Source: Craterostigma plantagineum (taxonomy: Eukaryota > Streptophyta > Magnoliopsida > Lamiales > Linderniaceae). From it: a stretch of DNA of 64,000 nt. The stretch spans positions 13,224,001 through 13,288,000 of the forward strand of contig JAPQWV010000018.1 in the NCBI GenBank assembly GCA_027422505.1, read 5' to 3'. Below the pieces are notes generated by a model, which saw only the letters and a list, made by a program, of their open reading frames with translations, was not told the origin of the DNA and did not search any database. A program made the position numbers and the translations under genes. Of this stretch, positions 1 through 64,000 are shown in pieces. Numbering within the stretch: position 1 is the first letter of the stretch; each line of letters starts with the position of its first letter.

Positions 1-1596
1 GATCGCCATAAAGGGTACAAATGTCTTGATCCTAAAACATATAAAATATTTGTGCCTAGGCATGTCATATTTGATGAAACTTTATATCCGTACAAGATAA
101 ATAGGTCATTATCATCCTCTGATGTTACTTTGTCATTATTTGTTGATCCTCCGTCTCATGTTTCAGTGAACTCACCATCTTCAACGACAGACCTAACACA
201 GATTCCTGTTTAAACATCAATCTTGAATCCATCAACAGGTGTACCAGATCCTACAAACTCAGGTGCCCCCGCTGAACCGACGATAAATCATACAGAAGAG
301 CACACTTCCACTAGTATTGATCTCAATTTACTCCAAAAGAAGACGATACGCCTACCTCAATATCCCTTCCGACCGAAGATAATTCCATGGTATGTGCAGA
401 CTCAATATCCCTTTCGAAAAGCACTATATGGTCTTAAACAAGCACCACGAGCTTGGTTTGATCGCTTTAGCACATTCTTACTCAAAGCTGGTTTCTTTTG
501 TAGCCTCACTGATCCGTCTTTATTTATTATGCACTCTTCATCTGGCACATTGGTCTTACTTCTTTATGTTGATGATATGTTATTAACAAGATCGAGTTCA
601 ACGTTACTTAACGATTTTATCACAACTTTACACAGCGAATTTGCAATGAAAGATCTTGGACCTGTACATCATTTTCTTGGTATAGAAGTTCAACGGTCCC
701 ATAATACTTTGCACCTGTCTCAAACCCGTTATGCCCGCTCTCTTCTTGACAAGGCCAAGATGTTAGATTGCAAACCAATGAGTACCCTTATGGAATCGAA
801 AACGAAGGGACTTCATGATAAGACACCTTTCTCTGATCCTACTTTTTATCGTAGCATTGTTGGTGCTTTGCAATATTTAACAATTACACGGCCTGATCTT
901 TCTTTTAGTGTTAACTATGTGTCTCAATATATGCAATCGCCTACAGTTGCTAGCATAAAAATGGTCCGTCGTATCTTACGTTATGTGTAGGGCTCTATTA
1001 CATTGGGTTTACATCTAACTGGAAACACTACACTTGATCTTTTTGCTTTTTCTGATGCAGATTGGGTAGGTTGTCCCACTACTAGGCGCTCTACAACGGG
1101 ATTTTGCACGTTTTTGGGACAAAATATTATTTCTTGGTGTGCAAAGAAGCAACCAACCATTTCACGCTCTAGCACCGAAGCTGAATATCGTGCAATGGCA
1201 AACACAACAGCTGAACTGACATGGCTTACTTTTCTCTTACGGGATCTTCAAATTCCTCAAAGCCGTCCTCCTCTACTTCTATGCGACAATCTGAGTGCCT
1301 TACACATGACTGTTAATCCGGTTTTTCATGCTCGGAGCAAACACATTGAGCTTGACTACCATTTTATTCGTGAAAGAGTCGCAATGGGACTTCTTGTTAC
1401 TCGCCATGTTCCCTCTACCCTTCAGCTTGCGGACATTTTCACAAAGCCCCTGTGCAAAGCAGCTTTTCATCACATTCACAGCAAACTGTGCCTCCAGCCC
1501 CGCCACAGTTTGAGGGAGCGTAATAACGACCAATCAAATAATTGGAAAGATAAGGATGGTAGGAGTAATAAGGAAGGACGTGATTTGTTACACTGA
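1..1596 (+). pseudogene. Ty1/copia pol, 3' part (integrase C-terminus, RT, RNase H), element E0
   Basis: The first 210 bases read in frame 1 as the integrase C-terminal region (GYKCLDPKTYKIFVPRHVIF) and stop at TAA 211-213. The same frame then gives reverse transcriptase with [21 protein letters not shown] and the thumb, stops at TAG 988-990, and resumes as RNase H (SDADWVGC, STEAEYRA, CDNLSA, HIELDYHF, LADIFTKPL). All three parts share one frame, so these are nonsense mutations in one old pol gene. The RT fingers and the first catalytic block (KWVFK through the AFLNG region) are missing between about 395 and 415, where CTCAATATCCCTT occurs twice, at 356 and 401, flanking the lesion. Coding continues past a PPT-like TTTGAGGGAG into the LTR. 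The 5' part of the element lies outside the window. This is a dead copy. Confidence 0.93.
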
Positions 1597-1914
1597 GAAA
1601 TCACGGATTGATTTGGTTCATCAATGAGGGAATCATGGAAGTAATCAAGGATGTCGCATTAAGACTCAATCACGTTTAATATGGCAAGTCAATAAAGAGA
1701 AGATCATCATCAATCAATCATCGAAGATCTTTATCCATATAAGAGCATTGAAGACCTAATCAGGGATTAATAGAATTGATATATTTTCCTTTTATATTAA
1801 TCTCTAGCCTCTATATAAAGTCGATGTAACTAGCATACTCAAGCAAGTCTCACGTTAAAAAATAATAAAGCTCCATTGAAGTTTATTTCTTCTTTACATC
1901 TAAGAAAGATAACA
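1520..1914 (+). mobile_element. 3' LTR of copia element E0
   Basis: The purine tract TTTGAGGGAG (about 1510-1519) ends where an LTR is expected. The sequence that follows has a TATA box (CTATATAAAG, 1811-1820) and ends in AACA at 1914. The 5' terminal TG is mutated (CGTAATAA). The partner LTR is outside the window, so the target duplication and the exact ends cannot be checked. Confidence 0.65.
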
Positions 1915-2297
1915 CCAAATAACATATTTTAATACTTGTAGGCGCGTACCGGTAAATGAATAGTTCTTTCTTCGTCGTAATCTACTCCATAGGTGTATAA
2001 TCATTATACTCATATAGGGGCTGCATAGGATTTATTAATACTTATAAGCGCGTATGTGCATATCAACGGTGTTTCGGTGTTGCATTGGCAATATAATGTC
2101 ATCGACATTCGTGCAATAACAACTTCAGTAATCACTCGCATATATTTGATAAAAATTTATATTTTATATCTTAAAATATTTTATTAAAGTACATATACAA
2201 CATTTTAATGTGTGTATATACTATTGCATGTAACTTTGTTATGATCTCTTTCTTTTTCTCGTTTTACAGGCTACAATGGGAGATATTTACTTTTCAT
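1915..2297. other. intergenic, no gene; short direct repeat
   Basis: No coding signal. A roughly 20-base word around TTAATACTTGTAGGCGCGTA (about 1930) recurs with two changes near 2034. The rest is AT-rich flanking DNA. Confidence 0.5.
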
Positions 2298-2467
2298 CAT
2301 AGGCGGAGCCAGTCTTTTATTAATAATATAAGGTAAATTTTGTAATGTAGGGGCTAAAATTAAAGAAAATTACACTAAGGGGACCCCAATAAAAATACTG
2401 AAAAAAATGGGTATGAGGTCCAATTAGACTGGACCCCACTGGTTTACTCTCCTGGTTCCATCTCTAG
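2298..2467. mobile_element. degenerate hAT-like MITE, relative of the copy at 4213
   Basis: The start, CATAGGCGGAGCCAG, and the end, CTGGTTCCATCTCTA, are imperfect inverted repeats of each other. They match the termini and interior (GACCCCA, AGTAAAGAAAATTAC-like blocks) of the better copy at 4213-4441. Changes at the 3' end fit decay of CpG. The flanks TTTTCATC and TTTTCAGG agree at 6 of 8 positions, so the target duplication is only suggestive. Confidence 0.55.
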
Positions 2468-3758
2468 TTTTCAGGTGTGTGTTGTATTTTACTTTGGCAT
2501 ATTTACTTTCCATTTGGTTTGAGAACAAACCGAGACTCAGCATTTCGATGTTTTTATGTGCATGTCATGTGCAGTTTTTGTTATGCTAGAAAATTAAGAA
2601 TTTTTAAGCTTCAATTAATTTGCATTTTTTACTTGTCTATGCACTATCTAATTAATGAATGAAGCACTCCTTCATGCTTAAGCACATCACTTTATTTAAT
2701 GTAAGGTTTAGTTTAGTTCTATTGCTTTTTAACACAACTTCTTTCTTATGAATAGAATTGCATCGTTGATGATAATTTCTAAAATCATGGAGCTCGCTAA
2801 TTTGTATTTGATTTATAGTTAATTGACAATGCCACTTTAATTTCCCCTTTTTTTGAAATAAATGCGTAACTTTTATTACTTGGGACAAAAATTTGTAAAC
2901 ATAATATCGACCATAGTCTGGGTGGGTGGGGAAAACCTATGTCGTCAGAACCTAAGTCTGTTGCCAAATAATGATTAACCAAATTTGAGGAACGTTAACA
3001 TGGTTAAACATGACAAAAATAATCGAAGATAGCATATGTACGCAATCCTCAATTATTTGGCCAAACATCTCTTAGTTCGGAGATCTTGAATGTAAATTTT
3101 TGTATACAGTTATTCAGTTCATAAATGTTGACCTCACCGTTTATGACTTGTTAGTAAGCTTTTGGTAAAATATAGTAACTGTTGTGTGCCATTTGCAAGT
3201 AAAGTTGAGTTTTTTTTTTTTCAAGTTAAAATGATACATTATTGAATTTGCAGAAGAAATTGATGGAGTTGAAGTAAACTGCAGAAGAAAACGTCTGTAT
3301 TCGACTCATTATACATTGAACGAACATTTGTATCAAAACTTGAGAGCTAACGAATAAGTATCAAGATTGGAGGTTGGTCATTAGATCATTGTTATATATT
3401 TCAATACCGGATATTTTGGTGGGGTAAGACAAATACATCATCTCTGGAAGTCCTCACTGAATGTAAATTTCGATGGTTCAAGAAGAAATGAAGTTCTATG
3501 TACCGATACAAGCTGTTCGATTAAAGTAGAGGAACAACGTATTGATGCGCACATCATTTTGAAACGACATAATATATGTAAAAATGTTAGTTAGGTTGAA
3601 ATATTTTTGTATTTTAAATTTGTCTTTTATGCAAATTTTAGTCATCTAAATTATTTTGTTGAAATCTAAAATGTTTGAACGGATGTTAAATTAATCGTTA
3701 AAAAATAATACGTTAATTAGAAAAATAAGGGCATTCATCGCAGGCGCGGCTACAAAAA

Positions 3759-3763
<5 letters not shown>
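2468..3763. other. intergenic, nothing recognised
   Basis: AT-rich sequence with short chance reading frames that resemble no protein family I know. No repeats stand out. Confidence 0.5.
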
Positions 3764-3809
<46 letters not shown>

Positions 3810-3810
3810 A
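3764..3810. repeat. (TA)n microsatellite
   Basis: Nearly pure TA dinucleotides with a few TG steps at the right end. The last ten bases (TATATGTATA) form the left target duplication of the adjacent MITE. Confidence 0.95.
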
Positions 3811-4155
3811 GAGATTTGCTATGGTGCCCACCTACGTGAGCACCATAAGCAAATCTCTCAATTTTTTTGCGTTTTTTCGATTATCAACGCCGCCACCACC
3901 TCGTAGTCCCTCTCATACCCATTGCTAACCTAAATTGCCCTCTGCAACACGTTACTTTATAAGGCAATCATTATTTATTATTCACTGTGGACGACATACC
4001 GAGGTGATGATTTTCTTAAAAAATAACGTGTTTGAGAGGGCAATTTAGGTTAGCAATGGATATGAGAGGGTCTACGGAGGTGTTGACGGCGTTGATAATC
4101 GATAAAACGCAAAAAATTGTGAGATTTGCTTATGGTGCCCACCATAACAAATCTC
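3811..4155. mobile_element. foldback MITE (Mutator-like), long inverted arms, 10-bp TSD
   Basis: The 345-bp element starts GAGATTTGCTATGGTG and ends ACCATAACAAATCTC. It is flanked by perfect direct repeats TATATGTATA at 3801-3810 and 4156-4165. The arms (about 3811-3960 and 4014-4155) are inverted copies of each other through ACGCCGCCACCACCTCGTAG-like sequence and its complement. Each arm tip is itself a small palindrome (3811-3857 and 4121-4155). A 9-10-bp duplication and long arms point to a MULE-derived MITE. The duplication lies in TA-rich DNA, so its length could be 9-11. Confidence 0.85.
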
Positions 4156-4212
4156 TATATGTATATAAATTGTATATGAATAAATCATTATTCTGTAATC
4201 GTGCACTGGAGA

Positions 4213-4441
4213 CAGTGGCGGAGCCACGTGAGGTCCAGTGGGGTCACTGGACCCCACTGGAAAAAAAAATTTATTAATAATTTAGTGAAATTTTACAACT
4301 GTAGGATGAAAAGTAAAGAAACTTATACTATGAGGACCCTAGTGAAATTTTAGAAAAATAGTGGATAATGGGACCAATTGAAATTTTCTAAAAATAAGTG
4401 GTAGTGCACCCCACTGACTAGACAAGCTAGCTCCGCCACTG
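4213..4441. mobile_element. hAT-like MITE with perfect 8-bp TSD
   Basis: The 229-bp element has terminal inverted repeats CAGTGGCGGAGC and GCTCCGCCACTG. The sequence ACTGGAGA occurs immediately on both sides (4205-4212 and 4442-4449). An 8-bp target duplication with CAG-type ends is characteristic of the hAT superfamily. It has no coding capacity. Confidence 0.93.
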
Positions 4442-4449
4442 ACTGGAGA

Positions 4450-4944
4450 CGAACATATTCGATTCATACGTCATCTGAAAAGAGACTAATAGAATCATCA
4501 TCTGAGTAAGCTAATGTGATTTGAATTATTTTTTTTTGTTTGTTGAACTTTGAAATATAGAATATTTTGGAAAAATATTCAACTACCATGCATGGCGTGG
4601 CTGCTCAATTATTGGTGGCTAACCAACCAATCGTCATTTCTTTATATCATTTTTTTAGTTATGATATTTTAGTTAAAGAAGATAACCATGAATAGTGCAA
4701 ATTACAAAAAAAGTATTATATAGTTAAGACGTATATACTGTGACAAGTGGAATTCTGCTGGTGCGAATTGTGGAAGTGAATGGTTGGATAGAGGTTTGCC
4801 CAACCAACTTCATTTGGCTTATCTTTTTTAAAGTATAAGTTGTATTTAATTATCGTGACCCTGTAATAAGTTGTATTTAATTCATCGTGTTCCTGTATAC
4901 ATGTATGATATTATTGTTTTGAAATATTTAATAGAACTATAATT
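4450..4944. other. intergenic, nothing recognised
   Basis: AT-rich DNA between two MITEs. No gene or repeat is supported. Confidence 0.5.
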
Positions 4945-4947
4945 TAA

Positions 4948-5998
4948 GGGGGTGTTTGTTTAAGGTGATCCAACATTACGGTGATACGCATAACACGGTA
5001 ATGTGAGTATCACCGGAATGTGGATCAAGGTGATGTGTCATCAGTGTGTTTGTTTTAAGGTGATATTTCGTTTTGCAGATCAACGTGATAGGAAAGTATT
5101 CTATTTGTTTAATCACCGTAATGTGAAGGTGACGTTGTATAAATGTCATATTTGACCCTATACATATAATTTAAATAATGTGTTATTTTTTAAGGTGATA
5201 TTTATGTGATGATCATTAATATATTAAAATTTACATATTTATAAGCATTATTTATTTATACTTTTGTTAAAATATAAGTTTAAATATTTTTAAATAACTG
5301 AAATATTTTTAAGATGTAACTATGTTAATCATGTAATTAAAATATTTATAATGGCATATAAAGTAACAATGTTAAAATATGAGGGGTATTTTCGTCCATT
5401 AAAAAGTTAGATAGATCACCCATCACCGTGATGTTGGATCACTTAGAGTGTGTTTGGTTGGGGGTATTAGGGAGGATTAGATGGGTTAGGATTAAGTGAA
5501 GTAGTGTTTGGTAGGAGGGTTTATTTAAAAGTGGGATTCAGTTAATACATCCTTAATACCCCTATTAAGGTATTAACTAAAGTTACCCCTCACCCTACCT
5601 TTAGCTAATCCCGGGTACTTATGACAAAATTACAATTTATTTATTATATATTCAATTCAACTTATGGGTAAATTTGTAATTGAATTTAATTAAACTTAAA
5701 AACCTCTAAAATTATCTACCAAACCCATCCGACATCATTATTTAAATTCATCAACCAAACACCGTAAAAACCTCTAAAATTATCTACCAGACCCATCCGA
5801 CATCATTATTTAAATTCATCAACCAAACACCGTAAAAATTCATACACTCCATTATGAAATATTACCCCAATTTCATCACCTAGGTGATCCAACATTCCGG
5901 TGATGACTCATAACCTAGATTAAACAAACACAGTGATAAGTGGTAAAAGAGAGGATCACGGTGATGTTTTGGAAGATCACCCCAAAACAAACACCCCC
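4948..5998. mobile_element. PIF/Harbinger-like non-autonomous element, TSD TAA
   Basis: It starts GGGGGTGTTTGTTTAAGG and ends CAAAACAAACACCCCC, which are inverted repeats of each other. TAA flanks both ends (4945-4947 and 5999-6001), the 3-bp duplication expected of PIF/Harbinger. The subterminal DNA is rich in short inverted GGTGATCC/GGATCACC and CACCGTGATG words. A second element appears to be inserted inside (about 5445-5836). A 5'-damaged relative lies at 56733-57488. Confidence 0.75.
5445..5836. mobile_element. probable nested MITE with internal 68-bp tandem duplication
   Basis: The left side reads GTGTGTTTGGTTGGGGG. The right side, on the opposite strand, reads ACGGTGTTTGGTTGATG, giving a short inverted repeat. 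A 68-bp unit is duplicated in tandem at about 5703-5770 and 5771-5838, with one clear base change. I found no convincing target duplication. Confidence 0.45.
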
Positions 5999-6245
5999 TA
6001 AAAGTAATTATCTTTATTTATAATTAAAAGGAATACTATAATCTATTATGAAAATGTAAAATAGTAATTCATAAATGAGTTACAAAATGGGGATTCAACT
6101 CTTAAATACCTACATCAATAAAAATAAAACAGATCAGTCCCCTGTCAGATCCTTTTTTAATCTAGGTACCTAGTTGAATTTTATTTTACTGATAGATACG
6201 TAATTGACGGATTTACCCCTGCTAAAAATGCTTTATTAGATCTTT

Positions 6246-6673
6246 TACCTGTTTTCTTATTCACGTTCGCTCCTTCCTAAAGAAAGAAAATCTCACTCTC
6301 CCAAACCCAAATCGTAGATTTAATCCCGACCCGTGTTCGTTGTTGCTTCAGATTCAATGTCGTCTGTCCACTCGTTCGTCGTGGTATTCCCCTTCTGAAA
6401 TTGTAGGTAAGTCATTCGCAGTAATACCGTACGTCGTCGCATTTAGTCGCGGTATTTCCGTCCTCAATAGGCTTGTATCTAGTTTGATTTTGCCGTTATT
6501 CGTTGGGTTTAAGCATATTCGGTTAATGTTCGTAACAATGGGTGCATGTTTTTGGAATGACATAAATTTGTTCGATTAGGGTTTTTTTTTGTGGTTGTAT
6601 TTTCGGACGGGTGGATTGACTGTTGCCGATTTGGTTTTTTGGAATGTGTTGATTTTGATTTGTCTAATGGGAT
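6246..6673 (+). other. MULE A left subterminal region, untranslated-leader-like
   Basis: C/T-rich sequence with a good 5' splice-site-like AG|GTAAGT near 6406. The right end of the element, read inward, also has CAG|GTAAGA near 47079. This resembles the transcribed first-exon ends common in MULE termini, but no protein of a known family follows. Confidence 0.3.
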
Positions 6674-7010
6674 CAATTTGTTTTGGCAGAACATTATCAC
6701 TACATTTGGTACCCTCTGTTTGGGCAAAGTGGTACCCCTTGTGTGAATTAATTGGTACTGCTTGTTAACTGGATTTTTCAAATGAGGCCAATTTGTTTTG
6801 GTACTACATAATCACTGCATTTGGTACCCTCAGTTTGGGCAAATTGGTACCCCTTGTGTGAATAAAATGGTACTGGTTGTTAACTGGTTTTTTCGAATGT
6901 AGTCAATTTGTTTTGGTACTACATTATCACTGCTTTTGGTACCCTCTGCTTGGGCAAATTGGTACCCCTTGTGTGAATAAAATGATACTTCTTTTTAACA
7001 GTAGATTTTT
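6674..7010. repeat. 115-bp tandem repeat, about 2.9 copies, GGTACC-rich
   Basis: CAATTTGTTTTGG recurs at 6674, 6789 and 6904, exactly 115 bases apart. Each unit carries TTTGGTACCCTC, GGGCAAA.TGGTACCCC and TTGTGTGAAT. Units differ by a few bases. Confidence 0.9.
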
Positions 7011-7716
7011 TGCAGAAATGCCTCCGCGGAACAGATCTGAGCTGTCTTCAAGGTGCCATCTTGCGCTGTTTTGATCTACCATAAGCAATTTTGAGGGTAG
7101 CATGACCCCAGATAAAAAAGAAGCTATAAGGTCTTCGTTTCATTTTTTGTAGATATGCCTAAGATGTCACATTCGTTTGCTCGAATTGTGGCAATGATAA
7201 AGCGTTATAGTGTATCGTGCTTCTATGGCTGCTCGCATTTTACGTAACGAGCACAATTATATGCTTGATCTGTTTGGTTAAGTTACTTGAATATGCTGTG
7301 AGACTATTTGGAGACTTTGTTTATGTAGGTTAACTTCTTTTGAGTTTGGGATGAGACTGTTTTGAGACTGTTTGGAGTTTGTTCATGACTCAGTGATGTT
7401 CGTTTATTGTGTATTCTGTAAATCTGTTCGTATATTATGCAGTACCATAGTTTTTATATTGCCGTACCTTTTCTGTTACACACAGAGTACCATTAGGAAC
7501 AAATATACCGTACCAAAACAGAAGATACGAAGAACCTTATCTTGTTATTACCGTACCACATCTTTTACATACGGAGTACCAAAATATGCAATCGTACCAT
7601 TATGTAAATATATGGCGTACCATACACAAAAGATATGAAGTACCTAGTCTTTGATATTACCGTACCAGAACTTTTACATACATAGTACCTTAATATGCAG
7701 GTTAACAGTACCACTG

Positions 7717-7769
<53 letters not shown>

Positions 7770-8639
7770 TACCATAACATAATATATGAAGTACCTTGTC
7801 CGTTGTACAGTAAGGTACCTTATCTTGTACTTTAAGGTACCTTATCATTTACATTTACCGTACCACAATCTGCAGCTTCACCGTATCACTATGTATACAT
7901 ATAAAGTACCCTAATATGCATGTACACCGTACCATGTGTTGCACAATCGAAAATAAATCGATTCCTAAGAGAGTCGCGTTGTTCTGCGTGATTTTGACAA
8001 TACCTAACAATAATAAAATGACTAAAATAAATAAAATTTCGCACATGTAGGAGTCACCTAATTTAAGATCAAATAGATCAAATAAAGTTGTAAGATATTC
8101 TTGCTTCTATCCTTATATTCTAATGAATGTTGGAGTTGGAAGGTTTAATTCATGCTTGTAAGGCCTAATGCACCTAATTTGATCTGAAACGTAACTAATA
8201 CTCTATATTAGTGTTTTAGGGTGGTTTCAAATGAAAAACTAATTCGTACGAACTCGAAAAATACTAACCTAGTATACCGTACCATATATATAAGGGAAGC
8301 CGTACCTTACAATGCTTTGTTGGAGTATCTATTTTTTTTTGTTTTAGGCGTACCATTTCGGACACGATTGTAGTACCCAAAGTTACATAAGACATCAAAC
8401 ATTTTACTAAAGCCAACGACATGTCAGATGAACTGTCTTATTTGTTGTAATACCTCGTACGTCAGAAGAGCTGTCCACTCATGACAGAAAGACGTCATAA
8501 GTCTGTCCATTCATGATAAAAAAATGTCAAAAATTGTCCCTTTCTTTTTGTACATCAATATCTTTTGAAATGCTTCATTTCTGACGAAATTACCCAAGTC
8601 TTAAATGGAACTTACTTTAATTTATACGATACCTCTGGA
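7011..8639. repeat. MULE A interior, degenerate GTACC-containing repeats and (TA)n
   Basis: From about 7440 to 7960 a degenerate unit of roughly 100 bases recurs, with ATTACCGTACCA, CTTTTACATA and AGTACCTTAATATGCA blocks. A (TA)n run occupies about 7719-7767 and accounts for apparent Ile/Tyr-rich reading frames. From 7970 to 8640 there is only scattered GTACC and no gene. Confidence 0.6.
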
Positions 8640-8939
8640 ACGATACAGTACCCTCCGTGGCATGTTTAGTGTACCTTATTTGCCTAAATTACAGTACCAT
8701 TTGTGCATATATTACGGTACCAAACTGGCATAAATTACAGTACCATGTGTGCACATATTACGGTACCAAACTGGGCATATGTTACAGTACCATGTTGGCA
8801 TATATTACGATACCAAACTCGCATATGTTACAGTACCAAATGAGCAAATTACAGTAGCAAATTTGCATACAGTACCATGTTCGCATATATTACGGTACCA
8901 AACTGCCATATATTACAGTACTAAATTTGCATACATTAC
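8640..8939. repeat. 23-bp minisatellite, left part (split by E1)
   Basis: About a dozen tandem copies of a unit approximating GCATATATTACGGTACCAAACT. Variable positions are mostly ACGG/ACAG and CAAACTG/CATGTTG. The array continues at 46105, so E1 landed inside it. The last five bases, ATTAC, are the left target duplication of E1. Confidence 0.93.
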
Positions 8940-9285
8940 TGTAGAGTATACATTTAATTGTGCTTGATTTCATTAGTTGTCCTTGTAATTAGGGGCTTTA
9001 TTTGTATTAGTCCATATATTAGGACTAGTTAGATATTTATACCAGATTTGTTTGGTATAAATACTTGTACATTATGCTTAATAGAGAAAGTTTTGAAAAT
9101 TGACCCGAAAGGCTTGCAATTCAATTTCTAGAGAGAGAAACAATTGTATCTTTCTCACTCTACTCGGATTCTCTCTCTTGTTCTTCATTTGAGTTTTTCG
9201 ATCGAATCTTAATGTCAATTATTATTATCGAAATACTTAGAATTCATGCCTAGGATCATAGAGTTGTTAATCGTAGGACCTAACA
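8940..9285 (+). mobile_element. 5' LTR of E1
   Basis: 346 bp, TGTAGAG...CCTAACA. A TATA box (TATAAATA, 9056-9063) sits 45 bases after AGGACTAGTTAG. The expected transcription start is about 30 bases downstream of it. Confidence 0.96.
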
Positions 9286-9287
9286 AT

Positions 9288-9300
9288 TGGTATCAGAGCA
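9288..9300 (+). promoter_or_regulatory. primer binding site of E1 (tRNA-iMet)
   Basis: TGGTATCAGAGCA, complementary to the 3' end of plant initiator tRNA-Met, two bases after the LTR. Confidence 0.95.
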
Positions 9301-10360
9301 GATTCGTTCTGTTTTGAATCAAAAATTGTTAGAATTGGATTGAAAATCTTTTTCTGATTACTGTTCATCGAAGAACAGTTTGGCGCGAAAAATTATTTTC
9401 GATCCAATAGCTTAATTCTGTGCTTAATTGACTTGAATTTGATGTTTCTGTGGTCGCTTAAGTGCTAAATGTTGATTGCCATCAGATTGTAGCTGTTTGA
9501 ACTTCGTTTTAAGGATTAAATTGATTCTGTGATTTACTGTTTGCGAAGAACATGAAGAACACGTTCTGATTTTGGTCAATTTCGACATATTTTGCTTCAT
9601 AATGTGTTTAATTGCTTGTTCGTGCGTAGTTAGTAAATGATTGGGAGCAATTACCTGAAATTTCACTGTCTAATTCGTTGTTTTTGCTTGAATCTGTGTT
9701 AATCGTATTCTGTGATTTTTCTCGATCGTTCTAATTTTTCTTGCTAGGTTTACGATCAGATTAATTTCTCGATCGAAAAACTTGGCGCGAGAATTTTTCT
9801 CGGTCAGAATACGAAGTCAGCGCTAGAATCGTCAACACTAGAAACGATTTTAGTTAGAAATATTTCTCGAGCATTTAAGCGAAAATCTTTTTTGAGAGAG
9901 ACCAATTTTTACTTTTCACGCGTAAAAACTCTCTCTCGAGAAACATTTTCGGTAAGACCTTTAACGTTTGACCAGGCGAAAATCCTTTACACGCGAGAAA
10001 CTTTTCCAGTCAATAGATTTATTTTGACTTGTCGAGAAACTTACTAACGTACTGTTTCTTTACGATCGAAATAAATTCACGATCTCGAAATTTTTTCGCG
10101 ACCGAACGATTTTGGGCAATTTATTTCACTCTAAAAATATTGCTGACAGACTTTCTCGCACGAGAACAGTACACATTATATTCTATTTCGACGAAATTAT
10201 TTTCGATCAAACTTTAAAGATTGAATCGAAAATAATTCTCGAACTATTTTTCGAATCAAACGCTACTAACGAACTTTGTCACTTGTGAAGCACATTACAT
10301 CATCTTCAAACGTTCAAAACACTTAACGAAGATCCTTCAACAACTCAACTACAACACAAA
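9301..10360 (+). other. E1 leader with TCTCGA / CGATCGA motif clusters
   Basis: About 1 kb between primer site and gag. From 9720 to 10260 variants of TTTCTCGATCG, CGAGAAA and CGATCGAAA occur repeatedly on both strands. The same motif fills the pol-ORF3 spacer of this element. No convincing upstream gene. Confidence 0.7.
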
Positions 10361-13294
10361 ATGGATGCATACTCGCTCGGAAATGACAACCGTTCGCCGA
10401 TTTTGTAACGAGGCGAATATACCGTCTGGAGAAGCCGCTTCCTCAATTTCATCGCTTTAAAGATCAAGCCGAGAATTTGCTGAAATCACTAGAAGAGGGA
10501 CCCGCATAGTTTTGGATGAATGTCCCCGGTGATGAATCAGTAACCCCTCAAATTCCCGCATCTAGGCGACTGAAGGAGCCTCGGGAATACTCAATCGAGG
10601 AGAGGGCTCGAGCTAAGGCTGATCTAGTAGCCACGAATACCCTCATGCAGGGCATCCCCAATAACATATATAGACAGATTGATAGCCTTTCATCGGCTAA
10701 AGGAATGTGGGATGAACTGCATAGGATGATGCAGAGGACGGAAGTTGGCATAAAGGCCAAAAAGGCGAACATTCTCACTGCTTACGACTCCTTTAAAGCA
10801 AAGCCGGAGGATATGAGATGAGATACCTCACTCTTCTCAACGAGATGAGGAAGCTAGAAATCATAAAGACCAATGTGGAGACAAACATCCGATTTCTCTC
10901 TTCTCTGCTCGTGGAATGGAAGAAAATATCCACTCAATTTCGACAGAATAAAGATCTAGAGGAGTTGGATATCCATGCCGTGTTTGACAATCTCGCACAA
11001 CATGAGGATGATATAAGCGAGATTCAAAAGGTGCAGAAGGGCAAACAAATCGAAGACACTGTTGCCTTAGTCTCGGAGAAGAGGAGCTCAAAATCAAGAA
11101 AAGAAAAGATCGTTAGGCCTCCTCCTCCTTCAGAGTAGGAAGAAGAGTCGGACTCCGACGTTGAGCCAGACATGAAGGCTCTAGGAAAGCAGTTGGCTCT
11201 AATAGGAAAAATGATGAGCAAGAAATACTTCAAAAAGAAGTCTTCAACCTCAGCCAACAGACTTCGGACTACAAGATCTAAAAACAAAGAACTTGCACCA
11301 GAGAGCTCCGAAGTCAAGAACCCAAAAGAGGCTAACAAATGCTTCAACTGTGGCAAGCCAGGTCACTTTGCCAGAGAGTGCACTCTTCCGAAGAAGAGAT
11401 ATGCCAACTACTACTCCAGGAAGCTCCAACTGACTAAACAGAAGGAAGCTGGAGTAGCTCTCATGGCCGAACAAGACCAATGGCTCGAGGACACGTCGAG
11501 TTCTGAAGAAGACAATTTAGCCCTCATGGCCCGTCTCGACCATGAATGGGACGCTGAAACTACCAATCATACGGACGACGAAAACGAATCCACCTCTTCA
11601 CGGGAGGTAGACCTACATTCCACATTATTGACCATGTTAGATTCATATCAAAAACAATATGCTAACATGAAATGTGAGTAGAAAAGTATTAAGGAAGTAG
11701 AGGATAAACTTTCTAGGTCTCAGGAAAGGATAAATAGTCTCGAATCAGAACTTAGGAGCTCTAGTGCTAAAATAGAACTTACTAAGAGCCTATATTCTAG
11801 AGAGTCTAGTCAACCTCAATTAGGACAGCCGAAAAGATTAAAGAATTAGAAGATAGGCTAGCAAATAACTACAATTGCTTGGTTAGTAACTCAACGAGAA
11901 AGCCACCTTAAATTGTAGGATAACCGGAGCTACCACTAAGATCACTAACTTAGAAGCTCAATTAGAAATATCAAATGCTAAGGTTAGTGAGCTTAGTAAA
12001 GAACTAGACGCCTGCCAAGCTGCCAAACTGACAGTAGAAAATAATTATGCTCTCCTAGGTGAGGAACGCAAGAAACTATATGCTAAAATTAAGAAATTAG
12101 ATGATATCGTTACGCGTAGGGGACAATCCGAACAGACGATATTTTTAAACAAACCAAAGGATATAGAGTTCTACAATCCTATAGAGGGCATATGTTTCAC
12201 TAACCCACACGAGTTTTACGGAAAAAGGAAATATATGATATTAAGCACATGAGTTTAGGAGTAACCTCTCTTAGAGAATTTACTGAATCGACACACCAAA
12301 ATAATTTTGATTCATCTATGAGAAAAGCCTCACATGGGCCTGAGATCCCCTTTGACTGCAGTGCGCTAAATGAAAGAGACAGAAATATGAAACCGTCATC
12401 AACACCTGTCTCTGACCTATTTCAACTTCCTGACCCTCAAACAGTCCTCGAGGAAGCCAAAGTCGCTCATTATAAAAATTCTCTCTACAAACCTCCTATA
12501 ATCAAACAGATAGAGGAATCTCAAGCAAAACTAGATAAAGAAAGAGAGAATTTCGAAGTTGAAAAGAAAACGTTCTTAAAAGAGATGGAAAATCTCAAAG
12601 CTTTCTCATCCTCCCAAACTACCTCTCATGCTATTATGAAAAGCGTGAAAATCGAAAAATCACGTTCGAAAGATCAAAAGAGTATTAATAATTCTGTTAA
12701 GTGTGCTAAGACTAAAGTTACTTTACCTACGTCTACAGGGAGCGTAGGGCAAGCACTAATATCGAAGGCGAGAGTGTCTAGTCTTAAGAAGGAGCAAGTA
12801 GATTTGAGTATGCTTAAGAATGTTGTTCCCTCTGTATGAATAAATGACAATCGTAGAAATAAAAGAGCCATTTCTTCGCTTAGAGTAATTGCTTCTACGT
12901 GTACTCTTCAGCCCATCACCTTTAGAAGCACCAACAACGAAATAGGCTCTACCTCACAAATTAAATATAATCATTCTGAAACAAATGCCACTAGGAAGAC
13001 TCGTAGGAAACAAGATCCAGCCATAAAGAAAGCTTATGGCGCCGTACATGTCTGTACTCACCTAAGGTATCCCGTAAAATTGAGTCCCCCAAGCACCTTA
13101 GGAGATTATCAAAAGAAAAGACCTTTTCCTCAGTCAAGCCTACCAAAGCATTTGTGCGTGCTGAAATTAACCTTCCCTGCAAGGTTCAACCCAAATGGAT
13201 TCCTAAATCTCCGCCTAGGACGACAAAAGCCAAAAAGGCCAAGTCACCTAAAGAGGCATCACCCAAAACCTCTCCTACGAAAGTGATATGGGTT
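10361..13294 (+). pseudogene. E1 gag, long with C-terminal coiled-coil region
   Basis: Gag starts at ATG 10361 (MDAYSLGNDN) and meets TAA at 10406. It continues as RGEYTVWRSRFLNF, then shifts frame to 10516-10821 and again to 10818-11681 (in-frame TAG at 11136). The capsid-like UBN2-type part contains KGMWDELHRMM. A CCHC knuckle, CFNCGKPGHFAREC, lies at about 11340-11381. From 11680 to 13290 the encoded sequence is Lys/Glu/Ser-rich with heptad-like stretches (LEEAKVAHYKN, EKKTFLKEMENL), as in the long SIRE-type Gag. Multiple stops make it non-functional. E2 is inserted at the end of this region, just before the protease. Confidence 0.88.
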
Positions 13295-13299
13295 ATTAG

Positions 13300-14899
13300 T
13301 GATAGGAATCGGTGCATATAATCATATATTACACGCAGCGGAAAATTAAAATTTTTATATCAACATATCATCCGATTCCCACAGGATCCATGCGAATTAA
13401 AACCTAACTAGTTTATAGAGATATACCTGCTTTCTTCGAGATGAGCGATGCTTGATAATACCAAACGTATGGTATCTCTACCGATATCCACCAGGAACTC
13501 GATCAAAGAATCGTCCTTTCTCCCGCTAGAAAATACTCGGACGATGTATCTTGATTCACTAATACCCAAGAGCTCGTAATTATTAAAGAAAAGAGACGAT
13601 TTTGTAGGGTCTCGGCTCCCAATTTTATACACCTATCAACCATAGGATAAGATCTTCTAATATCTTTATTATATTAGTAAAGATCATAACATTATTATAT
13701 TCCATAGTTAGTGCAATCAACTCTCATTATTATAGCAACATAACGTGGGAACAAATCCCATTTAATAATGATAATTTCCTTGCATGTTCTTTTGCGTGAT
13801 TTTAGAAGCCGATCTCCTACCACTCAATCCTTTCCATCTATAAATTAATATTCAAATATATATCAAATATATATTTAATATAAATTCATCATATATTATA
13901 CGAGTCTCATTTATTTTGTATCATATGATAATCAAATAAATTATCTTATAATTAATTTGTCATCATATTTACATCTCCATGTAACATACAAAGTTTAATC
14001 TCTTTGATCTTTTTCTTTTCGGTGTGACCCAGTAGGATCCATGTCACGTGGCAATAGAATTAGATCCAATTCTAATTCTATAAATCATAAGCGGTATCTA
14101 GCAAATACGTTAAGACTACCCAAGTGACACAGATAATAAGTATCTGAAATACGAATCATCATCCTTAAGCAGTAACTGCCCGTGTCAATTCCTTGTCGCA
14201 TAATATCCTAAATAAGTTCAAGGTAGGAATGTGTCATCCTCGCAACTTATTTATTTCTTGATTCATAAAGTTTATCGTAAATATGATTACTCTTAATCAC
14301 ATTGCATGCATTACGATATCACCTTTATCAAGGGGCCCGTGGATATTATCACTCATGAAATGAGGGACAAAATATTCTTGATGAACGTAATCCACTGCAC
14401 CAGTCACGCTTGTCGTAACACCACCCGTATGGTTACCTTTTACGGCTAACGTTGAGCGATACTAACAGACACGCATTTCCAGTGTTGAAAAATGAACATC
14501 TCATATTACAGAATTCAAGACACGTATGAAACATTAAAACACAAACACAATCCATAGTATGTTTCATTTCGGGTCTATCCGATATCATAATCTCCATTAT
14601 ATATCTGTGTGATTAAATTGATAACTCTTTATCAAATAGTTTGTAGAATTTAACTATCATTTTATCCACACATTAACCTTAAAACATGATAATTAGTGTT
14701 CCATGCTAAATATCAAGATTAAGGATAATTTAGAGTAAATAATATTTAATTCATTATGGAATTCTACAATCTAAGTCATCGACTTAAACGACCCAAAAAT
14801 AGTTAATTTACTCAAGGATAAAAATGATGTAAATCATTCAATTCGTGAAAATAAAAAGCGCAACAATATAAATATTGACTTGTGATCATAATACTAACA
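13300..14899 (-). mobile_element. 3' LTR of E2
   Basis: 1600 bp, plus-strand ends TGATAGGAATCGG and ATACTAACA. The first base pair after TG differs from the partner (TGTTAGG). The PPT on the minus strand (GATCAAGTGGGAGATT) abuts it at 14900-14915. It encodes nothing recognisable. Confidence 0.95.
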
Positions 14900-14981
14900 A
14901 TCTCCCACTTGATCTAAAGCCAAAACTAAACATCTCTATGCATGTAGCAATAAACAAGGGTCCTCAGAATATTCATTTAAT

Positions 14982-16616
14982 TCAAAGCCAATTTCCATCG
15001 TATCTAATACCCATAGATTCACTATGAGAAGTGTGCTTGGCTTGAGGTAAAGGTTTTGTCAGTGGGTCGGCTGTGTTGCCGGCGGAATCGACTCTGCAAA
15101 CCTTCACATCACCTCTATCAACGATTTCTCGTATTAAGTGATAACGACGTAGAACATGTTTGGATCTTTGGTGTGACATAGGCTCTTTCGCTTGAGCAAT
15201 AGCTCCATTGTTGTCACAATACAACTCAATTGGGCCATCAATACTAGGAACTACACCAAGCTCAGTTATGAACTTTCTTATCCAACATCCATCTTTAGCC
15301 GTTTCAGAAGCAGCTATGTATTCTGCCTCAGTAGTGGAATCTGCTGTTGTTTCCTGTTTGGAACTCTTCCAACTAGCAGCATCTCCATTGAGCAGAAAAA
15401 CATATCCTGATTGCGATCTCATATCATCATGGTCGGTTTGAAAACTAGCATCAGTGTAACCTTTTACAACGAGCTCAAGTTCACCACCATAAACAAGGAA
15501 CATATCCTTAGTCCTTTTCAAGTACTTGAGGATATTTTAACTGCACGCCAATGTGCTATGCCTGGAGTTGCCTGATATCTACTTGTCACACTAAGCGCGT
15601 ATGACACGTCAGGGCGAGTGCATATCATGGCGTACATGATAGATCCAATTGCCAAAGCATATGGAACCCTACTCATCTCATTCAGCCCGTCAGGTGTTTT
15701 AGGACACTGATTATTGCTCAAATGTATACCATGTGACATAGGTGTGGAACCTTTCTTGCAATCTTGCATAGAAAACCGCTTCAACACCTTTTCAATATAT
15801 GCACTTTGACTCAATCCTATGAGTCTCTTCGATCTATCCCTATAGATCTTGATGCCCAAAATGTAAGCAGCATCGCCCAAATCCTTCATCGAGAACATTA
15901 ACGAGGATTTGACAAACTCCAGTGATGGAACATCATTGTCGATAAGAAGTATGTCATCTACATACAGTACTAGAAAAACTATTGCACTCCCACTAGTTCT
16001 CTTGTATACACAAGGTTCCTCTTCGCATTTGATAAAATCAAATATTTTGATCTCTTTATCGAAGCGTTTGTTCCAACTTCGTGATGCTTGCTTCAACCCA
16101 TAAATGGATTTCTGAAGCTTGTATACCTTCCTAGCATTCAATGGATCTACAAAACCTTCCGGTTGTGTCATGTACACATCTTCCTCTAAATCACCATTTA
16201 GAAATGCAGTTTTAACATCCATTTGCCATATTTCATAGTCGTGAAATGTGGCAATTGCTAGAATGGTCCGAATCAACTTAAACATAACGACTGGTGAGAA
16301 AGTTTCGTCATAGTCAACTCCTTGAACTTGTTTGAAACCTTTCGCTACCAGTCGTGCCTTGTATGTAGTCAGATTACCGTCCATGTCTGTCTTCCTTTTG
16401 AAAACCCATTTGTTTCAGTGGCTTTTACACCATCAGGAAGATCGACTAAGTTCCAAACTTGATTGTCGTACATGGACTGCATCTCAGATTTCATGGCTCA
16501 TAGCCACTCATCAAAGTCAGGTCTGTCTACTGCTTCGTTATAAGTCATTGGGTCCTCAGTATCTAATACCAATATCTCATGTAGTCCCAAAAACCTCGCA
16601 GGTATTCGGACTATCC
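14982..16616 (-). pseudogene. E2 pol, RT and RNase H part
   Basis: Reading leftwards: RT with [42 protein letters not shown] and LVLYVDDILL (16384-15518), then a shift into RNase H (15521-14982) with YTDASFQTD, STTEAEYIAA, YCDNNGAIAQ and SKHVLRRYHLIRE. The end is MGIRYDGNWL, typical of the Tork-like/TNT1 side of copia. The YVDD site and RNase H acidic residues are present. The KWVFK start of RT (16385-16440) is out of frame with the rest, and there is a stop between RT and RNase H near 15518. The upstream part continues at 29961 beyond E3. Confidence 0.92.
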
Positions 16617-16621
16617 GTGTT

Positions 16622-16919
16622 TGTTGGTCCCGATTGCACCAAACAAGGAATCAAAGAGGCTTTAATGGAATGAAAAGGGAGAGGATCTCACCTTCAAGTG
16701 TGTGTATTGTGTGAAAAATAGGATAAGCCTTTTGATCTTTGATTACCTTTCGAATTGTGTTGGTAAAACCTTATATACCACATTAACCCTAGGTATATTA
16801 AGGCCCAAACACTAAAAATTTAAATAATTACATTCTAGTCCAAAGCCCAAGCTACAAAGATAATTACAATATTAAACCCAAGACATAAACTATTGACACA
16901 ATCACTAAATATCCTAACA
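16622..16919 (-). mobile_element. 3' LTR of E3
   Basis: 298 bp, plus-strand ends TGTTGGTCCCG and TATCCTAACA. On the coding strand a TATA box (GGTATATAAGG) lies around 16768-16778. The PPT (AAAGGGGGAGAT on the minus strand) is directly adjacent at 16920-16931. It is identical by eye to 29658-29955 and similar in ends and length to the LTR of E4. Confidence 0.97.
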
Positions 16920-16985
16920 ATCTCCCCCTTTGTGACAATTGTTGGGAGTATTGGATCTTGGGCGTTGTGATGGTGGATTAGCGTG

Positions 16986-19900
16986 TTAGTGTTCGCGAAG
17001 TCCTAGCTTGAACTCGAAGGCGCGGAGATTCCTTTGAAGGACCATTCGATCAGCTATAGCGTCGATGAACTTCGCGAACTTGGATCGGTAGTGTGGATCT
17101 TCTTCCGAAAGGATACGGCAAATCCTCATGAGTTTGTCTTGGATGATGGTGAGCGTCCCAATTGAGAATTTTGCCACTTCGGAGCAGCGCAGCAGCCTCA
17201 TCTTTCCCTTGTAGTTCGAGTAGGCGACCGCCGGATCATCTCCGTCGATACATCGCCTTCTCGGTAGTCGTCCGCGTTCTTGAAAGATGGGCGAGTTAGG
17301 TTCACCTTCTTCAGGTTGTGCTCCACCGCCATCTGCAGATCATGGGTGGCGAAGAATCTGACCTGTCGGAGCATATGGCGCTTGAGAGCTATGTAGCCCA
17401 TGGTGACCGGTTCAGCCCGTACGAGATGTCCCGAACTTCTGAGGACGAGTCTGAACTGCTTCATGGATTCCAGCATGTTGTACAGATCACCTAAGCGCAG
17501 AAATTTGAAGTCCGCCTCGCTTACTTCACAGCAGCTCTCGTCCTGCCTCATCACCGTGAACACTGGATAGTGAACACGTCCTTTCGACTCTTGGCGAAGG
17601 TCAGTGACTTTGCAGATGGGGGCCCGATTCATTTCCAGAGCGATGTTTTCTTCATCGGACAGCGTCCTCTTTGTGCACTTGTGGCAAAGAAGGCTCCATC
17701 GATAGAGCTTCTTCTTTTCCTCGCTCCAATTTTGAATGTTCATCAGCTCATATTCGTTGAAGGTCGTGATGATTTGCTCCTTGCGCCGCCAGATCCTCTT
17801 CCTGATCTCTTCTTGAAATGGCGCGGTGATCTTCTTATTTTCCCACGGTGCTTCTGGTATATCCGTCGTGGGCACATCCGGTTGAGTAGCAGGAGCCTCA
17901 GCTTGCTGCACTTGAAATTGTAGGATGTTCTCGAGCTCGGCAGGTTCAGCGTCGTACTCCTATCCGTTCTCGTTCTCTGCAGTGTTGATTAGAGTGAGCG
18001 AGGCTTCCTTTAGCAGACGTCGAGCATTTTCCACCAACTTCCTGGCTGCTACTGCATCGGCGGGTGTGTACAGCCATTCATCGTTAAAGATGTAGGCCTC
18101 GATCTCGTTCTGTGCGCAGTAGACGTCCTCGGAAGCCATGTTGGAATCGGTATTGAGAGGGGTATGGCTGTGTGGTGGCAAGGGTGTTGCGTCGGAGGAG
18201 TTTGAGGATTGTGGGGATGGTTGTGGTGGAGATTCTAGTGGTTCGGATGAGGTGATGGTTTTGGCTAGGATGATTTGGGCGTCGGTTGGTGTAGATGTGG
18301 TGGTGTCCTCTAACGTCGATGTGGTAGTTAGAGGTTCCGAGACGGTGGGTGGAGAAGGTGTGGTGGTGGTCTCTATCGCCGATGTGACAATTAGAGTTAC
18401 GGAGACGGTAGTAGGTGGTAATGTGGGTGATTTGGCTAATGACTCGGGGTTAATGGGATGGGATTTTTGGCTAGTGGGGTGTGAGGTTTCTCTTGCGGGC
18501 GTTGTTTCAGGTGCAGAGGAGGAAGGCGGCATCAATTGCACGAGTCCTTGTGATTGTGAGCCTTGTTGCCTCTCCCCCTCGCGGCGATCTTGATCATCGT
18601 CTTGATCGTCACGCCTGATCCCGCTAGACTCGCCTTGAGTACGGCAAGTCATTGGTTGAGTGATAATGGCCTTCATTTGCTGTTCCTCTTCGTCAAGTTC
18701 CGTCATTGATTCGAATCGGGCTCTGAGGATGTAGAAGAGCTCCTTTGTGGAAATTGTGGAGAGAACATCTTCAGCGTCCACATTTTGAGTTGGTGGTGGC
18801 ATCTCGAGGGCCACACCTTTGCCTTTGTCGATGGTGGACGCATCGAGACGCGCGTAGACTTTATCGAGGATAGACGCCTCAAGAGTCTTTGCAAACTCTT
18901 GAAGACGAGTCTCTAACGTGGTCTCAGTCACGAACTGGGGTAAGTTTAACAAGTTGGAATCCCGAAGAAATCCAACTGTCACCGAATCGGAGAAGATAGC
19001 CGATCGGCCGCCCGTTTGCACAGGACGGGAAAAGACGGGGTCACTCAGACTTCCCATTGGCATCATCGATGAGACAGACTCAAGTGAATGATGGCCTAGG
19101 CTCACGGTTGTTGTGATGTTGGCCGTGCTAGGTCTTCCGCTCTCAGTCACAGAGACATCACCGAGCATTCTGACAGAATCACGAAGACTCTGTAGTGAGG
19201 TAAAAGGTGTATGTGTCCTAGAAACGTAAGAAATTATGGGGAGTGAGGGCACTATACTCGATGTGCATGAAGAGGATACAGTCTGAGGCGAGGGACTGCT
19301 TGTTTCAACATCGACTATCTCCAAGCGGGATGCCGATGGCATACGTGGCTCCTCGTGGAATGTAATATCTTCCTGTAGAGAGGAAGATAAGTGGATTGGT
19401 GGGGTCGTTTGCATGGTTGAGCCAGATGCAACGTCTTCTACTCGGGAGGTGAACACATCACCTCCTGTACCTATTGGTTCGGCCCGACTTATATGTGGCT
19501 GAGGAGGTCGATCGTGTTTTTGTTTCGATCGACGCTCCGTGGGGCGGCTTACGTCATCCTCACGCGACCGTTTGTTCGGAACGCGGGTGGAAGAGGATAC
19601 GGCGCGACTCGATGACTTTTTGGAGGTGGTGGTGGGGTTTTGGCTAGTCCCGGGGTTAGGAGCAGTGGGGTTGATCTGCGCCGTAGGGACAGTGGATAGT
19701 GGGTGAGGGCTTTCGTGGAAAGAGGCTGTGGAGGCACGGTACTCTCGGACGTGCAGGTTGGTCGGGTTGGGATAGGCGAGAATGTCGTCTGGGATTATCA
19801 TTGCGTGTCGATCTTTCGCCGGAGTGTTTTTCTTGGCGAACTTCTCGACAGTGGGGATTAGGAAGTGTTCCGTTGCCGGGCGGATGCGAATGTTGGTGGA

Positions 19901-20692
19901 GTGCAAGCGGAAATGTTTGATGAGAGCTGGGAGCCACCGCATGTAAGGGACGAAGCGGTTTGTGACTCCCTTGGCGACTTCCCGGTCGCGACGTTGGATC
20001 ATGGAGACGAGATTCATCCATATGATGTCGGCGTAGTTGTACTTGCGGTTGTGGGCGATGCCGGTTAGGATGGTGAGGATTTGAAAGTTTTCGCGGTCCT
20101 GACCAGCATGCTTCCGTGACATGCATTTGTTCACCAGCAGGTACAGCGTTCGCCAGGGTTGGGGTAGATTACGGGTGGTGACTTCACTGAGGACAAGTGG
20201 GCCCTTCTTCTTCTTGTTTTCTGGTTGATAGCCCAGTCTGTCTATGTCCTCGATGAGTTGTTCATGGGTTGGTAGCGGGTCGTATGGTGAGTAGACAGGG
20301 AGTTGAAGCACTTCTTGGACTATCTTGCGAGTGAGGACCACCGTTTCTTGATCAATTTTGGCGGATAAGTTTTTAGTAAGGTGGAGTGGTCCAGCTATCT
20401 GCAACGTATGCCAGAATTGTTGAAGATACACTTGTGCTTCTGGCTCGCCATGAGTGAGGGCGTGGCGAAGTGGGTGCCCTTTGAGGATTTCTATAATAAT
20501 GGGGGCATCGCACCGAAAGCTGTCCAAGTCCACCATGTAATTGTTGGGAATCAAGGCCGCCCATTGACTTGTTGGGAAGATCTGCTCGATTGGTGGGACA
20601 TAGGTAAGCGTGTTGAGCTCGATGCGAGCGATGTCCCTTTGGATTGCAGCCGCCTCAAGTGCTTCAAGTGTACCTTGATCTTTGTTGGTCAT
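16986..20692 (-). CDS. E3 ORF3: conserved extra protein of SIRE-like copia elements, function unknown
   Basis: The first 910 codons (20692-17960) are open. In the same frame a single TAG (17960-17962) is followed by about 250 more codons, and one frameshift near 17250 leads into the last 70 (17201-16986). N-terminal block (about residues 30-260): YLQQFW, SPYDPLPT, LPQPWRTLY, VNKCMSRKHAG, GIAHNRKYNY..IIW. The middle (about 300-880) is rich in Pro, Ser and Thr. The C-terminal block contains MLRQVRFFATHDLQMAVE and KKVNLTRPSF. The same blocks occur in E1 (42174-45773) and E4 (58080-59904). I see no signal peptide, membrane helix, zinc motif or known catalytic site, so it is not Env-like. Similar uncharacterised proteins are, from memory, common next to copia pol genes in plant genomes. 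Role not established. Confidence 0.85.
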
Positions 20693-22742
20693 ATCTGTGC
20701 TCGACAGTAATTGTAATATGATTTGTACGGATTAATGTGGGTGAAACAATGAAAGTAGCCTCAAATTGTAAATGAAAATTTTCAATACTAGAAAATTTCT
20801 GAATTGAAGGCGTTCATTGAGAAGATTCGCAAAGCATAACACATAGACATGTCGAGAAAATTTTCGCATTTTGTGTAAAATTTGGCATGTAGTGGAAAAT
20901 TTCGCAGATTGAGTAAAATTTCGCAAGTATGGAAAATTTTCGCAAGTTAAGAAATCTCGCAAGTTGTCCAAATTTTTCGCAAGTAATGAGAAAATTTGCT
21001 AATTATCATACATAGACCAGTCGAGAGACATTTTCGCATATCAAGGAAATTTCGCACTCAGTCTATACATGAATTTTTGCATATAAGGAAAATTTCGCAC
21101 GTTGAAGTGATTTCGCATTCAGAGTGAATTTTCGCATGTATCAAAGAAATTTCGCATTCAGTTTATCCATGAATTTTCGCAATAACAAGGAAATTTCGCA
21201 TTCAGAGGAAATTTCCGCATGTAGTGTTAATGTTTCGCAGATTATAATATATAGACATGCCGAGAAAATTTTCGCAGATTGAGTAAGATTTCGCATGTAT
21301 TGGGAAATTTTCGCAAGTTATAGCACATAGACATGTCGTGAGAATTTTCGCATTTAGTGTAATTTTTTCGCATGTAATCCAAAACTTTCGCGGTGAAAAT
21401 TTGAAAACGGTATTAAATTTTCGCAGGTAGAAAGAGTTTTCAAGTTAGCAAAAATTTCGCAAGTTTTGAATTTTCTCAAGTGATATGGAAATTTCGCAGA
21501 GTGATGGAGCTTTGAAGAAAATCTGCTTAAGTTATAAAATTTCTGGGGTTCAAATTTTTGGGTCACTGTAGTTGCGAAACAGTGAAGATGCGAAAATATG
21601 TAATATGAAATGATGTGTATGAGAATTTCGCGGGGCTTCACATGCTGTAGCAGCGAAATTTTAACACATAAATTCTCGGATGAAAGTTTTCGCAGGTTCT
21701 TAGTCACTGTAGCAGCGAAAAATTTTAACGCCAGAGATTTCTCGGATAAAATTTCGCGGGACCTTACTCACTGTAGCGCAAGAAATTTCTCGGATAAAAA
21801 AAATTTCCTGGGGCCTAGCTCACTGTAGCAGCGAAATCTAACGTTTAAAGCATTTTCTGAGAATTTTCTCGGTGAAGAACACAGTGCGAAAACGTGCGAA
21901 ACGACGCAATAATTTTTTGCCTTAGACCTACTCAAATCTTAACCAAAATGCAATAATCTGAACTCAATCGACTCGAGATTGGACAGGCAATGCATATTTG
22001 GGGGTTTTAAACATCAAAAAGCTAACATGCGTCCGATTTAAAGCCGAGAAGAAATTAATTTAAACCAAAAAAACTAAACGGGGCAGAAACTGGATTAAAT
22101 TGAACGAGAAGCAGTTTATTTGCGATGTATTCATACCGAAAGGCTGATTTTGACGTCGGAGAATGCAGATAAACGGGTTTTGAATGCAGATTTGAGGACG
22201 ACGACGACTGCGAGGGTTTTGAGAAATTTTTGAAAAGGGGGTGCGAAATTTTTGAAATTTTCTCGGGTATTTGTAAGATTGTGAAAAACGTTAAGGGTTT
22301 TGGGGTTTTAGGGATTTTGTTACTGTTCATGCGAAATTTTTGAGTTAATGGGACGAAATTCGTGGGCTTGATCAAAATTGGAACCGGATCTGATTTTTGC
22401 GGACTTGGTCAAAATTGGGTCCAATTAAAGTTCAATTGGTCCAATTTTGACCCTGTTTGACCAGAAATTTAAAAATTCAACCCAAAACATTTTAATCGGT
22501 CCAATTTTGACTCAGTTTGACCAAACTTTAAAATTTCAACCCAATTTTTTTTTTTTTAAAATAGGCAAAATAAGAGACTCCCCCTTAATTGAAAACTCCC
22601 TTTTTAAATAATGCAAAAATCAGAAGCTCCCCCTTAATCGAAAACTCCCCCTCAAAAGACATAATTTAGAAGACACATAGAGAATGAAATGAAGTGAAAG
22701 GACATATGTACACTTTATCAAAGTTCATGTAGGGTCGATTGA
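20693..22742 (-). other. E3 spacer between pol and ORF3: TTTCGCA motif array and purine tracts
   Basis: From about 20860 to 21840 the plus strand carries roughly two dozen TTTCGCA words (with ATTTCGCAAGT, TTTCGCATTCAG variants), nearly all in one direction, plus TTTCTCGG further right. Apparent Phe/Arg-rich reading frames here are by-products of the motif. At 22575-22660, near the pol stop, the coding strand has three to four copies of TTAAGGGGGAGTTTTC-like purine tracts resembling the true PPT. No gene supported. Confidence 0.8.
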
Positions 22743-25186
22743 TCACAGCTGAATATTCAACATGCCCAACATAGTCACAAGGTGTTGGAATCGTTTGACA
22801 TCCAACGGTTTTGTGAAAATGTCGGCCAGCTGATCTTCGGTTGTGACGTAGTACAATTCATTCGTCCCTTGTTCGACATGTTCTTTGATGAAGTGGTGAC
22901 GAATATCTATGTGTTTCGTTCGCGAGTGATGTACCGGATTACTCGACATCGCAATTGCACTCTTAGAGTCACAATAAATGGGAATTTTATCAACATGAAA
23001 ATTAAAATCTCGTAGTTGGGTTCTCATCCACAAAAGCTGTGAACAACAACTAGCGGTGGCGACATATTCTGCCTCCGTCGATGAAGTTGAGACACAGTTT
23101 TGTTTTCGCGACGACCAGCTCACGAGTTTACCGCCCAAGAAGTGTGCAGCTCCAGAGGTGCTTTTCCTATCCATCTTGCATCCTGCATAATCCAAGTCAG
23201 AGAATCCAACCAGTTTGAAGTCCGATCGAGTGGGGTACCACAAACCCAAATTGGGTGTTCATTTGAGACGATAATGGATCTATTGTGAGGTCGTGGTACG
23301 AGTTCCCAAACTTGTAATCGTTCAAACTGATTTATTTCCTCCTGCATTGCAATCAGCCAATCAGGATCGTTGAGAGCTTCAGCTACTCGTGATGGTTCGG
23401 CTTGACTGAGATAGCAAGCAAACAGACTTTCATTCATTGTAGCCGAACGCGTCGAAACACCGGATGTGGAATCCCCAATAATCTGATCGGTAGGATGAGA
23501 GCGAGCCCAAAGTGGTACATTGGTCTATGAGGAGCTGACCGCATTTGTATCGATTGGAGACTCATTAGATTGGGGTCCGGTGTCCGAAGAAGAGATCTCA
23601 ACCGTAGTAGATTGAGAAGGTTCAGCATCAGGATCAGCAATGTTCCCAGGGTTCGGTAAAATGTCGTCTTCATTGAGATTGAGATCATCCAAGTTTGGCG
23701 GGACAACATCATCGCTGATAGCTGGTGGTGTAGGTGGGGTGGGTGTAGCGGTAGTTTGAGTGGTGGCGACGGGAGTCTTGGGGACTGGATAGAAGTACTC
23801 GAAGAGTAGATCGAGATCCAGTTCACCAGAATTGCCCTCAGATGAGGAAGTTCCCGTCGTTGAAGGTTGACCTTTTGTCAACGACTGTAGAAGACCTGGT
23901 TCTGGACTGATATGAGCAGAAGCCATGAGGTCGCCTTCACTTTCGTCAAATGTGACATTTGTGCTCTCTATTACTGATCGTTTCTCCCTAAGATAGACTC
24001 TGTATGCCTTCGAGTTCAGCGAATATCCAACAAAGATTCCTTCAAGTGCTTTTGGATCAAGCTTCCCAAGATGTTGGCGATCATTGGCCACAAAACATCG
24101 GCAACCGAAGACCCTTAGATAAGATATATCTGGGATACGACGGTTATTCAGCATCTCGTATGGGGTGCGGTTGAATCTCTTGTGGATGGAAGCCCGGTTT
24201 TGCGTGTAACAGGCCGTTTGAATAGCTTCGCCCTGAGGAAGTCCGGATTGGATGAGGAGAGTCCTAGCTGCTTCAACTAGTGTCCTATTCTTACGCTCAA
24301 CGACACCATTCTGTTCTGGTGTCTTCACAACTGAGAACTGCTGGGTGATGCCCTGAGTAGCATAGAAATCACTGAGCTCTTGTTCTTAAACTCAGTTCCA
24401 TTGTCAGTTCTGATAATCCGAACCTTCCGTTGATGAAGAGTTTGGGACGTAACAACAAACTCGATGATTAAATCAGGAACTTCATCCTTTGTGCGAACGA
24501 GTTTCGTCCATGTATAGCGTGAGAAGTCGTCGACAATCACAAGAATATACCGTCTTCCTCTGAGTGTAGCCTTAGGCATTGGGCCACATAGATCCATGTG
24601 TAAGAGCTCAAGGATGAGCTTAGAGGACGGTGTTTCCTTAGAGATGTGTGATGATCGCTTCATCTTCCCCAATTCACAGGCAGAGCAGAGGTGTTCCTTA
24701 TGATATGACAGTTGGGGTAGACCGTTGACGAGTTTATTCTGACGCAGTTTGTTGATAGTCTTGAAATTGAGGTGTGAAAGACGCCGGTGCCATAAATCGT
24801 TCAACTTGGGTGCAGCACGGGAAAGAAGGCATATTGGTCGTAAGATTGAGTATGTAAAGGTAATACGTGCGCGTTCCAGAAAGAAGAGGTTGTCCTGAGG
24901 CATCTATAATGCTGCAGATGTTAGATTCGAAGAGAACCTTGTATCCTTTGTCGCAGAAACGACCAATGCTGAAGAGATTGTAGCTCAAACCCTCGACATA
25001 AGAGATGCCCTTAATCGTTAGTTTGTCATGGACGAGATCACCAGTTCTGAGAATTGGTGCCATTTGACTGTTTCCGAAGGAGACCCTTCCGAGATAGCGC
25101 TCGGAGAAGTTGCTCAACAGCTCCTTGTTCCCCGTCATGCGTGTGGAGCAACCCGAGTCTAGATACCACACATGACAGACCTGCAA
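22743..25186 (-). pseudogene. E3 pol: protease, integrase, RNase H; RT core deleted
   Basis: Protease WYLDSGCSTRM (about 25150) is followed by GAG-pre-integrase (LNDLWHRRLSHLNF), the zinc-binding CSACELGKM, and the integrase core with MDLCGPM, RTDNGTEF and NGVVERKNRTL. The linker reaches LPRPHNRSIIV-type RT leader sequence and then jumps, at about 23265, directly to TPNLGLWYPT in front of RNase H (YAGCKMDRKSTSG, STEAEYVATA, YCDSKSAIAM, LADIFTKPLD). YVDD and all RT catalytic blocks are absent. Frame changes occur near 24830 and 24387. RNase H itself is open to its stop at 22743. Confidence 0.92.
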
Positions 25187-25189
25187 TCA

Positions 25190-26540
25190 TCAGCAAACGT
25201 TGGGTCCCCGTTTACGGACGAGATCATCTTGTGATACAAGTAAAATTTTCATACGCTTAACGGGAAATGTGGGGTCTAAATCAGGTTGTGTTGGATCTAA
25301 TTTAGCTTTCCCTTTGTGATTTGTTTGAGGAGGTGGGATTATGGTTTTTCTAACCCATACTTGCCTAACTTGCGCTTGCATACGTTGTCTTATTCGTGAA
25401 TTGACGTGAAGGTTTTGGTTGTTGTTGTCGCCTTTTGGTTTTAGTCGTCTTCTGCATGCGAGCAGTAGGTGACTTTGTATTCAGCGTTGGAAGGCGTTTT
25501 CGCTTAACCGTGGGCGTAGATGAACTGGGAGAATGCAAGGGCGTCGTAGAGGAGGTTTGCCTTTTTGGTCGGGGTGTTGCGTGTTCGTGTGCCTCATATT
25601 CATGAAAGCGTGGAAGAATGAAGTCATTGCAGCAACACATAGACATTAGTTTGGCAAAGATAAGATAAGTTTTGGCAGCATAATTGTCTATGTCCTTAAG
25701 ATGTTGGGAATCAGTACATAGATTGGAAATACAAATATAGGATGGTCTTTTCTTCTTGTCATCGAAGAGCGGGTCCTCATTTACTTCAAATGAACTCCCT
25801 TCCAAAGACGTCGAACTCACATTCCCTGTATCCATAGGAATACGAGAGTTAGTGTTTGAACAAGTTTCAGCTTCAGGAGTCATCTTCGTCGTCCTCTTAC
25901 ATTTACATGTTTGAGAATCGGGTACTTGACTCGATGTAGAGGGATTGTTTGTACTGTGAAATTGTTCTAGTGTAGAGATTTTGCTAAGTAGTTCATCTCG
26001 CTCCTTTGCGAAGGTCTTCCGTCTAATTCTAGTGTTCGTTCTAGTTCTGCTATGAGTAGAAGTTTCTCTGGGATATAGGTGCGAGAGATCGCTTCTTGGA
26101 AAGCAATTTCCTGTTCTTTGGTTGGGAGTGGAGTTTCGACATCCTCCGAAAGTGAAGGTATCTTAGTCTTATCCCTAGCATTCATTTCTGTGTAGTCATA
26201 CGCGATTTCCGCACAATGAATGTTCTGTACCCTCTTTTCTTCCGAGATAACAATGGAGGATGATCTCACAAATGGCCTAAGTTGCGAGGGAGCACCATTT
26301 CTTGTTTGCAGGAACGCAGTGTTACACATGTTATACCTTTTAACTGTTAGTGGTGTTGATTTGCAATTGCTAGCCAGGCCGATTCCCCCCGGGCGTTGTA
26401 GAATTCTGTTTTAACTGGTTGGTTCAATAGGCATAAGATGCGTGAGTTTTCGTTTCTAAGGTGAAGTTGCTCTTCGAGTTCTTTCACCTTTCGGTACAGC
26501 CTAACTCTTTCCTTTGTGAGCAGTTCGTATTGGGATGCCG
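25190..26540 (-). pseudogene. E3 gag-pol linker / C-terminal Gag region
   Basis: Three open stretches (26329-25967, 25883-25365, 25381-25190) lie between the Gag knuckle ORF and the protease. They encode charged, Lys/Arg/Pro/Thr-rich sequence (PKRQTSSTTPLHSP, KTTKTKRRQQQPK), with a Leu/Glu segment (EKLLLIAELERTLELD) that could form a coiled coil. The position corresponds to the long post-knuckle Gag tail of E1. Stops and shifts separate the pieces. No enzyme motif. Confidence 0.6.
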
Positions 26541-28122
26541 TCAGAAGACGAGATGTTTCGCATGAACTGATGGCCAGTGTGGTTTCCTTACCATAGTCTC
26601 ACTTTGTTTATTCTTGCTTTGCAGACGTTTGACTAACGCTTCAGAGGCCATTAGACGTTCGTTTGCACAGGCGAGCTCTTCTACTTTTAAACTATGTAAG
26701 GCATAGTTGTTTTCAAATTTTAGCTTAAGTTCATCATAATCCCTAGCGTCTACGGTGGGTTTCTTAATGGTGTGCCGGTGATTAAACACATCATCGAGTT
26801 GCGAAATTCGTACCTCAGCCTCGGTGTTAGTAGGCGTCTTAGCGGCATTCTCACCGGTGTTGACCATCTCCTCATCCTCGTCATGTTCTACCAGCCTTGC
26901 CATGCAGCAATCTTCATCCTTAGGCTCCTCGTCTTCTGAAGTGTCGTTCACCCATTCAGCTTCTTCGGTGAGAAGAACTTTCCCACTTTCCATTTTGCGG
27001 GTCATTCTGGCCTTACGGTCGTAGTAGCCAGAGTCCTTTATGCGTGGGGCGTGGCATTCCTTGGCAAAGTGACCTGTCTTTCCACACCGAAAGCACTTCA
27101 CAGACCTTTGAGGTGCTGAGTCATCCTCTTTCTTTATCGGCTTAGATTCTTCCGTGGGAGTGGTTTTTTTGGTGCCGCTAAAGGTTCTTTGGCGATTGGA
27201 GGAGGGTGAGGATTTTTTCCCGATCTTTTTTGAGACCATCTTTGTGAGCATTGCCAGTTGTTTGCGTAGATCACGAACATCTTCATCAGATTCTGTATCA
27301 GCTTCGGATCCTGAAGAGGAGTCAGATATAGCAGCTGGTAGCTTCCCTTTGTTCTGTTTGGTCTTTGTGGCGGAAGATCGTTCATTGGTCTTGTTCGAGA
27401 GGAGGACCAGTGGGTCGACTCGAGTGTTGGTGGACTGAGGTTGCACGTAAGGAGCATAGGCAGACAGATTGTCATAGAGAGCATGGATGGAAGTGTTGGA
27501 GAGGTCCTTACTCTGAATCATCATCACGATAGCATTGCCCCAATGTGGTTTGAGGCTACCAAGGAAGCGGTTGTCGATATCGAATTTGTCCCTCGAGATC
27601 CTGGCTTTCTTGAGTTCATTGATGACCTTCAAGTATCGGAGGTATGTGTCACGCAGTTCCTCTCCTTCATAGGCCTGGAAGTGTTCATACTGCGAGAGAC
27701 ATGCTGATTTCCTCCCTTGAGCACTCTCAGTTGTTCCTGCCATAATTTCCACGAGTTCATCCCATATTTCCTTAGCAGTTGTGCAGCACTCAATGTGAGC
27801 GTAGACCTCGTTTCCCATGGCCTGGAAGAGATATCCTTTGGCAGTCTCATCGGCGTGTAGGCGAGCCTGTTCATCCTCATTGATGGGACCTCTTGGAGTG
27901 CGGCGTTCATCCATGGGAGGGTTTGCGTTTGGCTGTGCAGGGATGATCGTCCAGAACTGTGCTGGACCATTGAAGATGGAGTCCAGAAGGTATTGAGTGT
28001 GGTGCGCCTTTGTTCCTGATGAACGTGAGGAATCGGTTTGTCCATATGCTGTAGTTGCCTTGTCGCAGCATCGGAGGCCTGGTGTCGGAGCCCACTGTTG
28101 AGATGTCATTCGTGGTAGACAT
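26541..28122 (-). pseudogene. E3 gag with CCHC zinc knuckle, one frameshift
   Basis: The start is MSTTNDISTVGSDTRPPM at 28122. The reading frame moves near 28010 into a 522-codon open frame that ends at 26541. The capsid-like part includes YLLDSIFNGPAQFW, NEVYAHIECC and IWDELVEIMAG (UBN2-type copia Gag). A CCHC knuckle, CFRCGKTGHFAKEC, lies at about 27055-27096. The tail is Glu/Lys-rich and probably coiled. A single base change in frame is the only clear lesion, so the intact version existed recently. Confidence 0.92.
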
Positions 28123-29642
28123 GGTTGGTGCAGTCGAATCGTCCGTGGTTTTGATCTTGTATAGATAAGAGAGTTAGTAACGAACGAGATGAGAAATATG
28201 AGTTTAACGTGTAGAGTTTTGAGAAAAAAAATTGCTTAAAGAATTTCTTAGAACTAAGTGAGCGTGTGTGATGGTCGATAATGTATGAAGGGAAAATATA
28301 TCTTGAAATTAGGAGAAGTTCTAGAAATTTAAAAACGAGATTTGAGGCGAGAAAAAAATTTATGTCAAAAATGGTCTAGGGTGATAGGACTAAAGTGTAA
28401 GGATCAAATCTTAAATAAGTTTGAGAAAAATTTAACCCGAGAAAATTTTAACTCGAGAAAAAACAAAAAAACCTTAACACGTCAGGAAAAGAAAATTCGC
28501 AGTTTGAAGGGACATGATTATATGAAGAATTATCCGAGAAATTATGTGTTGAGAAATTTCGGTGTTTGTGAGTTTTAAAGAGATATTTTCGGAAGAAAAA
28601 TTCTCAGTTGAAAAGTTTCGGATTTTAAAATTTCGCATGTGAGAAAGATTCTTGATTTTGAATTTTTAACACCTACGCAAGAAATTTCGCATCGGGAGTT
28701 GAAGTGTGATTTTAGGAAGTTTTTCTCGGATTTGAAAGAATCGTGGTTTTGAAAAACTTTCTCGGATGGAATAAACTTTCTCGGCTGAAAATTTCTTGGA
28801 TTAAAAAGTCGTGGTTTTAAAAAAAAATTCGCGAATTTGCAAACTTTCTCGGTTTTGAAAAATTTCTCGGATAAAAATTTCAAAAAAGTTCTCGGCAGAA
28901 AAATTTCGCGGCTCAGAGAAATTCGCGGAATAAGCTTTCTCAGGTACAAAGTTTCTCGGATATATGAAGAGTAAGCAAATTTCGCAGATGAAGGTTTTCG
29001 AGTGAGCAAATTTCGCGTTTTTTAGAAAAATTCTCGGAATCAAATTTCGCAGATGTAAGGTTTCTCGAATTTTGAAAATAGGCAGTTGGGAAAAAATGCA
29101 GTGAAAGTGAAATTTTTCGCGGTTCTAGGTAAATTCTCGGAATCAAATTTCGCAGATGTGAAAATTTCGCGGACTTGAACGATTAAGCAAAAATTTTCGC
29201 GGTCAAGAACGAGCTTTCACTGTTCCATTGCTTTCATGCGTTTTGCCAGAAAATCGTCCAGTTCTTGCTCAAATCTCAACCAAAATCGCTCAAACTTGAT
29301 CCTAAACTTCAGAAATTCTTCCCTAAACACATGATCGACCGATTTGTGGGCTAAAAACAACAAAAAATAGATCAAATCGACCAAAAACAGAGAATGACCG
29401 AGATGTCCTTTTCTGAAGAGTTTTTGCTTCGAACTTGCTCAAAACTCGTTAAAACTGATCCAAAAGTGTTCTAAAAACATTTTAGGCATAGATCTGGGGG
29501 AAGGTTTTAAACACAAAAACGAGGCATTAAAACCCCAAAAACGAGTTCAAAATGCCTGAAAGTGATTTTTGCCCAAAACACCTTTGATCTTTCTCGGAAT
29601 CGAACGAAACTGGATTCAAATCAATGCAGATCGATCCACGTT
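28123..29642 (-). other. E3 leader with TTTCGC and TTTCTCGG motif array
   Basis: Between primer site and gag, about 28600-29210 on the plus strand carries over a dozen TTTCGC(A/G) and several TTTCTCGG words in one direction, matching the motif of the 20860-21840 spacer. No supported gene. Confidence 0.8.
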
Positions 29643-29655
29643 TGCTCTGATACCA
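29643..29655 (-). promoter_or_regulatory. primer binding site of E3 (tRNA-iMet)
   Basis: The minus strand reads TGGTATCAGAGCA, two bases from the LTR. Confidence 0.95.
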
Positions 29656-29657
29656 CT

Positions 29658-29955
29658 TGTTGGTCCCGATTGCACCAAACAAGGAATCAAAGAGGCTTTA
29701 ATGGAATGAAAAGGGAGAGGATCTCACCTTCAAGTGTGTGTATTGTGTGAAAAATAGGATAAGCCTTTTGATCTTTGATTACCTTTCGAATTGTGTTGGT
29801 AAAACCTTATATACCACATTAACCCTAGGTATATTAAGGCCCAAACACTAAAAATTTAAATAATTACATTCTAGTCCAAAGCCCAAGCTACAAAGATAAT
29901 TACAATATTAAACCCAAGACATAAACTATTGACACAATCACTAAATATCCTAACA
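29658..29955 (-). mobile_element. 5' LTR of E3
   Basis: 298 bp, identical by eye to 16622-16919. Followed by the target duplication GTGTT at 29956-29960, after which E2 coding sequence resumes. Confidence 0.97.
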
Positions 29956-29960
29956 GTGTT

Positions 29961-32357
29961 GACCTACGTAAAGGTTGTTCCTCTGGCTGAACCTCCTCCA
30001 CAATAATTTGTGGTTGTTCAACTTCGACTGATGTCGAATCAGCTTGAGGCAATACTTGAGCCTCTTCCGCAACTTGTTGTGAAATTGGCTCTTCTTGCCT
30101 CGTGCTGGTGGAGACTATCATGGGTTGGGACACATGATAACCCATAACCATATCATCTTGTAGTGTCCCTTGAACTTCTTCAAGTCTAACGCTACTATCG
30201 TTGCCTTTTCGTGTGAGAAACTCTTTCTCCAAGAAAACGCCATGCCGGGCAACAAACACTTTGTTAAATAATATCCTTTGGTTTCTTTAGGATATCCTAC
30301 GAAGAAGCATTTATCAGATCTAGGGCCAAGTTTATCAACCATCAACCTTTTGACGTAAACTTCGCAACCCCAAATTTTCAGAAAGGTCACATTTGGTACC
30401 TTACCAAACCACATCTCATATGGTGTCTTTTCTACAGACTTAGAGGGAACTCGGTTTTCAGTGTGAATGCAGCAGTTTCAAGCGCATAGCCCCAAAAGGA
30501 AAGAGAAAGTTCAGTCTGACTCATCATAGATCGAACCATGTCCAACAAGGTTCTGTTCCGCCTTTCAGAAACACCATTCCATTGTGGCGTTCCAGGAGGA
30601 GTCAACTGTGAAACGATTCCACATTCTTTAAGATAAGCACCAAACTCTATGCTCAAATATTCACCTCCACGGTCTGACCGAAGGTTTTTATTTTCTTGTT
30701 GAGCAGGTTCTCTACTTCATTCTTGAATTCTTTGAACTTTTCAAATGATTCAGATTTGTGTCTCATCAAGTAGACATAACCGTATCTACTGAAATCATCA
30801 GTAAATGTAATGAAGTATTGATAAACTCCCCGAGCATTAGTCGTCATCGGACCACACACATCACTATGTATTAGTCCTAGTAGGTCATTTACCCTTACGC
30901 CTCTTTTGGTGAAAGGCGTTTTAATCATCTTTCCGAGCAAACACGATTCGCATGTCTCAATTGATACTAAATCAAATTTGACCAAGAAGTCCCACTTCTT
31001 GTAATTTCTTAATGCGTCTCTCATTTATATGACCCAGGCTACAATGCCACATAAGAGTCATACTCTCATGAGAAATCTTGGATCTTTTGTTATTGATATT
31101 TAAAACTTCTTTTTCCATCTCAAGTAAATATAGACCATTCTTCTCATAAGAACATCCATAAAATAAATTATTTTTATAAAATGAAAAGCAACCATTCTTA
31201 ATGGTAAAATAGTAATCATCCATGTCTAAACATGAAATAGAAATAATATTTCTTGAGATAGATGGAACATAATGAACATTTTTCAGTTCTAAAATAAGTC
31301 CACTCGGCAAAGAGACATCTATGCATCCAATAGCAACAACTGCAACACTTGCACCATTCCCGACACGTAGTTGTACTTCGCCTTTTCTTAGCATCTTCTT
31401 ATTCTTTAGTGCCTCCATATTCGAAAAAATATGAGCGCACGATCTGGTATCAAATACCCATTCAGAATCAGAAGTAGCAATATTAACTTTAATAACAAAT
31501 ATACCTGAAACGGTTGGAACCTTTCCATTTTTCAAGTCATCAAGATACTTGGGACAATTTCTCTTCCAGTGCTCAATGCCTTTACAGTAAAAGCACTCAG
31601 CAGCAGCAGCAACCTTGACCTTGGGAGCGCTCGAAGCGACAACCTTAGCCTTATTTTTACCAACATTTGGCTTGCCTTTTATTTGGCGCTTGAATTTGTC
31701 TTTCTTAATCTTTTTCCCACCTGCATGAATTGCGAGCACATGAGGAACTCCTTTCTTCATGTCAAGTTCAGCAGTTTTCAGCATCCCATGGATCTCATCC
31801 AAGCTCTTGTCCATTCCATGCATATGATAGTTCATGATGAACGATGAATAGCTGGGAGGAAGAGAGTTGAAAATAATATCTGTGGACAACTCTTTGCCCA
31901 CAGGAGCTTCAAGTTTTTCCAACTGCTGCACATAACTCAACATCTTGAGCATGTGATCACCAACAGAGTTACCCTCAGACATCTTACATGCCAGCAGAGC
32001 TCTAGTCACATTATACCTCTCAGCACGTGCATGCTCTTGAAACAGTTTCTTGAGCTGGTCCATGATATCGTACGAAGTGCTCAACTCGAATCGCTTCTGC
32101 AATTCGGGTGCTATCGTCGCCACAATCAGACATTGTACATCGATCTCATCGGAACAATGTCGGTCGTACTCATCGACTTCTTCAACACTTGAATTAGCAT
32201 CAGGATCTTTGGGAATGAGCGTATTAATTACATATTCCTTGCGCTCTTGCCTAAGAATGATTCTTAGGTTACGGTACCAATCAATAAAATTGGTCCCATT
32301 AGAGCTCAATTTGTCCTTGTCCAAATGCGAACGCAACGACAATGCTTGTGCTGCCAT
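29961..32357 (-). pseudogene. E2 gag, protease and integrase part
   Basis: From 32357 leftwards: Gag with FIDWYRNLRIILRQERKEYV, LKKLFQEHARAERYN-type motifs and a knuckle CFYCKGIEHWKRNC (about 31555-31600). The protease site reads WVFDTRSCAHIF, where the catalytic DTG has become DTR. GAG-pre-integrase (MWHCSLGHINERR) follows. A shift near 31000 gives the integrase with CESCLLGKM, HSDVCGPM, RSDRGGEY and NGVSERRNRTL, with another shift near 30655. The linker is cut at 29960 by E3 and resumes as RT at 16616. The first frame is open for 461 codons; the later shifts make it non-functional. Confidence 0.92.
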
Positions 32358-33364
32358 TATCTACGTCGCAGAGGAAAAAGGTTTCAGTTATTTTTACGTA
32401 AATGTTTTATTCACAAAATAAAACTCCCACTACATGCCCCGCAGTAGTAGGTCCAAGATCCATATTTTCACTAAGAATAAGCCAGCGGCGGCATGAAACT
32501 TTATCTTAGTTATTTTAGGTAAGCAACACCTTGCTAATCAAATCATATTTGACTCTTGGTTTTGTTAACATCGTATATTAACAAAACTTCTCCCCAAGAC
32601 CCAAAACGGTTTTGGTCTCTTGATAAGTTAACTCATTCTATTTGATACGCAAAGTTCGGACATACCCCACGATTCTTAAAGATTGAACACGGTGCCTACT
32701 GAGTAGGTCCCACCAATATTCGTTCTAAATTCGACGCGTAGAATAGCAAGGGAGTAGACCTAATTTTTAAAGGGACTATATTCGTTTAACAAATATTTAA
32801 ATCATTTCCTGATTTAAAATAAAAAAATTAAAGATGCAAATTATCTAATAATCTTGCATACTATATTTGCGATAATAAAATCTCAATGTTCGGTCAATCA
32901 TATTAACCAAGCGAAATCACATATATGCAACTACTCATTTGATGGATATCCAATACGATGCAAACGATAAGCATGTGATATTCAATCATCATCAAGACAG
33001 ATAAATTCCTATAGGAAACATTAGAGACACTCACAGTATATACACGTTGGCCATGTGATTGCAATTATATACATGTACATATATACTTACACATTTCTGA
33101 ATCGAAAACATCACATAGTATCGGCTATCATCATGATATTAATTAAAATACTTAAATAAAACATGCTTGTTACAAAGCAATCATGACAGAACACCAACGA
33201 AAGCCAAATAATTATCCCATCACATGAATACTTATCAAGCAACCTTTCTGTAGCTAACCTAAGGCACATGGAAATATGCACGTAAATATGCCGTACGCAT
33301 AGTATCATATCAAAACGTACAAGAAAACAAGCTTCTCACATAATCAGTTAAGATATCGCATGAC
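32358..33364 (-). other. E2 leader, no gene
   Basis: About 1 kb between primer site and gag. No motif array like those of E1, E3 and E4, and no convincing reading frame. Confidence 0.6.
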
Positions 33365-33377
33365 GGCTCTGATACCA
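33365..33377 (-). promoter_or_regulatory. primer binding site of E2 (tRNA-iMet)
   Basis: The minus strand reads TGGTATCAGAGCC, one base from the LTR end at 33379. Confidence 0.93.
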
Positions 33378-33378
33378 C

Positions 33379-34975
33379 TGTTAGGAATCGGTGCATAGAA
33401 TCATGTATTACACGCAGCGGAAAAATTAAAGTTTTATATCAACATATCATCCGATTCCCACAGGATCCATGCGAATTAAAACCTAACTAGTTTATAGGGA
33501 TATACCTGTTCTTTCTTCGAGATGAGCGATGTTTGATAATACCAAACGTATGGTATCTCTACCGATATCCGCCAAGAACTCGATCAAATAATCATCCTTT
33601 CTCCGGCTAGAAAATACTCGAATGCTGTATCTTGATTCACTAATACCCAAGAGCTCGTAATTACTAAAGAAAAGAGACGATTTTGTAGGGTCTCGGCTCC
33701 CAATTTTATACACCTATCAACCCATAGGATAAGATCTTCTAATATCTTTATTATATTAGTAAAGATCATAACATTATTATATTCCATAGTTAGTGCAATC
33801 AACTCTCATTATTATAGCAACATAACGTGGGAACAAATCCCATTTAATAATGATAATTTCCTTGCATGTTCTATTGAGTGATTTTAGATGCCGATCTCCT
33901 ACCACTCAATCCTTTCCATCTATAAATTAATATTCAAATATATATCAAATATATATTTAACATAAATTCATCATATATTATACGAGTCTCATTTATTTTG
34001 TATCATATGAAAATCAAATAAATTATCTTATAATTAATTTGTCATCATATTTACATCTCCATGTAACATACAAAATTTAATCTCTTTGATCTTTTTCTTT
34101 TCGGTGTGACCCAGTAGGATCCCTGTCACGTGGCAATAGAATTAGATCCAATTCTAATTCTATAAATCATAAGCGGTATCTAGCAAATACGTTAAGACTA
34201 CCCAAGTGACACAGATAATAAGTATATGAAATACGAATCATCATCCTTAAGTAGTAACTGCCCGTGTCAATTCCTTGTCGCATAATATCCTAAATAAGTT
34301 CAAGATAGGAATGTGTCATCCTTGCAACTTATTTATTTCTTGATTCCAAAAGTTTATTGTAAATATGATTACTCTTAATCACATTGCACGCATTACGATA
34401 TCACCTTTATCAAGGGGCCCATGGATATTATCACTCATGAAATGAGGGACAAAATATTCTTGATGAACGTAATCCACTGCACTAGTCACGCTTGTCGTAA
34501 CACCACCCGTATGGTTACCTTTTACGGCTAACGTTGAGCGATACTAACAGACACGCATTTCCAGTGTTGAAAAATGAACATCTCATATTACAGAATTCAA
34601 GACACGTATGAAACATTAATAACACAAACACTATCCATGGTATGTTTCATTTCGGGTCTATCCGATATCATAATCTCCATTATATATCTGTGTGATTAAA
34701 TTGATAACTTTTTATCAAACAGTTTGTAGAATTTAACTATCATTTAATCCACACATTAATCTTAAACATGATAATTAGTGTTCCGTGCTAAATATCAAGA
34801 TTAAGGATAATTTATAGTAAATAATATTTAACTCATTACGGAATTCTACAATCTAAGTCATCGACTTAAACAACCCATAAATAATTACAAGGAACAAAAT
34901 GATGTAAATCATTCATTTCGTGAAAATAAAAAGCGCAACAATATAAATATTGGCTTCTTGATCATAATACTAACA
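33379..34975 (-). mobile_element. 5' LTR of E2
   Basis: 1597 bp, TGTTAGGAATCGG...ATACTAACA on the plus strand, aligning with 13300-14899 throughout. Differences concentrate in the first 350 bases. ATTAG follows at 34976-34980. Confidence 0.96.
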
Positions 34976-34980
34976 ATTAG

Positions 34981-37900
34981 AACTCCCTCAAGTAATAATT
35001 TAGGAATCATATCTGACCTAAAATTAAATCTGCTAATCTGAGAGGACCCATTCTATGGGTGCCTAAAGCTCTCAAACCTATTTTTGCAGATCCATCATGT
35101 GTGGTACCTCGATTCTGGTTGCACCACACACATGACGAGAAATCAAGAGCTGCTGAGCAACTATCAAGAACGACTGAATGGAAAAGTCAGGGTTGGAAAC
35201 AATGATTCAGCCCCGATTCTAGGACTTGGGGATATCATTCTGGAGAATCTGACTACAAAAGATGTCTCCTACGTCGAAGGCCTCCGCCATAACTTGTTCA
35301 GCATAGGCCAGTTCTGTGACAAAGGGTTCCAGGTGGTCTTTCATGCTGACCGGTGCTGAATTTTGGATAGTCAGGACACAGAACTCCTCTATGGACTTCG
35401 GAAATCCAACCTTTACACGATCAACCTGACGTCCGTGCGGCCCTCGACAGCTGTTTGCCCATCTCTCAGACTGTAATTCAGAGGAATAGCTTATGGCATC
35501 AACGCATGTCTCATCTCAACATCAAAGCTCTTTAACATCTCTCAACGAAAAAGTTGGTTCATGGTCTTCCAACTATAACTTCACAAAAAGAGCATCAATG
35601 TTCGGCGTGCCAATTAGGAAAAATGAAGAGAGCATCTCATCATATCAAACAAGTGGCCTCTACTTCACGTCCTCTGGAACTGCTACATATGGACCTCTGT
35701 GGCCCGATGAAGAAACAGAGTATAAATGGATGCAAGTATATCTGCTGTCGATGACTACTCTCGCTACACATGGACAAGGTTCCTCCGAACTAAAGATGAG
35801 ACGGGGCACTTGATCGTAAATTTCGTGAACACTACTCAAAATTTGCTGCAGCAGACTATCCAAGTCATTCGAACAGACAATGGCAATGAGTTCAAGAACA
35901 AATGTCTCAGTGAATTTTATCAGAAACTTGGAATAAGTCAACAATTTTCAGCCGCCAAGACTCCTCAACAGAATGGGGTAGTCGAACGAAAGAACAGAAC
36001 TCTAGTGGAAGCCACGCGTACGATGCTCATCCACTCTGGTCTTCCACATTTTCTCTGGACGGAAGCAGTAAATACCGCCTGTTTCACTCAAAACAGGACG
36101 GCGGTTCACAAGCGCTTTGACAAGACTCCGTACGAAATTATCAACAAACGAGTACCCAACATCTCATTCTTTAAAGTCTTCGGGTGCAAGTGCTTTGTGG
36201 CGAACGACCGAGAGCAACGTGCTAAGTTCAACCCTAAAGCATTCGAAGCCACTTTCATCGGGTATTCTTCAACCTCGAAAGCGCACCGAATATACATCAA
36301 GTCCAACCACACAATCAAAGAAATGTCACTTTCCACGAAGTGGCAGAACTGGCTTCTGGTCACTTCAGTCCAGGACCCGTGCTTAACCCAATGGCTCCTG
36401 CACACCTCAGTTCAGGACCCGTACCTAACCAAATAGCTTCTGAATATATCAGCTCAGAACCTATTTTCACTGGTGTGTTGGCACAAAACCAATAGAAGAT
36501 GGCAACAACCCCGAATTCAACGTCAGAAGAAGCAATTCACCTTGCATTAGACGATTTGGACTCTCTATTCGAGCCAGTACATCGATCACACACTACTACA
36601 CCTATAGTGGATTCTCCACCCGACGAGACCGATGTACCAAGTGCTTCTCACGTCCCTACCTCACCCGATTCAGAATTGCCACAGAATAACGAAGAACCTA
36701 CAGTGGTTATTGAGGAAGAATCATCAGAGACGATCGTTCCAAGTGCAGAATTGGAACTTCCTTATGCAATTGATCAATCAAAGACTACAGGAAATCTAGA
36801 CCCACAGATGGCTGATGCACGTCTTCAGCCTTGCCTCATGAGCTCAAGTGGACTAGAGGTCACCCGGTTGATAAAATAATTGGCGATCCTTCGGATGGAG
36901 TGAGGACACGTCGTCAACACAGTCTCTTTAGCTGCTTCTTAAGTAAAAATGAGCCTATAAAGGTAGCAGACGCACTTCAAGACCCGGATTGGGTAATAGC
37001 AATGCATGATGAAATTCATCAATTCGAACGTCTTCAAGTGTGGTCCTTAGTACCCCGTCCGCATGGGAAAACAATTGTCAGAACTAAATGGGTATTCAAA
37101 AACAAGAAGAATGAAGATGGTGAAGTGATCCGGAACAAAGCAAGGCTAGTTGCGAAGGGATACAATCAACCGGAAGCCATCGACTACGACGACACATATG
37201 CTCCTGTTGCCCGAATCGAAGCTACTCGTCTTCTCCTGGCTTATGCTGCTCACAAAGACTTCAAATTCTATCAAATGGATGTTAAGACCGCCTTTCTCAA
37301 CGGCGTGTTAAAAGAAGAAGTCTACGTCGCTCAGCCGGAAGGGTTCGTTGATCAAGAACATCCCGATCACGTCTATCGATTGGACAAAGCTCTCTATGGA
37401 CTAAAACAAGTCCCACGTGCTTGGTACGATGTCCTGAGTGAATTCCTCGTGAAGTCTGGATTCATAGGAGGAACGATAGACACAACCCTCTTCATCAAAT
37501 GCCAAAACAAAGATCTGATGGTCGTCCAAGTATACGTCGACAACATCATATTCGGATGAACTAATCCACGGCTTTGCACGAAGTTTGGAGATCTAATGAA
37601 AACCAAGTTTGAAATGAGTCACATGGGAGAGATGCAGTTCTTCTTAGGACTACAAGTGAGGCAACTCGAAGATGGGATTTTCATCAGTCAGACAAAATAC
37701 ATCAAGGATATTCTGAAGAAATTCCATCAAGATCAGAGCAAGCCACTCAGCACTCCTATGTCACCAGGCTGCAAGTTGGATGCCGATCCCTCTGGAAAAT
37801 CGGTCGACATCACGCTGTATCGCAGCATCATTGGATCCCTTCTCTACCTCACTTCGAGCCGGCCGAATATCATGTTTGCCACCTGTTTATGTGCCCTTTT

Positions 37901-38474
37901 TCAATCTGATCCCAAAGAATCCCATATGCTCGCGGTTAAAAGGATTCTGCGTTACCTTAAGGGCACGTCTACCCTTGGATATGGTATCCAAAGGGTACGA
38001 ATTTCAAACTTATTGGCTATACTGACGCTGATTATGCATGTTGCCGAATGGACAGGAAAAGCACATCCGGTGGCGCTCAATTTCTAGGCGAAAAGCTGGC
38101 TGCTGGTCATCCAAAAAGCAGAACTGTGTGTCAACTTCGACGGCCGAAGCGGAATACGTGGCTGCCGCCAGTTGTTGCTCCCAGATGCTGTGGATGCGGA
38201 CTCAGCTTCGCGACTATGGGTACAATTTAAATAATATACCCATATATAGTGATAGTCAAAGTGCCATCGCTATTACTTGCAATCCAGTTCATCACTCACG
38301 CACAAAACACATAGACATTAGATATCACTTTATCAAAGATCATGTAGAAAAAGGCACCATAGATATGTATTTCGTGAAACGGAGTACCAACTAGCTGACA
38401 TTTTCACCAAGGCATTGGATGAAAAACGATTTCAATTCCTTGTCGGAAAATTAGGCATGTTGAATCTTCCGTAA
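34981..38474 (+). pseudogene. E1 pol: protease, integrase, RT, RNase H
   Basis: Resumes right after E2. Protease: WYLDSGCTTHM (35102). Zinc-binding CSACQLGKM, then integrase MDLCGPM, RTDNGNEF and NGVVERKNRTL (35690-36000). A variable linker follows to 36880. RT has [20 protein letters not shown] and [12 protein letters not shown], but the catalytic YVDD reads YVDN (about 37530), followed by TGA 37557-37559. The thumb (37596-38080) and RNase H (STAEAEYVAA, YSDSQSAIAI, HHSRTKHIDIRYHFIK, ADIFTKALDEKRFQ) end at about 38474. At least five frame changes and stops. Closely similar to E3 and E4 pol. Confidence 0.93.
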
Positions 38475-41400
38475 TATGTGCTTTACCTGATCTTCTGTGC
38501 TACTAAATGTTCTATGCTACGTGTTTTCTTTGCTTACATGTTTGATCTTGCGTGAATATAATAAATAAAAAATAATAATTATAAAATAATTCAAAAACAT
38601 TATAAATATATATAATATTAGGGGGATGACGAAATCCTTTAGGATGCTTTGATCTAAAGTCACTTAGAATTTTACCCCGACATGCGATCGATTTAATTGC
38701 TTAATTTTGTCAGCCTAAGTCGCATCCTTGTGTCTAAAGGTCATTAGGTTGCTCCACTAGACATAAAGCCACTATACATATGTGAGGATTCAAGCATTTT
38801 TTTCTTTCTTTCTTTGGATCTATTTCTCGAGTGAGTCACACATCAATTACTTGTCTTAACTAATGATACTTGGCTTCATACGCACATTGCCTTAGATCGT
38901 TAGGAAAATGATAAGGGCGCTTAGGTTATTCCTCACTCGGCCTTTCAAAATTTTTCCCTCACATTAGCTCTTAGTCATCCACTTTGAGCCTTCTCCGATG
39001 TCCTTTTCTTCATTTGAGTCCCATTCCTACCCTTCAACCGTATTCCATACTCTTCAGATGATTGTTCAAACGAGAAAAGGAGGGGGAGAAAACAAAAGAA
39101 AAGGGGGATGATGACAAAAGAAGGTATTACTCAACGCGCAAAACTCAGACCAAAGGAACCTGCCTTCTGATTATCTCTTAGAAGGTGGCATGGATCCTGC
39201 TGTGAACTTCTCCAACGATAATCTCGTACGCTCGTCAGAACGGCTGGAAAGAGGAGCACCACGAAGTGAACTTCTCCAACGATAATCCGGTCTTATATCG
39301 GGAAACGAGAAGAGGAGAGCAGCCTTGAGTACGAATTCCATAACCGTGAACTTTTCCAAAAAGATAATCTCTGAAACCTCTATAGGGATTAAGAGAAGAG
39401 GAGCACGGTATCGGTCCGAGAACCAACAAGAAGAACTTCGCCTACGATAATCTCCTATAGCCTCGTGGAGAAGCGGAGCTTCAGCTTGAGCATAGCATAA
39501 AAAGGGATAGTTCTTAAAAGAAAAAGAAGGAGAAAAGATTGAAAAGAAGAAGGACGCCGAAAAAAAAGAGACGGACGTAGAAATGGAAGATGACGAAGAG
39601 ATAAGCTCACTTTCCTCTAAATTCCTTCCCTTCTAAGTCATAGCCAAACTAAAACCCATACAACCCTTTGATTCCAATCGTCTCTCACTTAGGTGAAATG
39701 ATTAAAAATGCCTCGATCATTTGTAAATTGACTTAAAATTGCTTGTGTTGACTTGAGTGATATAAATATAAAAATCCCAAGTTTGAAATAATTGAGTGCA
39801 ATAGCGAACCTAGTGAGAGTTGTCGGAATGGACCAGTCTATGAACTTGACTTTAGTTTGACGACATGACTTGACGGCATTTTCTTCTTTCAAATGTCTCG
39901 TAAAACTTTAGGTGTGATGCTTGATCGAAGCAAGATAATCTGACCCCATAATAATAATATACATAAAAACAAAATAATTTTTTTTACATATATATTTATA
40001 TAAAACTAATATTTTTTTAATTTCTGAAAAAAAAAACAAAATCGTGAAAGGAAAAATTTCGCACATTCTGACATGAAATATTATGTTTCATATGCGTTGA
40101 ATTGAACAAATGCGAATTTATTTTGTTAAAATGCAATTTTAGATTGCATTGGTACTATTGTTTAAAATGCGATAAATTTTTCATTGCTCTTACCCTCACG
40201 CAATATCTTCAATACATGTTTTCGGGATCATGTATATGTGCTTACTAGGTATATTGCTATTTTATACTCGTTACTTGAATTGATTTCATATGTTTGCATG
40301 TTAAGTCAATTCTTGCGCATTATTTGAGGGGGTGTAAATATAAAAATCGTGCATTAGCTCCAAATAGTTTTGACGGTTTTCTCTAAGTATTTCAGATTTC
40401 TTCAAACAAAATAAAGGAGTGAGAAGTCGACACTACAAGACAAGGAGCTATTGTCACAGACCAAATATTTCAAAGGAAAACATGCCAAAAATAATTGTTG
40501 ATTAACTCTATTATTTCTAACGTTTTTTTTCTAAGTGGTACAGATTTGTTTATTCTGCCAGGGGAGCTAGACGTTACTACACAGAAAATCCAGGAGTTAA
40601 TTGCATTTATTTTAATTCTGAGGGGGAGCATTACAATGTGATTTTATTTGAAATAGGGATCAATCTGAAAATTTTTAGAAGTACTTACAATCGAGAAATT
40701 GGATATAAGAATTAGTTCGCAATCATATGTTTCTCGATCGTAAACAGCGTTGTGAATGATTTTGATTGGCCGCGATAATTTGCGATCGAGAAATTGAATT
40801 GAAGAGCAATTTTCGAATCAATATTTCTCGAGCGCAAATAGTAATGGGCCTGATCCATTTAATCGCAAAACGTCCAATCGCGAACCCAACATTGACTTAC
40901 AGGGAGTTAATAAAAATTCACTTTTTGTCAGTCGAAAAATTTATCTCACGCAAACCTAAATTGCAAAAATTTCTCTCTCGAAAAACTTTCACAAACAGTT
41001 TAAATCTCTCACAATCTTTCGATTTTCAACACCAAATTGTCTGTGTAAGGTAGAAATGAGATTCATTTGACATTTGCCTGCGATTTAACTCCATTAGCAT
41101 CTGCATTTTGTAGTTTTTCGCGTGATTAGGATTAGATTATCTACTGTTCTTCAAACTGAGAAAACCGTATACTATTTTATAGTGATTTAGGCATGTTTAC
41201 GAGTTTTATCTGGGTTAATGCCTGCACTTAAGCTAGTTTCGATGTTTTTTATGGATTAGTTTAAACTCTCAAAAAATCTGCATCTTAGACCACTAAGTTG
41301 AGCTTTGAAAGAAACTGAGTATTTGAATGTTTGAAGCCATCGAAGAACTTTGTCGATCGCAAAGAGTCTTAATTGAATTCCGATTCAATTGAGATACTGT

Positions 41401-42173
41401 TTGTATCGAATTAGTTTTCGATCGCTAAATTCTGACTTAGTCGCTAAGAAAGAAGATTTTGACTGACAAATTTTTCGATCGTAAAATTCGCCGCTTAGGA
41501 TTTAATTGATCGGAAAAATTTCTCAACGATTGACTTTGTTTTTCTTTCGTTGACTAATTTCTCGATAGAAAAATATCGCAGCGAAAATTTTACTTAGGAT
41601 CGGAAATCACGTATCGCTCTACAAATTTCAAATTGAAAAATTTTATTCAATCGAGGAAATTTTTCGACAGTAAATTTACCTGAGAAATAATTTCTCGAAC
41701 GTAAATTTATACGGAATTTTTCTCGATCGTAAAATTGGTCGGCTACAGTCCATGATTACGACTTCAACACTTAGTTTTTTTCTAAGTCTTTTACACTGTA
41801 GCGAACATTAAACGAATAAAAATTTTTCGATCGCGAAATTAAACGGAGTTATTTCAATTGAAATCAATGCATAGGAAATCAATTTGAAAATCAAATTTTT
41901 CGAGCGTAAAATATCTCGGCATGAACAGTGACATTTTCCACGATCAAACACTTAGAAAATCTCGAAGTTTCTTCCACGCGTTATTTGTTTCATTCGAAAT
42001 TACGAACATGCCATTACATTTTTCAAAATCAATTATACTATATGCATACTACATTATTTCAATTCAAAATTCATCAAACATGTCATGACTTGTTACAATA
42101 CTATAGTTTGATGAAATTAAATCAATTTTCGACTAAAATTAAATTTTGAACTAATGAACTTTTTATATCTTTT
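38475..42173 (+). other. E1 spacer between pol and ORF3: purine tracts, tandem repeat, TTTCTCGATCG array
   Basis: PPT-like purine runs occur at 38618-38630, 39075-39115, 40325-40335 and 40618-40632 (TCTGAGGGGGAG). Imperfect tandem repeats occupy 39200-39480. From about 40680 to 41900 the words TTTCTCGATCGTAAA, CGATCGAGAAA, TTTCTCGAACGTAAA and TTTTTCGATCGCGAAA recur about fifteen times. No reading frame here looks like a gene. Confidence 0.75.
39200..39480. repeat. imperfect tandem repeat, about four units of 70-90 bp
   Basis: GAACTTCTCCAACGATAATC and close variants recur at about 39202, 39268, 39349 and 39434. Each is followed by GAGAAGAGGAGCA(C/G)-like sequence. Confidence 0.75.
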
Positions 42174-45100
42174 ATGCTTCAGATGGATCGCTACCCACGA
42201 TACAATCACATCTATGACCATAATTTGTACCTGAAGGTCCAGGATACAAATTCCCAGCTCGATCTGAGCACCTTTCGGTGTCCAGACGAGATCATTGTCT
42301 CTATCCTGCAAGGCCACCCCATCTGGCATGCATTGACGGTCACCCATCGGTGCCAATAGTCTATCTCCAGCAATTCTGGGGATGTATACAAAGAGCAGTG
42401 GATAATAGAGCATTCTCTTTCTCAACCATACTGGGGACGCGGCACATACATATGGACAAGAACCGGTTCGGAATGATTCTGGACTTGCCATACAACGCAA
42501 ACTACGACCCGCTCCCATCAGACACAGAAATGGTGCACGATTTCATGCAGATGGGATATCAACCGCAGCTCACCAAGCTAGCTCAGGTCCAGAGCAGCGG
42601 TATCCCTCATCCTTGGAAGACACTGTTCGGGATTGTGAACAAGTGTCTATCGCCCAAGCATGCTGGCTTCGACAAGAGCAATGGCAACATACTGAGGATC
42701 TTCCACGGAATCGCATTCTCCAGGAACTATGATTTCACGCAGCTGATCTGGAATGATCTTGCAGACCAGATCAGGCAAAAGGAGAATAAGAGATCCAAGA
42801 ACGTGCCCTACGCTCGGTGGTTTGATGTGATCATCAGGGAACTCATAGAGTTGCACGAGTCCATCCCTCGTCTACCTCCTGGAGGAAATTATCAACCACC
42901 AAGGCTCAAATTCTTCAATAATCCACGGCTCACGGACTTGGACCAACCGTCGATGCTGATTTCTTTTGAGCTGCTACGTCTCGCCGACCCCCAGGGAGAC
43001 GTGTATCTAACTTACTGCCAGGAGAATCACCTTACCGAGTAGCTGATTCGAGGGCCCCCGACAGATTTTGGAGTTAGCCCTCCCCAACCGCAACACCAAC
43101 CAAGCCCTGAGGACACGATGATAGAGGTTGTCGCTCAGGAGCTTCAACAGGAGTCTCCTTTGGTCGAAGAGCAAATGCCCGACATAGATGATACGCTAAT
43201 AGACGTCGTGGCGACTGCGATGGTGCTCGAGGCTCCTGAACACGAGGTGGAGGTGCCCGTACGTGTAGGCGTGCTCCAAGAGCCTATTGAGGAGGTTCTA
43301 CTTCAGGAGGCACAGCCCGAGGCGGAAACGGGGCACAACTCACCACCTGCGACGACGGAACACGCCGGTGAGGAATAAGCTCGAGAACCGACACCTCACA
43401 CGGCTTTCTCGTCAGACACTGAGTCTGATGAGGAGATCCAACTTATAAGACGGACTCCACGTCGAGTGAGCTTTCAGATTGAGTCCCTCTTCACCATCGT
43501 CTCCACCACGTCAGACACGCCGCTTGTCATACCTTCTAGGGCTGAGGGCCCTTCATCGCTCAATCTAGAGCTGCAGCTCACTATCAAACGGACGGTAGGG
43601 GCCGAGGATCAGACTATCACTACCGGCCTCGACGTCAAAATGTCTGATGTACAGATATCTGAGCCTGTCACAACATCCATAGACACGAATCTTCTAGATT
43701 CAAGTCGAGGATTGGATGGAAGTCTCGAACAGTCACAACCTCAAGTGACTGCGAGCCAACCTACGGAGCCGGTGCCTGCTCAAGGGTTGACAACAGGCGA
43801 CATCAGTCGACCTGGAACATCTACGACGGAGGCTTCCACCCCTTTTGTGACCTACGAGCAATTCCAGACCACTCTCTCTGTCGCTGTACAATCCATGGAA
43901 TACAAGATCATGGAGAGAGTACTCCACGCTATCGAGACATCCCGAAGAGATATTGGGAAAGCACCTGTCTTTGAAGTCCCTTCGTCACAAACCAACCTCA
44001 CACCTCCACAACCCACACCTTCCAACCCTTTAGCCACTTCATCCATCCTCATCAACCCATACACCATACCCATAACCGAGCTCCACGACATCCTACTTGC
44101 CAACCTGATCGGTCTCTCCATCCGGTCGCCTCAAGAAGAGTCTCTTTATTGGCGATTGGTGGATCATCCTGAGCCATCTACTGAAACCTGCCGAGGCCAA
44201 AGCTCCCACTCAAGACGCAGACATGACAATCCTGACGATCAGGACCCTCATGAGGAGGAGAAGAGGCCACGTACATCTACGAGTGGTCAAGAACAAGGCC
44301 AAGGCTCGGGCTCTACGCAGACAATAACTGGAGCCGGAGAAACCTCACAACCCGCTACACAAACCACCACCACCACGCACCGCACACAACCTCTAAGCCC
44401 ATTCTACCAACCCACCATCACAACGCCTCCGTCGACCCCATCCACCCCACTGATTCTGACAAGCCCCTTGCTTCCGGAAGAAGAAGCAAGTGCAGCGATG
44501 CTCGTAGCCCTAGCAGCTACTCAAGCTACTCCCTCGGTCGCTCCAGACCAACCGGGCCCCTCAGGAAATGGCGTCAATCCACACGAGGTTCTTGACAAAT
44601 ACATCTTCAAAGGACAATGGATGACCCATTCCATGCCCGAGGAGCATCAAAGACAACGACTTCAGGACGTTCGGAATTTCCTACAACAAGCCTCCATAGA
44701 CCTCGTGATCATAGAAGACGACGAGCTTCAGAAGGTGAAAACTACCAACAAGATATCCCAAGGCTACCAGAGTTGATCGCGCAACGAGCGGCTTCCCCCA
44801 CAAGACTAACGCCAGGGACCGTTCGGATCGACACGCCGTGGGAGAACATCCGAATAGAAATCCCCTTCCTTGAAGAAGTTCGTGAAACATATGGAGGTCG
44901 CCGGAGAGAGTTAAGAAGCCGAACGAGTTTGAGATGAGAGGGATCTCTCACTGAGATCAGCAGAAGAGGATGACCTACCTCTGGATGCTGACCAAACTTG
45001 TACCTGATGTAAGGCTGGGGATGACTAAAGAACAAGTCAAGAGCCACTATAAGAGTCTCTCCCCAATATGCCTACTCAGCGCATACTGTGCAAAAGGAGG

Positions 45101-45773
45101 ACTTCCAACACCTCACTACACCATCGAGCGAGTGGATAGAACTCGAGAAGATCTAAGCGAGAGCGACCTACCGTACATCCCTGTTGATGAGGCATACCAT
45201 CTCTATCAGCTGTACGTGGAAAAGTACAAAGGTCCTCAAGGCTTCATCAAGAAAGAAGGACTCGAGGGACTCTACCGATTCATGATGCGCCAAGTCAAGT
45301 ACTTCGCCGCACACGACCTTCAGATGGCGCTGGAGAGCAACCAGAAGAAGGTTAACATGACCGCTCCGCTCAACAAAGGACCTGAGATCGAAGGCCTTCC
45401 CAACAATCACGTGCACATCAGCTCAGTCTTACGCATCACTTACCACAATCCAATAGCCAAGAAGAATAGGTTGATGCTTAAGACTGAGATTCATAAGTTT
45501 TGCGATGGGACGCTCAAGGTCGTCAGGAAAAACATCGAGCAGAGGTTGGAAGAAATCAATCGAGATGCGATGGTGAGGATCCACAGGTTCTTGAGAGAAG
45601 AGTCGCTCCTAATGAAACTACTTGAAGGTATCGAGGAGCGACTGGAGCTGAGGAACACGCTCTGGAACTTTGAGCTGCGCTGGCTTGAGCAGATCATACT
45701 ATGCCCGACGAGGACAAACAGCGCGGAGACGCAATCAAGCACAAAGGGGGAGATTGTAGAGTATACATTTTAA
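42174..45773 (+). pseudogene. E1 ORF3, decayed copy of the conserved extra protein
   Basis: Begins at ATG 42174 (LQMDRYPRYNHIY) and shifts near 42345. From there to 44776 one frame runs with only two internal stops (43040-43042 and 43376-43378). It then shifts to the segment with DTPWENIRIEIPF and, from 44970, an open 267-codon C-terminal part. Shared with E3: VYLQQFW, YDPLPSD, HPWKTLF, VNKCLSPKHAGFD, FHGIAFSRNYD and, at the end, FMMRQVKYFAAHDLQMALE, KKVNMT. The middle is Pro/Ser/Thr-rich. The stop lies 19 bases inside the 3' LTR, so the PPT is coding. No membrane segment is visible. Function unknown. Confidence 0.85.
45743..45754 (+). promoter_or_regulatory. polypurine tract of E1
   Basis: AAAGGGGGAGAT immediately before the 3' LTR TGTAGAG. 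Confidence 0.93.
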
Positions 45774-46104
45774 TTGTTCTTGATTTCATTAGTTGTCCTT
45801 GTAATTAGGGGCTTTATTTGTATTAGTCCATAGATTAGGACTAGTTAGATATTTATACAAGTCTGTTTGGTATAAATACTTATACACACATTATGCTTAA
45901 TAGAGAAAGTTTTGGAAATTGATCCGGAAGGCTTGCAATTCAATTTCTAGAGAGAGAAACAATTGTAACTTTCTCACTCTACTTGAATTCTCTCTCTTGT
46001 TCTTCATTTGAGTTTTTCGATCGAATCTTAATGTCAATCATCATCATCGAATTACTTGGAATTCATGCCTAGGATCATAGAGTTGTTAATTGTAGGACCT
46101 AACA
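45755..46104 (+). mobile_element. 3' LTR of E1
   Basis: 350 bp, TGTAGAG...CCTAACA, TATA box TATAAATA at 45871-45878. It has an ACAC insertion relative to the 5' LTR. Followed by the target duplication ATTAC. Confidence 0.96.
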
Positions 46105-46530
46105 ATTACGGTACCACGTTAGCATATATTACGGTACCAAATTTACATATAATACAGTACCAAATTGGCATATATTAGGGTACCATGTTCGCATATATTA
46201 CGAAATTTGCATAGAGTAGCAAATTGGCATATATTACGATACCATGTTCGCATATATGATGGTACCAAACTGACATATATTACAGTACCATTTGTGCATA
46301 TATTAGGTATTATGTTCGCATATGTTACGGTACCAAATTTGCATATGTTACAATACCAAATTTGCATATATTACAATACCATGTTGGCATATTACAGTAA
46401 CAATGGCATATATTACGGTACTAAATTTGCATATGTTACAGTACCAAATTTGCATATATTACAGTACCAAATTGGCATATATTAGGGTACCATGTTTGCA
46501 TACATTACAGTACCAAACTGGTATGCCGGG
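46105..46530. repeat. 23-bp minisatellite, right part
   Basis: Continuation of the array at 8640-8939: about eighteen copies of GCATATATTACGGTACCAAAT-like units with some deletions (for example near 46200 and 46390). Confidence 0.93.
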
Positions 46531-47375
46531 AATCGATATTCGACCACATTTTTGGAGGGATACGTATATATCGATAAGCGTCGTTGCTTTATTGATTAAT
46601 AGTAAGGAAGACTCCCTTATAAACTCACACATTGCAAATAACGTCCCGCCACCAACCGAATTTGCAGACGCCATATTTTAAGATAATTTGACAACCTGTA
46701 TAAATGGTGCGTTGTATAGTTTAGATTGGTACTGCATAACAGGACATTTTGGTACCGTATAGATAGGTTACTTGGTAGGTAATATAAATAAACATGATAC
46801 TGCATAACATAAATGTCCAATCGGACTGTATCGCATAATATATTTAGGTACGGCAAAACAACAAACAATGGTACGTAACATACATAACAAATGGTACGTC
46901 GTAACAGTTCTAAGAAAAAATCCGAAATCTCAATGGATTAGCCTCAATAACTACCAAATCCTAATATTCCACCCTTATATCGAGCTCTTGGAGCGCATTG
47001 AGCTCCCGGATTTGGGCTAAACCTTGAACAAACGCGTGAAATCGATTAACCAAACCCTTTGCAAAAGAAAATCTTACCTGACAAAATCAAGACCCAAAAT
47101 TGAGAACCCAACTTTCAAGAGGCTCGTCGATCATTGTCCGGCACCGGAACGAGCGGTAGGAGGTGGTCTGCAAGACGAAAATTCGTCGACGGGGGTGGAG
47201 TCGAATTTTGCAGACACAGAAACTGAAAAGAAATAAGGGTATTTTGGTAATCTTAGGTGATTAGGTACCTAAGTGTAAATTTTTTATCCAAATGGGTACA
47301 TAACTATAAAATATATCTGACAAGGGACTGAAGTGGCTGTTTAGTTTCCTATTAGGTATTTATGTGTTGATTCAC
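46531..47375. other. MULE A right part and terminal inverted repeat
   Basis: Scattered GGTAC words to about 46900, then a GC-richer subterminal segment (46930-47235) and the inverted repeat. No gene. Read from the right end inward, it has CAG|GTAAGA near 47079, as expected for a transcribed terminus. Confidence 0.5.
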
Positions 47376-47556
47376 GTTAAAAAATAATATATAATAAACT
47401 ACAAGTTTGCACCGAAATATAGTGGATGGTTTTTCAATTTTATTAATATTTTATAAAAAAGACTAAATCCAGATATTGACAGTTTATATAGTACCCTTCA
47501 ACCTTGAATAGAATAGACTGCAATGATTAAGGCTACAATTTGTTGATTTAATTATA

Positions 47557-48429
47557 GGGACTATTGCTATTCAGTCCATAGTCAGTAAGTTTTTAAACCG
47601 TTCAGTCCCTGTCAGAATTCCTATTACTTTAAAGGTCGAAAATGGCAGAGATAAGGCTTAAAAATATGTACTGAGGAAAATACCCTTCCTAACATACTAA
47701 ACTAAGAGTTATTTTCCGGCGACTTTCCGTTATGCTGTTAGATTATATTGTCTGGTGAACTGTTATTTTCCATACCTTATCTGTTACTATGATGCAGAAA
47801 ATTGTTATCGACAGAGAATATTTATTTTATGAATCTCTTTTTACAGTGAATCGAGCTCCGAAATTTCGAATGCCCATTAACCAACCAATTTCGGCGTGTA
47901 AGGTATGATGTATTGTGGTATTGACGAAGCAAGATGTAAGATTTGTAATTCATTTTTATCTTTCTATTTAGGGTTCTAATTTGCGAAAATAAGATGAAAT
48001 CAAAACCGTTTTTGGTAACGATTACATCTAATATGTATAGATTCGAAGTGCCCATGGTATGGACAGCTCGGTGCGGCGCATTGTTTGCTTATTAGTCCGA
48101 TGATCATCTTTTAATTTCGAAAAAATACGATCGACCCCAATAATTTGGGTATATTTTTACTGTGTCAGAACTATTACTCGGATCATCAAATATGTTAATC
48201 GGAGTATCAAAACCGTTACTAGAGGTATCAGAACCGTTATTAAACTACAATTAATTGTTACCATGTGTATATGAAATGTTGCTGTTTGTACGTAATTTGT
48301 TATTACAGGCAGAAACATCCAATACGTACACAACGAGAAGCCAAAATGTTACCAATTGATATCAACTAGACAAAAAGAACAAATTGATATCAAACAGACA
48401 AAAAAAGACAAAAAAGAATACTGCAAACA
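47557..48429. other. MULE B left terminal and downstream region
   Basis: Left end with TTCAGTCCCTGTCAGA at about 47613, shared with MULE A. TGTTAC/GTTATT words cluster at 48180-48380. No gene. Confidence 0.5.
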
Positions 48430-50573
48430 TTAATTTGCTTCTTTGCATGTTCGGCGATTGTGCCCGATCCTTTTACATCTTTCACACTTGAGTGGATGAG
48501 TGTCTTGAACTTGTGAAGGAATTCTTTTAGATCGTGAACGGCTTGTGGGTCTTTGAACGTCTGGTTCCAAGACGTCCTTGGGTATAGGAACTTCAATTGC
48601 AAAATTAGAAGGAATTCGATTTATAAAACCCTGGTATGGCTCTCTGTATTTCGCCAAAATGTAATAGTTGTCGTAGAACTCATGGAGAAAGGCCCAACGA
48701 AAGAATGCATGAGCATGCATGCTTACACGGAAGCCCCTGTAGATCGAAGTGTCGGCAAGAACATCTCTTGTTGTTTAAATCTGCGGCATATTTGATCCCG
48801 TTTTCTGAAACCTCGAACTGCCACCCACCAGACCTATCAACCTCTAGTGTTCGAGATTCATCAATGCTTAACTTCAGCTTCATCCCCGGCTTCGTACACG
48901 AACGGCCGAGCAGTTGTGTGCCTCCGTGCGTTTGTCGTTCATCATGATCATTGTCTTCTGTCTTATCTCATCGACCAAACTAACAACAGGTAGAGCCCTA
49001 GCCTCACAAACCAAACTATTCCAACTTTCCGCAACGTTGTTGTCAATTATTCCCCATGTATTGCCACGAAATAATGTGTTAGCCCGACAATTAGGATTCG
49101 TCTTTCCTATGAAGTTTGAGTGTGCCGAAAATACCATTTGAACTTCCGTAAGAAATTGTCTGAAATCCTCCAAGTAAAGAGAGTAAGCTGCCTTCTTGAA
49201 CTTTGTTGCCCAATTTTTTTGTTCTTATATGGGTACTTTCTCAATTCCTGATCAAATAGTGAAAAAAACAAAACCCTCGTCTGAATAACAATACATCACT
49301 AACAAATAACTGAAATGAGTATAGAAATAACAATACATGGTAATGTACCTCAGCCTTGAAATTGTCAATGACGTCTTAAACAATATGCATGGTGAGACCC
49401 TGGAAATACCGAGGGAATGCCTTGAACCAATCCTTCATGCCGGTTGGAAAAAAATGTATAATCTTTGAAGTTGTCTCTTCCATAATAGCATAAGAGGTGC
49501 CTCAGTTTCAAAAGAAACCATTCCCAGTTAGGGGAAGTTTCCACATGAGCCACTGTGCAATAACAAATTATGAATTGATAATAACGAAAAAGCTACTAAA
49601 ATAACAAATTATTGTAAGAAAATAACAAAACATGTGAAAGCAACAGTATACAATCCATCATTTCTATCTTTTGATACAGCAGTAAGTAAGCATCGTTTGT
49701 GCTTATTCTTGATTTATGTACCATCAAGGAAGAGGAGTGGTCTAAAACCGTTTATAAACCCAATTATACAAGCATTGAAACTCACAAACATTCTCCTAAA
49801 TTTAGTTCGAAGCACAGCATTGCAATACCACCTTAATTTATCATACGAACCCTCTTTGAATGCCATGAATATTTTTTAGGCTATTCTTTCACTGACCAAG
49901 CTCGGTGATATGGTATTGCAACCCCTAATTCCCGCAACATATCATTCTTCATAGTGCGTGCCTTGTAGAGAGGCTGAACCAACTCGGTAACCAATTTTGC
50001 ATCGGCTTTTGGGTGGTCTCTCATTAGTAAACTGGATTCACCGCAAGTGTGGTTGAGGTTGCAGTATTTTATGCTAAGCATACCATCACATTGCCGGTGA
50101 CCTGCCTATCCTCCATCTACATCCATCGACGTTGCATACTACGATGATCTTCTTAGCATCATATGTTTATATACTTGGAAGACTTTCTGCTCGCAACGTC
50201 ATACCTTTCAAGCTTGCTTCGAAAATCAGTAGCACTCTCAAAGACTTGCCCTTCACCCTCAATGCAGCGAATCCAAAAGTCGACTGAGTTCGCATTCGCG
50301 AGAACTCGACATTCACCCTGAGATGGCCCGCCTGAGATGGCATTCCTCAGTTGTATTCCCGTTTTCAGATACAATCATGTCAATGACCTTCAGTTTTAGC
50401 TCGTGGTGCAACCTCACCATGAACTTCACATCAATATCCATAAGCAATTGCATTGTGGTGTTGTTAAGAGGTGATTTGTATCTCAAGGAGATGGAGCTAC
50501 TTTCGACAGCTGAGAAACGTTGGATAACTAGTAATAAGAGGTCTGTTAAAGATGATGTTTCTCTTAGCTCCAA
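48430..50573 (-). pseudogene. MULE transposase (MURA-like), decayed
   Basis: Reading leftwards: N-terminal part with VFESATDFRSKLERYDVASR (50270-50180), HTCGESS region (50080-49881), then the DDE catalytic domain beginning FNACIIGFINGFRPLLFLDG (about 49790-49720) and VAFTC. The first Asp is present (DGT) but is followed by a TAA. The second Asp appears as Asn (FFSNRHEGLVQ, about 49440). The third residue is kept in NVAESWN (about 49025). Next come a SWIM zinc finger (CSCRHFDLQGLPCKHA, 48770-48725) and a C-terminal CCHC knuckle (CERCKRIGHNRRTC, about 48440-48485). Frames change several times and some gaps may be introns. It should bind the element ends and cut and paste them; this copy cannot. 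Confidence 0.9.
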
Positions 50574-51826
50574 TAAAAAAATTCGCTTTTATATGCACAA
50601 AGTGCAAAAATCGAATCTTGTATGCTTGACATAGTGGGGACCATGGATTATGTCAAAGGCATTAAATGAAGAAGAGAGATGATTTTTCTTGTTGAAATTG
50701 GGTTTAGAAGAAAGTGTGTATTTTTTCGCATTGGTGGGGTTACTAGTATGTGCATTTCTGTTACTACGTTGCCTACATCTGTTACTAAATGGGCGTTGAA
50801 AGTTCGGGTGGAAAAACCATCATGAGATAAATTTGGGTGGGAGAGTAAATAAAATCAAGCATAGATTATTTGTTACCCGATATGTGTAAATTTGTTACTA
50901 GTTATACGTTTATCTGTTACCAGAATTATTTTAGTTTGTAAAACTTCTTCAATTCCAACATAACCTCCACGAAAATCGTAACCTAAACTAACATATTTTT
51001 ACCTAAAACTTCGTAAGTGATCGTAGCATGTTTACAATATAAAATTTAAAAATCATAAACTAAACTAATTACATATTAAGTTGTTATTGCACCAGCGTTA
51101 TCTGTTACTCATCAAGTATCGACCTGTTACCAGCGTATTCTTCTCTGTTTTTTCCTCTTATTAAATTGTTTCTGAACATTGTTAAACTGTTACTGCAGGA
51201 AATCAGTAAACAACACAGGGTTTACGTTTAAGATTAATTGAAGATGTCATTAACTTTGTTGAATCACTTAAGTTAGGTCGACCATTTGGATTGTAATAAA
51301 CAACTAATAGTTCATATCTTCCCGTTTTGTGTAAGTAGAATCATTCGTAGAAGCATGATTATCCTCTCAAGAAGAGTGCTACTTGTTTTTCATACTCTAT
51401 ACTACAACTTCTTCAATGCCAACATAACCTGCACGAAAACCATAACCTAAACGAGCAAATTTTTATCTAAAACTTAGTAAGTTCATATATTATAGCGAAT
51501 GTAGCGTGTTTACAATATAAAATTTTAAAATCATAAACCAAACTAGTTACATATTAAATTGTTATTGCCCCAGCGTTATCCGTTACTCGTCAAGTATCGC
51601 CTATTACCAACGTATTCGTTTATGTTTTTTCCTCTTATTAAATTGTTTCTAAACATTGTCAAACCGTTAATGCGGGAAATCAGTAAAAAACAGAGATTTT
51701 ACCAAAATCATGCACACATTTTCAGCAACAAAAGTAAAATTTATTCAAAAGAAACATCCTACACATAAGTCTCAGATACACATAGCAGTAAATTGTAAAA
51801 GGCTAAGATCTGCGCCCGATATGATC
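50574..51826. repeat. spacer with about 285-bp direct duplication, TGTTAC-rich
   Basis: 50941-51222 and 51416-51699 are diverged direct copies (shared CTTCTTCAAT.CCAACATAACC, TTTACAATATAAAA, TTTTTTCCTCTTATTAAATTG, GAAATCAGTAAA), offset about 475 bases. Both contain TCTGTTACTC/TCCGTTACTCGTC and related words. It lies between the transposase and the protease gene. No coding signal. Confidence 0.85.
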
Positions 51827-54584
51827 AGATGTCGTCGATCTCGTTGATTTCATCCCATGTACCAACATCATCTTTCAACAACGGTACCCAAACATGCACA
51901 CCCACGGGCCACAATCCAAGGTACCCATGGCTTGCTGGCGACAAATCTTAGGCCGGATCGTTGGAGCAAACTTCACATCCAACCCCACATGCTTCAAGTG
52001 CAATAGCCTATAACATAATAATCAGCGGATCACGTTCAACGAAGAAACAGCTAAAACAATTTATTTGCAAATCAAACTTTTACAACGGTTTGCAACAGCT
52101 GTTCCAGTCGGCCGTCTCATTGAATTATAATGATGCCAACATCTATTTTGGACATCGAGTACAAGCAGATGCCAATGATTATGATTGTTCAATGGCAGAG
52201 CAACAAACTTGCATTCGGACCGTACGATCGCCTGAAAATTCTCTAACTCTGTCCTCGTAATAGGAGACAATTTTTCCAACAGTGTCTCTATACTGTTTTT
52301 GGTTCCTACTCGGAGACGCTTCCCTGGTCTTGACAACACAGTCCTAATATTTTGCTGAGAATTAATCAAAGTTTTAGTTACCTCCCACAAAATTAAAAAC
52401 ACGATACTCGATGAAATCAACTCACCGAAACATATGAAGGAAGTACGTACCAGAGTCGGGAGCCACCAACATCAGGTATTTAAACTGTGCATCTATAACA
52501 TCAGACACAATAACATTCTCCTTCACCATTTCCACCAAATGAAATCCGTGCAAACGGTGGATGTTGTCCTCCCATACAACGGAACTGCATTTGCAAGGAA
52601 TTCAAAAATAAATATAATAACACCGCATCTAAAACATAATCGAACAACTTACTTGAAGTTGGCGTTTGCAATGAAGCAGTCTACGATCTCTCTTTCTTTT
52701 GGGGAAAAGGGATGCCTTTCCCTCAAAATCTCGCTCGAGCGTGCCGGTGTACACAGCTGCGGGAGAATCCAACTTTTTACCCGACGAGATATCGAACACC
52801 TCGATCGGTCCCTCTTTTATTGCCCCTTTTGCACACTTGTGCTTCTTCTTCACTAGCGTCGTGCTCCCTGGAGGCGTGACAAAGTCGGTCAGCTTCTTCT
52901 TCTTGCGATTATCCCTTCTCATGACCATGCAAGCAATTGATCCAGCCTCAAGCGATTCCTTCGCAGCAACATATTGTTTGTATTCTTGATCCACCGTCGC
53001 AAAAGTGTACGACCTCAACACTCGAGCAACCACAGCTTTTACAGTTGCATCCTCCTCCACAGCAACTTGCTCCACATGAACATCCTGCATCTCAACTTCC
53101 ATACTAGCACGCTCCTCAGCAACAATTTGCTCCACAACAAATGCAGGTACTTCCTTTTCCTTATCATCCACCACCACAGCTTGCTAAACATGAACGTAAT
53201 GCCGCTCAGTTTCCATACGAGCACCCTCATCACCAACAACTGTTACAACTGCATCCTCCTCCACAACAGCTTGCTTTACATGAACATCCTGCATCACAAC
53301 TTCCATACGAGCACGCTCCTCAGCAACAGTTTGATCCACATCAAATGCAGGTACTTCCTTTTATCCTCCACCACCACAGCTTGCTCCACATGAACATCAT
53401 GTCGCCCAGTCTCCATACGAGCACCCTCGTCACCAACAACTTTCTCCTTAGATGTGTAAGGACGACCAACCTCGTCACCAACAGGTTTCTCCTTAACTTT
53501 CTCCATACGAGCACCCTCGTGATCACCAGCTTTCTTCTTAGCTTTCTCCTTAGATGTGTAAGTTTCCTCCTTGGTAGACTTCTTGTCCGTCCTTTTGAAA
53601 GTAGGAATCCTCACGTTGTCGGTTAATGCAGAAAGCCTCATACTCGTTCCGCCACACATAGATTGGGTTTACCACCTCATATTCATTCAACAACTCAATA
53701 GCTTGCTCCATTTCTTGTTCGGCTGACCGCCACATCGTGAAACGAGGCATCCCTGTAATCGATAGAGCTTTACCCAATCAGGGAGGGTGCTCATAAACCC
53801 AAACCTGAATATACAGTTACAACATGCAAAAGTGAAGAACTCACAAATGAAGAACACGCATGAAACTAGAAAGGAATGACTTAGCAATAATCCGAGGATG
53901 CACCCTTCTTTTGTGCTTTTTGCAAGATTGACTTCATCAGGAAAGAATGGACTGCCTTACCCCAGGCATAATCCTTCACCTCGTCCAGCCGGTCGACGTA
54001 CTCAAATACAAACGACGAAAAGCAATAGCTCGACATGGGGAATAAAATACAAATAAAGACTAACAAAATATACATTCTGCTAAAGTCTTCTACGCTTGTT
54101 CTATCCCCCAAACTCAATAATTCTCCCATTTTCACAAGCACATCATCTCGAAACAGTCGAGATTTACCGGGAAAGCACCTATTCACAAAATTAACCTCAT
54201 TCACCACAGTTTTACGATTCAAGCTACAAACATCCAATTCGCCCTTAAACCCATAAACGCAGAAAACTCTAAAACGGAAAAAGGAATTAGAGTATCGTGC
54301 CCGAATCTAAACAATTTACCGTCCGGGGTAAATCGTTTCATCATACCCACGAGCCTATCACTTCCTATCTCGCACGGGACGATACGGAGGAAAGAAACAA
54401 ATGGCGTCGTTTGAACTGCCTCCTTATGCTCGTCGCTTGCTCCATCATAAATCGCCCCGACAGTTTCAACGAAATATCTGGGTTGACATCGGGGTCGTGG
54501 GACGGCTCTCCCTTCAATAGAACCCTTCAGCTGTTTCGACATTTTCTCCTTCTTCGTCGCTGCTTTCTTCGATTTTTTGGCCAT
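51827..54584 (-). pseudogene. transposon-borne ULP1-like (C48) protease gene
   Basis: From 54584 leftwards: a Lys-rich start (MAKKSKKAATKKEK), then KRFTPDGKLFRFGHDTLIPF and FSVLEFSAFMGLR, a domain found in plant ULP-like transposon proteins (DUF1985-like). Then FVFEYVDRLDEVKDYAWGKA (about 54000), WRSAEQEMEQAIELLNEYEV, a repetitive acidic-basic region (53445-53041), and VFDISSGKKLDSPAAVY. The protease domain (52420 to about 51900) shows the His in NHNHWHLLVLD, an Asn where Asp is usual (HHYNSM), and the Gln/Cys part QQAMGTLDCGPWVC. Some gaps may be introns. ULP1 enzymes cut SUMO-type isopeptide bonds; frame changes make activity doubtful. Confidence 0.8.
53041..53445 (-). repeat. about 204-bp coding tandem repeat inside the ULP-like gene
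   Basis: Unit 1 begins ACAGTTGCATCCTCCTCC at 53041 and unit 2 ACAACTGCATCCTCCTCC at about 53245. Both run through CTTGCTCCACATGAACATCC-like text. Unit 2 has a small deletion near 53360 that breaks the frame. It encodes VHVEQ.VVEEDA and EERA.MEVEMQDVHV-like Val/Glu-rich sequence. Confidence 0.85.
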
Positions 54585-55867
54585 TGTCGTCGTGGGATGA
54601 CTCGCTGCTCGTGGTCGTCACTGCTCGTTGTCGCTGCTCGTGGGATGGCTCGCTGCTTTCTTGGATTTCTTGGCCATTGTTGTCGTCGCTGCTTTCTACG
54701 AATAACTTTGTGGATGGCTCGCTGCTCATGGTTGTCGCTGCTCGTCGTCGCTGCTCGTGGTCGTCGCCGGCTCATGGGATGGATCAATCTCTTCTTCGAT
54801 TACTTGGGGGTTATCGATTTGGGGGTTATCGTCACTAATAGAGCCCTATTTGTTACTTTGAATGTGCACTGTAAACAGGTTTCAATAAATAGAGATTTTA
54901 CTATTAAAATAATCATTTTCCAGATCTGTTATTACTGAAATAATTGTTATCTGAATTAACTGTTTAATTACAAACTTCCAATGATTTGGTATTAGCGAAA
55001 TATAGAATTGTTGTAACTTTTTAATATTTTTTACTTAGGTACTGTTTAATAACATGAGATTATGGTCGACTATTTCTCAATTTCGACAATTAAAGCTGAG
55101 ATTTCAACCCTAGATTTTCAAATTGGGTTTGAAGTAATAGTTCGGTATAAACCTAGTTAACCTAATTCGGTCAATAACGTCGACATTTCTGCGACGTTCA
55201 CCTTTTTTAGAGTCATTGGTGATTTTCGTAACAAAGAATTGTTATTCAACAATTGTTACTTTTCTTCAATGATAAGTTACTGTAATTGTTATATTTGTTA
55301 CTGTCTTTGTCACATCTTTTACTGTATTTGCTACATCGGTTACTTAATTGCATGACTTGTTACCCAGATATCGTGTTCACAAAATCTTCAATATACGTCG
55401 CATCAAAATTTTTGATTCAAAATTCTTCACCACTTCTTTCTTAAACTCAATAATTCTCGTTCATTATTAAGACCCATTATCAAATTCACTCAGTTTCGTA
55501 TTAATCGGCCATAAAATTCGATATTTGGTCCATTTATATTCTAGTTTTTTCGAAGTGGAATTTTTGATTATTTCATCTTACACTTTAAATTATGCGTTTA
55601 TTATAACTACCCATGAGGAATCGAAGTTGATCCCATCTTATTTGCACCTTAACAACTAAAAGCAACTCAAAATCGAACGGAAGAGACGATGGCAAATGGC
55701 TGTAATTTTTGGCCACTATGAAGGATAGAATTGTCTTGTCATTTCCTGTCACATGGGTCCTTCAAACTTATATTTTTTGGTAGTTATGTCCCTGGGCCTA
55801 AATTAAACTCTTAAAGGGCCTGAACTGTTTTGAAATTGGCTATTAGGGCATGAACCCAAATTTACCC
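54585..55867. other. MULE B right end: coding repeats then TGTTAC-rich leader
   Basis: 54585-54790 carries repeated CTCGCTGCTCGTGGTCGTC and TTGGCCATTGTCGTCGT words, encoding Ser/Asp/Glu-rich peptide upstream of the protease gene start. 54840-55390 has about ten TGTTAC(T/C) and TGTTAT words in one direction. The rest is AT-rich to the terminus. Probably promoter and leader of the minus-strand gene. Confidence 0.55.
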
Positions 55868-55876
55868 TTAATTATA

Positions 55877-56271
55877 AGACGTTGGTTGTCAAGTCCTTTA
55901 TTTACTACGCCGAGCCTCCAATGATTCGTTTGAAAATAGTTAAACTATGAGCCAATGTTGGGCTTATAATTTTTCCTTTTCCTTGTTTATTATTATTACT
56001 AGTCTTTTTAGCATACTCTAATTGCGTACAAAAGAAATTTAATTATTGGATAATTTTATAAGTATTATACTAAATATAGAATGTTATTATAAGTAAGAAT
56101 ATGTGGTTTAATAAGTTTTCAAAATTTTTTAATAGAAATTAATGTAGAAAAAATTTGATTGATCAATTGACAGACAAATTTACAGTTTTTATCCACTCTA
56201 CACTCTTTATAGAAGAGTATAGATTATTATGTTTTTAACGAACGTTTGGTTCCACTTCCAATGTCAAACTA
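55877..56271. other. intergenic, nothing recognised
   Basis: AT-rich flanking DNA without gene or repeat signal. Confidence 0.5.
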
Positions 56272-56582
56272 GGGTTGTTCATTGGTTGGTTAGCTAAATA
56301 TCGGACAAAAATATTTCAGTTTTTTGGTTCGGCAATCAATTTTTATTTTTGACAAGAATAATTTGGGTCAGTTAGATTAATGTTGCAGACAAACCATACC
56401 GAATCGAAAACCGACACATTTTTTTTTCATAATTTTTACTTTTACATATTTATAATAATCTATTATTTATTTATTTATTAAAAATTCGATTTTCAGTCAA
56501 TTGACCAAACCGAAAGAATTCTAGTAAAACCAAAACCATTTTGGTTCTGTTGTTAGAAATGGTTTGTACTGAATGAACACCC
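56272..56582. mobile_element. possible MITE, GGGTTGTTCATT ends
   Basis: The left end GGGTTGTTCATTGG and right end GAATGAACACCC are inverted repeats with a one-base gap. The interior is AT-rich with GGTTCGG/CCGAA words inverted about the centre. I found no target duplication. Confidence 0.4.
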
Positions 56583-56732
56583 ATATGTCATACGATCATT
56601 TCAGATATTCAAATAACTTATAGGCTCACTGAACTAGTGAGGCCAGGCCAATAAATTGGCTAGGACATCGGATGAGCCCATGCACGATCCTTAGTTAGTT
56701 AGAACTAATTAAGGGTCGTGACATTGACTCTC

Positions 56733-57488
56733 CAAAACATCACCGTGATCATTCCGTTATCACTGCGTTTGTTTAGCGTGGGTGATGAGTCAACCGTGAT
56801 GGAGGATCACCGAGGTGATCGAAAGGGGTTGATATTCCAGCTTCGGATCACCCCCAAAAAGCAGGGTGATCCTCCATCACCGTGATGAGGTGATATTTTC
56901 AATATTTATTTGGACAAAATTATCCCTTATATTTTAACATTCATTCCTTATATGCCCTTATTCTTATTTTAAAATACATAAGCAACATATTTAAATCTTA
57001 AAAAATTTATATTTAATGCTTAAAATAAAAGAATTATTGAAGGATTATAGAAAATACTTTTAATTAATAATTGATCAATCTATTAAAGCTTAGAAACATA
57101 CAATAATTATATTGAAGAATTGTATACAATACTTATAATTAATAATTCGTTAAAAACCTATGTTTAAAGCCTAAAAAATATAATAATTCTATGATTTATA
57201 TAACTTCTTATAATTAATGCTTAAGAGAAATACTTGATTTTCAAATATTAATAACTATCATGTAAAATATTACATCAAATGAACATATTAAAACAGTACT
57301 ACATGTATAAATTAGGTTAAATATAACATTTACACAACATCACCCCAAACATCACTGCGATAAAACAAACACAATATTCCAATATCAATTGATATGCAAA
57401 ATGAAACATCACCCCAAAACAAACTCGGTGATGACATATCACATTGATCCACATGGTGATGTGAGTATCACCGGAAACAAACAGCCCC
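56733..57488. mobile_element. PIF/Harbinger-like remnant related to 4948-5998
   Basis: The right end GTATCACCGGAAACAAACAGCCCC matches, inverted, the GGGG.TGTTTGTTT.GGTGATCC end of the copy at 4948. Both contain many GGTGAT/ATCACC words. The left end is missing, so no duplication can be read. It accounts for the small reading frames here. Confidence 0.55.
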
Positions 57489-57707
57489 TGAATCGGATAC
57501 ATACTAAATTTGTTTCCACATTATGTGTGTCCAATATAATAAGTTATGGATTTGGGTGGTTTTAATAAATGATACACTAAAATTAGAATGAGATAGCTAT
57601 TATAAGGTTAAGACTGCGACAACCTAGACTTTTATAAAATAGTATGATTGCCAATTAGTTCATGACTGAGCGGTCACGGCTGAGGAGTCAAAATTATGTG
57701 AAGTATC
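57489..57707. other. intergenic, nothing recognised
   Basis: Short AT-rich stretch before the E4 LTR. GTATC at 57703-57707 would be the E4 target duplication, but its partner is not in the window. Confidence 0.4.
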
Positions 57708-58005
57708 TGTTGGTCCTTATATTACCAAACAAGGATCAAAAGTTAAAGAAAAGGCTTAAGAACGGTTTCCACCTTTTAGTGCGTGTAGTGTGTTCTTGAG
57801 ATAAACGTATTGTGGTGGCTATTTAGGAAAATACTTTTGATAAGCCCTAATTAGGGTAAACGTGGACTTTATATACCACAAGCAATTGGTATATTAAAGC
57901 CCAGTACCAAACTTCTACAAATTATTATAAGTCTCCCCAAACTACAACATACTAACCCTATATTGCATTGAATAAAGGATGCTACAAAATAAAATATTCC
58001 TAACA
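57708..58005 (-). mobile_element. 3' LTR of E4
   Basis: 298 bp, TGTTGGTCC...TATTCCTAACA on the plus strand, with TTTATATACCA (TATA box on the minus strand) near 57871. The PPT (TAAGGGGGAGAT on the minus strand) abuts it at 58006-58017. Same length as the E3 LTR and similar at both ends, but clearly diverged between. Confidence 0.92.
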
Positions 58006-58079
58006 ATCTCCCCCTTAGCATCGTTTTTGCCTTGGCGTTCTTAGTGTCTTCTTCTTTTTGGGTTTTCCACAGCATAGAT

Positions 58080-59904
58080 TTATTTCCTGAGACCAAGTCT
58101 GAACTCGTATGATCGTAGCGTTCTTCGTAAAGATATTCGGTCTGAGATGATGTTGATCAGCTTTTCGTATTTCACCTGGACTTCAGCTTCTTCAAGCCTT
58201 AGTTGCTCCGGAATCCTTCTGAGTTTGCTTCGAATGATTAGTAGAGTTCCATCGCCAAATTTGGCAATCTCTGATGTTTTCATTAGCCTCTTTTCTCCCT
58301 TGTAGTTGATGTAGACCACTGATGGATCGTCGTCTTCATTGATTATGTGGCCTTCACCAAGACATTGGTCAGGGATTTTGAAGGATGGCTTCGTGAGATT
58401 TACCCTCTTCATATTGCTTTTTACCGCCATTAAGAGGTCGTGAGTTGTAATGAATTTAACTTGGCGCATCATGAATCGCATAAGAGCGACGTATCCCACC
58501 TTCAGGTCTGGATTCTGAAGTGTTCCAAGGAATCTGAAGCTTCCTAGTATCTGATCAACATCTTCATCTCTGATGTAGGAAAGATCGCCTTCAAATTCTT
58601 CGATTGTTCCATCTTCTCGCTGCACTTTGTAAATAGGAAATTCATAGAAATCAAGATGAGCTCGTCGTACTCCCATGATTGTGCTTATTCTGGCTCTTTC
58701 CCTCGTGAGGATGTGAAACAATCATCTGTTGAGAGATGATTGAGTGGGCAGGTTGGGTACTTTGCGCGATTGGACCAGATATCGCGACTTCTACTCGGGG
58801 GAAGACAAAGTCATCCCCTGCACCTTTGGGATCGGTCCGGATTATTTGTTGACTAGAAGACGGAGAAGGACAGTCGTGCATACGATTAGTACGCCGTTCT
58901 GCTTTGCTGCTACCTGCATCCCCTTTTAATTTTCTCTTGCGTTTTTGTGCGGGGGATGCGGCTTGCCCTAGACCTAGACTTGGCCGTTGGGGTTGGCTTG
59001 TCCCTAGGTTAGGTTCAACTGGGATTTGTTGAACCGTGGGAATCTCATCTAGGTTGTTTTCGCGAAGGTATTTGACAAGCAGAGCATCGTTTGGATCGAG
59101 AAGTTGAAGAAGGTGTTCAGGTAATAGCATTGCCTCCTGATCAAATTTGGACTTCGTGGACAGAATCCTCCCGAGCTTTGGGATTGGGTAACCTTCGACT
59201 TGGGGACGACGCTCGATTTCTGGGTGAAGATCCACAAAATATTGGACAATTACTGGAAGCCATCGGAGGTAAGGAAGGATCTTTGTTGAGCCAAACTTCC
59301 GTCTACGCATTTGGTCCAGAAGGTCGGACCAAATCAATTGGACGACATCGTAATTTTTGTTGAATGCAATGCCGTGGAAGATCAGCATTATTTGTCTGTT
59401 GCAACGGTCGGACCCTGTGTGCTTAGGTGATTATCATTTGTTGACGAGTAGAAACAAGGTTCGCCAGTGTCTGGGTATGTCCTTGGCCGAGAGGTCAGGT
59501 AGATGAATGGAATTTTAATCGTTTAGTTTGTATACCATGAAAAGAAAGTCTCTGATAAGCTCATCGTCAGTGGGATGTGGGTCGTAATGTGGTGAGTAAG
59601 GGAGTTGTAGTTGCGAGCGAATGATGTTTGGAGTTAAAACCACGATCGTGTTGTCAATTTGAGCTGAGAGACGTGTAGGTTTGGGGTTATCTGTTGGATT
59701 CTGAAGAGTGGCCCGAAACTGTTGTACATAGACTTCGGGGACACACTCGGTGATGGTGATGGCAGCTTTTAAGGGATAATTAGCGAGAATTTTTAAAATA
59801 ATAGGGTATGGGCAAGGTGTGTTATCGAAGTCGAGTTGGACGTTGTTGGGTAATTTTTGTGCCCAGTCTGTAGTGGGGAAAATATCGTCTATTTGTCGCA
59901 CCAT
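58080..59904 (-). pseudogene. E4 ORF3, decayed and internally shortened
   Basis: 59904 to about 58651 is one frame with three stops clustered at 59509 and about 59453-59458 (HWRTLFLLVNK followed by TGA TAA, then SPKHTGSD). A shift then leads to 58721-58080. N-terminal block: IFPTTDWAQKLPNN, VYVQQFRATLQ, SPHYDPHPTD, IFHGIAFNKNYDVVQLIW. C-terminal block: RFMMRQVKFITTHDLLMAV, KRVNLTKPSFK, EIAKFGDGTLLIIR, then RSYEFRLGLRK. Compared with E3, the Pro/Ser/Thr-rich middle is reduced from several hundred residues to about 100 and rejoins around 58715. The end aligns with the frameshifted end of E3 ORF3. Function unknown. Confidence 0.85.
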
Positions 59905-61204
59905 TGTGGGAGATCTGTAAAGAGAGAAAAAATGATTAGTAGTCCGATCATGTTAACAAAGGATGCGATAACATGCAAATATTGTAAAGACTTCGGCAGT
60001 TTAATGTATGGACATTAGACTTAAGACTTAGAAAAAAAATGTTAAAATCGGGCAATGTCTAGATCAAAGAACGATGGACAAAATGGGGCGAAACACGATC
60101 AATTGATTGAGATTTTAATTGGTCGAAAGTTACGTTCGGGCGAAAGTCACAATCACAAAATTGAAGCTTAAATCTGGCGGCGCTTGACCTGTCAAACAAA
60201 AGAATTCGGGCGATTCAGATTGGACGATTTCAATTTATTTAGGTTGAGTCACAATCGGCCGAAAGTCACAAATATAGAATCGAAGCTGAAATCGGGCGAT
60301 GTTTGACTAGTCAAACAGACGAATTCGTCCGATTGAATTTATAATTGAAAAGTCGGGCAAACAAAGCTATGAGCCCAAATCAATCGGTAAAGGCCGGAAA
60401 ATCCAAGTCGTTCTGAGGCAAATCAGCAAAAGAGTGAAAAACCCTAATCTATCAAGAAAGCTTCTGGGAGAATTTTGAAAGAGCGATAAACCCTAAACTT
60501 CGATTCCTACAAAAATTGAGTAAACGCGGTAAATCGTGCTGAATAATTAGTGTTTTTCCTTACCAGAGTGAGTTTCGAATCGCAAACAAGTACAAAATAC
60601 GTGGATTTTGAGTGCAAAGTAGACGATGTTCGTTCGAGAGTGAAGTTGATTTGAGATTAGTTGTTGAGAAATTTGGAAAACTGAATGACTTTCGGCCGAA
60701 ACTGTGTTTATATCAGGCATAATTATTGAGTTTCGACCGAAACAAGTTTCGGGCGATTTGAAATTTCGCCGAGGTACGTGTTAATTCATGTATTAACATG
60801 ATTTTAGTATTGGGCGATGATTTAAATTTCGGGCGATTCAGTTTCGGGCGAGTCTTAGTTTCAACGAGGCCTATTTTAAGAAAAAATAAATAAAATGTTA
60901 GTTTCAATCAATCAGATAAAATCAATTTCGGGAGATCATTGTATATCAAAAGGATTTTGGCCCTATTAAAGAAAATCTGAAGAGGTTCTCTCTAATCTAA
61001 CGAATGAGAAATTTTCAGCTAATCCATAGCACGAAGATAGACCCCAAAATCAAATCAAAATCAACGAGTTATGTGACACAATCCGGTAATCGATGAAATA
61101 AACATCGCTTTCATTCGCGGCGCAGAACCCTAAAGTCAAAGATCTATTGGGATCATTTATGATACTTGTCGAGACAATAATGATTTCGTAGTTCGAATTA
61201 TGCC

Positions 61205-61212
61205 TATAAATA
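61205..61212 (+). promoter_or_regulatory. TATA box for the antisense small ORF
   Basis: TATAAATA, 65 bases before the ATG at 61277, leaving room for a start near 61235 and a leader of about 40 bases. Directed opposite to E4. Confidence 0.4.
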
Positions 61213-61276
61213 ATCATGATTCGAACCACATGGTGACATCAATAAGCACTTAAACACAGAATTCTATCTTGCACGG

Positions 61277-61447
61277 ATGAACTGGATGCAGCAGCAAGAA
61301 CGTGAATATGAGAATGAAGAGGATGCAGAGCGAAAGCGCAATTTTGAGCACAATTTGGATATGCCGGCGTTTGAGCTGATGCTTCTTATGAGCTTGTTCG
61401 TCGCTTTAATGGCTATTCTATTTTGGTTTTTATCTGGGGCATACTAG
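61277..61447 (+). CDS. 56-codon antisense small ORF with C-terminal membrane helix
   Basis: ATG 61277 to TAG 61447, on the strand opposite to E4, in its pol-ORF3 spacer. The first 28 residues are highly charged (QQQEREYENEEDAERKRN). Residues about 32-53 are hydrophobic (ELMLLMSLFVALMAILFWFL), ending in SGAY, so a tail-anchored protein is predicted. A TATA box lies 65 bases upstream and AATAAA at about 61594. I found no equivalent in the matching spacers of E1 or E3. It is short, and chance cannot be excluded. Antisense extra ORFs are known from some plant LTR elements. Confidence 0.4.
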   Translation: MNWMQQQEREYENEEDAERKRNFEHNLDMPAFELMLLMSLFVALMAILFWFLSGAY

Positions 61448-61970
61448 TTTTTAAAGTGGTTTAACATGTTTTGATGAGTTGTACGAGTGTTTTTTCCACA
61501 TTTGGAAGGATGTATGAATCGTTTAAATATTAGTTTGTGAGAAACAGCTATTCCCCCTCAATATTTGAAGTTTTGGGAATTTGAACTTCAAAAAATAAAA
61601 ACCTAATGCGAAGGAATACTTTGATGAATGAAACTGTCTCGATTATGAAGTTTAGTTGTTTCAAAAGTTACAAAGGCAGTTTCGGACAATTCAAAGAGTG
61701 GCAAAGTAGTTTCGGGCGATGGTCTTCTTTGCCGAGAAAACATATGCGAATTTGAAAAGAATTTGAAAATTTTAGTTCAAAAGGTTGATAAGAAAAATTT
61801 GAAGAAGAATTACAAAACCTCCCCTAGATTTGTGCTAATTTTTCAAGACTCCCCCTAGACATGATAGTAAAGTTTTCTGACTTACATAAGAAAACATAGC
61901 AAGAAATGTAGCGACACATATAATTAAGTGACCTATTTATACAAAATAAGGTTCATGTAGGGACAATCGA

Positions 61971-63605
61971 TCATGTCTTATGGTTCAACATGCCTAATCT
62001 TGATACCAAGTATTGGAATCGCTTTTCATCCATTGCCTTAGTGAATAGGTCAGCAAGTTGAAGATTTGTGTGAATGAAATGCATTTCGATTGTACCTTGC
62101 TCTACATGTTCCTTGATAAAGTGATATCTAATGTCTATTTGTTTTGTGTGTGAGTGATGTACGGGATTGCTAGTAATAGCTATTGCACTTTTTGAGTCAC
62201 TAAATATGGGAATATGATTTAATGAAATGCCAAAGACTCGTAGTTGGGTTCTCATCTACAAAATTTGTGAACAACAACTCGCAGCAGCGACATATTTTGC
62301 CTATGCTGTCGAAGTTGAGACCCAATTTTGTTTTCGAGACGACCAACTTACAAGGTTACCCCCTAGAAATTGAGCGGCTCCTGAGGTACTCTTCCTGTCC
62401 AGCTTGCATACCGCGTACTCAGCATCCGTGTATCCTTCGAGTTCGAAGCTGGATTCCATTGGGTACCATAGACCTAGGTTGGGAGTTCCTTTGAGGTATT
62501 TGAAGATCCTTTTGACGGCGAGCATGTGAGACTCTTTTGGGTCAGCTTGAAAGCAAGCACAGAGACACGTGGCGAACATTATGTCGGGTCGACTGGCGAT
62601 GAGATAGAGCAGAGATCCTATCATGCCTTGATAAATTGTTTGGTTAACAGATTTGCCTGATGAGTCTGCATCAAGTTTGCATGAAGTGGGCGTGGGAGTG
62701 CTAGCAGGATTGGAGTTGTCCGAGTTGTACTTCTTGAGGATGTCATAAATGTACTTAGATTGGTAAATAAAGATTCCCTCGTGAAGCTGCTTAACTTGGA
62801 GACCCACAAAGGAAGCTTAGTTCTCCTATCATCTGCTTCATAAGATCTCCAAAGTTTCTGCACATCCTCACATCCGTTGAGCCGAAGACGATGTCGTCTA
62901 CGTAAATCTGTACTAACATAATGTCTGTTTCGTCCTTCTTGATGAAAAGAGTCGTATCGATCTTCCCTTTTGTAAATCCGGAGGTGATGAGAAAATTCGA
63001 AAGGACCTCGTACCAGGCTCTCGGAGCTTGTTTTAGTCCATAGAGAGCTTATCGAGTCTGTATACGTGGTCTGGAAATTGTTCGCTCACAAAACCTTCAG
63101 GCTGAGATACAAAAACTTCTTCTTTCAGAATTCCGTTGAGGAATGCAGTTTTGACATCCATCTGGTAGACTGTGAAGTTCTTGTGTGCAGCGAAAGCTAA
63201 GAAAATCCTGATGACTTCAATTCTTGCGACTGTAGCATAGGTCTCATCATAATCGATTCCTTCATGTTGATTGTATCCTTTTGCTACCAGTCTAGCTTTA
63301 TTTCAGATTACAACTCCTTGCTTGTCCTTTTTGTTCTTAAAAACCCATTTAGAACCTATGATAGTTTTCTCACCCGGTTTAGGAACTAGATTCCAGACTT
63401 CCAACCTTTCAAACTGATTGATTTCCTCCTGCATTGCAATTATACAATCTGGGTCTGCGAGGCTTCAGCTACTTTGCTGGGCTCCTTTTGACTGAGAAAA
63501 CAGGAGTAGAGGTTTTCATTTACTGTTGATGTTCGAGTTGTTACGCCAGTGGAGGAATCGCCAATTATTTGTGAGTTAGGGTGTGCACGGGTCCACTTCC
63601 TTGTA
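61971..63605 (-). pseudogene. E4 pol: RT and RNase H, decayed
   Basis: From 63605: linker (RAHPNSQIIGDSSTGV), RT leader and fingers with several stops, then an open stretch with AWYEVLSNFLITSGF and an intact YVDDIVFG (about 62915). The thumb (ASRPDIMFATCLCA) and RNase H (YAVCKLDRKSTSGA, then HHSHTKQIDIRYHFIKEHVE, LADLFTKAMDEKRF) continue in one frame from 62807 to 61971 with two stops near 62256 and 62298. The normally conserved Glu-containing STAEAEYVA segment is damaged by the stop. Nearest relatives in the window are E1 and E3. Confidence 0.92.
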
Positions 63606-64000
63606 TGAAGTTATGATGATCCATCTACGTCGATACCTGATCGTATTGTAGTACGTTTATCGTAGTATCTAATTGGCTCATAATAGAGTGTTCGTAGTCA
63701 TTTTATACAATTATTAATCATATTTCTCCTTATTTCGGTATTATAAGGCTTTAGGACGAGTTTTGGGCGAAAATGAGCGAAAACGAGGCAAAACGGTGCG
63801 AAGACGATGAAAACTGATAAAGGTCACGGCCGAGACACCTAGTGCACGCGGCCGTGACATTGGACAGAGGCCAATCAAAGAGAAGGTCACGGCGGTGACG
63901 CGCAGTGCACTTGGCCGTGACGCTTGGCAGAGAGTCGACGTATATTATGTCACGGCCATGACACTTAGTGCACCAGGCCATGACACTTGGTAGAAAATGC
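63606..64000. repeat. start of an unidentified LTR-like sequence with 63-bp tandem repeat
   Basis: Homology to E4 ends at about 63605. A possible LTR start TGATGATCC lies near 63614. GTCACGG starts units at 63823, 63886 and 63949, 63 bases apart. Each has GTCACGGCC.TGAC and a CAGTGCAC/TAGTGCAC word. The unit contains the near-palindrome GTCACGGCCGTGAC. A Cys/Arg-rich reading frame on the minus strand is just this repeat. The element probably continues beyond the window. Confidence 0.6.

Follow-up and report, generated by a model that had tools for sequence, protein, structure and literature searches.

The window, a 64,000-nt stretch of the Craterostigma plantagineum genome, contains three elements (E1, E3 and E4) in which copia gag-pol is joined by an additional env-like ORF, ORF3, ahead of the 3′ LTR, as well as a fourth, E2, without ORF3. 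Pfam returned a copia gag match for E3, and the pol ORFs were recognised by eye. Judged by their polypurine tract with AT/TG, gag-pol and env-like ORF3, E1, E3 and E4 are Sireviruses of the copia superfamily. Neither this identity, which links them to published RM boxes, nor the intronic nature of the E3 spacer array described below was part of the initial annotation. The features are listed in window coordinates.

8940..9286, + strand: E1 5′ LTR (3′ LTR at 45755-46100; ATTAC flanks on both sides)
9720..10260, + strand: E1 leader array, motif ATTTcTCGATCGnAA (spacer-trained matrix matches)
40650..42182, + strand: E1 pre-ORF3 array (k-mer scan and matrix; two further E1-family copies)
42183..45740, + strand: E1 ORF3, broken by stops and frameshifts
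45745..45752, + strand: E1 polypurine tract AGGGGGAG, then AT/TG, of Sirevirus type
16922..16929, − strand: E3 polypurine tract AGGGGGAG, then AT/TG
16985..20692, − strand: E3 ORF3, first frame 910 aa, interrupted thereafter
20695..22136, − strand: E3 intron (GTATGA...CACAG, 1442 bp) with the array inside (intronless copies, spliced junctions)
28123..29656, − strand: E3 leader and array, GCGAAATTT and CCGAGAAA (spacer-trained matrix matches)
29657..29955, − strand: E3 5′ LTR, 100% identical to the 3′ LTR at 16621-16919
32358..33375, − strand: E2 leader, array-free control (different copia lineage, no ORF3)
58008..58015, − strand: E4 polypurine tract AGGGGGAG, then AT/TG
58081..59904, − strand: E4 ORF3, interrupted, assigned by homology
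59905..60930, − strand: E4 pre-ORF3 array, TCGCCCGAAA and TTTCGGCCGAAA (k-mer scan and matrix)

Arrays of CG-containing words in the non-coding DNA of E1, E3 and E4 had been proposed in the initial annotation, and their counts indeed exceed those in 200 dinucleotide-preserving shuffles. TTTCGC/GCGAAA occurs 35 times in the E3 spacer (2.7 expected; shuffle maximum 7) and 10 times in the E3 leader (2.3 expected; maximum 7). For E1, TTTCTCG was counted 8 times in the leader (0.7 expected; maximum 4) and 9 times in the spacer (1.2 expected; maximum 6), and CGATCG reached 16 strand-counts in the spacer (1.4 expected; maximum 8) and 6 in the leader, there merely equal to the shuffle maximum; the full-length TTTCTCGATCG has only five exact occurrences (leader 2, spacer 3). 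The E4 spacer holds four copies of TTTCGGGCGA (0.01 expected; maximum 1) and nine of GGGCGA (0.4 expected; maximum 4). For the bare core TTTCG, the E3 spacer is the sole region with a clear excess. An unbiased k-mer scan placed the array words at or near the top of their regions and, for k = 6 and 7, beyond the highest null value, though not at k = 8 in the E1 leader; together with the shuffles, this rules out chance or base composition as the origin of the arrays.

The motif had also been described as specific to each family and alike in placement. The words do differ as wholes, but the half TTTCTCG is common to E1 and E3 (12 in the E3 leader versus 0.9 expected). Leader and spacer arrays are present in E1 and E3 and a spacer array in E4, whose leader lies outside the window and was not found in L055-L056 (66,001-80,000 in window numbering). 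E2, said to be free of arrays, yielded no k-mer above its own null maximum in leader or LTR; it is nevertheless a weak control because it belongs to a different copia lineage, and it was discarded as a matched one. Some coding stretches surpassed their own null maximum as well, with other words (CCACCA in E3 ORF3, GCCGTGAC in E4 pol).

The observed/expected CpG ratio is 1.85 in the E1 leader and 1.26 in its spacer, 1.53 and 1.35 in those of E3, and 1.32 in the E4 spacer, compared with 0.24-0.73 in the LTRs and 0.72-0.95 in the coding DNA of these elements; array-free E2 likewise exceeds 1 (LTR 1.13, leader 1.13). Each E1 LTR has one CGATCG site, and the E3 LTR has no GCGAAA/TTTCGC.

The two arrays of one element, roughly 8-9 kb apart, carry the identical word. 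A matrix trained on the E1 spacer found nine matches in the leader (9287-10360), where 0.52 were expected and 100 shuffles gave at most 4, and the E3 spacer-trained matrix found 21 in the E3 leader (1.04 expected). Leader and pre-ORF3 region thus share a common lineage-specific word, out of sample, in both E1 and E3. Leaders fetched for two further clades contained their own clade's word in four of four cases (raw counts with no shuffle control).

In E3, the pre-ORF3 array fills a 1,442-bp GT-AG intron, which ends 2 nt upstream of the ORF3 ATG and includes 33 of the 35 spacer GCGAAA/TTTCGC words. This intron is precisely absent from three related loci (L005, L023 and L028), and the spliced junction occurs, with at most two mismatches, at 20 genomic places (control 0). 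The E3 intron is therefore spliced: its array is removed from RNA that retains pol and ORF3, and such spliced RNAs are nevertheless reverse-transcribed. The E1 pre-ORF3 array closes at its 3′ end with a splice-acceptor-like TTTATGCTTCAG directly upstream of the ATG at 42183. Ahead of E4 ORF3, where the array has an acceptor-like CTCTCTTTACAG and a candidate donor GTAAGG near 60564, an intron is probably present as well.

Within the E3 family, the array motifs are under constraint. Motif columns scored 0.923 versus 0.796, none of 1273 shifts was equally high, and the excess of 0.117 compares with at most 0.021 in 12 neutral simulations; young E3 pairs showed no clear excess conservation. This column test was substituted for a first conservation measure, which was inflated by ascertainment and whose ratio was in large part explained by simulation. 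Given motif-column conservation beyond neutral simulation and the other array findings, the arrays are very likely selected binding sites.

The expectation that the motif would track ORF3 divergence held in outline: four ORF3 clades have four words, with exceptions. GCGAAA is present in 45 of 50 loci of the E3 clade and CGATCG/TTTCTCG in both other E1-clade copies fetched (ORF3 identity 84% and 75%). In the E4 clade, TCGCCCGA was found in 8 of 14 loci sampled, and every GCCCGA is in sense orientation. The palindrome AGTTTCGATCGAAACT marks L085 and all four loci chosen for their likeness to it. A symmetry score computed without control rates the motifs of the L085 clade as perfect palindromes, those of E1 and E4 as fair ones and that of E3 as a weak one. 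Among the 14 loci from the E4 query, however, L077 is weak and L087-L090 are array-free within the 1.5 kb taken, with the ORF3 of L087 and L089 93-95% identical to that of L085. Nor is the privacy of the words strict, as L085-clade arrays also contain 10-13 GCGAAA/TTTCGC and the leaders of this clade three GCCCGA each. Moreover, the words travel with the element as a whole and not with ORF3 in particular; therefore, ORF3 cannot be singled out.

E1 ORF3 is homologous to its E3 and E4 counterparts over one N-terminal and one C-terminal region. Pfam gave no match for the ORF3 pieces, in which no DNA-binding domain was recognised, and DUF1985/DUF287 were absent from them and from three relatives. 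AlphaFold models of the two domains were poor (pLDDT 61.8 and 50.8), and the PDB held no match by sequence, nor by fold for the single model searched. Protein searches for relatives found just one and two; IMG/VR and GTDB contigs contributed nothing useful, and L001 is not a clear relative.

The arrays look like binding sites belonging to a co-evolving system. We tentatively favour the explanation that the arrays are sites of one factor, the likeliest being the ORF3 protein, acting by DNA binding against silencing. A single trans-acting factor, with the element's own ORF3 protein as the leading candidate, would act at the leader before gag and at the region before ORF3 (the intron in E3). ORF3 would bind the DNA of both arrays and keep the two CpG-rich regions accessible or free of methylation, allowing expression of the element and of ORF3 itself; with divergence of ORF3, a new word would come to occupy both arrays. 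In favour of this explanation are the out-of-sample sharing of the word by leader and spacer, the different words of the clades, the constraint in the E3 family and the contrast between CpG-rich arrays and CpG-depleted LTRs. Against it count the negative domain searches and poor models of ORF3, the tie of the words to the element as a whole, the weak or array-free loci of the E4 query, the words shared across clades, the young E3 pairs, and the strand bias of E3 and the E4 clade, which would also suit a role in RNA. The fullest version of this idea, which we regard as rather doubtful, is that ORF3 is a sequence-specific anti-silencing protein recognising its own clade's palindromic CG word, that protein and word were replaced together several times within one genome, that leader and pre-ORF3 region are hypomethylated, and that the system is a retroelement counterpart of VANC of independent origin.

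A possible alternative, held with some reservation, is that host transcription factors bind the arrays as enhancers or promoter boxes, so that gag is driven from the side of the LTR and ORF3 by an internal promoter; this is the reading of the 2010 Sirevirus paper (PMC2829016). The position of the arrays 5′ of both genes, their CpG-island character and an ATATAA 150 bp upstream of the candidate E4 donor would fit, as would the published RM boxes before env, for which that paper suggested an internal promoter. With four different words among the four clades of a single host genome, however, several factors or one very tolerant factor would be needed, and the 606 bp upstream of the E3 donor contain no TATA-like word.

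Retroviral packaging signals can sit within an intron, and the arrays might likewise act in RNA, in packaging or splicing control, with the intronic array tagging unspliced genomic RNA. We consider this unlikely, even though the E3 array is spliced out, the leader array is present in genomic RNA, and the sense strand is favoured in the E4 clade and in E3 (26:9). E1 matrix matches lie on mixed strands (spacer 11:6, leader 3:6), the L085 clade has perfect DNA palindromes, spliced RNAs still enter reverse transcription, and an RNA function needs no high CpG. A neutral minisatellite or base-composition effect is highly improbable: neighbouring E3 motifs are often ~19 bp apart, but their flanks show no tandem register beyond control, which together with motif columns above all 12 simulations rules out a neutral tandem repeat, and both the enrichment over dinucleotide shuffles and the identical word in leader and intron tell against it too.

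The same word in two distant arrays, differing by ORF3 clade within one genome, points to a single co-evolving binder, for which four proteins against four words offer a direct test. If ORF3 is that binder, anti-silencing would no longer be confined to DNA transposons but would include an abundant group of plant retrotransposons, and new tools for sequence-specific epigenome work could follow; otherwise, the system still illustrates how such elements maintain CpG-rich control regions.

Additional env-like ORFs described elsewhere are, like ORF3, sense ORFs between pol and the 3′ LTR, and spliced env-like messages are reported in other families; the portions of these papers used here do not mention motif arrays (PMC7264820, PMC11728184). 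An independent lead towards the favoured explanation comes from sunflower SIRE elements, in which CG methylation between the LTRs shows, in the excerpt considered, a 'dramatic reduction' (PMC12844716). The likeness to VANC put forward in the initial annotation extends, on the passages considered, to the anti-silencing system of Arabidopsis VANDALs (Hosaka et al. 2017, PMC5735166; Sasaki et al. 2023, PMC10398659) in its dense, family-specific short words in non-coding DNA including introns (as in E3), often in a single orientation, and in an element-encoded extra protein that has conserved and variable parts. VANDALs are Mutator-like DNA transposons whose VANC carries DUF1985/DUF287, whereas ORF3 belongs to copia retrotransposons and has neither. 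The VANC21 word, YAGTATTAY, contains no CG (PMC5735166), and VANC binding and demethylation were proven experimentally (PMC5735166), whereas ORF3 is likened to VANC from sequence.

The closest precedent is the RM boxes of Bousios et al. 2010 (PMC2829016), CG-rich palindromic boxes ahead of the Sirevirus env-like gene, so the basic pattern has been known since then. In the part of that study drawn on, RM boxes share with the present arrays an env-like copia context, many element-specific palindromic CG motifs repeated before env, CpG islands and the polypurine tract AGGGGGAG with AT/TG. The RM boxes of that study occupy the LTRs as well as the stretch ahead of env. In the present elements, the LTRs are short, at 295-347 bp, and nearly motif-free, and the second array is instead found in the leader, downstream of the PBS and ahead of gag. 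The CGG-CCG core, which the published RM of Tnd-1 also lacks, appears here as CGG..CCG only in E4 (TCGGCCGA), the others having CGATCG or GCGAAA. Relative to the portion of PMC2829016 considered, the intronic position, the coupling of leader and intron, the comparison across clades and the constraint on the motifs are new.

The window (C18:13224001-13288000 of G000, a genome of 1.71 Gb) holds copia elements nested in one another:

E1, plus strand: LTRs of about 347 bp, ATTAC flanking both sides
E2, minus strand: inserted within E1
E3, minus strand: inserted within E2; 299-bp LTRs, identical to each other
E4, minus strand: continues past the right end of the window

The 3′ ends of E1, E3 and E4 read AGGGGGAG followed by AT/TG, a Sirevirus hallmark according to PMC2829016. 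In all three, ORF3 lies in sense orientation between pol and the 3′ LTR, and the three ORF3s are homologous (about 29-51% identity across segments near either terminus; the middle is rich in S/T/P). A Pfam search of ORF3 gave no match; an Arctium protein fuses a copia RT match to an ORF3-like N-terminal region. At G000:C33:7578764-7583248 (loci L011 and L025), three E3-type ORF3 starts in the same orientation, spaced by ~1.75 kb, show that the ORF3 region was duplicated in tandem. Within the window, a 23-bp minisatellite (ATTACGGTACCAAATTTGCATAT-like) hosts the E1 insertion, with repeat copies on both sides (8642-8939 and 46105-46530). Near its right end lie short direct repeats (63820-63994), within sequence assigned to E4 pol, a region enriched in GCCGTGAC; inverted pieces flanking the nest (5009-5973 and 56731-57460; 73-77% similar) are perhaps copies of a DNA transposon. 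In L056, DNA beyond the right end of the window, CpG observed/expected falls to 0.07-0.14 (window-equivalent 78501-80000), well under its surroundings.

Arrays of CG-containing words in the leaders (between PBS and gag) and spacers (non-coding DNA before ORF3), proposed in the initial annotation, were borne out against shuffles and, for E1 and E3, by cross-region tests in which a matrix built from one region was used to scan another, with 100 shuffles as the null. A matrix built from 17 E1 spacer sites (ATTTcTCGATCGnAA) found 9 matches in the E1 leader against 0.52 expected (maximum of 4 over 100 shuffles); elsewhere it found two in the E3 leader, one in the E3 spacer, none in the E4 spacer, one in the LTR and two in E4 ORF3 (0.14 expected). 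The E3 leader gave 21 matches to the E3 spacer matrix (AcnTGCGAAAtTTT) against 1.04 expected; the E1 proximal spacer gave 5 (expectation 0.99, shuffle maximum 3) and the E4 spacer 2 (expectation 1.06). Reciprocally, the E3 leader matrix yielded 26 in the E3 spacer (0.94 expected). The E4 matrix gave 19 matches in its own training region (0.58 expected) and 0-3 in other regions. The same word thus recurs in leader and spacer, and the words are mostly specific to their element, those of E1 and E3 overlapping slightly. Among 23 fetched pieces of other E3-family copies, counts were made for 12 leaders; L046, whose leader sequence spans 389 bp, was left out, and the remaining pieces matched no leader. 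Each of the 10 that reach at least 786 bp holds 4-12 GCGAAA and 7-15 CCGAGAA, and the two short ones hold two GCGAAA (596 bp) and none (343 bp).

Querying with E4 ORF3 (17,232 candidates, 150 scored places; identities of 66-76% excluding E4 itself, and 85% in two short matches), we fetched 14 upstream regions of 1.5 kb. Eight contain 12-19 GCCCGA, every one sense; L077 has 4, not exceeding its null; L085 carries a different word, AGTTTCGATCGAAACT; and no array was found in the upstream regions of L087-L090. Four further regions from the same identity band, compared with the L085 region by their upstream DNA (92-98% identical), all contain the L085 array. All five, L085 included, additionally contain 10-13 GCGAAA/TTTCGC, which means that privacy of the words is not strict. 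In the ORF3 tree, L085, L087, L088 and L089 form a clade (support 0.963) in which L085 alone has the array. The L088 ORF3 is 99% identical to that of L085, and its upstream DNA is unrelated; L087 and L089 (ORF3 93-95% identical) share only the final 320-334 bp before ORF3. As close relatives free of the array, these two may reflect its loss or an insertion, or could serve as a cleaner test of dependence. A prediction test on leaders, read as raw counts, gave 6 and 5 GCCCGA and no GTTTCGATC in two E4-clade leaders, and 8 and 8 GTTTCGATC/GATCGAAAC with 3 GCCCGA each in two L085-type leaders; the array bins of these four lie 3′ of the PBS, with CpG observed/expected of about 1.5-2.1. The E1 ORF3 query (21,896 candidates, 149 scored) provided two upstream regions (ORF3 identity 84% and 75%), both with 12 strand-counts of CGATCG (1.4 and 1.6 expected). 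Both also contain TTTCTCG and exceed 2 in CpG observed/expected.

The E3 ORF3 query (20,059 candidates, 121 scored) revealed that 3 of the best 30 loci, L005, L023 and L028, lack exactly positions -1444 to -3 relative to the ORF3 ATG:

20695-22136, minus strand: E3 intron, starting GTATGA and ending CACAG; absent from L005, L023 and L028

L005 groups with other relatives in the ORF3 tree (support 0.99) and L023 with L028 elsewhere (0.754), which points to probably at least two losses. Genome-wide, the spliced junction occurs at 20 places with up to two mismatches, one of them with zero (reversed control, 0); these intronless junctions are best read as spliced RNAs that were reverse-transcribed. 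The intron contains 33 of the 35 spacer GCGAAA/TTTCGC, and its CpG observed/expected is 1.50 versus 1.00 upstream of the donor. Acceptor-like sequences directly 5′ of ORF3 in E1, E4, the L085 clade and two further E1-family copies suggest that introns may precede ORF3 there as well. A second conserved word, CTACAGTG, recurs next to TTTCGC in E3-family introns and is about equally conserved as the motif (CTACAG, 0.91-0.93, and 0.89 in another measurement); the E1 spacer has a single reverse copy of this type, CACTGTAGCGAA, at about 41787-41800.

Across 50 E3-family loci (the 30 best plus 20 picked from the other 91 scored), 45 have at least 14 GCGAAA before ORF3; the exceptions are the three intronless loci, L022 (a larger deletion) and L027 (array mostly lost). 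GCGAAA averages 21.6 in the 36 loci classed as intron-bearing, where the median for its other letter orders is 0.03; CGAGAA, an array component in its own right, reaches the highest value among them (4.4). After alignment of 43 loci (leaving out these five exceptions, L025 and the near-duplicate L004), the 11 that are <85% alike scored 0.923 in GCGAAA/TTTCGC columns versus 0.796 in others, a level that none of 1273 circular shifts reached, and CpG columns scored 0.892 inside motifs versus 0.774 outside. A prior test on 5 loci <85% alike gave 0.950 and 0.894 (2 of 1285 shifts as high). Twelve realigned neutral simulations, which assume equal rates across sites and are slightly less diverged (mean identity 0.756-0.781 versus 0.727 observed), produced column differences of -0.014 to 0.021, the observed value being 0.117; simulated sequences retained 4-17 motifs each, the real ones 14-26. 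Counting against constraint, pairs at least 95% alike show no clear motif excess (raw values 0.909 versus 0.856 for CG-free words), a pattern to be expected where dead copies are drifting and selection acts on active lineages alone.

One word in two arrays ~8-9 kb apart within each clade, changing from clade to clade, is most simply explained by a single trans-acting binder per clade. Because the element is inherited as a unit, the word pattern alone cannot pick ORF3 over gag, pol or a host factor. We favour ORF3 as the binder, since an array precedes its gene, ORF3 diverges fast, and, of 13 published elements with RM boxes (repeated motifs of Sireviruses), 9/9 with env and 0/4 without have boxes in the linker (PMC2829016). 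Six env-containing Sireviruses are without RM boxes. In open-licence PMC literature on how retrotransposons counter silencing, on the leaders of Sireviruses and on internal promoters, none of the titles and abstract openings listed put forward ORF3/env as binder of these arrays. Hypomethylated arrays would fit both the high array CpG beside CpG-poor LTRs and, by analogy, the reduced CG methylation that PMC12844716 reports within SIRE elements of sunflower. The VANC anti-silencing system of VANDAL transposons (PMC5735166) serves as functional model.
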